A DNA stretch of 64,000 bases from Pseudoxanthomonas sp. J35. GTDB lineage: Bacteria > Pseudomonadota > Gammaproteobacteria > Xanthomonadales > Xanthomonadaceae. The translations under genes and the position numbers were made by a program. The DNA lies in the NCBI RefSeq assembly GCF_000513995.1, contig NZ_KI911335.1, forward strand, positions 1-64,000, given 5' to 3'. The notes below the pieces were generated by a model that was not told the DNA's origin, did not search any database, and worked only from the letters and a program-made list of their open reading frames with translations. Below are positions 1-64,000 of the stretch, in pieces; position 1 is the first letter of the stretch; each line of letters begins with the position of its first letter.

Positions 1-169
1 GCCGCACCGCGCGGTCGTGGATCGCCGCCACGGGCTGGCCGCAGCCGCTGCAGCAACGCCGCACGCCCTCCTGCGGATCAAGCTCGATCACCAGCCAGCG
101 TTGGCCGCCGCGCGGCTCGCGATGCCAGCGGCTCACGCCATATCCCGCCCAGCCTCCCAGCGGGAACAT
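1..169 (-). mobile_element. ISL3-like transposase, N-terminal fragment cut by the window edge
   Basis: Read on the minus strand from an ATG at 167-169, the frame stays open to the window edge (56 codons). It contains a zinc-ribbon-like block, RRCCSGCGQPVAAIHDRAVR, resembling the N-terminal zinc-binding part of ISL3-family transposases. The frame continues upstream of the ATG to a GTG at 185-187, so the start is uncertain. On the minus strand an A6 run followed by GAGGTTCTTCTCCC (about 260-280) could be part of the outer inverted repeat; this was not verified. Only the first quarter of such a gene would be visible, so whether the element is intact cannot be judged. Confidence 0.5.
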
Positions 170-325
170 ACAATCCAACTCGGCCACGGCCGGCCCCAGT
201 TTGTTGTCTAGACACCAGCAAGTCTGCCGGGTCGGCCGTGTGCCTCTCTCCCTCACTTGGGAGAAGAACCTCTTTTTTGGCCCTTGATTCCCCCGCCCGC
301 GGTCGCCATGGAGGAGGTTCGAACC

Positions 326-1108
326 ATGGGAGCGCCCATGCCCGACCATCCAACGCAGCCTGCGCCCGATCCCGCCAGCGACCGCCGGCGCCTGCTGTTC
401 GCCTTCAACTGCAGCCTCGGCTTCGTCCTGCTGCTGGTGGTGGTCGCGGCGATGCAGGCGCGCCTGCCGGTGGTGGCGATGTCGGTCACGCCCGGCACGC
501 TGGCCGGCCTGCTCGGCCTGCTCACCGCCCCGCTGCTGCATGGCTCGGCCGCGCACCTGGCCGCCAACGCGACCGCGCTGCTGATCCTCGGCACCCTCGC
601 CGGCAGCGTCTATCCGCGCGCCACGCTGCGCGCGCTGCCGGTGATGTGGCTGGGTTCGGGACTGGGCGCCTGGCTGCTGGGCGAACCCGGTTCGCACCAC
701 CTCGGCGCCAGCGGCGTGACCCATGGCCTGATGTTCCTGGTGACCACGCTGGGCCTGCTGCGCCGCGACCGTCCATCGATCGCCGCGGGCATGATCGCGA
801 TGCTGTTCTATGGCGGCTCGGTGCTGACCGTGCTGCCGCATGGCGACGGCATTTCCTGGCAGTCGCACCTGGGCGGCGCCATCGCCGGCACCGTCTCCGC
901 ACTGCTGTTCCGCCGCCTCGATCCGCTGCCGCCGCGCAAGCGCTACAGCTGGGAAATCGAGGAAGAGGAGCAGGCACTGCAGGCACGCGAGGAGCGCGAC
1001 ACCTTCGAACTGCCGCCGCCGCGCGACGTGCCGGTGCTGTGGCACCGCGACGAAGACGACGGCCGCGGCCAGGTGCTGCCGTTCCGCCCGCGCACGCCGC
1101 CCGACTGA
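326..1108 (+). CDS. Rhomboid-family intramembrane serine protease
   Basis: The 260-residue protein has several hydrophobic segments and the rhomboid signature: a histidine/asparagine segment LLHGSAAHLAANATALLILG, the active-site serine motif GASG in the following helix, and the partner histidine in SHLGGAIAG near the last helix. Such enzymes cut substrates within the inner membrane. The C-terminal 65 residues are a charged cytoplasmic tail rich in Glu, Asp and Pro (EIEEEEQALQAREERD). I chose the ATG at 326 because GAGGAGG lies 8 bases upstream; the same frame is open from 257. The physiological substrate cannot be told from the sequence, and it is transcribed apart from its neighbours. Confidence 0.8.
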   Translation: MGAPMPDHPTQPAPDPASDRRRLLFAFNCSLGFVLLLVVVAAMQARLPVVAMSVTPGTLAGLLGLLTAPLLHGSAAHLAANATALLILGTLAGSVYPRATLRALPVMWLGSGLGAWLLGEPGSHHLGASGVTHGLMFLVTTLGLLRRDRPSIAAGMIAMLFYGGSVLTVLPHGDGISWQSHLGGAIAGTVSALLFRRLDPLPPRKRYSWEIEEEEQALQAREERDTFELPPPRDVPVLWHRDEDDGRGQVLPFRPRTPPD

Positions 1109-1235
1109 GGCGCATCCGCCGCGATGGATGCGGCCACCGCGCTTCCCTCCATTGCCGCACACGCGGCATCATTCCGCCCGGATGAGGCCGGGACCGTCCG
1201 CGGTCGCGGCCTCCTTGCTACCCGGAGAACCCCGC

Positions 1236-2099
1236 ATGTCGTCCCGTCCGTCGCGCCTGGCCGCGGCTTCGCTGCTCCTTGTCCTGGGCGCCTGCGCCAC
1301 CACCGCCGCGCCGCCCGCGGCGGAGTCCGCCGCCGCGGCCACGCCCGCCGCAGGCATGCCCGAGCTGCGCCCCGGCTTCATCGCCGGCTACCTGGCCACT
1401 GCTGCGCTGCCCGACAGCCTCGCCCTGGTGCCGGCGCCGCCGGCCGCCGGCAGCGCCGCGCTGGAACAGGACCACGCGGTGATGCGCGCGGCGCTGGCGC
1501 TGCGCGGCACCCCGCGCTTCGAGCAGGCCCGGCTCGACGCCGACCTGCACTTCCCCTTCGCCGCCGGCACCTTCGCCTGCACGCTGGGCACCGACATCAC
1601 CGAGCAGGACACCCCGGCCACCTGGCGCCTGCTGCGCCGCTCGCTGGCCGACGCGGCCGCGTCCACGCGCAAGGCGAAGAAGCACTACGAGCGCCCGCGC
1701 CCGTTCGTGGAGAACGCCGCGCCGACCTGCACGCCGGAGGACGAGGAAGCGCTGCGCACGAACGGCTCGTATCCGTCCGGCCACACCGCGATCGGCTGGA
1801 TGTGGGCGCTGGTGCTGTCGCAGGCGGTGCCGGAGCGCACCACGGAACTGCTGGCGCGCGGCCGCAACTTCGGCGAGAGCCGGCTGGTGTGCAACGTGCA
1901 CTGGCAGAGCGACGTGCTGCAGGGCCGCTTCATGGCCGCCGGTACCTTCGCCCGGCTGCAGTCCCATCCGGACTTCCGCGCCGACATGGCCGCCGCCACC
2001 GAGGAGCTGGCCACGCGCGCCGGCCGCGGCAACGTGACCCAGCGCGACTGCGCCGCCGAGGCGGCGGCGCTGGCCCAGCCGCTGGAAGGCGTGCTCTGA
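1236..2099 (+). CDS. Class A acid phosphatase (PAP2 superfamily), lipoprotein or secreted
   Basis: The 287-residue protein begins with a signal sequence ending in LGACATT, a plausible lipobox, so it may be an outer- or inner-membrane lipoprotein acting in the periplasm. The three PAP2 phosphatase motifs are visible in order: KKHYERPRP, GSYPSGHT and a final SRLVCNVHWQSD block. These supply the phosphate-binding Lys/Arg and the two catalytic histidines of class A non-specific acid phosphatases. The family releases phosphate from a range of organic monoesters. The ATG is preceded by CCGGAGAA. It probably forms its own unit, since the next gene is convergent. Confidence 0.88.
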   Translation: MSSRPSRLAAASLLLVLGACATTAAPPAAESAAAATPAAGMPELRPGFIAGYLATAALPDSLALVPAPPAAGSAALEQDHAVMRAALALRGTPRFEQARLDADLHFPFAAGTFACTLGTDITEQDTPATWRLLRRSLADAAASTRKAKKHYERPRPFVENAAPTCTPEDEEALRTNGSYPSGHTAIGWMWALVLSQAVPERTTELLARGRNFGESRLVCNVHWQSDVLQGRFMAAGTFARLQSHPDFRADMAAATEELATRAGRGNVTQRDCAAEAAALAQPLEGVL

Positions 2100-2114
2100 C
2101 GCGACGGCGCCGGC

Positions 2115-2888
2115 TCAGCCGCCGGCCGGCGCCTCGCACCAGGCGATGAAGGCTTCGCTGTTGTTGGCGAAGCCGCGCTCGCGCGCCAGTTCCCACGGCC
2201 GTTCGCAACGGCCGGTGCGCGCGCACCAGCGGAAGCCGGCCGCCGCCAGGCAGCCATGGGCGTCGCGCTGGCCGCCGATGGGTTCCCGTTTCGCCGCCGG
2301 CTCTCCGCGTTCCCCGCCCGCCTGCGCCGCTTCCGGGCGTGGCGCGTCGGCCTGCTGCAGCCAGCGTTCGTGGCGGCCAGCCAGTTCGATCATCCGTGGC
2401 AGGAATTCCGGGTCGCCGCGCTCGACCGTGCGGTTGAGCCAGGCGCGGTCGATGAAGAACTGCTCGAAGCCGGCCGGGGTGATGGTCAGCACCGTCTTCA
2501 CCGGGGTGGCGCCGGTATTGCCCTGGGCGTGGACCGCGCCCGGCGGGATCACCACGTGCGAGCCGGCCGGATACTCGCGCGTGCCTTCGGCGGTATCCAC
2601 CGTCAGCGTGCCCTCGACCACGTAATAGCGCTCCTCCATGGTGTCGTGGCGATGCCACGGCGTGCGGTAGCCGGGACCTTCGTCGAGCTCGATCACCGCG
2701 TAGCGACCACCGGTGGCCTCGCCCGGCACCAGCAGGCGGTAGGTGCCGGCGTCGTAGGCCACGGCCGCCGCGTCGGCCGGCGCGACGCCGTGCACCGCGA
2801 CCGGCCCCGCGGCATCCGGTGCCTGCGCTGCAATCGCGCCACCCACGAGTCCCGTCGCCAGCAGCATTGCCAGTCCGATCCTGCGCAT
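2115..2888 (-). CDS. Secreted cupin protein with a Cys-containing C-terminal domain
   Basis: The protein has 257 residues. A signal peptide (MRRIGLAMLLATGLVGGAIAAQA) is followed by a cupin barrel with the motif HRHDTMEERYYVVEGTL and a second motif PAGSHVVIPPGAVHAQGN, which carry the usual metal-binding His and Glu. After a charged linker, a separate C-terminal piece contains GCLAAAGFRWCARTGRC and a final Cys, a layout suited to disulfides in the periplasm. That tail resembles small secreted proteins of Xanthomonadales known only as hypothetical, so this looks like a fusion. No substrate or reaction can be assigned. It converges on the phosphatase gene with 15 bases between stops. Confidence 0.7.
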   Translation of the reverse strand: MRRIGLAMLLATGLVGGAIAAQAPDAAGPVAVHGVAPADAAAVAYDAGTYRLLVPGEATGGRYAVIELDEGPGYRTPWHRHDTMEERYYVVEGTLTVDTAEGTREYPAGSHVVIPPGAVHAQGNTGATPVKTVLTITPAGFEQFFIDRAWLNRTVERGDPEFLPRMIELAGRHERWLQQADAPRPEAAQAGGERGEPAAKREPIGGQRDAHGCLAAAGFRWCARTGRCERPWELARERGFANNSEAFIAWCEAPAGG

Positions 2889-3028
2889 CGCCTTCCTCCG
2901 GTGGTGGGCATGAGTAGCGGGTCAACGCGCCGGCGGCCGGTTGCCAGCCAGCGTCCATGGCCTGTGCCCCAGGTACGCGAAGCGCGCCCGCAAACTGGCA
3001 GGCCGTAACCTTGCCGCCGCCGCGGCGC

Positions 3029-3505
3029 TCAGCCCGGCAGCGGCAGGCCGCCGGACGCCTTCACCGTGCGCAGCACGAAGCTGGAATTGACGTCGGCCAC
3101 GCCGGAGGCGTTGAGCAGGCGGTCGAGCAGGAAGCGCGAGAAATGCTCGAGGTCGCGCACGTAGACGTGCAGCAGGTAGTCCATGTCGCCGGTCAGGGCG
3201 TGGCAGGCGACCACTTCGTCCCAGTCCTGCACCGCAGCGACGAAGCGCTCGATGCCCGGCGCGCCGTGCTTCTCCAGCTGCACGCGGACGAAGGCCTGCA
3301 AGCCCAGGCCGATCGCCTGCGGATCCAGCCGGGCGCCGTAACCGGTGACCACGCCGCTGGCCTCCAGGCGCTGGATCCGGCGCAGGCAGGCCGAGGGCGA
3401 CAGGTTCACCTGCGCGGCCAGCTCGGCATTGCTGGCGCGGCCCTCGCGCTGGAGCAGGGCCAGCAGGCGCAGATCGGTGCGGTCGAAGGCGGGGGTCGTG
3501 GCCAT
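3029..3505 (-). CDS. Lrp/AsnC-family transcriptional regulator
   Basis: The 158-residue protein has an N-terminal winged helix-turn-helix (DLRLLALLQREGRASNAELA, then VNLSPSACLRRIQRLEASG) and a C-terminal RAM/AsnC ligand-binding fold (VVACHALTGDMDYLLHVYV), the full family length. The frame extends upstream to 3625, but the start at 3505 gives the normal family N-terminus and leaves the intergenic region free. It is divergent from phhA, and the space between them is full of TGCAAC/TTGCA boxes. By context it probably controls phhA in response to phenylalanine or tyrosine and represses or adjusts its own gene. Confidence 0.92.
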   Translation of the reverse strand: MATTPAFDRTDLRLLALLQREGRASNAELAAQVNLSPSACLRRIQRLEASGVVTGYGARLDPQAIGLGLQAFVRVQLEKHGAPGIERFVAAVQDWDEVVACHALTGDMDYLLHVYVRDLEHFSRFLLDRLLNASGVADVNSSFVLRTVKASGGLPLPG

Positions 3506-3590
3506 TTGTTGCCTTGCAACATCGGTTTCGTGCAACAAGATTGCAGCCGGGCCGTGGTTTCCTGCAACTTTGCAATCCCGTTGCGCGGGT
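3506..3590. promoter_or_regulatory. Repeated TGCAAC/TTGCA boxes between the Lrp-type gene and phhA
   Basis: TGCAAC occurs at 3515, 3531 and 3563, spaced 16 and 32 bases. Inverted or related TTGCA boxes start at 3514, 3541 and 3570. Lrp/AsnC regulators bind as oligomers to several phased, partly palindromic sites, and this array lies between two divergent starts, so it is the likely operator region for both genes. Ligand and direction of control are inferred only. Confidence 0.6.
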
Positions 3591-3630
3591 TCCGGCCTAC
3601 GCTGGGTACTGCACCGGAGGAGCACCGTCC

Positions 3631-4527
3631 ATGGCCGAAACCGCCACCCCCCGCCGCGTCGAACACCAGCAGACCGACAAGGGCTATGTCCCGGTCTACA
3701 CCACGGCCGTGGTCGAGCAGCCGTGGGAGGAGTACAGCGCCGACGACCACGCCACCTGGGGCACGCTGTACACGCGCCAGCGCGAGCTGCTGGCCGGCCG
3801 CGCCTGCGACGAGTTCCTGCGCGCGCAGGACGCGATGGGCATGGACGCGCGCGCGATCCCGCGCTTCGACCAGCTCAACGAGGTGCTGGGCGCGGCCACC
3901 GGCTGGACCCTGGTCGGCGTGGAAGGGCTGCTGCCGGAACTGGACTTCTTCGACCACCTGGCCAACCGCCGCTTCCCGGTGACCTGGTGGATCCGCCGCC
4001 CCGAACAGATCGACTACATCGCCGAACCGGACCTGTTCCACGACCTGTTCGGGCACGTGCCGCTGCTGATGGACCCGATGTTCGCCGACTACATGCAGGC
4101 CTACGGCGCCGGCGGGGTGAAGGCGCACGCGATCGGGCCGGAGGCGCTGCAGCAGCTGACCCGGCTGTACTGGTACACGGTGGAGTTCGGCCTGATCCGC
4201 CAGGCCGACGGTCTGCGCATCTACGGCGCCGGCATCGTCTCGTCCAAGGGCGAATCGCTGTATTCGCTGGAATCGGATGCGCCAAACCGGATCGGCTTCG
4301 ACCTGGAGCGGGTCATGCGCACCCGCTACCGGATCGACACCTTCCAGAAGACCTACTTCGTCATCGACAGCTTCCAACAGCTGATGCAGGCCACCGCGCC
4401 GGACTTCACCCCGATCTACGCGCGCCTGGCCGCGCAGGAGACGATCCCGGCCGGGGACGTGCGCGAGGACGACGAGGTGCTCCACCGCGGCACCGGCGAG
4501 GGCTGGGCCAGCGGCGGCGACGTCTGA
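3631..4527 (+). CDS. phhA: Phenylalanine 4-monooxygenase
   Basis: The enzyme hydroxylates phenylalanine to tyrosine using a pterin cofactor, O2 and non-haem iron, the first step of phenylalanine catabolism. The 298-residue product shows the iron ligands in DLFHDLFGHVPLLMDP (two histidines) and YWYTVEFGL (the glutamate), and has the length of the bacterial single-domain enzyme. The ATG at 3631 has GGAGG 10 bases upstream; an open frame begins earlier at 3514 but overlaps the operator region. The aromatic aminotransferase gene at 7586 could take the tyrosine further. The pterin-recycling dehydratase often found next to phhA is not seen here. Confidence 0.96.
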   Translation: MAETATPRRVEHQQTDKGYVPVYTTAVVEQPWEEYSADDHATWGTLYTRQRELLAGRACDEFLRAQDAMGMDARAIPRFDQLNEVLGAATGWTLVGVEGLLPELDFFDHLANRRFPVTWWIRRPEQIDYIAEPDLFHDLFGHVPLLMDPMFADYMQAYGAGGVKAHAIGPEALQQLTRLYWYTVEFGLIRQADGLRIYGAGIVSSKGESLYSLESDAPNRIGFDLERVMRTRYRIDTFQKTYFVIDSFQQLMQATAPDFTPIYARLAAQETIPAGDVREDDEVLHRGTGEGWASGGDV

Positions 4528-4572
4528 CTTCCGGCCCTGTACCGGGGCCGCGGCCCCGATACACTGGGCCGC

Positions 4573-6678
4573 ATGCACCGGCCCCGCCGCCCCCACCGGC
4601 ACCGCGGTGCGCTGCTGGCCGCCGCCTGCAGCGCCGTCGTGGCCGCACATGCGCAGCCGGCCACCGACCTGCCGGCCGTCTCGGTGACGGCGCGCGTCGA
4701 ATCGGCGCCAGCCTTCGACCTGCCCGCCTCGATCGACGTGATCGCGCTGGACGGCACGTCCACCCGCGCACAGGCCACGCTGTCCGAAGCGCTCGGCAGC
4801 GTGCCGGGCGTGCTGGCGCGCGAGCGGCAGAACCTGGCCCAGGACACGCAGCTGTCGATCCGCGGCTTCGGCGCGCGCGCCACCTTCGGCGTGCGCGGCG
4901 TGCGCCTGTACGCCGACGGCATCCCGGCGACGATGCCCGACGGCCAGGGCCAGCTCTCGCACTTCGCCCTGGCCGCGGCCGAGCGGGTGGAGGTGATGCG
5001 CGGGCCGTTCTCGGCGCTGTACGGCAGTTCCTCCGGCGGCGTGGTGCAGCTGTGGAGCGCCGACGGCACCGACGAAACGCAGGCGGTGCTGCGCGCCACC
5101 GGCGCCCGCTATGGCAACCGTGCGGCCAGCGCGCGCCTGCTCGGCGAGGCCGGCGGCACCGGCTACCACCTGGCCGCAGCGCGCTTCGAAACCGACGGCT
5201 TCCGCGAGCACGGCGCCGCGCGCCGGGATTCGCTCAACCTCAAGCTGCACCGCGAACTGGACGGTGACGGCCGCCTCGAGCTGGTCGGCAACTTCCTCGA
5301 TGCGCCGGACGCGCAGGATCCCCTGGGCCTCAACCGCGCGCAGCTGCGCGAGGAACCGCGCCAGGCGACGCCGCAGGCGCTGCAGTACGACACCCGCAAG
5401 TCGGTGCGGCAGGGCCAGCTCGGCGTGAACTGGAGCCAGCCGCTGGGCGGATCCACGCGGCTGCGCGTGAGCGCCCACGGCGGCCAGCGCGAGGTCGGGC
5501 AGTACCTGGCCGTGCCGGTGGCGGCGCAGGCCAGTCCGCTCAGCGCCGGCGGCGTGGTCGACCTCGACGGCAGCTACGGTGGTGCCGACCTGCGCCTGGC
5601 CTGGACGCCCGGCGACGGCGCGTTCGAACTGACCGTCGGCACCAGCGCCGAACTGCAGGCCCAGCAGCGGCGCGGCTACGAGAACTTCGTCGGCGACCGC
5701 CTCGGCGTGCGCGGCCGCCTGCGCCGCGACCAGGACGACCGCGTCCACGGCTTCGACCAGTACGCGCAGGCCTGGTGGCGGTTGGCGCCGCGCTGGTCGC
5801 TGCAGGCCGGCGCGCGCTACAGCCAGGTGCGCTTCCGTTCGCAGGACCGCTACGTCACCGCGACCAATCCCGACGACAGCGGCCGCGCCGGATACTCGGA
5901 ATTCACCCCGGTGGCCGGCCTCGTGTTCGCCCCGGCCGTGGACCTGCGTGTCTACCTCTCCGCCGGCCGCGGCTTCGAGACGCCGACCTTCAACGAACTG
6001 GCCTACCGCACGGACGGCCAGGGCGGCCTGGCCTTCGACCTGCGCCCGGCGGTGAGCGACAACCTGGAGCTGGGCCTGAAGTGGCGCGGCGACGGCGGCC
6101 GCCTGGTGCAGGCGGCGCTGTTCCGCGCCGACACCGACGACGAGCTGGCGGTGGCGCGCAACAGCGGCGGGCGCAGCAGCTACCGCAACGTCGGCCAGGC
6201 GCAGCGGCAGGGCGCGGAGGTCTCCGCGCGGCTGCCGCTGGCGGAGGCCTGGTCGCTGGACCTGGCCGCGACCTGGCTGGACGCGCGCTTCCGCGAGGGC
6301 TTCTGCAGCGGCAGCTGCGCCACCCCTGCCGACGCGGTGCCCGCCGGGGCGCGCATTCCCGGCCTGCCGCGCCGCCACGGCTGGCTGCGCCTGCAGTACG
6401 CCGGCCCGGCCTGGGAGCTGGCGGCGGAGGCCAGCGCGGTCTCGGCGCTGGTCGCCGACGATCGCGGCACCGCGGTCGCGCCCGGTCATGGGCTGCTCGG
6501 GCTGGAAGCCGCGCGCGCATTCCCGGTACGGGACGGCCGCCTGCGCGCCTTCGCCCGGCTCGACAACCTGCTCGATCGCGCCCACGTCGGCTCGGTCATC
6601 GTCAACGAGGCCAACGGCCGCTACTACGAACCCGGCCCCGGACGCAGCCTGCTCGTCGGCCTGGAATGGCGGCCGTGA
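4573..6678 (+). CDS. TonB-dependent outer-membrane receptor, YncD/siderophore type
   Basis: The 701-residue protein has a signal peptide, a short TonB-box region (LPAVSVTARVE), a plug domain (SIRGFGARATFGVRGVRLYADG; EVMRGPFSALYGSSSGG) and a 22-strand type barrel ending in an aromatic-terminated strand (LLVGLEWRP). Overall it resembles YncD-like and ferric-siderophore receptors, a different class from the two large receptors in the pectin locus. The ligand is unknown. A TACACT -10 element at 4560-4565 lies only 7 bases before the ATG, and no Shine-Dalgarno sequence is visible, so the transcript may be leaderless. A short GC hairpin (CGGGGCCGCGGCCCCG) separates it from phhA. Confidence 0.88.
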   Translation: MHRPRRPHRHRGALLAAACSAVVAAHAQPATDLPAVSVTARVESAPAFDLPASIDVIALDGTSTRAQATLSEALGSVPGVLARERQNLAQDTQLSIRGFGARATFGVRGVRLYADGIPATMPDGQGQLSHFALAAAERVEVMRGPFSALYGSSSGGVVQLWSADGTDETQAVLRATGARYGNRAASARLLGEAGGTGYHLAAARFETDGFREHGAARRDSLNLKLHRELDGDGRLELVGNFLDAPDAQDPLGLNRAQLREEPRQATPQALQYDTRKSVRQGQLGVNWSQPLGGSTRLRVSAHGGQREVGQYLAVPVAAQASPLSAGGVVDLDGSYGGADLRLAWTPGDGAFELTVGTSAELQAQQRRGYENFVGDRLGVRGRLRRDQDDRVHGFDQYAQAWWRLAPRWSLQAGARYSQVRFRSQDRYVTATNPDDSGRAGYSEFTPVAGLVFAPAVDLRVYLSAGRGFETPTFNELAYRTDGQGGLAFDLRPAVSDNLELGLKWRGDGGRLVQAALFRADTDDELAVARNSGGRSSYRNVGQAQRQGAEVSARLPLAEAWSLDLAATWLDARFREGFCSGSCATPADAVPAGARIPGLPRRHGWLRLQYAGPAWELAAEASAVSALVADDRGTAVAPGHGLLGLEAARAFPVRDGRLRAFARLDNLLDRAHVGSVIVNEANGRYYEPGPGRSLLVGLEWRP

Positions 6679-6767
6679 ACCGGCGCGCGGCGGGCGTATA
6701 GTCGTTCCACCGGGCGTCCCGGTCCGCCCATGGCGGCCCCGGCAGCCCTTCCGGAAACGGGGGACGT

Positions 6768-7452
6768 ATGCGCACCTCGCGTCGCTGGATGACCGCGCTG
6801 CTGCCGGCGCTGCTCGCGCCCGCCACCGCCACCGCCGCGGCCGTGGAGCCGCTGGACCGCTTCAGCTTCAGCATCGGCACCTGCCTCACCCGCTTCGATA
6901 CGAAGCTGCGCGCCGATGGCGAGACCGGCCGCGGCACCGAGGTCGACCTGCGCCGCGACTTCGGCCTGGACGACGAGACCCGGATCGCCTTCGCCGGACT
7001 GACCTGACGACCCTTCGACCGCCACGAGTTCGGCGTCGGCTATTTCGCCGACAGCGTGGAAGCCGACCGCCGGCTGCAGCGCGACATCGTGTTCGAGGAC
7101 AAGGTCTACGAGGCGGCGAGCACCGTGCACGCGCGCTACGACCTCGACAGCATCGAGGCGTACTACGTGTGGTGGGCCTTCAGCGAGGACACCTGGGCGC
7201 TGGGCCCGCGCGCGGGCCTGACCTGGTACCGGATCGACTTCGGCCTGAAGGCGACCCTGGAGATGGACGGCACGCCGGCCAGCGGCGAGCTGGAGGAGCA
7301 CTACAGGGGCGACCTGCCCGCGCCCGCGCTTCGGCGTGCTGGTCGACTACAGCCGGTTCCAGATCGACGCCAGTACGCAACGCCGCGATTTCACCGGCCA
7401 CCTGCGCATGCACAACAGCGGCTTGCGCCTGGGGCTGGTATTCCGCCACTGA
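6768..7452 (+). pseudogene. Broken outer-membrane beta-barrel protein gene
   Basis: The first 79 codons encode a signal peptide and amphipathic strands (FSIGTCLTRFDTKLRADG). An in-frame TGA at 7005-7007 follows GLT, where the reading RPFDRHEFGVGYF continues in the same frame immediately after it, suggesting a TGG-to-TGA change. The frame then runs to about 7323, where it switches by one base (a probable extra C in the GCGCCCGCG run). After the switch it reads RFGVLVDYSRFQID and ends at GLVFRH, TGA 7450-7452, an aromatic-rich barrel end. About 227 residues would be restored. Two independent lesions argue for a real pseudogene, though sequencing errors remain possible. Function unknown. Confidence 0.7.
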
Positions 7453-7585
7453 GGCCGCGGCCCTCCGTCTCAGCCGAAACGGTCGAGGCCATCCGGGCGG
7501 CCTGTTACGATTGGGCGGTTTGCCGGCGCGCCATCCGCGTGGCCCGCGGGCCGACCCTCCTTCCCCCAGCATCCAGAGTGCAGCC

Positions 7586-8788
7586 GTGTCCTTCTTCTCG
7601 AACGTCGAACTGGTCCCCGGCGACCCGATCCTCGGCCTGACCGAGGCGTACAACGCCGATCCCCGCACCACCAAGGTCAACCTCGGCGTGGGCATCTACT
7701 ACGACGAACAGGGTCGGATCCCGCTGCTGAAAGCCGTGCAGCAGGTCGAGCAGTCGCTGTCGGCGACCGCCCGCCCGCGCGGTTACCTGCCGATCGACGG
7801 CCTGCCGGCCTACACCCAGGCCACCCGTGAGCTGCTGTTCGGCAAGGATTCGCCGCTGCTGGCGGCGGGCCGCGTCGCCACGACCCAGACCGTGGGCGGT
7901 TCCGGCGCGCTGCGCGTGGGCGCCGAGCTGCTGCGCAAGGTGCTGCCGCACGCCACTCTGGCACTGAGCAACCCGAGCTGGGAGAACCACCGCGCGGTGT
8001 TCTCCGCCGCCGGCTTCGAGGTGGTGGACTACACCTACTTCGACGCGGACACCCACGGCGTCGACTTCGCCGGCATGCTCGCCGACCTGCAGAAGCTGCA
8101 GCCCGGCACCACCGTGCTGCTGCACGCCTGCTGCCACAACCCGACCGGCGCCGACCTCACCGTCGAGCAGTGGAAGCAGGTCGCGGCGGTGGTGAAGGAG
8201 CGGCAGCTGTTCCCGTTCATCGACATGGCCTACCAGGGCTTCGACAAGGGCCTGGCCGAGGACGCGGCCGCGATCGCGATCATGGTCGAGGCCGGCATCG
8301 ACAGCTTCATCGTCGCCAGCTCGTACTCCAAGTCGTTCTCGCTGTACGGCGAGCGCGTCGGCGCGCTGTCGGTGGTCGCCGCCACCGCCGAGCAGGCCAG
8401 GGCGGTGCAGTCGCAGGTCAAGCGGATCATCCGCACGATCTATTCGAGCCCGTCCACGCATGGCGCGGCGCTGGTCGCCGGCGTGCTCGGCAGCGCCGAG
8501 CTGCGCGCGCTGTGGGAACAGGAGCTGGGCGAGATGCGCACCCGCATCCACGCCCTGCGCGCGGGCCTGGTGGAGAAGCTGGCCGCCGCCGGTGCGCCGG
8601 AGTTCGCCTTCATCAACCAGCAGGCCGGCATGTTCTCGTACTCGGGCCTGACCCGTCCGCAGGTGGACCGCCTGCGCGACGAGTTCGGCATCTACGCCGT
8701 GGGCACCGGTCGCATCTGCGTGGCTGCGCTCAACCAGGGCAACCTGGAATACGTGGCCCGCGCCGTGGCGACCGTCAGCCGCGGCTGA
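7586..8788 (+). CDS. tyrB: Aspartate/aromatic amino acid aminotransferase
   Basis: This PLP enzyme interconverts aromatic (and aspartate/glutamate) amino acids and their 2-oxo acids. The 400-residue product starts with GTG at 7586 (SFFSNVELVPGDPILGLTEAYN) and shows the class I fold: HACCHNPTGADLT, the Asp-Tyr block IDMAYQGFDKG, the PLP lysine in SSYSKSFSLYGERVG, and the substrate arginine in GRICVAALN near the end. The frame is open far upstream (from 6488), but the family N-terminus and length support the GTG. With phhA 4 kb away it fits a phenylalanine/tyrosine pathway. A UUCG-looped hairpin follows the stop. Confidence 0.93.
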   Translation: MSFFSNVELVPGDPILGLTEAYNADPRTTKVNLGVGIYYDEQGRIPLLKAVQQVEQSLSATARPRGYLPIDGLPAYTQATRELLFGKDSPLLAAGRVATTQTVGGSGALRVGAELLRKVLPHATLALSNPSWENHRAVFSAAGFEVVDYTYFDADTHGVDFAGMLADLQKLQPGTTVLLHACCHNPTGADLTVEQWKQVAAVVKERQLFPFIDMAYQGFDKGLAEDAAAIAIMVEAGIDSFIVASSYSKSFSLYGERVGALSVVAATAEQARAVQSQVKRIIRTIYSSPSTHGAALVAGVLGSAELRALWEQELGEMRTRIHALRAGLVEKLAAAGAPEFAFINQQAGMFSYSGLTRPQVDRLRDEFGIYAVGTGRICVAALNQGNLEYVARAVATVSRG

Positions 8789-8810
8789 GCGTTCCGCCGG
8801 CTGCACGCAG

Positions 8811-8836
8811 GGAAGGCCCGGTTCGCCGGGCCTTCC
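8811..8836 (+). terminator. Terminator hairpin after the aminotransferase gene
   Basis: Perfect 11-bp arms GGAAGGCCCGG / CCGGGCCTTCC enclose a TTCG tetraloop, 22 bases after the stop at 8788. The following bases (GCGTTTCC) are only weakly U-rich. It lies between convergent genes and may serve both. Confidence 0.65.
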
Positions 8837-8864
8837 GCGTTTCCGCAACCGGAAACGGACAGGA

Positions 8865-10131
<1,267 letters not shown>

Positions 10132-10170
10132 CCTGGCCTGCCCATTCGGACCATTGAGCCGAAGCCCGCC

Positions 10171-11154
10171 ATGCCAAGCCGCAAACCAGCGAAAGCACCC
10201 CCGAAGCGTGGCGCCAAGCAGGCGGCAGCGGATACGCGTGCCCCGCGTTCACGCCGGCGCGGCGGACCCGCGGGCGAAGGCGGGCCGATGGCCGTCGGTG
10301 GGGTATCGATCAGCCATCCGGAACGGGTGGTATTCGCCGTCGACGGCATCACCAAGGGCGAAGTCGCCGCGTACTACGCCGCGGTGGCGCGCTGGCTGCT
10401 GCCGGAAGCGGCGCGGCGGCCGCTGTCGCTGGTGCGCTGCCCGGATGGCGCCGGCGGCGAATGCTTCTTCCAGAAGCACCATGGTCCGGGTTTCGGCAAG
10501 GCGGTACATGCGATCCCGCTGCGGCAGAAGAGCGGCGTCGAGAACTACCTGTACATCGAGGACGCGCCCGGGCTGCTGCAGCTGGTGCAGATGAACGCGC
10601 TGGAGCTGCATCCCTGGGGCGCGACGATCGACGATCCCGAACGCGCCGACCGGCTGGTGTTCGACCTGGACCCGGGCGAGGGCGTGCCCTGGGCCGAGGT
10701 GCGCGACGCCGCGCGCCTGGTGCGCGCGGGACTGCGCGCGGCCGGACTGGAGAGCTTCCTGCGGCTGAGCGGGGGCAAGGGCCTGCACGTGGTCGTGCCG
10801 CTGGCGCCGGCGGCGCCCTGGGAGCGCGCCAGCACGTTCTGCGAGGCGTTCGCCAGGGCGCTGGCCGCGGACAAGCCGGACCGTTTCGTCGCCAACATGC
10901 GCAAGGACCTGCGCGGCGGCCGCATCTTCCTCGACTGGCTGCGCAACACCCGCGGCGCGACCAGCGTGACCGGCTGGTCGCTGCGCGCGCGCGAACACGC
11001 CACCGTGGCCCTGCCGCTGCGCTGGGAGGAGCTGTCGAAGGTCGATTCGCCGGCCTGGCCGAGCATGGCCCGCGCCCTGCAGCGCGCGGTGCGCCTGCGG
11101 CGCCATCCGTGGGACGGCATCGCCACGCTGCGCCAGACACTGCCCGGCGGCTGA
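10171..11154 (+). CDS. Standalone LigD-type polymerase/primase domain protein
   Basis: In end joining this domain fills gaps, preferring ribonucleotides. The 327-residue protein covers only the polymerase module. It shows the metal-binding DLDPGEG motif, the SGGKGLHVVVPL block and the FLDWLRNTRGAT segment. Residues 1-38 are a basic linker (PSRKPAKAPPKRGAK) like that joining modules in multidomain LigD. No ligase or phosphoesterase module is found up- or downstream, whereas many proteobacterial LigD proteins carry all three in one chain. Either the ligase is encoded elsewhere as a split protein or the gene has been trimmed. It lies directly downstream of ku. Confidence 0.9.
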   Translation: MPSRKPAKAPPKRGAKQAAADTRAPRSRRRGGPAGEGGPMAVGGVSISHPERVVFAVDGITKGEVAAYYAAVARWLLPEAARRPLSLVRCPDGAGGECFFQKHHGPGFGKAVHAIPLRQKSGVENYLYIEDAPGLLQLVQMNALELHPWGATIDDPERADRLVFDLDPGEGVPWAEVRDAARLVRAGLRAAGLESFLRLSGGKGLHVVVPLAPAAPWERASTFCEAFARALAADKPDRFVANMRKDLRGGRIFLDWLRNTRGATSVTGWSLRAREHATVALPLRWEELSKVDSPAWPSMARALQRAVRLRRHPWDGIATLRQTLPGG

Positions 11155-11239
11155 GCGTCCCGCCGTCGACGCAGTGCCGGAAGTCACGACCTGCGCCGCC
11201 GCCATTGCCACGCGCCTCCGGCGGCGGGAGCATCCGCCC

Positions 11240-12346
11240 ATGCGCCAGGCTTTCGCCAACCTGTTGCGGCCCCTGCCATTGGCCGGGCTGCTGACCATCC
11301 TCACCGTCGGCTACGCGATGCGCTTCACCGCGCCCGGCCAGCGCCTGCTGGCGGGATCGGCGCTGTGCGCCTTCCTGGTCCTGTTCGTGCTGTTCAGCGT
11401 GGTGCCCGAGCGCATGCGCCGGGTCCAGCACGCGGTGCTGCTGCTGATGCCGGTGGTGATCGTGGTCCTCAGCGCAGCCAGCGCCAGGGTCGGCGCGGCG
11501 CAGGTGCTGATGGTGGTGTGGGTGGCTTGCGCGTTCACCACCTGGCCGCTGCCGCTCGCCACCGGCGCGGCGCTGCTGGCCAACACCGGGTTCTACCTCG
11601 CCCTGCGCGGCAGCAGCGAGGGCGACCCGCTGCCGATGGTGCTGATCAACATGGGCTTCCAGGCGCTGGCGGCGATCTGCGTGCACTACGCGCGGGCGGC
11701 GGAGGAATCGCGCGACGCGCTGGCCCGGGTCAACGCCGACCTGCTCGCCACCCGCGCCCTGCTCGCCGACAGCGCGCGCGACGCCGAACGCCTGCGCCTG
11801 GCCCGCGAGCTGCACGACGTAGCCGGGCACAAGCTCACCGCGATGCGCCTGAACCTGCGCGCGCTGGCCAACGACCCGGCGCTTGCCGACCATCCCGGCG
11901 TCGCCCTGGCCGAACGCCTGTCGGGCGAACTGCTCGGCGACCTGCGCCAGGTGGTGCAGTCGCTGCGCGACGACCGCGGCCTGGACCTGGCCACCGCGCT
12001 GCGCGCGCTCGCCGCGCCGTTCCCGCGGCCGACGCTGGAGGTGGACATCGCCCCGGGCGTGCGCATCGCCGACCCGGCCGTGGCCGAGGCGGTGCTGCGC
12101 CTGGCCCAGGAGGCGCTGACCAATGCCGCGCGCCACGCCAACGCCGAGCACGTGTGGCTGCGCATCGACGAGGACGACCGCCGCTTGCGCATCGAGATCC
12201 ACGACGACGGCTGGTGCGGCGAACGCGTGCGCGAGGGCAACGGCATCGCCGGCATGCGCGAGCGCCTGGCCGCGCTGTCCGGCACCCTGGAACTGGACCG
12301 CACCGCCAGCGGCGGCCTGCGCCTGCTGGCGAGGCTGCCGGCATGA
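11240..12346 (+). CDS. DesK-type sensor histidine kinase
   Basis: The 368-residue protein has five or six transmembrane segments in the first 170 residues with little periplasmic exposure. A HisKA_3 dimerisation helix follows, with the phospho-accepting histidine in RLARELHDVAGHKL. The HATPase domain shows the N box EALTNAARHA and the G1 block EIHDDGWCG...GNGIAGMRERL. Such kinases usually sense membrane state or antibiotics and pair with NarL-type regulators. The ATG at 11240 is chosen because GGGAG lies 10 bases upstream; an open frame begins at 11174. Its stop overlaps the start of the response regulator (ATGA), so the pair is translationally coupled. No ABC transporter, a common partner, is adjacent. 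Confidence 0.92.
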   Translation: MRQAFANLLRPLPLAGLLTILTVGYAMRFTAPGQRLLAGSALCAFLVLFVLFSVVPERMRRVQHAVLLLMPVVIVVLSAASARVGAAQVLMVVWVACAFTTWPLPLATGAALLANTGFYLALRGSSEGDPLPMVLINMGFQALAAICVHYARAAEESRDALARVNADLLATRALLADSARDAERLRLARELHDVAGHKLTAMRLNLRALANDPALADHPGVALAERLSGELLGDLRQVVQSLRDDRGLDLATALRALAAPFPRPTLEVDIAPGVRIADPAVAEAVLRLAQEALTNAARHANAEHVWLRIDEDDRRLRIEIHDDGWCGERVREGNGIAGMRERLAALSGTLELDRTASGGLRLLARLPA

Positions 12347-12975
12347 GCCGGTTGCGCGTGGCCCTGGCCGACGACCAGGCGCTGGTGCGCGCCGGCCTGC
12401 GTGCGCTGCTGGAAGGGCTGGGCGTGGACGTCGCGTTCGAGGCCGAGGACGGGCAGGGCCTGCTCGACGCGCTGCAGCTGCAGGCGGTGGACGTGGTGCT
12501 CAGCGACATCCGCATGCCCGGCCTGGACGGCATCGCCGCGCTGCGCCGCCTGCGCGAGGCGGGCGACGCCACCCCGGTGCTGCTGCTGACCACCTTCGAC
12601 GACAGCGACCTGCTGCTGGATGCGCGCGCGGCCGGTGCGCAGGGCTTCCTGCTCAAGGACGCGGCGCCGGCGGAACTGCACGAGGCCATCGTCCGCGTCG
12701 CCGGCGGCGACACCCTGCTGGCGCCGGTGAGCACCGATCCGGTGCGCGCCCGCTACCGCTTCCACGACGAGACGCCACCGCACGACGGCTTCAACGAACG
12801 CGAGGTGGCGATCCTGCGCCTGCTCGCCGGCGGTTACTCCAACAAGGAGATCGCGCGCAGCCTGTTCCTGGCCGAGGGCACGGTGAAGAACTACGTGTCC
12901 AACATCCTCGACAAGCTCGGCACCCGCGACCGCACCCGCGCCGTGCTCAAGGCGATCACCCTGCGGATCATCTGA
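12343..12975 (+). CDS. NarL/FixJ-family response regulator
   Basis: The 210-residue protein has a receiver domain with the acidic pair ADDQ and the phospho-acceptor Asp in LSDIRMPGLDG, and conserved Thr and Lys in LLLTTFDD and GFLLKDA. A C-terminal LuxR-type helix-turn-helix follows (FNEREVAILRLLAGGYSNKE; LAEGTVKNYVSNILDKLGTR). It is the cognate partner of the preceding kinase, which it overlaps by four bases. Targets are unknown; no obvious regulated transporter follows, only a degraded gene. Confidence 0.94.
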   Translation: MSRLRVALADDQALVRAGLRALLEGLGVDVAFEAEDGQGLLDALQLQAVDVVLSDIRMPGLDGIAALRRLREAGDATPVLLLTTFDDSDLLLDARAAGAQGFLLKDAAPAELHEAIVRVAGGDTLLAPVSTDPVRARYRFHDETPPHDGFNEREVAILRLLAGGYSNKEIARSLFLAEGTVKNYVSNILDKLGTRDRTRAVLKAITLRII

Positions 12976-13017
12976 GTCGCGACCACCGGCGTGGCGCCAT
13001 CGGCGCCACGCCGGCGA

Positions 13018-13160
13018 TGCACTGCGCGCGCGCTGGCCGGCGCCTTCGACCCGCGCATCGAGGCCGACTTCGAAGGTGGCGCGCGCAGTGGCGTGAGCGG
13101 GACGCCCAGCCTGTTCGTCAACGGGCTGTGCTACGACGGCCCGCGCGACCTCCACGGCCT
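13018..13160 (+). pseudogene. Remnant of a DsbA/thioredoxin-fold protein gene (C-terminal part)
   Basis: In the frame of position 13018 the translation reads AFDPRIEADFEGGARSGVSG then TPSLFVNGLCYDGPRDLHGL. This matches the C-terminal end of DsbA-like oxidoreductases: the cis-Pro loop G-T-P followed by a strand and last helix. The N-terminal half with the CxxC centre is absent; upstream bases belong to the response regulator, and no start codon with a plausible signal fits. The frame has no stop at the expected end and runs into a perfect hairpin. It is best read as a leftover of a deleted gene. Confidence 0.6.
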
Positions 13161-13251
13161 GCTGGCTTCGCCGGACCGGGCGTCCGGCGAAGCCAGCACA
13201 CGCGACGCCGGCAACCGGACGTCGGCGGATCGCGCCGCGGCCGGTTGCCGG
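13161..13251. terminator. Two strong hairpins between convergent genes
   Basis: The first is a perfect 16-bp inverted repeat (GCTGGCTTCGCCGGAC at 13161-13176 and its complement at 13182-13197, loop CGGGC). The second has 11-bp arms CCGGCAACCGG (13208-13218) and CCGGTTGCCGG (13241-13251). Neither is followed by a U tract. They lie just before the stop of the minus-strand glutathione transferase gene and may act as bidirectional terminators or mark the scar of the lost DsbA-like gene. Confidence 0.45.
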
Positions 13252-13254
13252 ACG

Positions 13255-13923
13255 CTAGTTCGCGGCCGGGTCCTTCGCCGAGCGCGAACGCAGGAACACC
13301 GCGAACTGGGCGGCATAGGCGCGCTGGTACGCCGGACGCGCCTTGCCGCGCAGCAGGTAGGCGGCCAGGTTCGGGTACCCGCCGAGCAGGCCGCTGCCTT
13401 CCAGCCGCGCCAGCACCGACGCCATCAGCAGGTCACCGGCGCTGAAGTCGCCGTCCAGCCAGTCGGCGTTGCCGAGGCGACGCAAAAGTTCGCCGAGCCG
13501 CTGCCGCACCCGCGCGTCCAGCACGGACAGCCTGGCGGCGAACCAGGGTTCGTCGCGCTCCAGGACCGTCGCCAGCGAGCGCTCGAAGATCGGCGGCTCC
13601 ACCGTGTCGAGCGCGGCGAACATCCAGCAGATGGCGCGGCTGCGCGCGTGCGCCTCCCCTGGCAGCAGGCCAGGATGGCGCCCGGCGATGTGCAGCACGA
13701 TCGCGCCGGATTCGAACAGCACCAGCCCGTCCTCCTCCCAGGTGGGGATCTGCCCGAACGGCTGGATGGCGCGGTGGGCCGGCGCCTTCAGCTCGTCGAA
13801 GGACAGCAGGCGCTCCCCGTAGGGCTGCCCCACCTCTTCCAGCGCCCAGCGCACGCGTATGTCGCGGGCCAGGCCGCGGCCGCGGCCGGGGGAATCGGCG
13901 AAGGCGGTGATGGTCGGGGTCAT
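13255..13923 (-). CDS. Glutathione S-transferase family protein
   Basis: The 222-residue protein has an N-terminal thioredoxin-like half, with RVRWALEEVGQPYGERLLSF and the glutathione-binding cis-Pro and Glu-Ser region QIPTWEEDGLVLFESGAIVL. An all-helical C-terminal half follows (GDFSAGDLLMASVLARLE, the N-capping box region). Such enzymes conjugate or reduce electrophiles with glutathione in the cytoplasm; the substrate is unknown. The open frame extends to 14064, but the ATG at 13923 gives the normal family start MTPTITAF. It lies downstream of kdgK on the same strand, 150 bases away, without obvious functional link. Confidence 0.9.
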   Translation of the reverse strand: MTPTITAFADSPGRGRGLARDIRVRWALEEVGQPYGERLLSFDELKAPAHRAIQPFGQIPTWEEDGLVLFESGAIVLHIAGRHPGLLPGEAHARSRAICWMFAALDTVEPPIFERSLATVLERDEPWFAARLSVLDARVRQRLGELLRRLGNADWLDGDFSAGDLLMASVLARLEGSGLLGGYPNLAAYLLRGKARPAYQRAYAAQFAVFLRSRSAKDPAAN

Positions 13924-14076
13924 CGACGGTCTCCAGCTGCGGGAAATCCCCGCTTTCCCCCTGCGACGGCCCGGGACGCCCGAATGTGACACGGACGGCG
14001 CTGCCGTCATGTGCATGGTTCGGCAAATGCAAAGGGCGGCCAGTGGCCGCCCTTCCATCCGCATGCCCCGCGGGGC

Positions 14077-15093
14077 TCAGCGCTTCACGTCGAAGCGGCC
14101 CTCGCCGACCAGCGCCTCGACGTCGGCCTCGGACACCAGGTTGAAGTCTCCGGGGATCGAATGCTTCAGGCAGCCGGCGGCCAGGCCGAAGCGGATCGTG
14201 CGTTCCAGCGCCCAGCCGCGGCACAGGCCATGCAGCACGCCGGCGGCGAAGGCGTCGCCGCCGCCGATGCGGTCCACAATCGGGCCCACTTCCTCCTGTG
14301 GCGCCAGCGCGGTGCCGGCCTGGCGCCCGACCAGCACGCCGGACAGGGCGTGGTGGTCGACGTTGCGCGGGGTGCGGATGGTGCAGGCCATCCACTGCAG
14401 GCGCGGGAACGCGGCGAAGGCGTCGGCCGCGGCGGCGTCCACGCGCGCCAGCGGTTCGGCCTGCGGGTACTGCCCGCCCAGGACCACGCCCATGTCGCGG
14501 TAGTCGGCGAACAGCAGGTCGGCCTCGGCCATCAGCTCGGACAGGATCGCCTTGGCGTCGCCCTTCCACACCTCCCACAGCCTGGGCCGGAAGTTGCCGT
14601 CGAAGGAAACCTTCACCCCGGCGGCGCGGGCGGCGCGGGCGGCGGCCAGCGCGGCGCCGGCGGTGTTGGCGCCCAGCGCCGGGGTGACCCCGGACAGGTG
14701 CAGCCAGTCGGCGCCGGCCAGCAGGGCCGGCCAGTCGTAGGCATCGGCCGGGGCCAGGGCGAAGGCCGAGCCGGCGCGGTCGTACAGCACCTCGGCCGGA
14801 CGCTGCGCCGCGCCCGGGGCGAGGAAGTACAGGCCCATGCGGCCCGGCACCCGGCGCAGGCCGGAGGTGTCGACGCCGTGGCGGCGCAGCTCGCCGGCCG
14901 CGGCCTCGCCCAGGGCGTTGTCGGCCACGGTGCCCACCGCCGCAACCTGGTGGCCGAACTGGGCCAGCGACACGCCGACGTTGGCCTCGGCGCCGCCGAT
15001 GCGGACCTCCAGCGACGGGCTCTGCAGCAGCCTTTCCCGGCCCGGCGCGCTCAGCCGCAGCAGGAGCTCACCGAAACACACGACACGCGCCAT
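14077..15093 (-). CDS. kdgK: 2-dehydro-3-deoxygluconokinase (KDG kinase)
   Basis: The enzyme phosphorylates 2-keto-3-deoxygluconate to KDPG, the last pectin-specific step before aldolase cleavage. The 338-residue product is a PfkB/ribokinase-fold kinase, with the N-terminal GGAEANVGVSLAQFG sugar-binding motif and the C-terminal DRIGGGDAFAAGVLHG anion-hole/catalytic Asp motif. The start MARVVCFGELLLRL is preceded by AGGAAAG. It is divergent from the first pectin-locus TonB receptor. An operator-like site at 15158-15172 overlaps its likely TAGAAT -10 element, so it should be derepressed with the rest of the locus. It acts directly after KduD, encoded 25 kb away. Confidence 0.95.
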   Translation of the reverse strand: MARVVCFGELLLRLSAPGRERLLQSPSLEVRIGGAEANVGVSLAQFGHQVAAVGTVADNALGEAAAGELRRHGVDTSGLRRVPGRMGLYFLAPGAAQRPAEVLYDRAGSAFALAPADAYDWPALLAGADWLHLSGVTPALGANTAGAALAAARAARAAGVKVSFDGNFRPRLWEVWKGDAKAILSELMAEADLLFADYRDMGVVLGGQYPQAEPLARVDAAAADAFAAFPRLQWMACTIRTPRNVDHHALSGVLVGRQAGTALAPQEEVGPIVDRIGGGDAFAAGVLHGLCRGWALERTIRFGLAAGCLKHSIPGDFNLVSEADVEALVGEGRFDVKR

Positions 15094-15157
15094 CTTTCCT
15101 CCCGGGTATGACGGCCTCCGCCGCGGGCATGGTGGCATGCAGGGGCGCCCGCGAGGT

Positions 15158-15177
15158 TGGCCAGCGGTGTCATTCTA
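15158..15177 (-). promoter_or_regulatory. kdgK promoter with operator-like site
   Basis: On the plus strand TGGCCAGCGGTGTCA spans 15158-15172. On the minus strand a TAGAAT -10 hexamer (15177-15172) runs straight into it, so a bound repressor would cover the transcription start of kdgK. The site is the same motif as at the other pectin-locus promoters. Confidence 0.65.
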
Positions 15178-15222
15178 ACGTGGCCGGAACCGGCCCGACG
15201 GGCGGTGCGCGGACCGCTCGTG

Positions 15223-15285
15223 TTGCGCTGCAAGATGAACGTCACCATTCGGCGATGTTAGCGTCTTGTTTGACCAGCGGTGTCA
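15223..15285 (+). promoter_or_regulatory. Promoter and operator of the first pectin-locus TonB receptor
   Basis: There are three parts. TTGCGCTGCAAGATG lies at 15223-15237. An extended -10, TGTTAGCGT (pattern TGnTAnnnT), lies at 15256-15264. The operator-like TGACCAGCGGTGTCA lies at 15271-15285, beginning at the expected start point. The first element lies exactly 36 bases before the -10 hexamer, as in two other promoters here, which suggests a bound activator near -35 in place of a consensus hexamer. Confidence 0.6.
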
Positions 15286-15342
15286 TCCGCTGGCTGCGCA
15301 TTTCCGAAAACAATCTTGCGAGTTCTTCCTCTGGGAGGGGAT

Positions 15343-18105
15343 ATGAATACCCGGAACACCCGCCGTAAGACACCGGTTACCTTGCTGGCCGCGTCGATCG
15401 GCCTCGCGCTGTACATGCCGTCCGCGATGGCGCAGGACGCCGCCGCCGAGACGCAGGGCACCGCTACCGACCTGGACACCATCGTCGTCACCGGCTACCG
15501 GGCCAGCCTCGAGCGCGCCCAGGACATCAAGCGCGGCGAGATCGGCATGGTCGACGCGGTCGTCGCCCAGGACATCGGCAAGTTCCCCGACCTGAACCTG
15601 GCCGAGTCGCTGCAGCGCATCCCGGGCGTGGTCATCACCCGCGACGGCGGCGAAGGCCGCCAGATCACCGTCCGCGGCCTGGGCCCGGACTTCACCCGCG
15701 TGCGCCTCAACGGCCTGGAAGCGCTGAGCACGGTCGGCAGCACCGACGGCGCCGGCGGCACCAACCGCAGCCGCGGCTTCGACTTCAACGTGTTCGCCTC
15801 CGACCTGTTCTCGCAGCTGGTCGTGCGCAAGACCGCCTCGGCCGACGTGGACGAAGGCTCGCTGGGCGCCACCGTCGACCTGCGCACCGCGCGCCCGTTC
15901 GACTACGACGGCTTCACCGCGGTGACCAACATCCAGGGCAGCTGGAACGACGCCGCCCGCGCCGCCACCCCGCGCATCGCCGCGCTGATCGCCGACACCT
16001 GGGCCGACGGCAAGGTCGGCGGCCTGCTCTCGGTCGCCTACTCCGAGCGCGAGACGGTCGATGAGGGCAGCGGCACCGTCCGCTGGGCCAACGGTCCGGC
16101 CAACGGCAACTTCAGCGCCGCCTCGCCGTTCCAGGAAGCCCGTTCGGCCGACGTGTTCGCGCCGCGCTTCCCGCGCTACACGCTGATGGAGCACGACCAG
16201 AAGCGCCTGGGCGTCACCGCCTCGCTGCAGTTCCGCCCGACCGACAGCACCGAGATCAACTTCGACGCGCTGTACTCGAAGATCGACGCCGAGCGCGACG
16301 AGAAGTACATCGAGGCCAACGGCCTGAGCAAGTCGTCGGCCGACGGCAAGCGCCAGATCCTGGTCAACCGCGGCGAGATCCGCAACGGCGCGCTGGTCTA
16401 CGCCGAGATGGACAACGTCGACATCCGTGCCGAGAACCGCCACGACGAGTGGACCACCGAGTTCACCCAGTTCAGCCTGGACGGCAAGCACGAGTTCAAC
16501 GACAGCTTCTTCATGACCGCGAAGGTCGGCACCTCGAAGTCGGACCACAAGAACCCGGTCCAGGCCACGGTGATGATGGACAAGCTGGACGTCCAGGGTT
16601 ACAGCTACGACTACCGTGGCAACATGAACAAGCCGGTCTTCAACTACGGCGTCGACCCGACCGACCCGAACGGCTGGACCCTGTCCACGATCCGCCTGCG
16701 CCAGAACTACGTGACCAACGAGTTCGACACCGGCCAGGTCGACTTCACCTGGCTGGCCACCCCGTCGTTCACCCTGCAGGGCGGCATCCAGGCCAAGGAC
16801 TACACCTTCGACTCGATCGAGCGCCGCCGCACCGCGACCGAAACCATCGTCCCGAACTTCGCCGACGGCACCCGCATCGTCCCGGCCGACATGACCGAGA
16901 TCGGCAAGCTGACCGGCGTCAAGGGCCACCCGGGCAAGTGGGTGGTGCCGGACTTCGACAAGATCGTGAACCTGTTCGGCGCGCTGGGCGGCGAGGGCAC
17001 CTTCGCCCTGTCCAACTACGCCCCGAGCGACCGCAGCGTCGAGGAGAAGGACCGCGGCGGCTACCTGATGGGCAAGTTCTCGACCGACCTCGGCGCGATC
17101 CCGCTGTCGGGCAACTTCGGCGTCCGTTACGTCAAGACCAAGCAGACCTCCACCGGCATCGCCACCGCCAGCGGCCAGCCGGTCCCGGTCACCGTGTCGC
17201 GCGAGTACAGCGACACCCTGCCGTCGCTGAACCTGGTCGCCGAAGTCACCCCCGACTTCCTGGTCCGCTTCGGCGCCGCCAAGGTCATGTCGCGTCCGGG
17301 CCTGGGCAGCCTGACCCCGGGCGTCACGGTCAGCGTCAGCGGCAGCGCGCGCACCGTCAGCGGCGGCAACCCGATGCTGGATCCGACCCGCGCCAAGACC
17401 TACGACCTGGGCTTCGAGTGGTACTTCGACGAAGGCGCGATGCTGGGCCTGGCGGCGTTCTACAAGGACATCGACAGCTTCATCCAGAACACCCGCGAGT
17501 CGCGCGTGTACGCCCAGAGCGGCCTGCCGGCCAACCTGCTCGACGGCACCACCGCCACGGTCAACGACGAGTTCGTGTTCACCGTGCCGATCAACACCCC
17601 GGGCGGCAGCCTGCGTGGCCTGGAGTTCAACTACACCCAGCCGTTCACCTTCCTGCCGGGCTTCTGGCAGAACTTCGGCGTGCAGCTGAACTACACCTAC
17701 GTCGATTCGGAGATCCAGTACCTGCTGTCCAGCGGCGCCGCGGCGCAGAAGGCGGCGATGACCGGCCAGTCGAAGAATTCGTGGAACGCCACCGTGTTCT
17801 ACGAAGGCGAGCGCTTCTCCGGCCGCATCTCGGCGACCAACCGCAACGACTACCTGATCCAGGTCCCGGGCACCGAAACCGGCTTCAACAGCGCCGCCAA
17901 CGGCGTGCACGGCCAGAGCGGCAGCACGGTCCTCGACGCATCGATCCGCTACAAGCTGAGCGAGAAGGCCGAGATCAGCCTGGAAGGCAGCAACCTGACC
18001 AACGAAGCCCAGGAATCGTGGGTGGCCAACCCGTACGTGTCGCTGCCGCTGGAGTACAGCGAGACCGGCCGTACCTTCCTGCTGGGCCTGCGCTACAAGT
18101 TCTGA
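15343..18105 (+). CDS. TonB-dependent receptor for pectin-derived oligosaccharides (Xanthomonas/Caulobacter class)
   Basis: The 920-residue outer-membrane transporter has a signal peptide (KTPVTLLAASIGLALYMPSAMAQ), a TonB box region DLDTIVVTGYRASL, a plug (NLAESLQRIPGVVITRDGGE; VRGLGPDFTRVRLNGLEAL) and a long barrel ending LLGLRYKF. The plug sequence and size match the TonB-Xanth-Caul subfamily, usually devoted to plant carbohydrate. The ATG at 15343 follows GGGAGGGG. Divergent kdgK and the operator upstream tie it to pectin uptake; a receptor and the TonB/ExbBD operon at 54-57 kb would work together. Codons 9-14 contain a variant operator (15368-15382). A strong terminator follows the stop, so it is a single-gene unit. 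Confidence 0.93.
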   Translation: MNTRNTRRKTPVTLLAASIGLALYMPSAMAQDAAAETQGTATDLDTIVVTGYRASLERAQDIKRGEIGMVDAVVAQDIGKFPDLNLAESLQRIPGVVITRDGGEGRQITVRGLGPDFTRVRLNGLEALSTVGSTDGAGGTNRSRGFDFNVFASDLFSQLVVRKTASADVDEGSLGATVDLRTARPFDYDGFTAVTNIQGSWNDAARAATPRIAALIADTWADGKVGGLLSVAYSERETVDEGSGTVRWANGPANGNFSAASPFQEARSADVFAPRFPRYTLMEHDQKRLGVTASLQFRPTDSTEINFDALYSKIDAERDEKYIEANGLSKSSADGKRQILVNRGEIRNGALVYAEMDNVDIRAENRHDEWTTEFTQFSLDGKHEFNDSFFMTAKVGTSKSDHKNPVQATVMMDKLDVQGYSYDYRGNMNKPVFNYGVDPTDPNGWTLSTIRLRQNYVTNEFDTGQVDFTWLATPSFTLQGGIQAKDYTFDSIERRRTATETIVPNFADGTRIVPADMTEIGKLTGVKGHPGKWVVPDFDKIVNLFGALGGEGTFALSNYAPSDRSVEEKDRGGYLMGKFSTDLGAIPLSGNFGVRYVKTKQTSTGIATASGQPVPVTVSREYSDTLPSLNLVAEVTPDFLVRFGAAKVMSRPGLGSLTPGVTVSVSGSARTVSGGNPMLDPTRAKTYDLGFEWYFDEGAMLGLAAFYKDIDSFIQNTRESRVYAQSGLPANLLDGTTATVNDEFVFTVPINTPGGSLRGLEFNYTQPFTFLPGFWQNFGVQLNYTYVDSEIQYLLSSGAAAQKAAMTGQSKNSWNATVFYEGERFSGRISATNRNDYLIQVPGTETGFNSAANGVHGQSGSTVLDASIRYKLSEKAEISLEGSNLTNEAQESWVANPYVSLPLEYSETGRTFLLGLRYKF
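15368..15382 (+). promoter_or_regulatory. Operator-like site inside the receptor coding sequence
   Basis: AGACACCGGTTACCT (complement AGGTAACCGGTGTCT) differs at 2 of 15 positions from the kduI operator TGGTAACCGGTGTCA. It encodes the KTPVTL segment of the signal peptide, and the centre lies 97 bases downstream of the centre of the promoter operator. The same bases recur in the second receptor gene. A second operator for repressor looping or roadblock is inferred. Confidence 0.45.
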
Positions 18106-18127
18106 GGTCCACCGGCTGCTGCGTTGG

Positions 18128-18158
18128 AAAGGCCGGGGCGGCGACGCCCCGGCCTTTT
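18128..18158 (+). terminator. Rho-independent terminator after the first receptor
   Basis: Arms AAAGGCCGGGGC (18128-18139) and GCCCCGGCCTTT (18146-18157) form a 12-13 bp stem with a GCGA loop, 22 bases after the stop codon and ending in TTTT followed by CC. This is a typical intrinsic terminator. Confidence 0.85.
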
Positions 18159-18180
18159 CCTTTGCGGCGCCCGGCGGGTG

Positions 18181-18243
18181 TTGCGATGCAAGATGCCAAG
18201 CGCCTGCGGGTGCTGCTAGTTTCGCCTTTGACCATCGGTGTCA
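18181..18243 (+). promoter_or_regulatory. Promoter and operator of the second receptor operon
   Basis: TTGCGATGCAAGATG lies at 18181-18195, an extended -10 TGCTAGTTT at 18214-18222, and the operator-like TGACCATCGGTGTCA at 18229-18243. Spacings equal those of the first receptor promoter (36 bases from the upstream element to the -10 hexamer; operator starting at about +1). This promoter probably drives receptor, pectin methylesterase, pectate lyase and LamG protein. Confidence 0.62.
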
Positions 18244-18323
18244 TCGGCCCGGTGGCTCCTTGGGCCACGTCCGTCCCGTCGCCCGAACCGATCCACACAG
18301 CCACTCCCTGGGAGGGATCTGGA

Positions 18324-21300
18324 ATGCCGAAGTACGACCGCACCGGAAAGACACCGGTTACCTTGCTGGCCGCGGCCATCGCCGCCGCCCTGTCCCTGCC
18401 CGCCGCGGCCCAGGAGGCCGGCGCAGCGCAGGACGTCACCGAGCTGGACCGGGTGACCGTCACCGGCTACCGGCAGAGCCTGCAGAAGTCGCTGGACGAG
18501 AAGCGCTACTCGACCGAGCAGGTCGACGCGATCTTCGCCGAGGACATCGGCAAGTTCCCCGACCAGAACCTGGCCGAATCGATGCAGCGTATCGCCGGCG
18601 TCTCGATCGACCGCGAGGGCGGCGAAGGCCAGCGCATTTCCATCCGCGGCCTGGGCTCGGACTTCACCCGCGTGCGCCTGAACGGCCTGGAGGCGCTGGC
18701 CACCGCCGGCACCGGCACCGCCGGCGTCAACCGCAGCCGCGGCTTCGACTTCAACACCTTCGCCTCCGAGCTGTTCAGCCAGGTCAAGGTCAACAAGACC
18801 CAGTCGGCGCAGATGGACGAAGGCTCGCTCGGCTCGACCGTGGACCTGCGCGGCTCGCGCCCGTTCGACTTCGACGGATTCCGCGCCTCCGCCAGCGCCC
18901 AGGCGGGCTACGGCGAACTGGCCGGGGAGATCGACCCGCGCGTGTCGGGGCTGGTCTCCAACACCTGGGCCGACGGCCGCTTCGGCGCCCTGCTGTCGGC
19001 CTCCTACAGCAAGCGCAACGTGTACGAGGAAGGCTACAACCCGGTGCGCTGGGAGCACGGCAACCACCGCAACTCCAACCAGTCCAACGCCAACAACAAC
19101 GGCACCTACGGCTTCTGTTCGCCGGTCGGCTACGTCCCACAGACCCCGCGCAACCCGCTGTCCAACGAGACCCCGGCCGGCACCGGCTCGCAGGCCAACC
19201 AGGACCGCAACAACGGCTGGGGCAGCTTCGGCATCGACGCCAACAACTGCGGCACCGGCCTGCCGCGCCCGGCCAACACGCCGGAGAACGTCGCCGCCTA
19301 CGAGACCGCGACCAACGCCTGGCACCCGCGCTATCCGCGCTACATCCGCACCGCCAGCGAGATCGAGCGCATCGGCGTGACCGGCGCGCTGCAGTGGCGC
19401 GCCTCCGACGACACCCTGCTCAGCTTCGACGCGATGTACTCGGAGCTGTCCAAGGACCAGCGCGAGGACTCGCTGGGCGCGAACCTGCACCGCGCGGCGA
19501 ACCTGGGCGGCAAGACCCAGATCGTGGTCCGCGAGGCCGAGGTCGACGCCATGAACCGGCTGGTCTACGGCGTGTTCGACAACGTCGACTTCCGCACCGA
19601 GTCGACCAACATCCAGGAGTCGACAAAGTTCCAGCAGTACAGCCTGAGCCTGGAGCACCGTTTCAACGACGACGTGCGCCTGGACGCGCAGCTGGGCCAC
19701 TCCAGCTCCAACTACGAGCGCCCGGTGTTCTCGCTGGTCAGCTTCGACAACCAGAACCTGGACGGCTTCGTGCTGGACCTGCGCGGCGACCCCGACATGC
19801 CGCGCATGACCTTCCCGTTCGACCTCAACGACCCGTCGGCGTGGTCGTGGCTGGGCTACGGCGCCGTGCCGGTCAACAGCAACGGCACCGCGCGCGGCAG
19901 CAACATCAGCGAGGTCCGGCTCAACCCGCAGTACGTGGAGAACAGCTTCGACTCGGCCAAGGTCGACCTGCAGTTCGACATCAACCCGACCTTCACCCTC
20001 CGTGGCGGCCTTGCCTACAAGGACTACGACATGAGCACGGAGGAGTACCGCCACATCAGCTACGGGCGCCTGGCCCAGGCGCTGCCCGACGGGCTGAGCG
20101 TCGCCGACCTGAGCACCACGCTCACCGGGTTCGGCAAGAACCTCTCCGGCGCGCCGTCCAGCTGGCTGGTGCCGGACTTCGGCAGGATCGTCGACCTGCT
20201 CGACATCTACTGCAACTGCGACACTGGCGTGCAGGGCGGCGACTACCGCCTGGCCAGCGTCGGCCACTTCGGCGCCTCGAACAACAACTTCGAGGTCAAC
20301 GAGCGCAGCCTGGGCAGCTACCTGCAGCTGGACTTCAACACCGACCTGCTGGATCGTGCCCTGCGCGGCAACATCGGCGTGCGCGTGGTCGAGACCCAGA
20401 TCACCGCCAGCGGCTGGGCGCCCTGCACCGCCGCCAACGCCGCCAACAATTCGGCCAATTGCCAAGCCTTCTTCGGCGTGGCCAACGCCACCTCCGCGCC
20501 GGGCGACCGCTACCTGGTGCGCAGCGTGGTCGACCACCGCTACCGCGACGTGCTGCCGTCGCTGAACCTGGCCTGGGACCTGAGCGACGAGCTGGTGCTG
20601 CGCTTCGGCGCGGCCAAGACCATGGCCCGGCCCACGCTGGGCTACCTGTCGCCCAGCGTCAGCGGCGGACCGACGCAGTACTTCGACGACGGCCGCGTGT
20701 TCTCGATCAACCTCGGCAACCCCAAGCTCGATCCGTTCCGCTCGACCAACTACGACCTGAGCCTGGAGTGGTACTTCCAGGAGGGCGCACTGCTGTCGGC
20801 CGCGCTGTTCTACAAGGACATCGACAGCTACGTGCAGCGCACCCGCCTGCTGACCACCTGGCGCGACATGGGCTACTCGCTGGACCTGCTGCCGGCCGGG
20901 TTCACCGCCGACACGCTGTTCAACGTGCAGAGCTACTACAACACCCCGGGCGGCCCGCTGAAGGGCTACGAGCTGACCTACCAGCAGCCCTTCACCTTCC
21001 TGCCCGGCTTCTGGAGCAGGTTCGGCGTGCAGCTCAACTACACCCACGTCGAATCCAGCATCCAGTACATGTTCAGCACCGCGACCAACAACAACCGGAC
21101 CGTGGTGACCACGTACACCGAGAACGACCTGGTCAACCTGTCGCCGAACTCGTACAACGCCACCTTGTACTACGACGACGGCAAGTTCAGCGCGCGCGTG
21201 TCCACCAGCTACCGCGACGGCTACATCAGCGAGGTACTCAGCCGCGAGAACGTGTGGGACCTGGACGGCAACGAGCTGGCCACCGCCGACGTGACCGGAA

Positions 21301-21488
21301 AGCACGACGTGCGCAACGTGGACTTCAACATGTCCTACCGCCTCAACAAGAAGCTGACGATGACCTTAGAGGCGATCAACCTGCTCGACACCCCCGACCG
21401 GCGCTACGTCGACTCGGCGCTGCAGATGCCCGATCGCTACACCGTCAACGGACGCCAGTACTACCTCGGTGTCCGCTATCGCTTCTGA
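18324..21488 (+). CDS. Second TonB-dependent receptor of the pectin locus
   Basis: The 1054-residue receptor is of the same subfamily as the preceding one. It has a signal peptide KTPVTLLAAAIAAALSLPAAA, a TonB box region ELDRVTVTGYRQSL, a plug (NLAESMQRIAGVSIDREGGE; IRGLGSDFTRVRLNGLEAL), a long barrel with Asn-rich loops around residues 250-320, and the C-terminal strand YYLGVRYRF. It is larger than the first receptor by about 130 residues, mostly in loops, so a longer or branched oligosaccharide is plausible. The ATG follows GGGAGGGAT. It heads a tight operon with enzymes that would process the imported material. Its signal-peptide codons also contain an operator-like site (18349-18363). Confidence 0.93.
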   Translation: MPKYDRTGKTPVTLLAAAIAAALSLPAAAQEAGAAQDVTELDRVTVTGYRQSLQKSLDEKRYSTEQVDAIFAEDIGKFPDQNLAESMQRIAGVSIDREGGEGQRISIRGLGSDFTRVRLNGLEALATAGTGTAGVNRSRGFDFNTFASELFSQVKVNKTQSAQMDEGSLGSTVDLRGSRPFDFDGFRASASAQAGYGELAGEIDPRVSGLVSNTWADGRFGALLSASYSKRNVYEEGYNPVRWEHGNHRNSNQSNANNNGTYGFCSPVGYVPQTPRNPLSNETPAGTGSQANQDRNNGWGSFGIDANNCGTGLPRPANTPENVAAYETATNAWHPRYPRYIRTASEIERIGVTGALQWRASDDTLLSFDAMYSELSKDQREDSLGANLHRAANLGGKTQIVVREAEVDAMNRLVYGVFDNVDFRTESTNIQESTKFQQYSLSLEHRFNDDVRLDAQLGHSSSNYERPVFSLVSFDNQNLDGFVLDLRGDPDMPRMTFPFDLNDPSAWSWLGYGAVPVNSNGTARGSNISEVRLNPQYVENSFDSAKVDLQFDINPTFTLRGGLAYKDYDMSTEEYRHISYGRLAQALPDGLSVADLSTTLTGFGKNLSGAPSSWLVPDFGRIVDLLDIYCNCDTGVQGGDYRLASVGHFGASNNNFEVNERSLGSYLQLDFNTDLLDRALRGNIGVRVVETQITASGWAPCTAANAANNSANCQAFFGVANATSAPGDRYLVRSVVDHRYRDVLPSLNLAWDLSDELVLRFGAAKTMARPTLGYLSPSVSGGPTQYFDDGRVFSINLGNPKLDPFRSTNYDLSLEWYFQEGALLSAALFYKDIDSYVQRTRLLTTWRDMGYSLDLLPAGFTADTLFNVQSYYNTPGGPLKGYELTYQQPFTFLPGFWSRFGVQLNYTHVESSIQYMFSTATNNNRTVVTTYTENDLVNLSPNSYNATLYYDDGKFSARVSTSYRDGYISEVLSRENVWDLDGNELATADVTGKHDVRNVDFNMSYRLNKKLTMTLEAINLLDTPDRRYVDSALQMPDRYTVNGRQYYLGVRYRF
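18349..18363 (+). promoter_or_regulatory. Operator-like site inside the second receptor coding sequence
   Basis: AGACACCGGTTACCT is identical to the internal site of the first receptor gene. Identity between the two genes runs through 27 bases from 18348 and includes GTT and TTG codons, which are unusual in this GC-rich genome. The centre lies 120 bases downstream of the promoter operator centre. Confidence 0.45.
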
Positions 21489-22542
21489 CGTGTCGCTCCG
21501 GCCCCGCCCATTCCCCTTCCTCTCCCGTGGGCGGGACCGGGCGGCCCGACCGGACCTCCCGCCGTCGCCCCGGCGCCGGCGGAGACTGGCCGGGCTTCTT
21601 CTCCTGACGCTTTCCGCCACCTCGGCGGCGGCCGCGGTCAATGCCGCGCCGGCGGTCGCATTCGACGTGGCCGCCGACGGCAGCGCGCAGTTCACGTCGG
21701 TGCAGGCCGCGGTCAATGCCGCGGTCGCGGCCGGGGCACCAGCCACGGTCCGCATCCATGCCGGGACCTACCGCGAAACGGTCCGGATCCCGGCCGGAGC
21801 GCCGCCGATGGAGCTGGCCGGCGACGGGCCGGAACGCACCGTCATCGTGTTCGGCAACCACGCCGCGCTGCTCGACCCGGCCAGCGGCCGGCCGTTCGGC
21901 ACCTTCGGCTCGGCCACGGTGGCGGTGGACGCGGACGACTTCCGCGCCCGCGACCTGACTATCGCCAACGACGCCGGCCCGGTCGGGCAGGCCGTGGCGC
22001 TGCGGTTGAGCGGCACCCGCGCCGCGTTCCGCCACGTGCACCTGCGCGGCCACCAGGACACGCTCTACCTGCAGGGACGCGACAGCCTGGCCTGGTTCGG
22101 AGACTGCGCGGTGGAGGGTACGGTGGACTTTATCTTCGGCGCGGGCACCGCGCTGTTCGAGCGCTGCCGCATCCACTCCCTCGGCGACGGCTATGTCACC
22201 GCCGCCGCCACGCCCCATGGCCGGCGCTTCGGCCTGGTGTTCCGCGACTGCCGGCTGACCGCCGCGCCCGGCGTGCGTGCGGTGTACCTGGGCCGGCCAT
22301 GGCGCGATCATGCCCGGGTGGCCTTCCTGGACAGCGTCCTAGGCGCGCACGTGCTGCCGGCCGGCTGGCACGACTGGGACCGGCCGGAGCGGCGCGCCAC
22401 CGCGCATTTCGCCGAGGCCGGCAATACCGGTCCCGGCGCCGATGCCGGCGCGCGCGCGCCCTGGGCGCACCGGCTCGGTCCGCGGCAGGCCGCGGCCTAC
22501 TCGCGCCAAGCCATCCTCGGCGATTGGAGACCGTACGAATGA
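21469..22542 (+). CDS. Pectin methylesterase (CE8), secreted
   Basis: The enzyme removes methyl esters from homogalacturonan, exposing it to pectate lyase. The protein has up to 357 residues, with an Arg-rich N-terminus and signal segment (RRRRRLAGLLLLTLSATSAAAA). CE8 right-handed helix motifs follow: GTYRE, VALRLSG, HQDTLYLQG, FGDCAVEGTVDFIFGAG (both catalytic aspartates) and the arginine block YLGRPWRDHA. The start is uncertain: GTG at 21469 overlaps the receptor gene by 20 bases, and GTG at 21490 just avoids it; neither has a clear ribosome site. Its stop overlaps the pectate lyase start (ATGA). Confidence 0.93.
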   Translation: MSAIASDVSLRPRPFPFLSRGRDRAARPDLPPSPRRRRRLAGLLLLTLSATSAAAAVNAAPAVAFDVAADGSAQFTSVQAAVNAAVAAGAPATVRIHAGTYRETVRIPAGAPPMELAGDGPERTVIVFGNHAALLDPASGRPFGTFGSATVAVDADDFRARDLTIANDAGPVGQAVALRLSGTRAAFRHVHLRGHQDTLYLQGRDSLAWFGDCAVEGTVDFIFGAGTALFERCRIHSLGDGYVTAAATPHGRRFGLVFRDCRLTAAPGVRAVYLGRPWRDHARVAFLDSVLGAHVLPAGWHDWDRPERRATAHFAEAGNTGPGADAGARAPWAHRLGPRQAAAYSRQAILGDWRPYE

Positions 22543-23645
22543 CCGCACCGGCCCTGCTGCGCCCGCTCCTGGCCCTGCTGTTCGCGCTGCCGGCGCTGGT
22601 CGCCGCAGCGCCGCCGCCGCAGGATCCCGTGGCCGAGAACATGCTGTTGCTGCAGACCGCATCGGGCGGCTGGCCCAAGCACTGGCACGGCCGTCCGGTG
22701 GACTACGAGCGGCCCTTCGACGAGGCCGAGCGCCAGGCCCTGGGTGCGCCGGACCGGGTCGACGACGCGACCCTGGACAACAAGGCCACCACCCGCGAGA
22801 TCGCCCACCTGGCCCAGGCCTGGGAACGCACCGGCAATCCCGCCTACCTGAACGCGGCCCGGCGCGGGGTGGAATGGCTGCTGCGCGCGCAGTACCCCAA
22901 TGGCGGCTGGCCCCAGTACTACCCGGACCGTTCCTTCTACCGGCACCAGATCACCTTCAACGACGACGCGATGGTGCGCGCCCTGCACCTGCTGCAGGAC
23001 ATCGCCGAGGCACGAGGTGCGCTGGCCGCGCTGACCCCGGAGTTCGGCGCGCGCGCGCGGCAGGCCCTGGCCCGCGGCATCGAATGCATCCTCGCCACCC
23101 AGGTCCGCATCGGCGGAAGGCCGACGATCTGGGCGGCGCAGTACGACGAGACCACCCTGCGGCCGGCCAAGGCGCGCGCCTACGAATTGCCCTCGCTGGC
23201 GGTGGCCGAGTCGGTGGGCGTGGTGCGACTGCTGATGCGCCAGCCCGCTCCGGATGCGCGCATCGTCGCCGCGGTCGAGTTGGCCGCTACCTGGCTGGAG
23301 GCGCACCGCCTGCGGGACCTGGCCCTGCGCCGGATCGAAGCGCCACACGAGGAAACCGGCCGCGACGTGCGGGTGGTGCCGCAGCCCGGGGCCTCGCTGT
23401 GGGCGCGCTTCTACGACCTGGAACGGCAGCAGCCGCTGTTCGTGAACCGCGAAGGCGAGCGCGTGGCCGAGTTCGGCCGCATGCCCAACGAGCGCCGCGT
23501 CGGTTACGCCTGGTACGGCACCTGGCCGGAGAAGCTGCTGGCGGTGGAGCTGCCGCGCTGGCGCCGGGCCCACGCCGCCGCCGTGACCGCCTACCGTCGT
23601 GCGACCGCCGACGCCTCCGATCCATCGCAAGTGGAAGACCTATGA
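22539..23645 (+). CDS. Pectate lyase, PL10 family
   Basis: The protein cleaves de-esterified polygalacturonate by beta-elimination with Ca2+. It has 368 residues: a signal peptide (LLRPLLALLFALPALVAAAP) and an (alpha/alpha)-toroid typical of PL10. Visible motifs are GGWPKHWHG near the N-terminus, NGGWPQYYP, the acidic TFNDDAMVRALHLL helix, and the ARAYELPSLAVAESV block containing the family's active-site arginine region. It overlaps the methylesterase upstream and the LamG protein downstream by four bases each, so synthesis is coupled: de-esterification followed by cleavage in the same compartment, presumably the periplasm or cell surface. Confidence 0.93.
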   Translation: MTAPALLRPLLALLFALPALVAAAPPPQDPVAENMLLLQTASGGWPKHWHGRPVDYERPFDEAERQALGAPDRVDDATLDNKATTREIAHLAQAWERTGNPAYLNAARRGVEWLLRAQYPNGGWPQYYPDRSFYRHQITFNDDAMVRALHLLQDIAEARGALAALTPEFGARARQALARGIECILATQVRIGGRPTIWAAQYDETTLRPAKARAYELPSLAVAESVGVVRLLMRQPAPDARIVAAVELAATWLEAHRLRDLALRRIEAPHEETGRDVRVVPQPGASLWARFYDLERQQPLFVNREGERVAEFGRMPNERRVGYAWYGTWPEKLLAVELPRWRRAHAAAVTAYRRATADASDPSQVEDL

Positions 23646-26600
23646 AGACCCGCCACGCCCTGCTCGCCCTCCTCCTGGCCGCCGGCGCCGCATCACCCAC
23701 CGCCGCACGCGCCGAGCCCCCGCAATTGCTGTTCCGGGTATCGGCCGACGCCGGCTTCGTCGCCGACCACGCCGTCGGCGATCCGGTGCCCAACTTCCAG
23801 GACAAGGTGAAGATCGTGCCCACGGGGGTGCAGGGCGGGGCGATCGAATGGGCCGACGACGGGGTGCTGGCCTGGAACGCGCCGGGCAACATCCAGGCGC
23901 AGCGCGGCACGCTGGCGTTCTTCTGGCGCCCGCGCTACGCGGTGGGCGAGGCGCCGTTCGTGATCTTCCGCGTCGGCTACGGTGACCACAGCAGCTGGGA
24001 CATGGCCTGGCTGCGGATCGACTGGAACGGCCACGGCTTCGACGCCTTCGTCACCGATGCCAACCTGGCGCGCACCCGGGTCTCGTTCCGCATGGAGCGC
24101 ACGCCCGGCCCGCAGGACTGGGTCCACCTGGCCTTCGCCTGGGACGAGACCGCCGGCGTGCGCCTGTACGTGGACGGCCGGGAGGCCGCACGGGTGGAGG
24201 CCGGGCCGGTGCCCTTCGACTACGACGCGGCGCTGGACCAGTTGGGCCTGGCCGGGCGGGTGATGGCGCCGTACCAGGTGCAGAGCCGCTACAACTTCCT
24301 GCGCGGCAGCGACTTCGACGAGATCCGGGTCTACGACCGCATGCTGGACGCAGCCGGCATGGCCACGCTGGCGCGGCGCGCCGATCCTGCCGGGGCCCGC
24401 CCGTCCAGCGCCGAGGCCGTGGATGCGCAGGCGCGGCGCCGGGCCTGGCTGCACCGCCACGGCTGGGACGGAGACTTGGCGCCCCCGGCGCTGGAGGCGG
24501 CCACGACCTCGATCCGCAAGCTCGAGTTCGCCGACGTCAAGGACAAGAAGCAGTGGATGTGGAAGGGGACCGACGGCATCCCCGAGACCACCTGGCCGGG
24601 CGTGTACAACCGCTCGCGCCTGCCCGGACGCGACGACTACTTCCAGCTGCCGGACTGGAACACCTACGTCGAGGGCGGGATGGCTCTGGACCTGGCCATG
24701 CCGGACGCGCCGTTCAACCGCGTCGAGATCCGCGGCGCTGCCTTCGGCCAGGCCCTCCACGGCGCCGATCCCGAGCGGCTGCAGCCGCTGTTCGAGCGCC
24801 CGCGCGGGGCGGTGCGCAGCGTGCATGCGTTCGGCGAGCGCCGCGGCGGCCACCTGCGCTTCGTCAACGAGGTACAGGAAACCCCGATCCAGGAGATCTG
24901 GGCCTACCACGTCAGCGACGCGCCCGAGCCGGAAGGCACGGTCAAGCAGACCTACGTGGTGGACAGCCGGGTCCTGCCGGACTACGGCAACGTGCAGGCC
25001 CTGCGCCGGTACATCGACGGGCGCTACCCGGCATCGGAGCGCAGCACGGTGATGGCCCTGCCCAAGGGCGCCGGCGCGCGCCGGCGCGCGCCCGACACGC
25101 TGCCTGCGTCGCCGGACCCCATCGTCCACATCCTGGTCCCGTCCGGCGTGGGCGACGCGCCGCCGGCCCAGCCGCTGATCCGCAGCTGGGCCTACAGCTG
25201 GGAGAACATGTACGACGGCCTGGACGGCATGGCCATCGACCTGCCGGCGCTGGACCTGCCGCCCACCCACGGCGACCTGATTCCGCTCAACATCCGGGTC
25301 AAGGACCCGATCTGGCCGGCGCGCGACATGATCGACGTGTCGGTCTCGGTGCGGCCCGGACAGGCGCGCACCCTGTGGCTGGACTTGCGCGACCGCATCC
25401 TCACCCCCGACAGCCTGTGGATCAGCGTGGCCGCGGCGGCGCCGGGCTTTTCCGCCGCCGCGCTGGACGGGACCGAGATCCGGCTGGTGTTCAAGGACCG
25501 CGCCGAGGCGCTGCGCGAGCACGTGGCCGACCGCTTCAACCAGGTGCGCGACAACTGGGGCTTCCTGGTCGAGGAGCACACCACCTCCAAGCGCCAACGC
25601 CTGTACGCGCGCGTCTACGCCGACATCAGCGACCTGCTGCGGGTGGACCCGGACCACGCGCTGGGGCGCCTGTACTGGAACTACATCAGCTACAACAGCC
25701 AGGGCCGGCCGCCGTTCGAGCAGCCGCAGCCGCCCAAGGGCGCGCCGCTGTGGGCCTTCCGCCAGGTCGAGGACCTGAAGTACGTGCGCCGCTTCGTCGA
25801 GTGGTGGATCGACCACCGCCAGGTCGAATACGGCGACTTCGGCGGCGGCATCTCCGACGATTCGGACCTGGTGCAGCAATGGCCCGGCCTGGCGCTGATG
25901 GGCGTGCTGCCCGACAAGATCAACGCTTCCCTGACCGCGCTGGCCGAGGCTGCCTACCGCAACGGCATGTTCACCGACGGCCTGAGCACCATCGAGACCG
26001 ACGAGCTGCACGCCTACGAGGAGGGCATCAACATCAACAGCGCCATGCTCTACCTCAACTGGGGCGATCCATTGACCCTCGAGCGGCTGATGGAGACCGT
26101 GCGCGCCTTCGACCAGCGCATCGTGCTGCCCAACCCACAGGGCCACCTGCTGTTCTCCAGCAACTGGTTCGGCGGGCGCAAGGTTTACCGCGAGCCGAAC
26201 TGGCAGTGGCAGAAACCGTACTCGTTCCCTGCCCTGCACCCGGCCTTCCTGCTCGGCGACTGGAACGCCGACCCCACCGGCCGCAAGCTGGTGGTGGGCC
26301 TGGCCGACGGCTACCTGGCCCATGCCTACACCGCCGAGGACGGGCAATGGGCGCTGCCCAACGAGATCCACTGGGCCACCGGCCAGACCCGCGGCGGCGA
26401 ACTGGTCATGGGTTCCGGCGGCGGCGACACCATGCATCTGTTCTGGGCCGCCTGGCGCTGGACCGGCGATGCGCGCTACCTTCGCGCGCTGGACTACCGC
26501 GCCATGCGCAGCGGTCCGGCCAGCCTGGGCAACCTGGGCGAGAACTTCCTCGGCGTGCTGGGCCGCCAGGACGACTGGGGCAAGTCCCTGGTCCAGGCCG

Positions 26601-27463
26601 CGGACAAGGGTGCCACCGGCTTCCCCAGCCTGGTGGCCTGGCAACTCACAGGCGACAAGTCCTACCTGGAGGCGCTGCACGCCGAGGGCATCCGCGCCAA
26701 GGCCCAGCGCGAGTACATGAACACCGAGGGCCACTGGTGGTCGGACCGGGTGGAAGCGCCCAGCGAATTCCTGCAGCGCGCGCGCCTGGGCGGCATCGCC
26801 CTCAAGCGCAACCAGTCCTATCCGGGCCACACGGTGAGCTGGCGCTTCGCCGAAGCCGACGGCGCCGAGCAGGTGGCGATCCTGGTACCCGACCCGCGCC
26901 GCGACCGCTTCAAGGTGATCGCCTACAACCTCGGTTCGAAGCCGCAGCACGCGAGCATGACCGGCTGGAACGTCGAAGCCGGCACCTGGCGCATGACCTC
27001 CGGCATCGACCGCGACGGCGACGACCGCATCGACGGCAAGGCCAGCACCCGCGAGTTCGCGTTCGAGAAGAGCGGTTCCGTCGACGTCGTGTTCCCCGCC
27101 GGGCGCACCGTGGTGATGGAGTTCGAGCTGGTCCAGCCGGGCACGCCGGTGGCGACGCGCGCGGACCTGGGCATCGGCCGCGGCGACGTGCGAGTGTCCG
27201 GCGACGCGGTGGAAGCGACCGTGCACAGCCTCGGCCACGCCCCCACCGGCGCCGGTTACGCGGTGCTGGAGGACGCCCGCGGCCGCGAACTGGCGCGGGT
27301 GGCGGTGCCGGCAATGGAGGCGCCGCTGGACCTGCGGCCACGCACCACCACCGTCTCGCTGCCGCTGGGCGGGCGCAAGGCCGAGGGCCTGTACGTCCGG
27401 GTCGGCCTTGAAGGCGACGCCGAGGAAGTGACCCGGCTCAACAACCGCCGCGCCGTGCGCTGA
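23642..27463 (+). CDS. Very large secreted LamG-domain protein of the pectin operon, enzymatic function unknown
   Basis: The 1273-residue protein has a signal peptide (MKTRHALLALLLAAGAASPTAARA) and a LamG/concanavalin-like jelly roll at about residues 30-235 (GTLAFFWRPRY; RLYVDGREAARVEAG; FDEIRVYDRMLDAA). About 1000 residues without a domain I can name follow. The central and C-terminal parts contain many Trp and acidic residues and helical stretches (YRNGMFTDGLSTIETDELHA; THL-type segments around HLFWAAWRWTGDARYL), reminiscent of an (alpha/alpha) toroid, and a beta-rich end. It is co-translated with pectate lyase, so it is probably a polysaccharide lyase or hydrolase, or a large binding protein, acting on pectin or rhamnogalacturonan. 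A terminator follows. Confidence 0.75.
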   Translation: MKTRHALLALLLAAGAASPTAARAEPPQLLFRVSADAGFVADHAVGDPVPNFQDKVKIVPTGVQGGAIEWADDGVLAWNAPGNIQAQRGTLAFFWRPRYAVGEAPFVIFRVGYGDHSSWDMAWLRIDWNGHGFDAFVTDANLARTRVSFRMERTPGPQDWVHLAFAWDETAGVRLYVDGREAARVEAGPVPFDYDAALDQLGLAGRVMAPYQVQSRYNFLRGSDFDEIRVYDRMLDAAGMATLARRADPAGARPSSAEAVDAQARRRAWLHRHGWDGDLAPPALEAATTSIRKLEFADVKDKKQWMWKGTDGIPETTWPGVYNRSRLPGRDDYFQLPDWNTYVEGGMALDLAMPDAPFNRVEIRGAAFGQALHGADPERLQPLFERPRGAVRSVHAFGERRGGHLRFVNEVQETPIQEIWAYHVSDAPEPEGTVKQTYVVDSRVLPDYGNVQALRRYIDGRYPASERSTVMALPKGAGARRRAPDTLPASPDPIVHILVPSGVGDAPPAQPLIRSWAYSWENMYDGLDGMAIDLPALDLPPTHGDLIPLNIRVKDPIWPARDMIDVSVSVRPGQARTLWLDLRDRILTPDSLWISVAAAAPGFSAAALDGTEIRLVFKDRAEALREHVADRFNQVRDNWGFLVEEHTTSKRQRLYARVYADISDLLRVDPDHALGRLYWNYISYNSQGRPPFEQPQPPKGAPLWAFRQVEDLKYVRRFVEWWIDHRQVEYGDFGGGISDDSDLVQQWPGLALMGVLPDKINASLTALAEAAYRNGMFTDGLSTIETDELHAYEEGININSAMLYLNWGDPLTLERLMETVRAFDQRIVLPNPQGHLLFSSNWFGGRKVYREPNWQWQKPYSFPALHPAFLLGDWNADPTGRKLVVGLADGYLAHAYTAEDGQWALPNEIHWATGQTRGGELVMGSGGGDTMHLFWAAWRWTGDARYLRALDYRAMRSGPASLGNLGENFLGVLGRQDDWGKSLVQAADKGATGFPSLVAWQLTGDKSYLEALHAEGIRAKAQREYMNTEGHWWSDRVEAPSEFLQRARLGGIALKRNQSYPGHTVSWRFAEADGAEQVAILVPDPRRDRFKVIAYNLGSKPQHASMTGWNVEAGTWRMTSGIDRDGDDRIDGKASTREFAFEKSGSVDVVFPAGRTVVMEFELVQPGTPVATRADLGIGRGDVRVSGDAVEATVHSLGHAPTGAGYAVLEDARGRELARVAVPAMEAPLDLRPRTTTVSLPLGGRKAEGLYVRVGLEGDAEEVTRLNNRRAVR

Positions 27464-27485
27464 GCGGCGCGACCTTGGTGCACGC

Positions 27486-27520
27486 GAAAGGGCCGGACCT
27501 CGTCCGGCCCTTTCCTTTTC
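27486..27520 (+). terminator. Intrinsic terminator of the second receptor operon
   Basis: Arms AAAGGGCCGGAC (27487-27498) and GTCCGGCCCTTT (27502-27513) with a CTC loop form a 12-13 bp stem followed by CCTTTTCC, 23 bases after the stop at 27463. It closes the 9 kb unit begun at 18.2 kb. Confidence 0.88.
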
Positions 27521-27555
27521 CGGTCATGCGATGCCGCGGACCGGTCTCCGGCGGT

Positions 27556-27816
27556 TTACAGCGGCAGCGCCTGGCGCAACGCGACCATGGCGATCGCCGC
27601 CGCCAGCCATGCCACCACGCGCCGGGCCAGGCCGCTGTCCCCCGGCGGGCGTGCGAAGCCGACCACGAAGGCATGCGCCGGCAGCGCGATCACCAGCAGG
27701 AAGGCGGCGATCCAGTACAGCGTGTCGTCGCCCAGCCGCGGCCACAGCCAGGGCATGACCACGCCGGTGAACATTCCGGCGAGCGCGGCGGTCAACGGTG
27801 TCGGTGCGATCTTCAT
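27556..27816 (-). CDS. Small inner-membrane protein, unknown function
   Basis: The 86-residue protein has three hydrophobic segments (LTAALAGMFTGVVMPWLWP; YWIAAFLLVIALPAHAFVV; VVAWLAAAIAMVALRQALP), short loops and no recognised motif. The ATG at 27816 is preceded by GGGGAGGGCAG; a slightly longer form from 27843 is possible. It lies downstream of the CE12 acetylesterase on the same strand, 54 bases from its stop, so it may be cotranscribed with it. Whether it belongs to pectin use is unknown. Confidence 0.6.
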   Translation of the reverse strand: MKIAPTPLTAALAGMFTGVVMPWLWPRLGDDTLYWIAAFLLVIALPAHAFVVGFARPPGDSGLARRVVAWLAAAIAMVALRQALPL

Positions 27817-27870
27817 GCAGTGCTGCCCTCCCCGAGGCGCCACCGAGTCTAGCGCGGCGGCCGGCGCGCC

Positions 27871-28764
27871 TCACGGGATCAGCTGGCGGCGCAGCGCCGG
27901 CACCTGCCGCGCCAGTTCGTCGGCGACGATCGCGGCGAAGAAGGCCGCGCCTTCGTCGCCCAGGTGCGTGTAGTCGAACGCCAGCTTCGGCGTGCCCATC
28001 GGTTCGACGGCGGCGTTGTCCTGCGCGGCCGGGATGACCGGTGCCGGACCGGCGGCGGCCGGGGGCGCACCGATCGTGGTGCCGGCCTGCGCGGCGGCGA
28101 CCTGCTCCGGCAACGGCCGTGCCTGGGCGAAGCGCATCGCCTGCACCGGACCCATGCCCCGCACCGCCGCGGTGCTGCGCGCGTGCAGGTCCACCAGCGG
28201 CACGTCCAGTTCCCGGGCGACGCGGCGGATGGATTCCGCCCACGGTGCGAGGTCGTCGAGCAGCTCGCCATCCTTGAACTGGCGCCGGGTCAGCGGCGTC
28301 AGCAGCACCGGCACCGCGCCGGCCGCACGCACTTCCTCCACGTAGCGGCGCAGGTTGTCGGGGAACTCGCGCTCCAGGTCGGTGGAGCGCCCCGGCTTGC
28401 CCGGCTGGTCGTTGTGGCCGAACTGGATCAGCACGTACACGGCCTGGTACGGGCCCGGGCGCATCTCGTGCAGGGCGATGTCCCAGGAACCTTCGGCGCG
28501 GTAGTTGTAGGTGCTGCGGCCGCCACGGGCCAGGTTCACGCAGGCCAGGAACGAGGTGACGTGGTCGGCGCAGAACGCCGGGCCCCAGCCGCCCTGCACC
28601 GCGGTGGTCGAATCGCCGACCAGCACGATCTTGCTGGCGCGCACCGGCGTCACCGGCGGGCGGGCGCTGATCGACGGGTCGACCGCGGAGTGCACGCTCC
28701 CGGCGGCCAGGAGCAGGGCGAGCATAGCAGCGGGCGGGAGCAGGCGCGGGGGTCCGGGGTTCAT
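27871..28764 (-). CDS. Rhamnogalacturonan acetylesterase-like SGNH hydrolase (CE12)
   Basis: The 297-residue protein removes acetyl groups from galacturonate residues of rhamnogalacturonan or pectin. A signal peptide (AAMLALLLAAGSVHSA) is followed by the SGNH blocks: KIVLVGDSTTA with the nucleophile serine, an NLARGGRSTYNY glycine block, the asparagine in VLIQFGHNDQPG, and the Asp-His pair in DYTHLGDEGA. An Ala/Pro-rich insert of about 40 residues lies before the last block. The frame is open to 28896, but the ATG at 28764 gives the better signal peptide. It is divergent from GH43; an operator-like site (28809-28823) lies in front. Confidence 0.88.
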   Translation of the reverse strand: MNPGPPRLLPPAAMLALLLAAGSVHSAVDPSISARPPVTPVRASKIVLVGDSTTAVQGGWGPAFCADHVTSFLACVNLARGGRSTYNYRAEGSWDIALHEMRPGPYQAVYVLIQFGHNDQPGKPGRSTDLEREFPDNLRRYVEEVRAAGAVPVLLTPLTRRQFKDGELLDDLAPWAESIRRVARELDVPLVDLHARSTAAVRGMGPVQAMRFAQARPLPEQVAAAQAGTTIGAPPAAAGPAPVIPAAQDNAAVEPMGTPKLAFDYTHLGDEGAAFFAAIVADELARQVPALRRQLIP

Positions 28765-28808
28765 GGCGGGTCGTCGTTGGGTGCGCGAAGGCGAAGGAGG
28801 TGAATGGC

Positions 28809-28823
28809 TGGCCATCGGTGTCA
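28809..28823 (-). promoter_or_regulatory. Operator-like site upstream of the CE12 acetylesterase
   Basis: TGGCCATCGGTGTCA on the plus strand, 45 bases before the acetylesterase start, differs from the second receptor operator at one position (A to G). No clear -10 hexamer was recognised for the minus-strand gene, so promoter position is open. Confidence 0.55.
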
Positions 28824-28885
28824 TGCAGGCAGGACAGGCGATTGCACCACTTCGCACTGTAGCGGTGAGCGGGCGCCTGGCCTTG

Positions 28886-28946
28886 CTGCGGCGCAAGATG
28901 GCCGCAACGGCGGCGGTCTGCTAGCTTGCCTTGACCATCGGTGTCA
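28886..28946 (+). promoter_or_regulatory. Promoter and operator of the GH43 operon
   Basis: CTGCGGCGCAAGATG lies at 28886-28900, an extended -10 TGCTAGCTT at 28919-28927, and the operator-like TGACCATCGGTGTCA at 28932-28946. The 36-base distance from the upstream element to the -10 hexamer is the same as at both receptor promoters; the operator lies 2 bases closer to the -10. Confidence 0.62.
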
Positions 28947-28992
28947 TCGCGCATGGCACCCCATCCCCGCGAACCGAAACCGAAGGACTGCC

Positions 28993-30594
28993 ATGGCCCT
29001 GCGCCGCTTCCGCGCCCTCGCCCTCGCCCTGTCCACGCTGCTGCTGCCGCTGGCGGCCGCCGCCGCCGAGCCGCCCGCCAGCCCGTGGAAGCGCGGCATC
29101 GAGAACCAGCGCCAGGCCGACCTGGGCGACGGCACCTTCCTCAACCCGGTGTTCGCCGGCGACCGGCCCGACCCGTCGGTGCTGAAGGACGGCGACGACT
29201 ATTACCTGACCCTGTCCTCGTTCGACGCCTATCCCGGCCTGCCGATCTGGCATTCGCGCGACCTGGTCAACTGGGTGCCGCTGGGCCACGCGATCACCAG
29301 GAACGTCGGCTCGATCTGGGCGCCGGACATCGTCAAGCACGACGGCCGCTACTTCATCTACTTCCCGGCGCGCACCGGCGGCACCGAGGGCAGCACGCGC
29401 AGCAACTGGGTGGTGTGGGCCGACGACATCCGCGGCCCGTGGAGCGAACCGGTGGAGCTGGGCCTGGGCCAGTACATCGATCCCGGCCACGCGGTCGGCG
29501 AGGACGGCAGGCGCTACCTGTTCCTAAGCGGCGGCGACTACGTGCAGCTGTCCGACGACGGCCTGCGCGTGGTCGGCGAACCGAAGCACGTCTACGACGG
29601 CTGGCGGTACCCCGAAGAATGGGACGTGGAGGCCTATGCCCAGGAAGGCCCGAAGATCCACAAGCGCGGAGACTGGTACTACATGACCACCGCCGTCGGC
29701 GGCACCGCCGGCCCGCCGACCGGGCACATGGTGATCACCGCGCGTTCGAGGTCGATCCACGGGCCGTGGGAGAACTCGCCGCACAACCCGATCGTCCGCA
29801 CGCAAAGCCGCGAGGAGCCGTGGTGGTCGCGCGGCCACGCCACCGTGGTCGAAGGCACCGACGGGCGCTGGTGGATGATCTACCACGGTTACGAGAACGG
29901 CTACTGGACCCTCGGCCGCCAGGCGCTGCTGGAGCCGATCGAGTGGACCGACGACGGCTGGTTCGTGGCCAGGGGCGGCGACCTCGGCCAGCCCCTGCGC
30001 AAGCCCAGCGGCACGAAGGTCGGCACGCACGGGATGGCGCTGTCGGACAGCTTCGACGGGAAGGCGCTGGGCCACCAGTGGTCGTTCTTCAACCCGGCCC
30101 GGGACGAGTACGCGCGCCTGTCCTTCGGCAACGGCGCGATGAGCGTGCAGGGCAAGGGCCGCACCCCGGCCGACAGCTCGCCGCTGACCGTGATCGCCGG
30201 CGACAAGGCCTACCAGTTCGAAGTGGAGATGGAGATCGAGCCGGGCGCCATCGGCGGCGCCCTGCTGTTCTACAACGACCGCCTGTACGCGGGCGTCGGC
30301 AGCAACGGCGAGCGTTTCGTCATGCACCGCTACGGCCAGGAGCGCCCGGCCGGCGGGCTGCCGCCGGGCAAGGGCGGACGACTGTGGTTGCGGGTGACCA
30401 ACGACCGGCACGTCCTCACCATCCATACCAGCAGCGACGGCAGGCGCTGGGAGAAGTACCCGGTGCAGATGGAAGTGTCCGGCTACCACCACAACGTGGC
30501 CGGCCAGTTCCTCGCGCTGAAGCCGGCCATCTACGCGGCCGGCGACGGCAAGGTGCATTTCCGCGACTTCCGCTACCGCGCGCTCGACTACTGA
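28993..30594 (+). CDS. Glycoside hydrolase family 43 enzyme, secreted
   Basis: The 533-residue protein has a signal peptide (ALALSTLLLPLAAAAAEP) and a five-bladed propeller. The GH43 catalytic acids are visible: the base in DRPDPSVLKDGDDYY, the pKa-modulating Asp in SIWAPDIVKHDGRYFIY, and the acid in YAQEGPKIHKRGDWYYM. A C-terminal beta-sandwich of about 180 residues starts at SDSFDGKALGHQWSFF, as in beta-xylosidase/arabinofuranosidase members. In a pectin locus it most likely trims arabinose, xylose or galactose side chains. The ATG follows AAGGA. The next gene begins 23 bases downstream and is probably in the same operon. Confidence 0.9.
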   Translation: MALRRFRALALALSTLLLPLAAAAAEPPASPWKRGIENQRQADLGDGTFLNPVFAGDRPDPSVLKDGDDYYLTLSSFDAYPGLPIWHSRDLVNWVPLGHAITRNVGSIWAPDIVKHDGRYFIYFPARTGGTEGSTRSNWVVWADDIRGPWSEPVELGLGQYIDPGHAVGEDGRRYLFLSGGDYVQLSDDGLRVVGEPKHVYDGWRYPEEWDVEAYAQEGPKIHKRGDWYYMTTAVGGTAGPPTGHMVITARSRSIHGPWENSPHNPIVRTQSREEPWWSRGHATVVEGTDGRWWMIYHGYENGYWTLGRQALLEPIEWTDDGWFVARGGDLGQPLRKPSGTKVGTHGMALSDSFDGKALGHQWSFFNPARDEYARLSFGNGAMSVQGKGRTPADSSPLTVIAGDKAYQFEVEMEIEPGAIGGALLFYNDRLYAGVGSNGERFVMHRYGQERPAGGLPPGKGGRLWLRVTNDRHVLTIHTSSDGRRWEKYPVQMEVSGYHHNVAGQFLALKPAIYAAGDGKVHFRDFRYRALDY

Positions 30595-30617
30595 GCACGG
30601 CAGGACACCTGGCGACG

Positions 30618-31835
30618 ATGGGTTTTCCCGCACGGACGGCGACGACGCTGTTGCTGCTGGCCATCGCGGCCGGCGGCCACGCGGCGCAGGACGAAGGCGA
30701 AGCGACGACGCCTCCGTACACCATCGCTCCGGGCCTGTTCGATCCCGGCGCGCCCGACCTGGGGCTGCGCCCGGCGGCAGGCACGCGCAGCGCCACCGTG
30801 TTCCGGGCCACGCCGGAGCAGGGCATGTTCAACAACGGCGCCGTGCCTGTGGTGTTCAGGGGCCGCCTCTATGTGCAGTGGCAGAACTCGGCGCGCGACG
30901 AGGATTCGCCGGACACGCGCGTGCTCTACAGCTACAGCGACGACGGGCAACACTGGAGCGCGCCGGCGGTGCTGATGGAAGCCGGCACCGGTGGCGCCAT
31001 GCACTCGGCCGGCGGCTGGTGGACCGATGGCGGGACCCTGGTCGCCTACATCAACGTCTGGCCGACCGGCTTCCAGTCGCACGAAGGCGGCTTCACCACC
31101 TACAGGCTCAGCCGCGACGGGGTGACCTGGTCGGAGCCGCTGCCGGTCACCGGTGCCGATGGCGCACCCGTGCCCGGGGTGGTCGAGCAGGACCCGCACC
31201 GCCTGGACGACGGCCGCATCCTCACCGCGTTCCACCTGCAGCCCGGCATCGTCGCCGCGCCGTTCTACACTGACGATCCGCTGGGCGTGTCCGGCTGGCG
31301 GCGCGGGGCGATGCGCAACCTGCCGCACGAGGGACACGCCAGCCGCGAACTGGAACCGAGCCTGTTCCTGCGCAGCGGCCCGGGCGGGCACGCGTGCGCG
31401 GTGATGGTGTTCCGCGACCAGGGCGACAGCTATCGCCAGCTGGCCAGCGAAAGCTGCGACCGCGGCGCGAGCTGGACCGCGATGCCGGACTCGCGCGCCA
31501 AGCAGAGCGCCGGCAACCTGCCCGATGGCAGCGCCTTCCTGGTCAACGCGCCCAGCGGCAACCGCGAGCGCATCCCGCTGGCGGTGACCCTGTCGGCCGA
31601 TGGCCGCTGCTTCGACCGCGCCTTCCTGCTGCGCGGCCGCGGCGAGCTGCCGGCGCTGCGCGCCGGGGGCCGCTATAAACGACCCGGCTACCACTATCCC
31701 AAGAGCGTGCTGTGGGACAACCGCCTCCTCGTGGCCTACGCGGCGAACAAGGAGGACGTGGCGGTCAGCTGGGTGCCGGTGGCATCGCTGCTGGCGGACG
31801 ACGCGCGGGGCGGCTGCCCGGACGCGTCGCACTGA
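30618..31835 (+). CDS. Sialidase-like Asp-box protein, secreted
   Basis: The 405-residue protein has a signal peptide (TATTLLLLAIAAGGHAAQ) and a six-bladed-propeller type sequence with three Asp boxes of the form SxDxGxxW: SYSDDGQHWSAP, RLSRDGVTWSEP and ESCDRGASWTAM. These are structural hallmarks of sialidase-fold proteins. True sialic acid is not expected in plant pectin; a Bacteroides GH33 domain is known to remove the related acidic sugar Dha from rhamnogalacturonan II, so a Kdo/Dha or other uronate target is possible. It follows GH43 by 23 bases and converges on the carboxylesterase gene. The ATG at 30618 gives the only good signal peptide. Confidence 0.75.
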   Translation: MGFPARTATTLLLLAIAAGGHAAQDEGEATTPPYTIAPGLFDPGAPDLGLRPAAGTRSATVFRATPEQGMFNNGAVPVVFRGRLYVQWQNSARDEDSPDTRVLYSYSDDGQHWSAPAVLMEAGTGGAMHSAGGWWTDGGTLVAYINVWPTGFQSHEGGFTTYRLSRDGVTWSEPLPVTGADGAPVPGVVEQDPHRLDDGRILTAFHLQPGIVAAPFYTDDPLGVSGWRRGAMRNLPHEGHASRELEPSLFLRSGPGGHACAVMVFRDQGDSYRQLASESCDRGASWTAMPDSRAKQSAGNLPDGSAFLVNAPSGNRERIPLAVTLSADGRCFDRAFLLRGRGELPALRAGGRYKRPGYHYPKSVLWDNRLLVAYAANKEDVAVSWVPVASLLADDARGGCPDASH

Positions 31836-31871
31836 GCGCGGACGCCACGGGAGGGGCCCGCAGCCACCGGC

Positions 31872-33533
31872 TCACATCGTCCCGCGCTGCACGAACGGCG
31901 CCTGCTGCCAGAACGCGCGCTCGGCGCCGCGCGGATCGTCGGCCAGCGCGGGCGGCACGTCGAACAGCAGCGTCTGCCGCCGCGGCAGCGAGTACGGCTC
32001 CCAGCGCGGGATGCCGGCGTGGTTGGGGTCGCCGTGCCGGGCCAGCGCCAGCAGCGCCCCGCTCATCGCGTCGGCCACCGCCTGCGCGTCGGCGCCGTCG
32101 CCGGTGCGCGAGCCGGGCTGGCGGATGTTGTCGAACACCAGCGGGATGTCGAGGGTGTGGAAGGCGCGGAACGTCCCGCCATCCAGCGGCGACCCCCAGT
32201 CCAGCTGGTACGCCCAGGTCGGCGCCGCGCCCTGCGGCTGGCGCGCACGCGCCTCCAGCTCCTCGACCGCGCCGCGCCAGGAACGCCCGGCGGTGGTCGC
32301 GGCGAAGAACACCTCCGACGGCGTGTAGTGCGGATACAGCGCGCGGTAGTGCGCCACCACCAGGTCGGCGCGGATGTCCACGTATTGCTGCTTCTCCAGC
32401 CGCGCCGGCAGTTCGTCCCAGACCAGCTCGAAGTTCTTCGGGTCGCCGCCGAGGAAGGCGCGGGTCTCGTCGCGGGTGTTGCCGATCACCATCGGGATCG
32501 CCGCCGACTGCGCCGGCGCGTCCGGCCAGAACGGATGCCGCGGCAGTACCTCGCCGTCCATCACCGGGCCGAAGTACAGGCGGGTGTCCTCGATGCGCGA
32601 GAAGTCGCGCGCGGCCGTGCCCTCGAGCACCTGCTCCAGCGGCAATGCGCGCAACTTCGCCAGCGCGTCGCCCGCCTCCGGATCGATGCCCACGGTGCGC
32701 AGGAACAGCTGCGCCCGCTGCGTCGCCGCGCGCGGGCCGGCGGCGGTGACCTGCTGGCCGCTCATGGTCCAAGCCTTGTGGAACAGGCCGCGCGCGGCCG
32801 GCATCGCCATCAGCGTGGCGATCTTGGCGCCGCCGCCGGACTGGCCGAACACGGTGACGTTGCCCGGGTCGCCGCCGAACGCGGCGATGTTGTCGCGGAC
32901 CCACTGCAGCGCCAGCACCAGGTCCAGCTGGCCGGCGTTGCCGGAGGCCGCGTATTCGGCCCCGCCAAGCAGGCCCAGGTAGAGGTAGCCGAAGGCGTTG
33001 AGGCGGTGGTTGACGGTCACCACGACCACGTCACCGCGCTCGCACAGGCGGCTGCCGTCGTACAGCGGATCGCTGCCGGAGCCGGTGTCGTAGCCGCCGC
33101 CATGGATGTAGACCAGCACCGGCCGGCGCGCGCGCGCATCCAGGCCCGGCGTCCATACGTTGAGGAACAGGCAGTCCTCGCTGCCCGGACCTTCCTTGCC
33201 GCGCTGCGGCGCCGGCGCGCCGTAGCCGGTGGCCTCGACCACGCCGGGCCATGACCTGGCGGCGAGCGGCGCCCGGAACCGCACCGGCGCGGTGTCCTCG
33301 CCGTAGCGGATGCCCCTGAACACATGCACGCCCTGTTCGCGTAGCCCGCGCACGCGTCCGGCGCGCGTCGCGGCAACGCTCGACGCCGGCTGCGCGGCGA
33401 ACGCCGCCGGCAGCACGCCGGCCATGGCCAGGCCCGCGCCGAGGCCGGCGGCCTGCAGCAGGCGGCGCCGCGCCGGATCGGCGGGCGCGGACGCCGTGGT
33501 GGACAGGGAAGGGTGCTTGCGATCGCCGGCCAT
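31872..33533 (-). CDS. Type B carboxylesterase with Tat signal
   Basis: The 553-residue alpha/beta hydrolase has a twin-arginine-like leader (ARRRLLQAAGLGAGLAMAG), then the type B features: SEDCLFLNVWTP, the oxyanion loop YIHGGGYDTGSG, the nucleophile elbow VFGQSGGGAKIAT, the acid region near GNTRDETRAF and the histidine in FRAFHTLDIPLVFDN. It likely acts in the periplasm on acyl, methyl or feruloyl esters of pectin oligomers. Its start lies 2 bases after the stop of the upstream esterase gene, so the two form an operon. The longer open frame to 34430 is an artefact across that gene. Confidence 0.9.
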   Translation of the reverse strand: MAGDRKHPSLSTTASAPADPARRRLLQAAGLGAGLAMAGVLPAAFAAQPASSVAATRAGRVRGLREQGVHVFRGIRYGEDTAPVRFRAPLAARSWPGVVEATGYGAPAPQRGKEGPGSEDCLFLNVWTPGLDARARRPVLVYIHGGGYDTGSGSDPLYDGSRLCERGDVVVVTVNHRLNAFGYLYLGLLGGAEYAASGNAGQLDLVLALQWVRDNIAAFGGDPGNVTVFGQSGGGAKIATLMAMPAARGLFHKAWTMSGQQVTAAGPRAATQRAQLFLRTVGIDPEAGDALAKLRALPLEQVLEGTAARDFSRIEDTRLYFGPVMDGEVLPRHPFWPDAPAQSAAIPMVIGNTRDETRAFLGGDPKNFELVWDELPARLEKQQYVDIRADLVVAHYRALYPHYTPSEVFFAATTAGRSWRGAVEELEARARQPQGAAPTWAYQLDWGSPLDGGTFRAFHTLDIPLVFDNIRQPGSRTGDGADAQAVADAMSGALLALARHGDPNHAGIPRWEPYSLPRRQTLLFDVPPALADDPRGAERAFWQQAPFVQRGTM

Positions 33534-33535
33534 GC

Positions 33536-34552
33536 TTACTCCCGTGCAGGTTCGTTGTCTGTCGCAGCCGGCACCGCAGGCAGCGGCGCGTGCGCGCGGA
33601 TCCACTCCACCGCCAGCTTCGGCCACAGCGCCAGGGTGCCGTGCGCGCCGCGCACGCCGAAGCCGTGGCCGCCACTGGCGTAGAGATGGACTTCGTGTTC
33701 GATGCCGGCCTCGCGCAGCGCCGCTTCGAACAGCAGGCTGTTCTCCACCGGTACCACGTCGTCGTCCTGGGCGTGCAGCAGGAACACCGGTGGCGTGCGC
33801 GCGTCGACCCGGTTCTGCGCCGAGTACGCGCGCACGGCTTCCGCATCGGGCGCCTCGCCCAGCAGCTTCTGCCGCGAGCCCGGATGGGCATGCGCGCCCA
33901 TGTCGATGACCGGGTAGACCAGCACGGCGTAGGCCGGGCGCGCATCGACGGCATCGGCGCCATCGACCGGCGCGTAGACGCGTTCGCCATGGCGCGTGGC
34001 CAGGCTGGCGGCCAGGTGGCCACCGGCGGAAAAGCCCATCACCCCGACGCTGTCCGGATCGATGCCCCATTCGCCGGCGCGGCTGCGGATCAGGCGCATC
34101 GCCCGCTGCGCGTCGGCCAGCGGCACGTCGCGTGCGTTGGCGTGGCCTTCGCCCGGCAGCCGGTAGTGCAGGACGAACAGGGTCAGCCCGGCCTGTTCGA
34201 CGAACGCCGGCAGCAGGGCCGTGCCTTCCTTGTCCAGGACCACGCGCTGGTAGCCGCCGCCCGGCACCACCAGCAGGGCGCGGCCGTCCGGCCGGGCCGG
34301 GCGGTACACGTCCAGCCAGGGGCGGGCGACGCCGTCGACGTAGCGGTCGGGCAGGGCAGGGTCGCTGCTGCGTTCGACGATCCGCTGCGGCAGGTCCAGG
34401 CCTTCGGATCCGGGCGGGGTGCCCGGCCACAGTGGTACCTGGCGGTCGGGAGCCGGGGGCGCCGCGCCGGCGCCGGCAGCGGCCGGCAGCAGCGACAGCG
34501 CGACCAGGGCGGCACCGAGGCGGCGGCGCAGGCGGCGGATTGGCACAGGCAT
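33536..34552 (-). CDS. Alpha/beta hydrolase, acetylxylan/feruloyl esterase-like
   Basis: The 338-residue protein has an Arg-rich signal peptide (PIRRLRRRLGAALVALSLL). The hydrolase fold shows VVPGGGYQRVVLDKEG (oxyanion region), the nucleophile elbow GVMGFSAGGHLAAS, the aspartate in LLHAQDDDVVPV and the histidine in YASGGHGFGVRG. It resembles bifunctional acetylxylan/feruloyl esterases found in plant-polysaccharide loci. The ATG at 34552 has GGAGG close upstream. It is divergent from the hydratase-TRAP operon; the shared 148-base spacer holds an operator-like site that may control both sides. The carboxylesterase gene follows almost without gap. Confidence 0.87.
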   Translation of the reverse strand: MPVPIRRLRRRLGAALVALSLLPAAAGAGAAPPAPDRQVPLWPGTPPGSEGLDLPQRIVERSSDPALPDRYVDGVARPWLDVYRPARPDGRALLVVPGGGYQRVVLDKEGTALLPAFVEQAGLTLFVLHYRLPGEGHANARDVPLADAQRAMRLIRSRAGEWGIDPDSVGVMGFSAGGHLAASLATRHGERVYAPVDGADAVDARPAYAVLVYPVIDMGAHAHPGSRQKLLGEAPDAEAVRAYSAQNRVDARTPPVFLLHAQDDDVVPVENSLLFEAALREAGIEHEVHLYASGGHGFGVRGAHGTLALWPKLAVEWIRAHAPLPAVPAATDNEPARE

Positions 34553-34567
34553 GGAACCCTCCGGTTG

Positions 34568-34631
34568 TTGCGTTGCAGCGTGCAGTAAGGCCTTGGCGCG
34601 GTGCACATTGCTACATGACACCGGTTTACCA
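34568..34631. promoter_or_regulatory. Divergent regulatory region with operator, esterase and hydratase-TRAP units
   Basis: TGACACCGGTTTACCA (34616-34631) is the pectin-locus motif in inverted orientation with one extra base. TTGCGTTGCA at 34568-34577 matches the upstream element of three other promoters. A TGCTACAT sequence (34609-34616) could be the -10 region for the plus-strand operon, overlapping the operator. Confidence 0.55.
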
Positions 34632-34700
34632 TATACAGCTTCCGCGCCCGCTGTCGATCCGCGGCGCAACACGTTACGGGCCCGCTCCCGGGGAGACACC

Positions 34701-35540
34701 TTGAGTACTGCTACTGGCCACCAGGACGCCACGCCGCCGCTGCCCGAACTGGCGGGCATCGCCGACCGCTTCGTCGCCGCCCGGCGCGCGGGCGCCGCAC
34801 TGGAAGCCTTTCCCGGCCAGATCCCGGCCGACCTGGTGACCGCCTACCAGGTCCAGGACCTGGCCATCGCCCGGTGGCCGGACCGGGTGGTCGGCTGGAA
34901 GGTCGGCTTCATCGCTCCCGAGCGCCGCGACGTGTCCGGCGACGAGCGCCTGCTGGGCCCGATCTTCGCCCGCCAGCTCTGGAATGCCACCGGTGACAGT
35001 ACCGCGATCCCGGTGTTCGTGGGCGGCTTCGGCGCGGTCGAGGCCGAGTACGTGCTGCGCCTGGATGCCGACGCGCCGGCCGACAAGCTCGAGTGGACCC
35101 CGGAGGAGGCCGCGGCGGTGCCCAGTACCCTGTTCGCCGGCGTCGAGGTGGCCAGCAGCCCGCTGGCCACGATCAACGAGCTGGGTCCGCGCGTGGTGGT
35201 GTCCGACTTCGGCAACAACAACGGCCTGGTCCTCGGTCCGCAGATCCCGGACTGGGCCGCGCTGGACGAAGCCACGCTGCTGGCCGAAACCTTCATCGAC
35301 GGCGCCAGCGTCGGCACCGGCGGCGCAGGCCGCCTGCCCGGCGGCCTGCGCGCCGCGTTCGCCTTCGCCCTGGCGCGTTCGGCGCGCCGCGGCCGCCCGC
35401 TGAAGGCCGGCGAGTACATCGCCACCGGCAACGCCACCGGCATCCACGACATCGTCGCCGGCCAGGTCGCGCGCGTGGTGTTCGACGGCTACGCCACCCT
35501 GGACTGCCACGCCGTCCCGGCGGGGAATGCCGACGCATGA
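34701..35540 (+). CDS. 2-keto-4-pentenoate hydratase/FAH-superfamily protein
   Basis: The 279-residue protein is of the MhpD/FAH fold: WKVGFIAPERR, the metal-binding acidic FGAVEAEYVLRL and VEVASSPL blocks, SDFGNNNGLVLG and the conserved C-terminal TGNATGIHDIVAGQ. Relatives hydrate 2-keto enoic acids. The start is TTG at 34701 after GGGGAGAC, with no ATG in frame nearby. It heads an operon with a TRAP transporter (stop overlaps dctP start, ATGA) and sits behind a pectin-type operator. It may therefore act on a keto-deoxy or unsaturated uronate intermediate; this step is not part of the textbook KduI-KduD-KdgK route. Confidence 0.8.
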   Translation: MSTATGHQDATPPLPELAGIADRFVAARRAGAALEAFPGQIPADLVTAYQVQDLAIARWPDRVVGWKVGFIAPERRDVSGDERLLGPIFARQLWNATGDSTAIPVFVGGFGAVEAEYVLRLDADAPADKLEWTPEEAAAVPSTLFAGVEVASSPLATINELGPRVVVSDFGNNNGLVLGPQIPDWAALDEATLLAETFIDGASVGTGGAGRLPGGLRAAFAFALARSARRGRPLKAGEYIATGNATGIHDIVAGQVARVVFDGYATLDCHAVPAGNADA

Positions 35541-36556
35541 GCGGGCTGACCCGTCGACGCCTGCTGCTGGGTGGCGCCGGCGCGGCCTGCGCGCTGCCGC
35601 TGGCGATGGGCGGAAGCGCCTTCGCCGCCGGTGGGGCCAATCCCGCCGCGCGCCACCTGCTGACCGCCACCGACGTCCACGTCTCCGACTACCCGACCGT
35701 GGAAGCGGTGCGCTGGATCGGGCAGACGCTGGAACGCGAGACCGGCGGCCGGCTGTCGATCCGCCTCTACCACTCCGGCCAGCTCGGCCGCGAGTCCGAG
35801 GCCATCGACATGGCCCGCTACGGGGTGATCGACATCACCCGCGTGTTCGCAGGCGCGCTCAACAACGCCTTCCCGCTGACCCAGGCGCTGTGCCTGCCGT
35901 ACGTGTTCGATTCGGTCGAGCACATGCGCCGGGTCATCGACGGCGAGGTGGGCGAAGCGGTGCTGCGCGGCTTCGAGAGCCGCGACCTGGTCGGCCTGGC
36001 GATCTACGACTCCGGCGCCCGCTGCTTCTACAACACGAAGCATCCGATCGTGGAGCCGAAGGACCTGCACGGCATGAAGATGCGCGTGGCGGCCTCGGAC
36101 ATCTTCATCCGCCTGGTGCGCCTGCTCGGCGCCAACCCGACGCCGATGTCGCTGGGCGAGACCTTCTCGGCGATGGAAACGCGCATGATCGACGGCGCCG
36201 AGAACAACATGCGCAGCTTCCACTCCAGCCGCCACTTCGAGGCGGCGCGGTACTGGTCGGAGACGCGCCATTCCTACGCGCCGGACGTGCTGCTGATGTC
36301 GCGCGCCAGCTTCGAGGCGCTGGCCCCGTCCGACCGCAACCTGCTGGTGCGCGTGGCCCGCGAGTCGGTGCCGGTGATGCGCGAGAAGTGGGACGCCTCC
36401 GAGGGTGCCGCGCGCAAGGCCGTGCTCGCCCATGGCATCCAGGCCAACGAGTCCGACCTCGAAGCCTTCCGCGCCGCCGCCCGGCCGCTGCTGGACGAAT
36501 ACCAGCGCAAGCCGGGCATCGACGACCTCTACCGTCGCATCCGCGACCTGGCCTGA
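35537..36556 (+). CDS. dctP: TRAP transporter substrate-binding protein (DctP type)
   Basis: The 339-residue periplasmic solute receptor has a twin-arginine-like leader (LTRRRLLLGGAGAACALPLA), and a DctP fold with GGRLSIRLYHSGQLG and the carboxylate-binding region FYNTKHPIVEPKDLHGMKMRV then GAENNMRSFHSSRHFE. The conserved arginine in KMRV normally pairs with the substrate carboxylate, which fits a uronate or sugar acid. It works with the DctQ and DctM genes immediately downstream to import the ligand using an ion gradient. It overlaps the hydratase gene by four bases. Confidence 0.92.
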   Translation: MSGLTRRRLLLGGAGAACALPLAMGGSAFAAGGANPAARHLLTATDVHVSDYPTVEAVRWIGQTLERETGGRLSIRLYHSGQLGRESEAIDMARYGVIDITRVFAGALNNAFPLTQALCLPYVFDSVEHMRRVIDGEVGEAVLRGFESRDLVGLAIYDSGARCFYNTKHPIVEPKDLHGMKMRVAASDIFIRLVRLLGANPTPMSLGETFSAMETRMIDGAENNMRSFHSSRHFEAARYWSETRHSYAPDVLLMSRASFEALAPSDRNLLVRVARESVPVMREKWDASEGAARKAVLAHGIQANESDLEAFRAAARPLLDEYQRKPGIDDLYRRIRDLA

Positions 36557-36566
36557 TCCGGATCCA

Positions 36567-37115
36567 ATGACCGAGACCGCTTCCCCCGTCCCGGCCAGCC
36601 CCGTGCAGCGCGCGCTGGACCGGCTCGCCGGCATCGTCATCGCCATCGCCGCCACCGCCCTGGTCGGGCTGGTGGTGGTGCAGGGCTGGCAGGTGTTCAC
36701 CCGCTACGTGCTCAACGATTCGCCCAGCTGGACCGAACCGGTGACCCTGCTGCTGCTGGCCATCGCCATGGGCATGGGCGCCGCCGCCGGCGTGCACACC
36801 AACCGCCACTTCGGCTTCTTCCTGCTGCACGACCACGTGCGCCCGGCCGTGCGCCGCGCCATCGACGTGGTCGTGCCGCTGGTGATCGCCGGCATCGGTG
36901 CGGTGGTGGCGTACTGGGCCGGCGTGCTGCTGCTGGACGGCCTGGACATCCGCGCCGCCGGCGCCAACCTGCCGCAGAGCATCAACTACCTGCCGCTGTC
37001 GCTGGGCGGCGCGCTGATGGTGGTGTTCGCGCTCAACCGGCTGTTCCTCGCGTTCGCTCCGGCAGCGGAGGCCACCCCGGCCGCGCAGCCGGCGCCGCAG
37101 GACGGAGACCTCTGA
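36567..37115 (+). CDS. dctQ: TRAP transporter small membrane subunit
   Basis: The 182-residue inner-membrane protein has four hydrophobic helices and the typical DctQ stretch VFTRYVLNDSPSWTEPVTLLLL followed by a Gly/Ala-rich second helix and NRHFGFFLL. It forms the membrane part with DctM, whose gene starts one base after this stop. The C-terminus is a short Ala/Pro tail. It lies 10 bases after dctP; order and spacing are typical of a TRAP operon. Confidence 0.92.
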   Translation: MTETASPVPASPVQRALDRLAGIVIAIAATALVGLVVVQGWQVFTRYVLNDSPSWTEPVTLLLLAIAMGMGAAAGVHTNRHFGFFLLHDHVRPAVRRAIDVVVPLVIAGIGAVVAYWAGVLLLDGLDIRAAGANLPQSINYLPLSLGGALMVVFALNRLFLAFAPAAEATPAAQPAPQDGDL

Positions 37116-37116
37116 C

Positions 37117-38397
37117 ATGGCCATCGCCCTGCTCTTCCTCGTATTCGCCATCCTGCTCGTCATCGGCGTGCCGGTGGCGTTCGCCCTGGCCGCCGCCTCG
37201 CTGGTGACCCTGCTGTACCTGGACCTGCCGTCGGTGGTGCTGGTCCAGCAGATTTCGGCCGGCTCCGGCTCGGCCTCGCTGATCGCGATCCCGCTGTTCA
37301 TCTTCGCCGGCGAGATCATGATGCGCGGCGGCATTTCCGAGCGCCTGATCGCGCTGGCCTCGTCGCTGGTCGGCCGCCTGCGCGGCGGCCTGGGCCAGGT
37401 CTCGGTGCTGTCCTCGCTGTTCTTCGGCGGCGTGTCCGGCTCGGCGATCGCCGACGTCTCGGCGGTCGGCGGCACGATGATCCCGCAGATGGTCAAGCGC
37501 GGCTACGACCGCGACTTCGCCGTCAACGTCAGCATCACCGCCGCGCTGGTGGCGCTGCTGGTGCCGCCCTCGCACAACCTGATCCTGTTCTCGGCCGCGG
37601 CCGGCGGCGGCCTGTCGATCGCGCGGCTGTTCGCCGCGGGCATCGTCCCGGCGCTGCTGATGACCGTGGCTCTGATGTTCACCGGCTACGTGGTGGCACG
37701 CCGCCGCGGCTACGGCACCGAGCCGTTCCCGGGCATGCGCGCGGTGATGGTGCGCCTGGTCTCCGCGCTGCCGGGCCTGGGTCTGGTCGCGCTGATCTTC
37801 GTCGGCATCCGCGCCGGCATCTTCACCGCGGTCGAGTCGGCGGCCATCGCCGTGGTCTACGCGCTGCTGGTGACGGTGGTGCTGTACCGGCAGCTGCGCC
37901 TGCGCGAGTTCCTCGACACGGTGGTGCACGCGGCGCGCAGCACCGGCGTGATCCTGTTCGTGATCGCCACCGCGGCGGTGTTCGGCTGGCTGCTGGCCTA
38001 CCTGCAGGTGCCGGCGGCGGCGGTGGAGTTCCTGCAGTCGTTCGCGCACAGCAAGTACATGGTGCTGCTGATGATCGTGGTCATGCTGCTGCTGCTGGGC
38101 ACCTTCATGGACCTGGCGCCGATGATCCTGATCTGCACCCCGATCTTCCTGCCGGTGGCCAGGGCCTACGGCATCGACCCGGTCCACTTCGGCCTGGTGC
38201 TGGTCCTGACCGGCGGCCTGGGCCTGGTCACCCCTCCGGTGGGCTCGGTGCTGTTCATCGGCACGGCCATCGGCAAGATCAGCGTCGGCGAGAGCATGCG
38301 CACGATCTGGCCGTTCTGGCTGGCCGGCCTGGCCGTGCTGCTGGTGGTGGCGTTCTTCCCGCAGCTGTCGCTGTGGCTGCCCGGGATCCTGGCCTGA
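37117..38397 (+). CDS. dctM: TRAP transporter large permease subunit
   Basis: The 426-residue permease has about 12 helices. Family segments are visible: LLVIGVPVAFALAAASLVTL, IPLFIFAGEIMMRGGI, FFGGVSGSAIADVSAVGG, VPPSHNLILFSAAAGG and TGGLGLVTPPVGSVLF. With DctP and DctQ it would bring pectin-derived uronates (unsaturated mono- or digalacturonate, or a keto-deoxy acid) into the cytoplasm, where KduI and KduD act. It ends the hydratase-TRAP operon; a new promoter for the LacI gene follows. Confidence 0.94.
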   Translation: MAIALLFLVFAILLVIGVPVAFALAAASLVTLLYLDLPSVVLVQQISAGSGSASLIAIPLFIFAGEIMMRGGISERLIALASSLVGRLRGGLGQVSVLSSLFFGGVSGSAIADVSAVGGTMIPQMVKRGYDRDFAVNVSITAALVALLVPPSHNLILFSAAAGGGLSIARLFAAGIVPALLMTVALMFTGYVVARRRGYGTEPFPGMRAVMVRLVSALPGLGLVALIFVGIRAGIFTAVESAAIAVVYALLVTVVLYRQLRLREFLDTVVHAARSTGVILFVIATAAVFGWLLAYLQVPAAAVEFLQSFAHSKYMVLLMIVVMLLLLGTFMDLAPMILICTPIFLPVARAYGIDPVHFGLVLVLTGGLGLVTPPVGSVLFIGTAIGKISVGESMRTIWPFWLAGLAVLLVVAFFPQLSLWLPGILA

Positions 38398-38443
38398 CCG
38401 CGTCCCGGCCCGGCCGGGCGGGGCAGTCCGCCGGCCGGCGCTG

Positions 38444-38480
38444 GGGCTAGAATCGACCCAACCCTCCACCGAAAGCTTCC
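38444..38480 (+). promoter_or_regulatory. Promoter of the LacI-type regulator gene
   Basis: A GGCTAGAAT block contains a TAGAAT -10 hexamer (about 38449-38454), leaving a leader of about 20 bases before the ATG at 38481. No copy of the pectin operator motif was found here, so the regulator gene does not seem to be controlled by the same site. Confidence 0.45.
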
Positions 38481-39536
38481 ATGCCCGCGCGTCCTTCCCA
38501 AGCCCCGCAGACCCCCCGGGCCGCCACCGGCAAGGCGGCGACCATCAACGACATCGCGCGGCTGGCGGGCGTTTCCAAGAAGACGATCTCGCGGATCATC
38601 AACAACTCGCCGCTGGTGCGGAAGGACACCCGGGAGAAGGTCGAGGCGCTGATGCGCGAGGTCGGCTACGTGCCCGACCCGCTGGCGCGCGGCCTGGCCT
38701 TCCGCCGTTCGTTCCTGATCGGCATGGTCTACGACAACCCCACCGCGCAGTACATCGTCGACATGCAGTACGGCGCGCTGGACGCGCTGCGCGAATCGGG
38801 CTTCGAGCTGGTGGTGCATCCCTGCGACACGCGCAGCCCCGGCTACATCGACGGCGTGCGCCGCTTCGTCCAGCAGCAGAAACTGCACGGGGTGATGCTG
38901 GTGCCGCGCGCCTCGGAAGACCAGAACCTGGCCGACATGCTGGCCGAGATGGGCTGCCGCTACACGCGCATCGTGCCGGTCGGCTTCGAGGACACCGACG
39001 GCCGCATGATCGTGACCCACGACCGCGACGGCGCGGCCGAGGCGGCCGACTACCTGCTGACCCTGGGCCACCGCGACATCGCCCTGATCACCGGTCCGCA
39101 GGCCTACCGTTCGGCGGTGGAGCGCACCGGCGGCTTCGTCGAGACCCTGGCCCGGCGCGGAATCGAGGTGCCAAAGGAACGCATCATCGAGGCCAGCTAC
39201 ACCTTCGAGTCCGGCGTGGCCGCGGCGGAGAAGCTGCTGGCCGGCAAGCAGCGGCCGACCGCGATCTTCTGCGGCAACGACGAGATGGCCGCCGGCGTCT
39301 ACAAGGTGGCCATGCGCGCCGGGATCAGCATCCCCCGCGACCTGTCGGTGATCGGCTACGACGACAGCCCGCTGGCCTCGCGCCTGTGGCCGTCGCTGAC
39401 CTCGGTCCGCCGCCAGACCCGCGACACCGGCCGGATCGCGGCGAGCATGCTGATCCGCACCGACAACGCGCCGCTGCCGGTGGCCAGCGTGCGCCCGCAC
39501 CTGATCGTCCGCGACTCCTGCCAGCCCCCTGCCTGA
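38481..39536 (+). CDS. LacI-family transcriptional regulator of the pectin locus (KdgR-like role)
   Basis: The 351-residue protein has an N-terminal LacI headpiece (TINDIARLAGVSKKTISRII; hinge helix region DPLARGLAFRRS) and a periplasmic-binding-protein type effector domain (GMVYDNPTAQYIVDMQYGAL; GYDDSPLASRLWPSLTSVRR). It lies between the TRAP operon and kduI. LacI regulators bind near-palindromic sites centred on CG, and the motif TGACACCGGTnnCA family at surrounding promoters fits. The likely effector is KDG or a related uronate intermediate. Its role as the repressor of the whole locus is inferred from position and motif only. Confidence 0.9.
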   Translation: MPARPSQAPQTPRAATGKAATINDIARLAGVSKKTISRIINNSPLVRKDTREKVEALMREVGYVPDPLARGLAFRRSFLIGMVYDNPTAQYIVDMQYGALDALRESGFELVVHPCDTRSPGYIDGVRRFVQQQKLHGVMLVPRASEDQNLADMLAEMGCRYTRIVPVGFEDTDGRMIVTHDRDGAAEAADYLLTLGHRDIALITGPQAYRSAVERTGGFVETLARRGIEVPKERIIEASYTFESGVAAAEKLLAGKQRPTAIFCGNDEMAAGVYKVAMRAGISIPRDLSVIGYDDSPLASRLWPSLTSVRRQTRDTGRIAASMLIRTDNAPLPVASVRPHLIVRDSCQPPA

Positions 39537-39586
39537 GCCCCGCGGAGGCGGCCTCCAGCCGCACCGCCGTTTGCCGCATTGCGGTA

Positions 39587-39615
39587 TGACACCGGTTACC
39601 ATCGTCCGCTAGAAT
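39587..39615 (+). promoter_or_regulatory. kduI promoter with operator-like site
   Basis: TGACACCGGTTACCA spans 39587-39601 and a TAGAAT -10 hexamer spans 39610-39615. With a 17-base spacer the TGACAC end of the operator serves as the -35 hexamer, so a bound repressor would compete directly with RNA polymerase. The leader to the kduI ATG is about 65 bases. Confidence 0.65.
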
Positions 39616-39685
39616 GCCGCTTCAATGCACCACCCTGGCCGGGAATCCCAAGCCCCGGCCTTGCGTACCGAGGAGCCCCGAGCCG

Positions 39686-40534
39686 ATGTACCAGAAGACC
39701 TATTACGCGACCCACCCCGGCGTGATGCAGGGCGCCAGCAACGACGAGCTGCGCGACCTGTACCTGATCGGCGACCTGTTCGCCGCCGACGAGGTGCGCC
39801 TGAACTACACCCACTACGAGCGCTTCGTGATCGGCGGCGCCGCCCCGGTCGACAAGGTCGTGTCGCTGCCGAAGCAGACCGAGCCGGCCTCGGCCGCCGG
39901 CAAGCCGTTCCTGGAGCGTCGCGAGCTGGGCGTGATCAACGTCGGTGCCGGCACCGGCACGGTGACCGTCGACGGCACCGAGTACGTGCTCGGTCCGAAG
40001 GACGGCCTGTACGTGGCGATGGGCAGCGAGGAGGTCAGCTTCGCCTCGGCCGACGCCGCCAACCCGGCCAGGTTCTACCTGACCTCGACCCCGGCGCACG
40101 CCCGCTTCGAGACCAAGCAGCTGTCGATCAAGGACGCCGTCGCCCTGGACCGCGGCGCGCTGGAGACCAGCAACGAGCGCACGATCTACCAGTTCATCGT
40201 GCCGGCCACCTGCAAGTCCTCGCAGCTGCTGCTGGGCCTGACCGTGCTCAAGCCGGGCAGCGTGTGGAACACCATGCCGCCGCACCTGCACGACCGCCGC
40301 AGCGAGGTCTACTTCTACTTCGACCTGGGCGAGAACGACCGCGTCTACCACTTCATGGGCCAGCCGGACCAGCAGCGCCACATCGTCATGCAGAACGACG
40401 AGGCCGTGGTTTCGCCGCCGTGGTCGATCCACATGGGTTCGGGCACGTCCAACTACGCCTTCATCTGGGCGATGGGCGGCGAGAACCTGGACTACACCGA
40501 CATGAACGTGCTGGACATCTGCCAGCTGAAATGA
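39686..40534 (+). CDS. kduI: 5-dehydro-4-deoxy-D-glucuronate isomerase
   Basis: The enzyme converts 5-keto-4-deoxyuronate, formed from unsaturated galacturonate, to 2,5-diketo-3-deoxygluconate. The 282-residue product is a double cupin protein of the normal length. Visible features are the start [20 protein letters not shown], the zinc-site block [20 protein letters not shown] and the final [20 protein letters not shown]. Its ATG follows AGGAGCCCCGAGCCG. It is preceded by an operator-bearing promoter and followed by kduD, the next enzyme in the pathway. Confidence 0.97.
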
Positions 40535-40568
40535 CCTGACGCGCCGCCCCGCGGCGCGCCTCCCTGTA

Positions 40569-40586
40569 AGCGGGGCTTGCCCCGCT
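40569..40586 (+). terminator. Short hairpin between kduI and kduD
   Basis: Arms AGCGGGGC / GCCCCGCT with a TT spacer give an 8-bp stem 34 bases after kduI. No U tract follows (CCTCCCC), so it more likely stabilises or attenuates the kduI-kduD message than terminates it fully. Confidence 0.4.
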
Positions 40587-40674
40587 CCTCCCCTCCGGAA
40601 CGCCGGCCGAACCCGGCCTTCCCCGCAATGCGCCCGGCGGGCCACCCCCGCCCCACGTACAACGAGGACCGCTC

Positions 40675-41433
40675 ATGGCAAACAACCCGTTCAGTCTGGA
40701 AGGCAAGGTCGCCCTGGTCACCGGCGCCAACACCGGCCTAGGCCAGGGCATCGCCCTGGCGCTGGCCGAAGCCGGCGCCGACATCGCCGCCGCCGGCATC
40801 GTCGAAGCCACCGAGACCGGCGAGAAGGTGCGCGCCCTGGGCCGCCGCTTCCTCAACCTGGAAGCCAACCTGATCTCGATCGAGCCGGTCCAGCGCCTGG
40901 TCAAGGAAACCGTCGCCGGCCTCGGCGGACTGGACATCCTGGTCAACAACGCCGGCCTGATCCGGCGCGCCGACGCGGTCGACTTCAGCGAGAAGGACTG
41001 GGACGACGTCATGAACGTCAACCTCAAGTCCGCCTTCTTCATGTCGCAGGCCGCCGGCCGCCACTTCATCGCCCAGGGCAGCGGCAAGATCATCAACATC
41101 GCCTCGATGCTGTCGTTCCAGGGCGGCATCCGTGTGCCGTCGTACACCGCCTCCAAGAGCGGCATCGCCGGCATCACCCGCCTGCTGGCCAACGAATGGG
41201 CGAGCAAGGGCATCAACATCAACGCCATCGCCCCCGGCTACATGGCCACCGACAACACCGCCCAGCTGCGCGCCGACGAGCAGCGCAGCGCCGAGATCCT
41301 CGGCCGCATCCCGGCCGGGCGCTGGGGCACGCCGGCCGACCTGGGCGGCGCCGCGGTGTTCCTGGCCAGTCGCGCCTCCGACTACGTCAACGGCGCGATC
41401 ATCCCGGTCGACGGCGGCTGGCTGGCGCGCTGA
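40675..41433 (+). CDS. kduD: 2-dehydro-3-deoxy-D-gluconate 5-dehydrogenase
   Basis: This short-chain dehydrogenase reduces 2,5-diketo-3-deoxygluconate to KDG with NAD(P)H. The 252-residue product shows the nucleotide motif TGANTGLGQG, NNAG, the catalytic Ser in IASMLSFQGG and the Tyr-Lys pair in YTASKSG. The start MANNPFSLEGKVALVTG is typical of KduD. It acts between KduI and KdgK. It lies 140 bases after kduI and shares its promoter or has its own; an intrinsic terminator follows the stop. Confidence 0.96.
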   Translation: MANNPFSLEGKVALVTGANTGLGQGIALALAEAGADIAAAGIVEATETGEKVRALGRRFLNLEANLISIEPVQRLVKETVAGLGGLDILVNNAGLIRRADAVDFSEKDWDDVMNVNLKSAFFMSQAAGRHFIAQGSGKIINIASMLSFQGGIRVPSYTASKSGIAGITRLLANEWASKGININAIAPGYMATDNTAQLRADEQRSAEILGRIPAGRWGTPADLGGAAVFLASRASDYVNGAIIPVDGGWLAR

Positions 41434-41516
41434 CCCCCACGTCGGGATGTTCCCGGCGCCGCGGGCAGGCGGCGCTACGCCAACGAGCGCCCTCTCTCCA
41501 CGCCCGCGACCCGGAA

Positions 41517-41531
41517 AGATACCGGCAACCT
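41517..41531 (+). promoter_or_regulatory. Degenerate operator-like site upstream of the CE12-cupin gene
   Basis: AGATACCGGCAACCT resembles the internal receptor sites (AGACACCGGTTACCT), with differences at three positions. It lies 50 bases before the CE12-cupin start and just before a terminator hairpin. A promoter hexamer was not recognised. Confidence 0.35.
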
Positions 41532-41533
41532 TT

Positions 41534-41569
41534 GCCCCGTCCCGGCCTGCCGACGACGGGGCTTTTTTT
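41534..41569 (+). terminator. Intrinsic terminator abutting the next ribosome site
   Basis: Arms GCCCCGTC (41534-41541) and GACGGGGC (41555-41562) are followed at once by seven T residues (41563-41569). The next bases, GGAG at 41570-41573, are the ribosome-binding site of the CE12-cupin gene. It ends kduD transcription or regulates entry into the next gene. Confidence 0.75.
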
Positions 41570-41580
41570 GGAGCATGCCC

Positions 41581-42711
41581 ATGACGACCACCAGGCTGCT
41601 GTCGCTGCTGCTGACCCTCGCCGGCATCGCCGGCTCCGCACAGGCCGAGGCTCCGCGGCGCGTCTTCCTCGCCGGCGACTCCACCGTCGCCGAATACGGT
41701 CCGGAACGGGCGCCACGCAACGGCTGGGGCCAGCAGCTGCAGTCGTTCCTCGATCCGGCCGCGCTGGAAGTACGCAACCACGCCATCGGCGGGCGCAGCT
41801 CGCGCAGCTTCATCGAGGAAGGCCGGCTCGACGCGATCGCGAAGGAACTGCGCAAGGGCGACGTGCTGCTGGTGCAGTTCGGCCACAACGACGCCAAGGT
41901 CGAGGACCCGACGCGCTACACCGACCCGGCGCAGGCCTATCCGCAGTGGCTGATGCGCTACGTGGAACTGGCGCGCAGCCGCGGCGCCACGCCGATCCTG
42001 GTCAGCCCGGTGTCGCGGCGGGTATGGGACTTCGGCTCGCTGCTGGACACCCACGCGCGCTACACCGACGCGATCCGCGCGCTCGCCGCGCGCGAGCAGG
42101 TCGCACTGATCGACCTCAACGCCAGCAGCAGCGCCTGGATCCGCGCCCTCGGCGACGAGGCCTCGAAGGCCTACTTCGAGCACGTGCCCGAACGCGGCGT
42201 GCGCGACGACACCCACCTGAGCGTCGCCGGCGCCACCCTGGTCGCCTGCCTGGTGGTGCGCGACTGGAAGGCGCTGGACCCTTCGCTGGGCAGGCACGTG
42301 GTCCGCGATACCGACTGCGGCGCGCCGCCGACCGCGCGCGCCGACAGGGCCGCGCAGGCGCATCCGTCCTCGGTGGTGCACGAGAGCGACTTCGCCCGCG
42401 AGCAGCCGGGCCCGCACGGCGGCGCCGGGCGCACCACCGGCTACACACTGTTCGCCGACGCTCCAGGCCTGCCGTTCGTGATGCGCAAGCGCGTGCTGCA
42501 TCCGGGCGCGGGCATCGGCCTGCACCAGCACCACAAGGACGAGATCTACTACGTACTCGAAGGCCGCGGACGCTACGTGCTCGACGGCCAGGCCTACGAA
42601 GTCGGTCCGGGCCACGCGATGCTGACCCGCCCCGGGAGCACGCATGCGATCGAGCAGGTGGGCGAGGAACCACTGGTGCTGATGCTCGCGTACCCCGCGA
42701 GCACGCCATGA
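41581..42711 (+). CDS. CE12-type acetylesterase fused to a C-terminal cupin
   Basis: The 376-residue protein has two parts. A signal peptide (TTTRLLSLLLTLAGIAGSAQA) leads into an SGNH esterase with VFLAGDSTVAEYG, NHAIGGRSSRSF, LLVQFGHNDAK and DDTHLSVAGATL, as in rhamnogalacturonan acetylesterases. After about residue 250 a cupin follows with GLHQHHKDEIYYVLEGRG and VGPGHAMLTRPGSTHAIEQ, carrying the metal-binding His/Glu set. The ATG at 41581 is chosen over 41575 because GGAG lies 7 bases before it and only one base before the other. The cupin may bind or isomerise the sugar product, or bind the polymer. A second, unfused CE12 is at 27.9 kb. Confidence 0.88.
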   Translation: MTTTRLLSLLLTLAGIAGSAQAEAPRRVFLAGDSTVAEYGPERAPRNGWGQQLQSFLDPAALEVRNHAIGGRSSRSFIEEGRLDAIAKELRKGDVLLVQFGHNDAKVEDPTRYTDPAQAYPQWLMRYVELARSRGATPILVSPVSRRVWDFGSLLDTHARYTDAIRALAAREQVALIDLNASSSAWIRALGDEASKAYFEHVPERGVRDDTHLSVAGATLVACLVVRDWKALDPSLGRHVVRDTDCGAPPTARADRAAQAHPSSVVHESDFAREQPGPHGGAGRTTGYTLFADAPGLPFVMRKRVLHPGAGIGLHQHHKDEIYYVLEGRGRYVLDGQAYEVGPGHAMLTRPGSTHAIEQVGEEPLVLMLAYPASTP

Positions 42712-43081
42712 CGCCGTCGTCACATGACTGAATGAATTATGGGCAGTGAGACGCGGGCTGTCCCTTGCGCGCGCCGGTCGTCGTTTCTTCCCGATACAGA
42801 AGAGACATGCGCGAAGCCTCGCACATCCCGGGGGACCATATGAACTGCCCGATCCAAGAAGCACCGCCAGGCCGATGCCGGCCCTGCCTCCCTGAAGCCA
42901 GGCCCCGCCGTCGATGCTGAAGGCCGGCGCGCACTCGCGCCGCGGCGGAGGTTCCGCCGCGCGGCCTTCCCGACCACGCCCACCCACTGTCACCGGACGA
43001 TGACGGCCTGACGGCGCGCCCGCGCGCCGCCGGCGGTCCTCCGCCGGTCGGCATGCGGAGCGACGCAGGGAGCAAGGAACG
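42712..43081. other. 370-base non-coding stretch before the sigma-54 regulator gene
   Basis: No convincing gene. A 26-codon ORF at 42840-42920 (MNCPIQEAPPGRCRPCLPEA then RPRRRC) starts 5 bases after GGGGGA and has four cysteines; this may be chance. From about 42919 to 42969 nested inverted repeats (GAAGGCCG ... CGGCCTTC enclosing GCGGCGGA/TCCGCCGC) can form a branched hairpin, possibly the terminator of the pectin locus. The sequence CATCCCGGGGGACC precedes the small ORF. No -24/-12 promoter was found here. Confidence 0.4.
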
Positions 43082-44413
<1,332 letters not shown>

Positions 44414-44441
44414 GCCGGCCGCGCCCGGGGTCGTACACCCC

Positions 44442-45812
44442 TTACAGGCTGTACGGGATCTTGAAGCCGAGGCTGAAGTCCGGCGCGTCCGGGGTCAGGC
44501 CGATGCCGAGCAGGCCGACCATGGTCGCGTGAGGGTTCAGCGCGTAGGTCACGCCCAGGTTGAACATCGCCGCGTTGGCGTCGCTGCCGATGACCTTGGT
44601 CCACGGCTGCCCCTCGTAGCGGGTACGGGCGCGGGCGCTCATGCGGTTGCTCAGCGACATGCTGAAGCTGGTGCGCTCGTTGAACGCGAAGGCCACGCCG
44701 GCGCCGTAGTAGAACGAGTCGCCGAGCTTCACGTCGCCCGGGTTGACCGTGTCGGGGTTGTTGTCGATGTCGTCGAAGCTGGACTCGAACGAGTAGGTGT
44801 AGCCGATGTTGCCGAACAGGATCGCCGGGTCGCTGGTCTTCACCATCGACATGCCGACGCTGGCCTGCCAGGCGCCGTTGCCGGTGGGCTGCTCCTCCGG
44901 CACGGCGAAGCGGATGAAGTCGTCGTCGTCGCGCTCGAGCACCCGCCACGGGATCCCGTAGGGTTCCTGGCCGGTCGGTGCGGTGACGCCGAAGTTCAGC
45001 ACCATCTCCGGGCGCGCGCCACGTTCGGGCAGCAGGCGGAAGTTGGCGCTGGCGGTGATGTCGCCCAGGCCGCTGCCGGTGGTCTCCTCCTGCGCGATCG
45101 CCGCGGCCGCGCCGCCGGCGCCGCCCTTCTGGTAGACGGTCTTGCGCGCCAGGTAGGGCACATCCAGGTTCAGGGTCAGTCGCGGGCTCACGCCCCAGCG
45201 CGCGGCGAGGTTGTAGTTGAGCGTGTCGGACTCGACGTTCTCCACCGCGATGCTGCCGAGGAAGATCGCGTCCAGGGCGAGGAAGCCGTTGAGGGTGAGC
45301 TGCTTGCGGTCGTAGCGGTTGTAGGTGAGGCCGTTCTCGATGGTCAGGCGCTGGTCGAACAGCGCGCGCGCCTGCTGCTTCACGTCGGCCACACTGCGCG
45401 ACTCTTCCGCGCGCGCCTTCTCGGCGTCCGCGGCGGAACTGGCATAGCCTTCCTGCGGCTGCGCCGGCGCGCCGGAGGGCTCGGCCGGGGGCTCGGCCCG
45501 CGCAGCAGCAGCGGCCGCGGCGGTGGCGGCCGGCGTCTGCGCCAGCGGGGTGCCGGCCGCCGGTACCTTGCCGGCCAGGCGCGCCTGCAGCGCCTGCACC
45601 TGCATGTCCAGTTCGCGCAGGCGCCGCACCTCCTGGGCGTAGCTGGCCTTCAGTTCGGCCAGCTGGGAGGCGAGCTGGCGCAGTTCGGCCTCGTCCTCCG
45701 GGGCCGCTGTGTCGGCCTGCTGGGCCAGGGCGCCCGGGGCCGCGGCCCCCAACGCCACGGCGATCGCGATACGCAGTGCGGAAGCGGATGCCGCCGGCAT
45801 CTTCCTGATCAC
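44442..45812 (-). CDS. fapF: FapF-like outer-membrane exporter of functional amyloid
   Basis: In Pseudomonas FapF is a trimeric barrel that secretes amyloid subunits. The 456-residue protein has a signal peptide (ALRIAIAVALGAAAPGALAQ), a coiled-coil region at about 37-80 (EAELRQLASQLAELKASYAQ; RLRELDMQVQALQARLAG), an Ala/Pro linker and a C-terminal barrel (FNLGVTYALNPHATMVGLLG; final FSLGFKIPYSL). The start is GTG at 45812 with AAGGAG 8 bases upstream. It is the last gene of the six-gene minus-strand operon, as in Pseudomonas. Confidence 0.82.
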   Translation of the reverse strand: MIRKMPAASASALRIAIAVALGAAAPGALAQQADTAAPEDEAELRQLASQLAELKASYAQEVRRLRELDMQVQALQARLAGKVPAAGTPLAQTPAATAAAAAAARAEPPAEPSGAPAQPQEGYASSAADAEKARAEESRSVADVKQQARALFDQRLTIENGLTYNRYDRKQLTLNGFLALDAIFLGSIAVENVESDTLNYNLAARWGVSPRLTLNLDVPYLARKTVYQKGGAGGAAAAIAQEETTGSGLGDITASANFRLLPERGARPEMVLNFGVTAPTGQEPYGIPWRVLERDDDDFIRFAVPEEQPTGNGAWQASVGMSMVKTSDPAILFGNIGYTYSFESSFDDIDNNPDTVNPGDVKLGDSFYYGAGVAFAFNERTSFSMSLSNRMSARARTRYEGQPWTKVIGSDANAAMFNLGVTYALNPHATMVGLLGIGLTPDAPDFSLGFKIPYSL

Positions 45813-45855
45813 GTGCTTCTCCTTGCTCGCTGCGGTTGGCAGGCCGGAGCCTGCG

Positions 45856-46641
45856 TCAGTAGCCGACGGCGATGCCGCGGCTGAGTGCGATCGCCTGGGC
45901 GACGTTCTGCCCGAGCGGGGCGCGTCCCTGGGCGCTGCTGCGGACCAGGTCCAGCTCCAGCCAGTTGCTGGCCATCTGCCCGTCGCTGGCCAGCTGGATG
46001 CTCTGGCCCATGCCACTCCGGCCGATCCACTGCTCCACCGCGCCGTGGCCGTCGATCTGCAGCAGCACGCGGGCGGCGTTGCCGTCCAGCGCGGCCAGCG
46101 CGGTCATGCCGTTGACGCTGGTGGAGGTGACCACCGATGCCGAAGGGTCGGGGTCCGGCGTGGTCGGCACATCGCCGTCGCGCATGTTGATCGAGGCGAC
46201 GTTGATCGCACGGTTGCCGTCGCCGGCGACCTGCACGCTCTGCACCATGCCGCTGGCGTTGGCCAGGCCGGCGGCGTCGACGTGGCGGTCGCCGTCGGGC
46301 GTGGGCATCGCCGCGTTGGCCGCGGTGATGCTCACGTGCGGCTGGAAGGTCACCTTGGGCGCCTGCGGACGGCTCACGTCCACGCCCAGGGTCATGGTGC
46401 TCTTCAGCTGCGCGCCGGCCTGGGTCTGCCAAGTCGAGACCATGGTCACCCCGAACCAGGCCACCTTGTTGTCGCCGACCGTGTAGCGGCCGCGCATGTC
46501 GCCCATCTCCTCGTCGCTCAGCTCCACCAGCCCGTTGGCCGGGGGCGGTGGCGGCGCCTCCTCGACGTGTGCCAGGGCGGGCAGCGCAACCGGGCTGGTG
46601 GCCAGCCCGAGGGCGATGCAGAGCCTGCGTTTGGTGGTCAT
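45856..46641 (-). CDS. fapE: FapE-like extracellular amyloid accessory protein
   Basis: The 261-residue secreted protein has a signal peptide (RRLCIALGLATSPVALPALA), a Pro-rich spacer and the segment VELSDEEMGDMRGRYTVGDN, which resembles the N-terminal region of FapE proteins. A beta-rich remainder with repeated MVQSVQVAGDGNRAINVAS-type and GQSIQLASDG-type segments follows. In Pseudomonas FapE is found on the fibres and helps export or assembly. The position between the peptidase gene and fapF matches the Pseudomonas order. Assignment rests on order plus the short motif. Confidence 0.7.
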   Translation of the reverse strand: MTTKRRLCIALGLATSPVALPALAHVEEAPPPPPANGLVELSDEEMGDMRGRYTVGDNKVAWFGVTMVSTWQTQAGAQLKSTMTLGVDVSRPQAPKVTFQPHVSITAANAAMPTPDGDRHVDAAGLANASGMVQSVQVAGDGNRAINVASINMRDGDVPTTPDPDPSASVVTSTSVNGMTALAALDGNAARVLLQIDGHGAVEQWIGRSGMGQSIQLASDGQMASNWLELDLVRSSAQGRAPLGQNVAQAIALSRGIAVGY

Positions 46642-46653
46642 GGCGGAGTCCTC

Positions 46654-47364
46654 TCAGAACAGGTCGGCATGGGAGAAACCGAAGTCGAGCAGCTCGGCGT
46701 CGGTGATCGGACCCTGCCGCGCGTACAGCGCCCGCGCACTGGGCTTGGTGGTGGGTTGCAGGAGCACGGTGTTGCGGTCGAAGTCGGTGCCGATAACGAC
46801 GAACACCGCGCGCGACGGCCAGGCGGCCATGAACTCGGGCAGCGGGATCACCCGGTTGCCGAGGATCGGGTCGCCGACCTCGACGGCCTCGCCGCGCACC
46901 TGCTTGAGCACGACGAAGTGGCGGAAGCCGTTGACGTCCATCAGCGCCAGCGACGGCACGCGCAGCTGGCGCAGCCGGTTCTCGTCGATCCGGTAGCCGC
47001 GGCCGCGCATGCCCAGCGACTCGACATAGCGCTTGATGTCCAGCAGGGAGAAGCCGCGTTCCTTCACGACTTCCGGGTCGGCCAGCGCGAGCATGCCTTC
47101 GATGACCGTGTCCTCGTCCGCATCCAGGTGGTATGCGTAACGCAGGATCGTGGCCAGCGAGGCCGCCCCGCAGCTGTAGTCCGTCTGCTGGCGCACCAGG
47201 TGGCGGAAGCGCGATTCGCGCATGCTCTCCACCGGCGCGTGGTACAGCGCGCCGTTGGGCAGCACCCCGCTGAAGGCCACCTCCGCCGCGCGCGCCTGGG
47301 CAGGCAGCGTGGACATCAGCGGCAGGGCCAGCAGGGCCAGGCTCGGGAGCAGCGTGCGCGACAT
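46654..47364 (-). CDS. fapD: FapD-like C39-family cysteine peptidase
   Basis: The 236-residue periplasmic protein has a signal peptide (LLPSLALLALPLMSTLPAQA) and a C39 papain-like domain. The catalytic Cys lies in QQTDYSCGAASLATILRY, the His in NGFRHFVVLKQV and the Asp in VEVGDPILGN. FapD is required for amyloid export in Pseudomonas. It follows fapC after a strong hairpin and is separated from fapE by 12 bases. Such peptidases usually cut leader sequences at double-glycine sites; its target here is not evident. Confidence 0.85.
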   Translation of the reverse strand: MSRTLLPSLALLALPLMSTLPAQARAAEVAFSGVLPNGALYHAPVESMRESRFRHLVRQQTDYSCGAASLATILRYAYHLDADEDTVIEGMLALADPEVVKERGFSLLDIKRYVESLGMRGRGYRIDENRLRQLRVPSLALMDVNGFRHFVVLKQVRGEAVEVGDPILGNRVIPLPEFMAAWPSRAVFVVIGTDFDRNTVLLQPTTKPSARALYARQGPITDAELLDFGFSHADLF

Positions 47365-47409
47365 GGCGGGTCCTGGTGCGAAAGGGGAATGGGGCGCCGT
47401 CAGGGAGTT

Positions 47410-47447
47410 GGAACACCCCGCCCCGGGGGGGCGGAGCGGGGTGTTCC
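47410..47447 (-). terminator. Hairpin between fapC and fapD
   Basis: Arms GGAACACCCCGC (47410-47421) and GCGGGGTGTTCC (47436-47447) form a perfect 12-bp stem with a GC-rich loop. No U run follows in the minus-strand transcript. It sits between the major subunit gene and downstream accessory genes, so it may cut down read-through or protect the fapC message end. Confidence 0.55.
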
Positions 47448-47512
47448 GTGATTTCCCGGCCACGGCGGATGGCCGGGAGTCACTCCTTTGCCCTTGCGGG
47501 CCTGACCGTGGA

Positions 47513-48940
47513 TCACTCGCCGGTCGGCGGCGGCGGCGGCGGGGTCTCGCCACCACCACCAGCGGACGGCTGGGCGACGGCCATCGCCAGGCTGTTGGCC
47601 TGCTGGTTGCCGGTGCCGGCCGAGACGTTCACGCCGATGTTGCCGGCAGCGCGCGCGAAGGCGTCGCCGGACAGCGACGCGGTGTTGGTCGTGTAGGTAT
47701 CCACGACGTTGCGGGCGATCTGCACATAGCCGCTCAGGCTGGCCCACAGGTCGGCATAGCCGAGCTCCAGGAAGCCGAGCTCGCCGCTTTCCTCGCCGGC
47801 GTAGGTGCCGCTTTCGGTGTTGTCGAAGCCGATACCACCGACGCCGGGCTTGTCCGGGTTGGCGACCGCGTTCTGGATGGCGGCGTCCATGTCGATATGG
47901 CCGGTCACGTTGCCACTGCTGTGCGGCAGGGCGCCACTCCACGTGTCGAGGTAGAAGTTGTCGGACTGGTAGGAGTTGCCGGTGCCGGCGTAGGTGCCGC
48001 TCTCGCTACCGCTGTAGCTGCCACCGCCGACGGCGACGGTGCCACCGGACACTCGGCCGCGCAGCTCGATGCCGATCCGGTCGTACTGCACGTCACGCTT
48101 CGGCGCGTTGAGCGTGAAGTTGTCGTGCGACTGCTGGTTGGAGCTGACCGCAGCGGAGGCATACCGCGAGGTCGCGACCGAGGCGGCCAGCGCGTTCTTC
48201 TGCTGGTTGTTGTTGCCGGCGGTGACGTTCACCCCGATGTTGCCGCTGGCATCGGCGAAGGCCATGTCGCCAACGCTGGCGGTGTTGGTGTTGCCGATGT
48301 TCTTGGTCAGGTTGTCCTTGCCGAACTGCTGCACGAACACCTTGGAGTCGGCCAGGCCGAACGCGAAGGCGGCATCGACGGCCGACAGGGCGGCGGCGTT
48401 GTCCTGCTGGTTGTTGTCGCCGGCGGCGACGTTGAAGCCCAGGTTGCCTTCGGCCGCGGTGGCGGTGTTCTCGGAGATCGACGCGTCGTTGGTCAGGACG
48501 TCGTTCCAGCCCACGTTGCCGCTGTTCTTCTGCCGGTTGTCGACCACGGCCAGCGAGGCCGAATCGATCGGCAAGTCGCCGGACACGGTCGGGTCGCCGC
48601 TGAAGTCGATGTCGGAGGTCAGCGACAGGTCGGACTCGAGCTCGGCGGAGACACCATGCTCATCCACTTCCTTGTCGATGTCGGTGTCCGAATCGTAGTT
48701 GATGTCGGTATCGATATCGGTCTCGATGTCGGTCCTGGCCTTGTACGAGCCGTAGTACTTGCTCTTGACCTCGGTCGAGAACTCGTTCTCGACCTTGTTC
48801 TTGGTCTCGTTGTGGAGCTTGTTGTCGATGTGCGTGTCGATGTGGGTATGGATGTCGACATCGACGGCAGCGGCGTTACCGGCGGCAGTCGCGGCCACGA
48901 CGGCCACGGCGAGCACGGTCCATTTCATGTTCCCTTTCAT
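47513..48940 (-). CDS. fapC: FapC-like major functional amyloid subunit
   Basis: The 475-residue protein has a signal peptide (MKWTVLAVAVVAATAAGNAAA) and three imperfect amyloid repeats at about 153-186, 221-256 and 421-456. All are built on GN(I/L)G(F/V)NVxAGxxNQQxN, which is the Gln/Asn-rich repeat type of FapC. The linkers between repeats are unequal (about 35 and 165 residues), as in FapC. Residues 26-115 form an unusual segment rich in Asp-Ile, Asp-Thr and His (VDVDIHTHIDTHID; TDIETDIDTDINYDSDTDID). The C-terminus is a Gly then Pro run. The codons use AAC and CAG heavily. The start at 48940 follows GAGAGGACATC. Confidence 0.85.
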   Translation of the reverse strand: MKGNMKWTVLAVAVVAATAAGNAAAVDVDIHTHIDTHIDNKLHNETKNKVENEFSTEVKSKYYGSYKARTDIETDIDTDINYDSDTDIDKEVDEHGVSAELESDLSLTSDIDFSGDPTVSGDLPIDSASLAVVDNRQKNSGNVGWNDVLTNDASISENTATAAEGNLGFNVAAGDNNQQDNAAALSAVDAAFAFGLADSKVFVQQFGKDNLTKNIGNTNTASVGDMAFADASGNIGVNVTAGNNNQQKNALAASVATSRYASAAVSSNQQSHDNFTLNAPKRDVQYDRIGIELRGRVSGGTVAVGGGSYSGSESGTYAGTGNSYQSDNFYLDTWSGALPHSSGNVTGHIDMDAAIQNAVANPDKPGVGGIGFDNTESGTYAGEESGELGFLELGYADLWASLSGYVQIARNVVDTYTTNTASLSGDAFARAAGNIGVNVSAGTGNQQANSLAMAVAQPSAGGGGETPPPPPPTGE

Positions 48941-48985
48941 GATGTCCTCTCTCTCTTGCTCTGGTTGGGTGGATTTCCTACCGCC

Positions 48986-49639
48986 TCACGGGCCCGGCGG
49001 GAGCGACAACGTCAGGACGTTGCCGGTCTCGTTGGCCGAGCCCGCGATCTGGTTGAGCTGCAGCGCACCCTCGAACCCGCGCAGCGCGGTGGCCTCGACG
49101 GCCACGTTGCGGCTTGCGGTCCTCCCCGCCGGGTACGGGGCGCGCTGACGCTCCGCCGACGCGAACTCGACGGTCGACAGTTGTTGCCTGTCGGTCGTCG
49201 ACTCGCGCATGCCCTGTTGCGCCAGCACCATCGACACCGCGTTGACTTCCGCGTTGCCGCTGCCGCTGGCCTGGTTGATCGAAGCGAGTCCACCGGCGCC
49301 GGCCAGGGCCGAGCCGCCGATCGTGGCGCTGGCTTGGACCGGGACGTCGTAGACATCGCCACTGGCGCGCTGGCGCGCGTCCACGTGGGTGCTGGCGTCG
49401 GGGCCGACCGCGATGGCGCGCAGGTTCGCCTGCCGGTTGTGGTCGCCGGCGGCCTGGTTGACCGCGATGGCGCCCTGGCTGCCGGACAGCGCGCGGTCTT
49501 CGATGCGCGACTGCGCCAGGTAGCCCAGCATCTCGGTGTATTCATCCGCGGCGCGCGCGGCCGACGCGCCGACCAGCAGCACCAGCAATACCGCCACGGT
49601 GAAAGCGAGCTGGCGGAACTGGAGCAGCGCGCGCCTCAC
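48986..49639 (-). CDS. fapB: FapB-like minor amyloid subunit
   Basis: The 217-residue protein has a signal segment (LAFTVAVLLVLLVGASAARAA) and three repeats with INQ/VNQ and AGxxN signatures: GAIAVNQAAGDHNRQANLRA, GLASINQASGSGNAEVNAVS and GALQLNQIAGSANETGNVLT. This is the same pattern, in shorter form, as FapC, and FapB is a minor subunit and possible nucleator in Pseudomonas. The start is GTG at 49639, overlapping the stop of the upstream gene (GTGA); no ATG fits. It lies 45 bases before fapC. Confidence 0.75.
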   Translation of the reverse strand: MRRALLQFRQLAFTVAVLLVLLVGASAARAADEYTEMLGYLAQSRIEDRALSGSQGAIAVNQAAGDHNRQANLRAIAVGPDASTHVDARQRASGDVYDVPVQASATIGGSALAGAGGLASINQASGSGNAEVNAVSMVLAQQGMRESTTDRQQLSTVEFASAERQRAPYPAGRTASRNVAVEATALRGFEGALQLNQIAGSANETGNVLTLSLPPGP

Positions 49640-50124
49640 GGCCCGGTCCCCGGGTTGCCGCCGACCGGGAACTGCGAGAGCGCGCCGGAGATGGTCGGCG
49701 CGATGCCGCGGGTGGCGCCGGTCACCGCGCCGGTGACGCCGCCGACGCGGCCGCTGATGCTGCCGCCGGAAAGCATGCCTTCGCCGCCCACGCGGCCCAG
49801 CGAGCCCTGCAGCGCGCGTTCGGTGGCGGCCGTGGCGAACGGCACGGGGCCGCCCGAGGGACCGGCGGACAGCAGCCCGGAGATCTCGTCGTCGGACATC
49901 TCGCCGGTGCCCAGGGTCGCGTTGATCTCCCGGTTCGGCTTGGGATCGGCGATCAGGGCGATGCCAGGCGGCACCTGACGGTAGGCATGGCGCGCACTGA
50001 CGTCGCGCATCACGATCATCTCGCCGCGATTCGGATACACGCCGATATAGGCGTCCGCGGCGAAGGCCCCGGCGGCCGGCATTGACGCCAGCAGGAGGCA
50101 GGCCAGGATCCGGGTCGGTCGCAT
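49636..50124 (-). CDS. First gene of the Fap-type operon, secreted protein (FapA position)
   Basis: The 162-residue protein has a signal peptide (RPTRILACLLLASMPAAGAFA), a small folded region (DAYIGVYPNRGEMIVMRDVS; YRQVPPGIALIADPKPN) and a Gly/Ser-rich, probably disordered C-terminal half (GGSISGRVGGVTGAVTGA). By position it corresponds to FapA, a periplasmic assembly factor, but I see no decisive sequence match. The ATG follows GGGAGA and a sigma-54-type promoter. Its stop overlaps the fapB-like GTG start. Confidence 0.6.
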   Translation of the reverse strand: MRPTRILACLLLASMPAAGAFAADAYIGVYPNRGEMIVMRDVSARHAYRQVPPGIALIADPKPNREINATLGTGEMSDDEISGLLSAGPSGGPVPFATAATERALQGSLGRVGGEGMLSGGSISGRVGGVTGAVTGATRGIAPTISGALSQFPVGGNPGTGP

Positions 50125-50157
50125 CGCGGGTCTCCCATGGAAGGGTGGGAGAACAGG

Positions 50158-50173
50158 AGCACGACCCGTGCCA
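50158..50173 (-). promoter_or_regulatory. Sigma-54 (-24/-12) promoter of the Fap-type operon
   Basis: On the minus strand TGGCACGGGTCGTGCT matches the consensus TGGCACGNNNNTTGCW at all fixed positions except one (G for the first T of TTGC), with GG and GC in correct spacing. The expected start near 50147 leaves a leader of about 23 bases containing GGGAGA before the ATG at 50124. Confidence 0.75.
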
Positions 50174-50204
50174 GCTGTTTTTTTCCAGCAGAATCAGCGT
50201 GTTG

Positions 50205-50345
50205 CGAAGAAACGGTGCGCGCGATCGACAACCGGGTGTTACACCGCGGTTGCGGCGGAAGCGCCCTTGCACCGCGCAAACCCGCGCCAGCACTGCGTTT
50301 GCGCCGGTGTATCGCGGTTGTTACAGCCCCGGGCGCGTTTACAGC
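50205..50345 (-). promoter_or_regulatory. Candidate upstream activator region of the Fap-type operon
   Basis: Between 30 and 190 bases upstream of the -24/-12 promoter there are two direct CGCGGTTG copies (50245-50252 and 50313-50320) and three TTACA-containing segments (near 50239, 50321 and 50339), one within the palindrome GTGTTACAC. These are candidate binding sites for the enhancer-binding protein encoded at 43.1 kb; the link is inferred. Confidence 0.35.
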
Positions 50346-50346
50346 T

Positions 50347-51444
50347 TCAGAACAATTCGCCCTGCGGCGAGGCCGCGCGCGGCGGTGCGAAGCGGCTGCT
50401 ATCGAGCCGGTGCCCGCGCAGGCCGGCGTAACCGGAACGGCGCCAGGCAAGGACGAAGCGCTGTTCCAGCAGGTCGGCATAGCGGCCGCGGCCGCGCATG
50501 CGCGTGCCGAAACCGGACTCGTAATCGCGTCCGCCACGCATCTGCTGCAGCGTGCTCATCACGTGCGCGGCACGATCGGGCACGTGTGCCTGCAGCCAGT
50601 CGCGGAACAGCGGCGCCACTTCGTGCGGCAGGCGCAGCAGGATGTAACTGGCGCTGCTTGCGCCGGCGTCGCGCGCGACTTCCAGCACCGCCTCCATCTC
50701 GTGGTCGTTGACCCACGGGATGGTCGGCGCGAACAGCACGCCTACCGGTACGCCGGCCGCGTGCAGTTTCTCCATCGCCCGCAGCCGCGCGTGCGGTGCG
50801 GCTGCGCGCGGTTCCAGCTTCGCCGACAGGTGCGGATCGAGCGAGGTGACCGAGAAGTGCACGTGCACCAGGTTCTGTTCTGCCAGCGGCTGCAGCAGGT
50901 CCAGGTCGCGCTCGACCAGGGCGTTCTTGGTGACCAGGCTGACCGGGTGGCGGAACTCGAGCATCACCTCCAGCAGCTGCCGGGTCAGGCGCAGGCGCCG
51001 CTCCAGCGGCTGGTAGGCGTCGGTGTTGATGCCCAGCGCGATCGGGCTGGGCTGGTAACCCGTGCGCGACAGCTCGCGCCGCAGCAGTTCCGGCGCGTTG
51101 GTCTTGGCGAAGATCTTCGTCTCGAAGTCCAGGCCGGGCGACAGGTTGAGGTAGGCGTGGCTCGGCCGGGCGAAGCAGTAGCTGCAGCCGTGCTCGCAGC
51201 CGCGGTAGGGATTGACCGACTGCGAGAAGCCCACGTCGGGCGAACTGTTGCGGCTGATGATGCTGCGCGCGGTTTCCTCGCGGACCTCGGTACGCGGACG
51301 CAGCGGATCCGGCCCGGATTCGTCGTCGGCCGCGGCCGGGTTCCCCGGCACGGTCCAGCCATCGTCCACGGCCTCGGTGGTGGTGGTCTCGAAGCGGCCC
51401 GGCAGGTACTGGCGCGAGCCGCGGCCCTTGATCGTCGCGCCCAT
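50347..51444 (-). CDS. Radical SAM protein, PA0069 family
   Basis: The 365-residue protein has the radical SAM cluster motif CEHGCSYCFA (Cys-x3-Cys-x2-Cys) within NPYRGCEHGCSYCFARPSHA, an SPL-like architecture and a family-type N-terminus, IKGRGSRQYLPGRF. PA0069-like proteins are related to spore photoproduct lyases, and their substrate is unknown. The frame is open to 51513; the ATG at 51444 gives the family start. It is transcribed toward the amyloid operon, but 220 bases and a dedicated promoter separate them. Confidence 0.9.
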   Translation of the reverse strand: MGATIKGRGSRQYLPGRFETTTTEAVDDGWTVPGNPAAADDESGPDPLRPRTEVREETARSIISRNSSPDVGFSQSVNPYRGCEHGCSYCFARPSHAYLNLSPGLDFETKIFAKTNAPELLRRELSRTGYQPSPIALGINTDAYQPLERRLRLTRQLLEVMLEFRHPVSLVTKNALVERDLDLLQPLAEQNLVHVHFSVTSLDPHLSAKLEPRAAAPHARLRAMEKLHAAGVPVGVLFAPTIPWVNDHEMEAVLEVARDAGASSASYILLRLPHEVAPLFRDWLQAHVPDRAAHVMSTLQQMRGGRDYESGFGTRMRGRGRYADLLEQRFVLAWRRSGYAGLRGHRLDSSRFAPPRAASPQGELF

Positions 51445-51538
51445 CGCCGCAGGGTACGCCGGCCCGGTCTCGCCGGGCGCGACGCGTCCCGCCCCCGTAC
51501 GGGTGCCGTTCAAGCCGCCACCTGCGCCGGCGCTCGCC

Positions 51539-51551
51539 TAGAATCGGGCCA
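51539..51551 (+). promoter_or_regulatory. -10 element immediately upstream of cls
   Basis: A TAGAAT hexamer (51539-51544) lies 6 bases before the cls ATG, placing the expected start point at the initiation codon. No Shine-Dalgarno sequence is present, so a leaderless message is likely. The -35 region is not clear. Confidence 0.45.
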
Positions 51552-52990
51552 TGACTCCACTGCTTGAGTTGTGGGACCGGCTCGTCGACCTGCCCCGCCT
51601 GGGCCTTTACCTGGGTCTCGCGTGGGTGTTGTACATGGTGGGACTGGGGGTGTGGATCGTGCTGCAGAAGCGCGAGCCGGTGGCCACCCTGAGCTGGCTG
51701 ATGTCGCTGGCGCTGCTGCCGTACATCGGCTTCGTCATCTACTTCCTGCTCGGCCCGCAGAAGATCCAGCGGCAGCGCCTGCGTCGCGGCCGTTCGCGCA
51801 CGGGCATGGAACAGTTCAGCGGGCTGGCCGGGGAGGAGCTGAAATCGGTGGAGCTGGCGCGCCTGGGCCAGTCGGTCACCGGCCTGCCGCCCTCGACCGC
51901 CACCGCGGTACGGTGGCTGGTGGACGGCAGCGGCAAGTACCCGGCGCTGCTGGAGGCAATCGCCGCAGCCCGGCACCACGTCCACCTGCAGTACTACATC
52001 TGGACCCCGGACCGCACCGGCAAGGCCTTCCTCGCGGCGCTGGTCGAGCGCGCCCGCGCCGGCGTGCAGGTGCGGCTGCTGCTGGACGCGGTCGGCTCCG
52101 GGAAGATGCGGCGTCGGCACCTGCAACCGCTGGTCGACGCCGGCGGCCAGGTGTGCTGGTTCCACCCGACGAAGTTCCGGCCGTTCACCCGGCCGTGGCT
52201 CAACCTGCGCAGCCACCGCAAGATCGCGGTGATCGACGGCGACATCGGCTTCATCGGCGGGATGAACATCACCGACGAGGAGGACGAACGCCTGCTGCCG
52301 GAGGCCTACCGCGACCTGCACCTGCGCGTGGACGGCGAGGTCGTGCGCAGCCTGCAGCTGGTGTTCGTCGAGGACTGGATCTACGCCGGCCGCTGCCCCG
52401 CGTCGGACTTCGGCGCGCCCGAGTACTGGCCGGCCTGCGCACCGGGCCCGGTGCGCGCGCAGGTGCTGGTGTCGGGCCCGGATTCGTCCTGGGAAGCGAT
52501 CCATCGGCTGCACGTGGCCGCGATCCACGAGGCGAAGCGGCGGGTGTGGCTGGTCACGCCCTACTTCGTCCCCGGCGAGGCCGCGCGCATGGCGCTGACC
52601 TCGGCGGCGCTGGGCGGCCTGGACACGCGCCTGCTGGTGCCGCGCTGGAGCGATTCGCGGCTGGTGACGCTGGCGGCGCGCTCGTACTTCGACGAGCTGC
52701 TCAAGGCCGGCGTGCAGGTCTACGAGTACGGTCCGCGCATGCTGCACACCAAGGCGCTGCTGGCCGACGACGTGTGCATCGTCGGCAGCGCCAACTTCGA
52801 CCACCGCAGCTTCCGCCTGAACTTCGAGGCCTCGCTGATGCTGCAGGACGCCGGCGCCTGCGCCGGGCTGGAGCAGCTGCTGCAGGGCGAGTTCCTGCGC
52901 GCGCGGCGGGTGCGCCTGGACCGGCCGTCCGGCCTGTGGCGGCACCGCCTGCCCGAGGCCTGCGCGCGCCTGATGTCGCCGCTGCTGTAG
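51551..52990 (+). CDS. cls: Cardiolipin synthase
   Basis: The enzyme makes cardiolipin from phosphatidylglycerol at the inner membrane. The 479-residue product has two N-terminal membrane helices (LGLYLGLAWVLYMVGLGVWI; LSWLMSLALLPYIGFVIYFL). Two phospholipase D motifs follow: HRKIAVIDGDIGFIGGMN near residue 222 and HTKALLADDVCIVGSANFD near 400. Length and layout match ClsA-type enzymes. The gene starts 107 bases from the divergent radical SAM gene. Confidence 0.95.
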   Translation: MTPLLELWDRLVDLPRLGLYLGLAWVLYMVGLGVWIVLQKREPVATLSWLMSLALLPYIGFVIYFLLGPQKIQRQRLRRGRSRTGMEQFSGLAGEELKSVELARLGQSVTGLPPSTATAVRWLVDGSGKYPALLEAIAAARHHVHLQYYIWTPDRTGKAFLAALVERARAGVQVRLLLDAVGSGKMRRRHLQPLVDAGGQVCWFHPTKFRPFTRPWLNLRSHRKIAVIDGDIGFIGGMNITDEEDERLLPEAYRDLHLRVDGEVVRSLQLVFVEDWIYAGRCPASDFGAPEYWPACAPGPVRAQVLVSGPDSSWEAIHRLHVAAIHEAKRRVWLVTPYFVPGEAARMALTSAALGGLDTRLLVPRWSDSRLVTLAARSYFDELLKAGVQVYEYGPRMLHTKALLADDVCIVGSANFDHRSFRLNFEASLMLQDAGACAGLEQLLQGEFLRARRVRLDRPSGLWRHRLPEACARLMSPLL

Positions 52991-53107
52991 GCCGCGGCGA
53001 CGGGCGGACGGCCGCCGCGGATGCGCGGTGGCCGCCGGGGCCCGCGTCGCGGCATCATGGCGACCGACCGCGGCACGGGGCCACGGTGCCCCACCGGGAG
53101 GCTATCG

Positions 53108-53386
53108 ATGCACTGGCTCTACCTGCTGCTGGCCGTCGGCGCGCTGCTGCTGGCGATGAACGCATCCCATGTCTGGCTGGTCATGCTGGCGCTGCTGGCC
53201 ACGCTGGGTTTCCTCGCCCTCTGGGCGCGCGGCTGGTACCTGGAGCGCATCGGCGAGAGCCAGCGCGACGAGTCGGCGATGATCGATCCGGTCGAACTGC
53301 GCCGCCTGCGCGAGCTGGCCGAGGTCCGCAAGCGCGCCGCCGCCGCCGCCGCCGGTGCGCATGATGCGGGGCCACCGCAGGCATGA
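53108..53386 (+). CDS. Small membrane protein upstream of pdxJ
   Basis: The 92-residue protein has two adjoining hydrophobic helices ([40 protein letters not shown]) and a charged helical C-terminus ([20 protein letters not shown]). The ATG at 53108 has GGGAGG 7 bases upstream. Its stop overlaps the pdxJ start (ATGA), so the two are co-translated. No known family recognised; a role in pyridoxal synthesis is not implied by the sequence. Confidence 0.75.
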
Positions 53387-54141
53387 GCACCCGGCTGAGC
53401 GTCAACGTCAACAAGGTCGCGGTGCTGCGCAACTCGCGTGGCGGCCGCGAGCCGGACGTGGCCGCTGCCGCGCGCGCCTGCCTGGAAGCCGGCGCGCACG
53501 GCATCACCGTGCATCCGCGCCCGGACCGCCGCCACATCGTCGCCGAGGACCTGCCGCCGCTGGCCGCGCTCACCGCGGAGTTCGGCGTGGAACTCAACAT
53601 CGAGGGCAATCCGTTCGCGCCGCCGCGCCCGGGCTACCCGGGCCTGCTCGAGCTGTGCCGGCAGGTGCGTCCGGCCCAGGTCACCCTGGTGCCCGACAGC
53701 GACGGCCAGCTGACCTCCGACCACGGTTTCCGCTTCGACGGCGACACCGGCGCGCTGGCCGCGCAGGTCGCGGACTTCGCCGCGCTCGGCTGCCGGGTGA
53801 GCCTGTTCGTCGACCCGGACGTCGAGCACCTGGAACGCGCCGTGGCCCTCGGCGCGCACCGCATCGAGATCTATACCGGTCCCTACGCGGAAGCCTTCGC
53901 CGCCGGCGACCCGGGCCAGGCCGTGGCGGCCTGCGCCGCCACCGCGCGCCGGGCCAGCGCCGCCGGGCTCGGGGTGAACGCCGGCCACGACCTCTCCCAG
54001 GCCAACCTCGGCCTGTTCCTGGACACGGTGCCTGGGGTGGAGGAGGTCTCGATCGGCCACGCGCTGGTCGGCGAGGCCCTGTATGCCGGGCTGGACGCCA
54101 CCGTGCGCGGCTACCTGTCGATCCTCGATCGCGCCGGCTGA
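53383..54141 (+). CDS. pdxJ: Pyridoxine 5'-phosphate synthase
   Basis: The enzyme condenses 3-amino-2-oxopropyl phosphate with deoxyxylulose phosphate to pyridoxine 5'-phosphate. The 252-residue TIM barrel shows [17 protein letters not shown] at the start, [17 protein letters not shown], the catalytic glutamate in [19 protein letters not shown] and [13 protein letters not shown] at the end, all family blocks. It is translationally coupled to the small membrane protein upstream and converges on the exbD2 gene. Confidence 0.97.
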
Positions 54142-54178
54142 GCCTGCTGGCGGCGCGCCGCTCCGTTCCCGCCACGCA

Positions 54179-54209
54179 TAAAAAAAACGCCGCCCCGGAG
54201 GGCGGCGTC
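54179..54209 (-). terminator. Terminator of the tonB-exb operon
   Basis: In the minus-strand transcript a 9-bp stem (GACGCCGCCC region, plus-strand arms ACGCCGCCC at 54187-54195 and GGGCGGCGT at 54200-54208, loop CGGA) is followed by seven or more U residues (plus-strand A run 54180-54187). It lies 60 bases after the exbD2 stop and may limit pdxJ read-through as well. Confidence 0.85.
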
Positions 54210-54268
54210 ATCGGCTTGCCTTGCGGTCCCGCCGCTGCAGGAAGCGGGACCTGCGAGGCGTGCCAGTC

Positions 54269-54682
54269 TTACTGGTTGACGAAGTTGATCTTCATCATCT
54301 GCGCGTTCTTCGCGGCCGCCAGCACCCGGGCCGTGGTCTCGTACTCCGAGTCGGCGCTGGCGTCGATGCGCAGCTCCGGCTGGTTGGTCGGATCGCGCTG
54401 CACTTCGGTCTCCATCATCTGGGGCAGCGCGGCCAGCGAGACCGGGCTGTTGTTCCAGAAGACCTGGTTGGAGGCATCGATGCGCAGGTCGATCGGCGGC
54501 GGCGGTTCCTTCGTCACCGGCGGCGGGTTGATGACCCGCTGCGGCAGGGCCACGTCGATCGGGTAGGTCGTGATCGGCGCGGTGACGATGAAGATGATCA
54601 GCAGCACCAGCATCACGTCCACGAGGGGCGTGACGTTGATGTCGGCCATCGGGCCCTTGCCGGATCCGGAACTGAAAGCCAT
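54269..54682 (-). CDS. exbD2: ExbD2, second TonB-system energy-transducing subunit
   Basis: The 137-residue protein has one N-terminal membrane helix containing the proton-path Asp ([18 protein letters not shown]) and a periplasmic domain with a Pro-rich stretch ([16 protein letters not shown]). It differs from ExbD1 in the whole periplasmic part, so the two are not recent copies. In Xanthomonas campestris, exbD2 has been reported as dispensable for iron uptake but involved in pectate-related responses. That is of note given the pectin locus in this window. It starts 3 bases after exbD1. Confidence 0.92.
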
Positions 54683-54685
54683 GGC

Positions 54686-55108
54686 TTAGTGACCCTTCTC
54701 TTTGGTGGCGACGAAGCCCACGTCGAGCATGCCCTGGTTCTGCGCGATCTTGGTGACGTCGTTGATGATGCGCATCTTCGTGGTCTTGTCGCCACGCAGA
54801 TTGAGCTTGGGCTGCGGCGTCTGCTGGGCGACGCTGGAAAGACGCGACTCGATCACCTCGCGGGTGACCGGCTCGTCGTTCCAGAACAGCGAGCCATCCT
54901 CCTTCACCGAGATGGTGATGGGCATGACCCGCGGTTCGTCCTCATTCTTGGCGACGACGTCCGTTTCCGGCAGCTCGATCTTCACTTTGTGCTGCATCAG
55001 CGGCGCAGTGATGATGAAGATGATGAGCAGCACCAGCATCACATCCACGAGGGGCGTGACGTTGATGTCGGCCATTGGGCCGCCGCTGTTGTCGGAACTG
55101 AAGGCCAT
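54686..55108 (-). CDS. exbD1: ExbD1, TonB-system energy-transducing subunit
   Basis: The 140-residue protein has a single membrane helix with the essential Asp ([20 protein letters not shown]) and a periplasmic ExbD domain (ITISVKEDGSLFWNDEPVTR; KLNLRGDKTTKMRIINDVTK). With ExbB it forms the proton-driven motor that energises TonB for the outer-membrane receptors. It lies between exbB and exbD2 in the order typical of Xanthomonas. Confidence 0.95.
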   Translation of the reverse strand: MAFSSDNSGGPMADINVTPLVDVMLVLLIIFIITAPLMQHKVKIELPETDVVAKNEDEPRVMPITISVKEDGSLFWNDEPVTREVIESRLSSVAQQTPQPKLNLRGDKTTKMRIINDVTKIAQNQGMLDVGFVATKEKGH

Positions 55109-55149
55109 GCGGGCTCTCCGTTACTTGCCTGCGACTTCTGGGAACCGGC

Positions 55150-55905
55150 TCAGCGCACGCGCGAGCCGGTGGCGAAGAAGTCGTGCAGATCGTGAGCGAA
55201 CGAGTCGAACTTGGCGATCGTGGCGCTGTTGATCTTGCTGAAGAAGTTGTAGGCGAACACGGCCGGGATCGCGACGAACAGGCCGATGGCGGTCATGATC
55301 AGCGCCTCGCCCACCGGGCCGGCGACGGCGTCGATCGAGGCCGAGCCGGTGGCACCGATCTTGATCAGCGCGCCGTAGATGCCCCACACGGTGCCCAGCA
55401 GGCCCACGAACGGAGCGGTCGCGCCGACGGTCGCCAGCAGGATCATGCCCGACTGCAGCTTGCTGCTCTCGCGGGTGACGGCCTGGCGCAGGGCGCGGTC
55501 GACGAACTCGGAGCGGCTCAGCGACTCGCCCAGGCCGGTGCCGGCGCCTTCGGCGCGCTGGTGGTGCGCGGCGGCCTGCGCGGCGTCCAGGGCGATCTTC
55601 GAGAACGGCTCGCTACGCGGCTGCTCTTCCATCGCACGGATGGCTTCCTGGGCGTTCGGGGCATCCCAGAACGCGTTGATCACGCGGTCGGCGGCCGCCT
55701 TCAGGCGGGTGTTCCTGATGGCGTTGAAGATGGTCCAGTACCAGGACGCGGCCGACATCAGGACCAGGGTGAGGAGCACGATCCACGAGACGGCGAACTC
55801 GCCCGGATTGGCGACCATCTCGCTCAGCAGGTGGTCGAAGCCCATCTGCGTGAGGGCGGAGGCGTTGCCCCCGGCGGCGGCGGCGATGAAGAGTTCCTGC
55901 AGCAT
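55150..55905 (-). CDS. exbB: ExbB, MotA/TolQ/ExbB proton channel protein
   Basis: The 251-residue inner-membrane protein has three helices: one near the N-terminus (VSWIVLLTLVLMSAASWYWT) and two at the end (LLATVGATAPFVGLLGTVWG; GPVGEALIMTAIGLFVAIPA), the latter being the conserved channel-lining signature. A cytoplasmic loop between them contains EQPRSEPFSKIALDAAQAAA. It forms the stator with ExbD. It is followed 41 bases later by exbD1 and preceded by tonB, with a short GTTTCC/GGAAAC hairpin in the 80-base gap. Confidence 0.95.
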   Translation of the reverse strand: MLQELFIAAAAGGNASALTQMGFDHLLSEMVANPGEFAVSWIVLLTLVLMSAASWYWTIFNAIRNTRLKAAADRVINAFWDAPNAQEAIRAMEEQPRSEPFSKIALDAAQAAAHHQRAEGAGTGLGESLSRSEFVDRALRQAVTRESSKLQSGMILLATVGATAPFVGLLGTVWGIYGALIKIGATGSASIDAVAGPVGEALIMTAIGLFVAIPAVFAYNFFSKINSATIAKFDSFAHDLHDFFATGSRVR

Positions 55906-55985
55906 GACGCTTACCTTTGGTTTGTTTGGTGGAGAAGGAAGGCGGAAACGCTAGGCCCGGTTTCCGTCGGGGAAACAAACGGACA

Positions 55986-56657
55986 TCAACCCAGGGTGAA
56001 GTTCACCGGGACCCGAACGCGACCGGCCGCCTTCTGGCCGTTCACAGTCGCGGGATTGAAACGCCACTTGCGGGCGGCCTCCATGGCGGCGCGGTCCAGG
56101 TCACGGTTGCGGCTGGACTTCTCGACCGACACGTTGGTCACGTTGCCGTTGGCGTCGACATCGATGACCAGGATGACCTCGCCCTCGATGCCGGCGCGCG
56201 CGGCGGCCGGCGGATAGCGCGGCGGATTCATGTTCTTCGACGAGATGTCGACGCTGGCGCCGATGTCGGCGACCGGGGCCGGCGGGGCCGGCGGAGCCGG
56301 CTCCTGGTACACGTCGGTCGGGCGCGGCTCGGCCACGTCGACCGGCGGGGCTTCCGGCGGCGGCGGAACCGGGGACGGCTTCGGCGGCGACAGCTCCTTG
56401 ATCGGCGGCGGCGGCTTGTCCTGCGGCGGCGGCGGCGGCGGCGGCGGCGGGGGCGGCGGCGGGGCGTCGACCAGGGTGACGAGGACGTTGCGCTCTTCCT
56501 TGACGTCGGCCTTGGGGGCGACGGCCGGGATCAGCAGCAGCATGAGCGCGGCCAGGTGCAGCGCGATGACGAACGCAATGCCGATGATGCGCGGCCAGCT
56601 GAGCCCGCGATCCTCGGTTTCTTCGTAGTTCCTGTGGACGACCAGTTGTTCAGCCAT
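55986..56657 (-). CDS. tonB: TonB energy-transducing protein
   Basis: The 223-residue protein has a cytoplasmic N-terminus, one membrane helix (IIGIAFVIALHLAALMLLLI), a periplasm-spanning Pro-rich region with 13 prolines in a row followed by QDKPPPP, and a C-terminal TonB domain (NPPRYPPAAARAGIEGEVIL; AMEAARKWRFNPATVNGQ) that contacts TonB boxes. The start at 56657 (MAEQLVVHRNYEE) is preferred to the open frame from 56750. It is the first gene of the operon and should serve the three receptors in this window among others. Confidence 0.94.
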   Translation of the reverse strand: MAEQLVVHRNYEETEDRGLSWPRIIGIAFVIALHLAALMLLLIPAVAPKADVKEERNVLVTLVDAPPPPPPPPPPPPPQDKPPPPIKELSPPKPSPVPPPPEAPPVDVAEPRPTDVYQEPAPPAPPAPVADIGASVDISSKNMNPPRYPPAAARAGIEGEVILVIDVDANGNVTNVSVEKSSRNRDLDRAAMEAARKWRFNPATVNGQKAAGRVRVPVNFTLG

Positions 56658-56764
56658 GCGCCTAGTGACTCGGGTGTGGGGCCGGGCCTCGAGGAAAGCG
56701 TTTCCAGCAGAGGCCCAGGTTCTCGCGGGTGACACCGCATGAACCGCCAAGCATATACCAAATA

Positions 56765-56788
56765 CCGCGTCCGGTGCCTAGGACGCGG
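56765..56788 (-). terminator. Weak hairpin between the TPR gene and tonB
   Basis: Plus-strand arms CCGCGTCC (56765-56772) and GGACGCGG (56781-56788) with an 8-base loop lie 16 bases after the TPR gene stop on the minus strand. The following transcript is AU-rich (UAUUUGGUAUAUG) but lacks a U run, so partial read-through into tonB is possible. Confidence 0.4.
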
Positions 56789-56803
56789 CGCTTTTACGTT
56801 TTC

Positions 56804-57976
56804 TTACTTCAAGTTGATGATCTTGCGGGCGTCCTCGGGCTTCTTCACGCCCTTGGCCAGCGCCTGCTGGGCCGCCTGCTTGGCCTCGGCGACGCGGCCT
56901 TCCTGCCAGAGCACGCGGGCCAGGTTCAGGTAGGTCTCGCCGTCCTTGGACAGGGGGGCGGCCTTCTGCCAGGCCTCGATCGCCTGCGGGATCTGCTCGC
57001 TGTAGTAGTAGGACTGGGCCAGGGCCAGGTAGGTCTGGTAGTCCTGCTTCAGCACGCCCTTCTGCACGCCCTCGTTGATGACCGAGATGACGTCCTTCTC
57101 GCGGCCGTCCATGTTGGCGTAGGTCACGTACAGCTGGCGGTACTCGCGCTCCTCGGTGAGCTGGCCGGCGGCGCGCAGCTTCTCCATCACCTCGGCGGCC
57201 TTGTCCATGCGGTCGGCCTGGGCGTAGACGGTGGCGAGGTTGACCTGGGCCTTCTTGTCGGTCGGGTTCTTCGCCGCCAGCTGTTCGGCCAAGGCGATCG
57301 CCGCGTCGTTCTGGTCGGATTCGGCGTAGGACGCCATCAGCAGCTGGGTCCAGTTGTCCTTCGGCTCAGGCGAGGTCTCGATCGCCTGCTTCAGCACCGG
57401 GATCGCTTCCTGGAAACGCTCCAGCTGGTACAGCACCTGGCCCTTCAGCGCGAGGTCTTCCGGCTTCTTCGACTGGGTTTCGGCCAGGTAACGGTCGAGG
57501 GTGGCCAGGCCTTCCTGCAGTTCGTCGTCGCCCAGCTGCAGCTGCGCGAGCATCAGCATCGACTGGTAGTGGCCGTTGTTGTCCAGGCCGCCGATTTCCA
57601 GCGCCTGCTTCAGGTAGGCCTTGGCCGCCGGGATGTCGTCGAGGTTGTACGCGGCCTGCGCGGCCAGCTGCGCGGCGACCGAGCGGTCGTATTCGTTGGC
57701 CACGTCCAGCGCCAGTATCTCGTCGGCGAGGACGCGGGTCTGCTCGGCGTCGTCCTTGTTGTAGACGTCGATCAGCTTCTGCAGCTTCTTGCCGGCCTTG
57801 GCCGAAGCCTTGATGCCCGGTTCCTTGCGCGTGGCGTCCGGGAACATCACTTCCGACTTCTCGGACTTCTTCGAACGCGACGAGGTCGGTGCGGCGGCCG
57901 CGTCGGCGATCACCACGCCCCCGAGCGCGGCAGCGACGAACAGGGACAGGAGGGCTTGCTTGCTGCGGAATTTCAT
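56804..57976 (-). CDS. Secreted tetratricopeptide-repeat protein
   Basis: The 390-residue protein has a signal peptide (KQALLSLFVAAALGGVVIAD) and a Lys/Ser-rich segment, then repeated TPR pairs over about 90-385 (for example VLYQLERFQEAIPVLKQAIE; VNLATVYAQADRMDKAAEVM; LALAQSYYYSEQIPQAIEAW). It probably acts as a periplasmic scaffold. It lies just upstream of tonB on the same strand; TPR proteins linked to TonB systems are known in other bacteria, so it may modulate this one. An extended -10-like TGTTAGCGT (58042-58034) and a GCCGCCTG/CAGGCGGC leader hairpin (57994-58014) precede it. Confidence 0.82.
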   Translation of the reverse strand: MKFRSKQALLSLFVAAALGGVVIADAAAAPTSSRSKKSEKSEVMFPDATRKEPGIKASAKAGKKLQKLIDVYNKDDAEQTRVLADEILALDVANEYDRSVAAQLAAQAAYNLDDIPAAKAYLKQALEIGGLDNNGHYQSMLMLAQLQLGDDELQEGLATLDRYLAETQSKKPEDLALKGQVLYQLERFQEAIPVLKQAIETSPEPKDNWTQLLMASYAESDQNDAAIALAEQLAAKNPTDKKAQVNLATVYAQADRMDKAAEVMEKLRAAGQLTEEREYRQLYVTYANMDGREKDVISVINEGVQKGVLKQDYQTYLALAQSYYYSEQIPQAIEAWQKAAPLSKDGETYLNLARVLWQEGRVAEAKQAAQQALAKGVKKPEDARKIINLK

Positions 57977-58090
57977 TGGATCACCTCTTGCGGGCCGCCT
58001 GTATTGCAGGCGGCGACGGAAACCGGGTCGGCAACGCTAACAGAACCGGCTTTCTTACGGAATGGCACAGGCTGCCAATTTTCCTGCGGC

Positions 58091-58900
58091 TTACGGACCG
58101 CACTGTGGCGTACGGCCGGCGCGTCGCGCCTCCTGGGCGAGGGGCTGCAGCGCGGGCGCGCGCGCTTCCAGCGCACGGATGCGGTTCTGCGGATCCGGGT
58201 GCGTGGACAGCCATTCCGGCGAACGTCCGCCGCCGGAAGCCATCATGTTCTGCCACAGGTCCACGGCCTGGGCGGGATCGAAACCGGCCTGGGCCATCAG
58301 CCGCTGGCCGAGCTCGTCGGCCTCGCTTTCCTGGGTGCGCGAGAACGGCAGCAGCACGCCCAGCTGGGCCAGGATGCCGCCGCCCTGGGTGACCAGGTCG
58401 CTGCCGGTCTGCCCATAGCGGGCGCCGGCGAGCGCACCGATCACCGCCAGTCCGGTCGACGTCGCGGCCTGGCGCGAGACGCGTTCATTGGTGTGGCGGG
58501 CATAGACGTGGCCGATCTCGTGGCCGATCACCGCCGCCAGCTGGTCCTGGTTCCTGGCCACCTTGAACATGCCGCTGTTCACGCCGACCTTGCCGCCGGG
58601 CAGCGCGAACGCATTGGGCGTGTCGTCGACGAACACCGCCGTTTCCCACGGCAGGTTGCGCCATTCGGGCGGCAGGTGCGGGACCAGGGCATCGACCACG
58701 CACTGCACGTAGCGGCTCTGCTGGCCGCCCGTGGTCTGCTGCTTGCTCTTCATTTCGGCGAAGGCCTGCGCGCCCATCTGGTTGAGCTGGGCGTCCGAGT
58801 AGGCCATGTACTGGGTGCGGCCGGTCGGCGAAGTCGTGGTCGCGCACGCCGCGACGACGACCGCCATTGCCAACGCGAGCGCGGTCGGCTTCCAGTGCAT
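58091..58900 (-). CDS. M48-family metalloprotease lipoprotein
   Basis: The 269-residue protein has a lipoprotein signal (ALALAMAVVVAACATT; lipobox VAAC) and the zinc site HEIGHVYARH, with the third ligand in the downstream ESEADELGQRLM helix. Closest in style are the LoiP/YcaL/BepA group of outer-membrane quality-control proteases that degrade misfolded envelope proteins. The C-terminal THPDPQNRIRALEA block is typical of that group. It lies alone between the TPR gene and the CPBP protease gene, all on the minus strand. Confidence 0.92.
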   Translation of the reverse strand: MHWKPTALALAMAVVVAACATTTSPTGRTQYMAYSDAQLNQMGAQAFAEMKSKQQTTGGQQSRYVQCVVDALVPHLPPEWRNLPWETAVFVDDTPNAFALPGGKVGVNSGMFKVARNQDQLAAVIGHEIGHVYARHTNERVSRQAATSTGLAVIGALAGARYGQTGSDLVTQGGGILAQLGVLLPFSRTQESEADELGQRLMAQAGFDPAQAVDLWQNMMASGGGRSPEWLSTHPDPQNRIRALEARAPALQPLAQEARRAGRTPQCGP

Positions 58901-58977
58901 GTGCAGGGCAACCCCCGTTCCGGTACCTGAAGGAAAGTGTCCGCGCTGGCGGCTTAACTTTTCGTCAAGCGGACCGG

Positions 58978-62287
<3,310 letters not shown>

Positions 62288-62306
62288 CTAAAGGAATCAA
62301 CGGCTG

Positions 62307-62312
62307 ATTATA
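62307..62312 (-). promoter_or_regulatory. gyrB promoter, -10 element
   Basis: A perfect TATAAT on the minus strand in the recF-gyrB gap, followed by a leader of about 65 bases. The -35 region contains GGTCAG/GGTCAAG sequences but no good consensus hexamer; supercoiling control of gyrB promoters in other bacteria often depends on this spacing. Confidence 0.6.
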
Positions 62313-62344
62313 GCAGCCCACCCCCTTGACCTGACCGCCGGGAT

Positions 62345-63433
62345 TTACCCTGCGATCAGCCCCTGTTCCACGTGGAACACCTGGCAGGCCGCGGGCAGTT
62401 CACGCAGCGCTTCGGGGACCTCCGTGGCTGTCACGAACAGCTGCACGCCAGGCTGTTCCAGCAGGAACTCGAGGGTCCGGCGCTGGTGTTCGCGGTCCAG
62501 TTCCGACGGCAGGTCGTCCAGCGCCATTACCGGCCAGTGGCCCTGGCGGGCGGCGTAGTCGGCCGCCTGCGCCAGCAGCAGCGACAGCGCGGCCAGCTTG
62601 GTCTGTCCGCGCGACAGCGCCTCGCGCCCCGGCAGCCCGGCCAGGCGCAGGCTCCAGTCGGCCCGGTGCGGGCCCACCCCGGTATGCCCGCTGGCCCGGT
62701 CGCGGTCGCGGGCCAGCAGCAGGGCGTCGGCCAGCGACAGCTCCTGGCGGCGCCAGCCGGCCTGGAATTCCAGCCCCAGCAACTCCGGGCCGGTGCTGAG
62801 CCGGCGCCCGATGGCCGCGGCCCTTGGCATCAGTTCGCCGAGGTAGCGCTCACGGAAGGCGGTCAGCACTTCCCCGCTCTCGGCCAGCTCGGCATCCCAG
62901 GCATCGAGCTGGGCGTTGGAGCCGCCGGCCTTCAGCAGCGCATTGCGCTGCTTGAGCGCCCGCGCGTAACGCCGCCACAGGGACATGAAGTCGTGTTCCA
63001 CGTGGAACAGGCCCCAGTCGAGGTAGCGGCGACGGTTATCCCCCCCCCCGGCGACCAGCGCATGGCTGCCGGGCTCGAAGGTCACCACCGCCAGGGCGGC
63101 ACAGAGCTGGCCAAGGTGGGCGACATCGCGGCCGTCCAGGCGCCCGGTCCAGGCCTGCCCGGTATGGCGCAGGCCAGCGCGTCGTGGAACGCCGCCGCCA
63201 GTGCCCTCCTCCCACTCCACGAACACCTCGAGGGCCTCGGCGCCATCGCGGACCAGCCCGTCCCGGACACGCCCGCGGAAGCTGCGGCCATAGGCCATCA
63301 GGTGCAGGGCCTCGAGCACGCTGGTCTTGCCGGCGCCGTTGGCGCCGGTGATCAGGTTGAGGCCGGGTCCCGGGACCAGTTCCGCATGCTGGAACCGGCG
63401 CAGGTCGCCCATCACCAGCCGCGTCACCCGCAT
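62345..63433 (-). CDS. recF: DNA replication/repair protein RecF
   Basis: The 362-residue SMC-like ATPase helps load RecA at gaps. It has a Walker A GANGAGKTSVLEA near residue 30, the signature region LSRGQTKLAALSLLLAQA and Walker B PVMALDDLPSELD. The start at 63433 is preceded by TGGAGG. Two parS-like palindromes lie within the coding sequence, each encoding an FHVE(H/Q) tetrapeptide region (residues about 142-147 and near the C-terminus). It lies between dnaN and gyrB. Confidence 0.97.
   Translation of the reverse strand: MRVTRLVMGDLRRFQHAELVPGPGLNLITGANGAGKTSVLEALHLMAYGRSFRGRVRDGLVRDGAEALEVFVEWEEGTGGGVPRRAGLRHTGQAWTGRLDGRDVAHLGQLCAALAVVTFEPGSHALVAGGGDNRRRYLDWGLFHVEHDFMSLWRRYARALKQRNALLKAGGSNAQLDAWDAELAESGEVLTAFRERYLGELMPRAAAIGRRLSTGPELLGLEFQAGWRRQELSLADALLLARDRDRASGHTGVGPHRADWSLRLAGLPGREALSRGQTKLAALSLLLAQAADYAARQGHWPVMALDDLPSELDREHQRRTLEFLLEQPGVQLFVTATEVPEALRELPAACQVFHVEQGLIAG
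62364..62379. other. parS-like centromere site 1 (in the 3' end of recF)
   Basis: TGTTCCACGTGGAACA is a perfect 16-base palindrome equal to the ParB-binding parS consensus known from Pseudomonas. Being near the origin is the expected place for parS. Confidence 0.85.
62994..63009. other. parS-like centromere site 2 (inside recF)
   Basis: A second perfect TGTTCCACGTGGAACA, 630 bases from site 1 and within codons for LFHVEH. The chance of a repeated 16-base palindrome is negligible, so DNA-level function is likely. Confidence 0.85.
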
Positions 63434-63450
63434 CGGCCGGCCTCCAAAGT

Positions 63451-63478
63451 ACGACGCCCGGCGAGGGCCGGGCGTCGT
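63451..63478 (-). terminator. Hairpin between dnaN and recF
   Basis: Perfect 12-bp arms ACGACGCCCGGC (63451-63462) and GCCGGGCGTCGT (63467-63478) with a GAGG loop. In the minus-strand transcript it is followed by ACUUUGGAGG, the recF ribosome site, so it may partly terminate dnaN messages or regulate recF. Confidence 0.55.
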
Positions 63479-63481
63479 TCG

Positions 63482-63497
63482 GGTTCCACGTGGAACA
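63482..63497. other. parS-like centromere site 3 (dnaN-recF gap)
   Basis: GGTTCCACGTGGAACA matches the parS palindrome at 15 of 16 positions. It lies 22 bases beyond the dnaN stop, adjacent to the hairpin. Confidence 0.75.
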
Positions 63498-63518
63498 TGG
63501 ACCGGTCCACGGCTGCGG

Positions 63519-64000
63519 TCAGAGGCGCAACGGCATCACCACGTGCCGGCAACGGCTGTTGCTGGCCTCGCGGACCAGGGCCGAGGAGTTGGCATCGCGC
63601 AGGGCCAGCACGACGTGCTCGTCGCGCAGCGCACCCAGCGCATCCAGCAGGTAGTTCACGTTGAAGCCGATGGCCAGGTTGTCAACCCTGGTGTCGGCCT
63701 CGATCTCTTCCTGCGCCTCTTCCTGCTCCGGATTGTGCGAGCTGATCCGCAGCTGGCCCGGCGAAACCTCGACGCGGACGCCGCGGTACTTCTCGTTGGA
63801 CAGGATCGCCGCACGCTGCAGGGCTGCACGCAGCACTTCGCGGTCCAGCTTGACCTCCTTTTCCGCGCCGATCGGGATCACCGCCTCGTAATCGGGGAAG
63901 CGGCCGTCGATCAGCTTCGAGGTAAAGGTCACGTCGTCGCGCTTCACCCGGATGTGGCTGCGGCCCAGTTCCAGCTCGAGCGCGCGGTCGCCGCCTTCCA
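63519..64000 (-). CDS. dnaN: DNA polymerase III beta subunit (sliding clamp), 3' part
   Basis: The last 160 codons of dnaN; the rest lies beyond the window. Visible are FTSKLIDGRFPDYEAVIP (third-domain start), VSPGQLRISSHNPEQEEAQE, FNVNYLLDALGAL and the C-terminal MPLRL that forms part of the partner-binding pocket. It is the processivity clamp of the replicase. dnaA is expected just outside the window, placing the replication origin within a few kilobases. Confidence 0.97.
   Translation of the reverse strand, partial: EGGDRALELELGRSHIRVKRDDVTFTSKLIDGRFPDYEAVIPIGAEKEVKLDREVLRAALQRAAILSNEKYRGVRVEVSPGQLRISSHNPEQEEAQEEIEADTRVDNLAIGFNVNYLLDALGALRDEHVVLALRDANSSALVREASNSRCRHVVMPLRL

Follow-up and report, generated by a model that had tools for sequence, protein, structure and literature searches.

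The pectin locus in the 64-kb window (the whole stretch of 64,000 nucleotides analysed here) is best explained by a LacI-family repressor acting through operators at transcription start points, with a further operator inside the receptor genes (O2), and an upstream one (O3), reinforcing repression, preferably by DNA looping; we put the probability of this reading at roughly two in three. In the proposed mechanism, repressor dimers would, without inducer, occupy operators lying on or close to the start point, in the promoter spacer or over the -35 region, and so block initiation. The receptor genes would carry O2 as an added site about 30 bp into the coding sequence and often O3 100–180 bp upstream of the promoter operator (O1). 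The two or three bound dimers would cooperate, through a DNA loop as we prefer or through a roadblock at O2, until a uronate breakdown product, possibly KDG or a relative, frees the repressor.

Gene ends were taken from a purpose-written codon-usage caller, and some family scans were run on longer frames of the same genes. On the minus strand, the locus contains a kdgK-like PfkB sugar kinase (14077–15093; Pfam PfkB, 6e-31 on a slightly longer frame), whose matches to KDG kinase-like NCBIfam models all fall under the cut-off. The plus strand encodes TonB-dependent receptor 1 (15343–18105; TIGR01782, 772 bits), TonB-dependent receptor 2 (18324–21488; TIGR01782, 717 bits), a pectin methylesterase of uncertain start (21469–22542; Pfam Pectinesterase, 2e-58), a PL10-type pectate lyase (22539–23645; Pfam Pec_lyase, 5e-104 on a longer frame) and a large LamG-domain protein (23642–27463; Pfam Laminin_G_3). 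In its Pfam and NCBIfam gene content this resembles a pectin CUT locus, with TonB receptors adjoining pectinase genes. A GDSL esterase (27871–28725, minus strand; family scan), a GH43 glycosidase (28993–30594, plus; Pfam, 2e-94 on a longer frame of the same gene) and a BNR/sialidase-like protein (30651–31835, plus; family scan) come next, together with two minus-strand genes, a carboxylesterase (31872–33533; family scan) and an esterase resembling the pectin acetylesterase PaeX under the curated cut-off (33536–34552). The remaining genes, all on the plus strand, are a hydratase-like gene (weak match) with DctP, DctQ and DctM of a TRAP transporter (34701–38397), the LacI-family regulator (38481–39536), a kduI-type isomerase (39686–40534; Pfam KduI) and a short-chain dehydrogenase (40675–41433; family scan) named kduD-type from its context. 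Elsewhere in the window, a Ku-like (end-joining) gene is located close to the pectin genes at 9196–10131, and a predicted tRNA-Arg (cct) at 58097–58187 overlaps a called minus-strand frame (58091–58867).

The window holds six exact copies of the motif TGRYMANCGGTGTCA; 100 dinucleotide-shuffled sequences gave none. On the plus strand these lie at 15158–15172 (kdgK), 15271–15285 (receptor 1 O1, covering the presumed start point), 18229–18243 (O1 of receptor 2), 28809–28823 (GDSL esterase) and 28932–28946 (O1 of GH43), and on the minus strand at 39587–39601, over the kduI -35 region. The first-pass annotation had described one motif at seven or more pectin-gene promoters, with a seventh site at 34616. 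That site (34616–34631, minus strand), between the divergent esterase and hydratase-TRAP genes, misfits TGRYMANCGGTGTCA even when two mismatches are allowed and stands only as a longer-armed variant: in inverted form it reads GGTAAACCGGTGTCA, with a weak arm longer by one A. All seven sites fall between called genes. The promoter assignment needed correcting at 15158 and 28809, which precede the divergent minus-strand genes for kdgK and the GDSL esterase; a TTAGAAT -10-like box was seen by eye immediately upstream of the former on the kdgK strand, and the pair formed by the latter and the GH43 operator recurs in a near relative (G136). The 15158 site also serves as O3 of receptor 1, with an O3–O1 centre distance of 113 bp. 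The list was moreover incomplete, as a search allowing two mismatches placed two further operators, the O2 sites (AGACACCGGTTACCT on the plus strand), within the signal-peptide codons of both receptors at 15368–15382 (codons 9–14 of receptor 1) and 18349–18363 (both on the minus strand as oriented operators).

The view that one motif marks a compact pectin regulon is supported by its distribution, with the sites preceding pectin-locus genes and seven of the 11 copies of the core ANCGGTGTCA in the 3,243,912-base (3.24 Mb) genome being the seven places named above. The remaining four copies were rejected as regulon members: three fall within genes that look YceI-, pfp- and bfd-like by eye, and the fourth, ahead of a gene with GlnE domains, shows no obvious connection to sugar use. 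At that last position (C24:212531, L012:4032) a ACCGGTGTCA core is preceded by TTTCATGTAAT. A near match, AGTTACCGGTTACCA, was also observed at C5:40441, where no long reading frame spans the stretch. A matrix built from nine sites (which fit by construction) scored its own sites at 18.0–23.6 bits, and the next match in the window at 14.3.

The repressor is very probably the LacI-family protein at 38481–39536. It combines an N-terminal LacI HTH (Pfam LacI, 5e-19) with a periplasmic-binding-protein-like effector domain (Peripla_BP_3, 3e-39), which places it in the LacI/GalR family. Around its orthologues (the best 80 of 187 relatives), the TRAP-type operator TGACACCGGTTTACC occurs upstream of the gene in 74/80 loci, the other six having less than 2.3 kb of upstream DNA; on this basis we regard 34616 as a genuine operator variant. 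The kduI-side operator TGACACCGGT lies within 1 kb past the end of the gene in 75/80 of these loci. Among the other five, one has TGACACCGGT at 1.07 kb (L044), three have little or no DNA there (L034, L074, L095), and in L072 it is truly absent downstream of the gene. Across 149 genomes of the family (orthologue threshold E <= 1e-110), the receptor-promoter operator TGACYAKCGGTGTCAT was found in 47 and a LacI orthologue in 59; all 47 fall among these 59 and none among the 90 without the gene (Fisher 7e-28, which ignores phylogeny and, the genomes being related, overstates their independence). The 12 genomes with LacI and without an exact O1 comprise nine in which the protein is 64–69% identical and three in which it is 78–84% identical; several genomes with a 64–67% identical protein do carry O1. 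The O2 15-mer (pattern AGACACCGGTTWCCT) occurs in 34/149 genomes, 33 of them with LacI; the other, G068, has the T variant of O2 only and no orthologue. The operators beside the orthologues and the nesting of O1 within LacI presence thus bear out the proposal that this gene is the likely regulator.

The regulator gene had been described as lacking a site of its own. It lies on the DctM strand, beginning 83 bp beyond that gene, and this gap holds no operator; as it follows the hydratase-TRAP genes in the same direction, it is probably part of the TRAP operon and autoregulated through the putative operator at 34616. The protein stops at residue 351, and its alignment with LacI covers only residues 2–308 of the latter, so that, by length, the C-terminal tetramerisation tail of the lac repressor type appears to be missing. 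One g15 genome also carries a second LacI paralogue of 54% identity, some 2.5 kb away from the orthologue (G090:C18:214669-215700).

Without such a tail, looping would need a GalR-like dimer–dimer contact. Operator spacings are suggestive of looping, lying near whole helical turns. O1 and O2 are 96 bp apart at receptor 1 and 119 bp at receptor 2. With distances differing by no more than 2 bp within a genus collapsed, our own receptor 2 added by hand and two leaders (see below) excluded, O1–O2 gave 30 clusters between 86 and 159 bp (for a 10.5-bp period, R was 0.385 with a null p of 0.023, and the mean cosine had p 0.00025) and O3–O1 gave 13 clusters (R 0.64, p 0.007), the distances being phylogenetically correlated. 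Mean helical phases are -0.3 to -0.7 bp. The O3–O1 period scan peaks at 10.5–11, and the O1–O2 scan is broad, with R of 0.36–0.38 also at 12.5–14.5; helical phasing was therefore rejected as proof of looping and kept as a suggestive feature.

A possible but doubtful alternative is that O2 works as a roadblock, halting RNA polymerase during elongation, and not as a loop end. It lies downstream of O1 within the gene, the regulator lacks the LacI-type tail by length, and spacings of 100.5, 102, 113, 118 and 119 bp depart from a whole turn by roughly a quarter turn or more, our own receptor 2 (119 bp, 11.3 turns) among those off phase. For E. coli gal, the accessible parts of PMC4693257 describe GalR as a roadblock at the internal operator OI. 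However, the clustered spacings favour whole turns on two separate intervals, and an upstream O3 fits looping or local concentration instead.

Repression by one LacI-family protein also has to accommodate two forms of the operator. LacI/GalR-family operators are near-palindromic and CG-centred (TGNNANCGNTNNCA). Each promoter operator of the locus contains the half-site TGACACCG, of which the O2 version is GACACCG. Some kduI operators are almost perfect palindromes (GGACACCGGTGTCA), and the weak half of O1 is degenerate, reading GACCATCG versus GGTAACCG in O2 and in the kduI and TRAP operators. Given this difference, two regulators sharing a half-site are conceivable, one on TGRCYAKCGGTGTCA (receptors, GH43, kdgK, GDSL) and LacI on GGTAAMCGGTGTCA (kduI, TRAP, O2), both classes being distinct and each conserved. 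We consider this improbable, as O1 is nested within LacI presence, O1 and O2 co-occur in most receptors read, and one GH43-like promoter (L102) bears both an O1-type and a ACCGGTGTCA-type site.

O2 is identical to the kduI operator except that both end bases are changed, and it encodes K-T-P-V-T-L in both receptors. The codons used include ACA, GTT and TTG, which in 18 long reading frames of the window account for 1.7%, 1.9% and 2.2%, respectively, of the synonymous codons. Genome-wide, exact matches to RGACACCGGTTACCW are confined to the two receptors, with the kduI copy one change off. Constraint on DNA and on protein was compared in a search seeded from the promoter operator TTTGACYAKCGGTGTCAT and not from O2. 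It matched 144/395 genomes; among the matches listed, 100 stretches picked for genus spread were taken, plus 60 loci from this search and from the one in 149 genomes. Of 139 proximal O1 sites read, 126 precede a TPVT-like start. The 13 others belong to genes with GH43-like N-termini, unassigned genes, one receptor-like start (G191) and two leaders (G113, G262). In 113 distinct N-terminal DNAs, ACA is kept in 110, CCG in 112, GTT in 110 and ACC in 108, while the conserved Leu after O2 uses five codons (CTG/CTT/CTC/TTG/CTA) and the conserved Ala four (GCC/GCG/GCA/GCT). The first eight residues and the codons beyond O2 have diverged and the O2 13-mer has not. At least three receptors (G363, G375, G191) have O1 without O2, and G092 has an altered O2. 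As a sequence feature, this corresponds to the gal type, with an operator in the first codons of a gene and under constraint at the DNA level.

Two congeners show the site where no receptor 2 was found at this place. In G113 and G262 (L321, L322) the LamG gene follows a receptor-2-type promoter, and tblastn (1e-20) with our own receptor 2, PME and PL10 found no match in the 12.5 kb and 10 kb stretches, respectively. O1 is intact in both, and the O2 13-mer GACACCGGTTACCT persists in the LamG leader at distances from O1 of 106 and 84 bp, where no receptor frame runs, although short upstream frames across it are possible. In G113 the loss of receptor 2 may be recent, with the old frame still partly legible. 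A receptor without its operators is found in a Xanthomonas genome (G384): receptor 1 retains O1 and O2, and the receptor-2 orthologue (76% identical) has neither CGGTGTCA nor GACACCGG near its start and no KTPVT. Likewise, the genome of the window encodes six further receptors of the class that score over the cut-off, and these have no GACACCGGT or CGGTGTCA from -1.5 kb to +0.1 kb of the family-match start.

Taken together, rare codons kept while their neighbours drift, the six other receptors without the site and its survival in the leaders make the O2 sites look like DNA elements rather than protein motifs. For the same reasons (codon choice, the other receptors and the two leaders), conservation of the signal peptide is unlikely as their cause. 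Since O2 overlaps the signal peptide, repressor binding would fix the codons ACA-CCG-GTT-ACC and hence seems to dictate the residues T-P-V-T. Several points count against the preferred repressor model with looping. O2 lies exactly eight codons past the start in 114/126 genes, a fixed position that looping alone does not require; the LacI genomes with no exact O1 and the receptors with an absent or altered O2 weigh against the model as well. The same fixed position speaks for a role of the conserved AAGACACCGGTTACC in the mRNA (in starting translation or as a target of a small RNA) or as a signal-peptide motif, with no operator function. This is very unlikely, considering its match to the kduI operator bar two end bases, its retention in leaders outside receptor frames (with the proviso on short upstream frames) and its absence from six receptors of the same class. 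That identical O2 sites merely reflect descent from recently copied receptor genes is hardly credible: the carriers are homologous receptors, but the flanking codons and first eight residues have diverged around an unchanged 13-mer.

Besides the operators, many of the promoters carry another shared element, a dyad ahead of the O1 promoters that is typically TTGCNNNGCANNATG; its end makes up the -35, and 16–18 bp and then TANNNT follow. In the window it is present as TTGCGCTGCAAGATG at 15223–15237, abutting the -35 of receptor 1 (-10-like TAGCGT by eye, 15259–15264), as TTGCGATGCAAGATG at 18181–18195 for receptor 2 (-10-like TAGTTT by eye, 18217–18222), at 28886–28900 for GH43 and at 39576–39588 for kduI, where it runs into the -35, all on the plus strand. 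This composite pattern fits five of the eight window promoters (receptor 1, receptor 2, GH43, kduI and PaeX-like). It was found in 106/129 distinct O1 promoters, 74/77 kduI promoters and 50/63 PaeX-side promoters, counts that are descriptive and no blind test because the pattern was built after viewing these promoters. Reversed sequences gave no matches, and rates in mononucleotide shuffles were at most 0.004. The strict pattern is absent from 69/69 TRAP promoters of relatives and from the window promoters of TRAP, kdgK and GDSL. By eye, TRAP promoters fit with a -10 of TATACA, and the window TRAP operon has GC-GGT-GC-ACA-TTG at 34598–34610 (plus strand). In the whole genome, TTGCRHYGCANVATG has five copies, two of them in the window, and the element pattern TTGCNNNGCANSATG has ten matches, two in the window and the other eight coding by eye except perhaps C9:39650. 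The simplest guess is that the GC-N3-GC-N3 dyad abutting the -35 is a putative activator site.

The arrangement resembles known repressor systems in part. The lac operon of E. coli has a start-point operator with upstream and intragenic auxiliary operators; LacI is tetrameric, and lac O2 lies about 400 bp into lacZ. The receptor genes share the layout of lac O1/O2/O3, and they differ in that O2 is only about 30 bp into the gene and the regulator has no tail by length. In E. coli gal, operators at -60.5 and +53.5 are 113 bp apart and the galE ATG is at +27, according to the accessible parts of PMC4693257. As far as that account goes, both systems use a LacI/GalR-family repressor and an internal operator early in the first gene (gal OI at about codon 9–10), and a 113-bp spacing occurs in both. 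Unlike gal as described there, the locus also has an operator over the presumed start point and, in many cases, one more upstream, its target is an outer-membrane receptor, and O2 seems to have held residues of the signal peptide constant in many genera.

Regulation of pectin or uronate use is shared with regulators of other kinds. KdgR of Enterobacteria, which regulates pectin and uronate use, belongs to the IclR family and hence to another protein family. KdgR, UxaR and UxuR of Bacteroides are LacI-family regulators of uronate use in another lineage, as described in accessible parts of a LacI regulon survey whose available text contains neither 'xanthomonad' nor 'pectin' (PMC4052901). Within the family, the LacI-type repressor XylR acts on xylan TonB-receptor (CUT) loci of Xanthomonas and thus shares LacI-type control of plant cell-wall sugar loci for a different sugar, with no internal operator found in the available portion of PMC13282271. 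The predicted regulon of NagR, also LacI-type, includes TonB-dependent receptors in two Xanthomonas species, the sugar being N-acetylglucosamine; here too, no internal operator was found in the portion available (PMC5343134). In X. campestris, the receptor XCC0120 lies upstream of pectin methylesterase and pectate lyase genes and is induced by polygalacturonate, as stated in the available sections of Blanvillain et al. 2007 (PMC1790865), and the accessible text of a 2012 X. campestris paper on TonB signalling and pectate lyase has LacI only in one strain genotype (PMC3551730). The literature covered gave no account of this operator set; an earlier regulon prediction is possible, as most subscription journals and RegPrecise lie outside that coverage.

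The most far-reaching version of these ideas is tentative, and we would not count on all of it together: a family-wide O3–O1–O2 switch on the receptor, with a signal-peptide operator fixing four residues across genera, plus an activator on GC-N3-GC abutting the -35 at most regulon promoters. For the biology of the family, which includes plant pathogens and Xanthomonas, the analysis offers a specific and testable candidate regulator and operator set for pectin use. It also provides a comparative case of an intragenic transcription-factor site that seems to restrict the sequence of a signal peptide, with two natural cases where the receptor is missing at the locus and the site remains.
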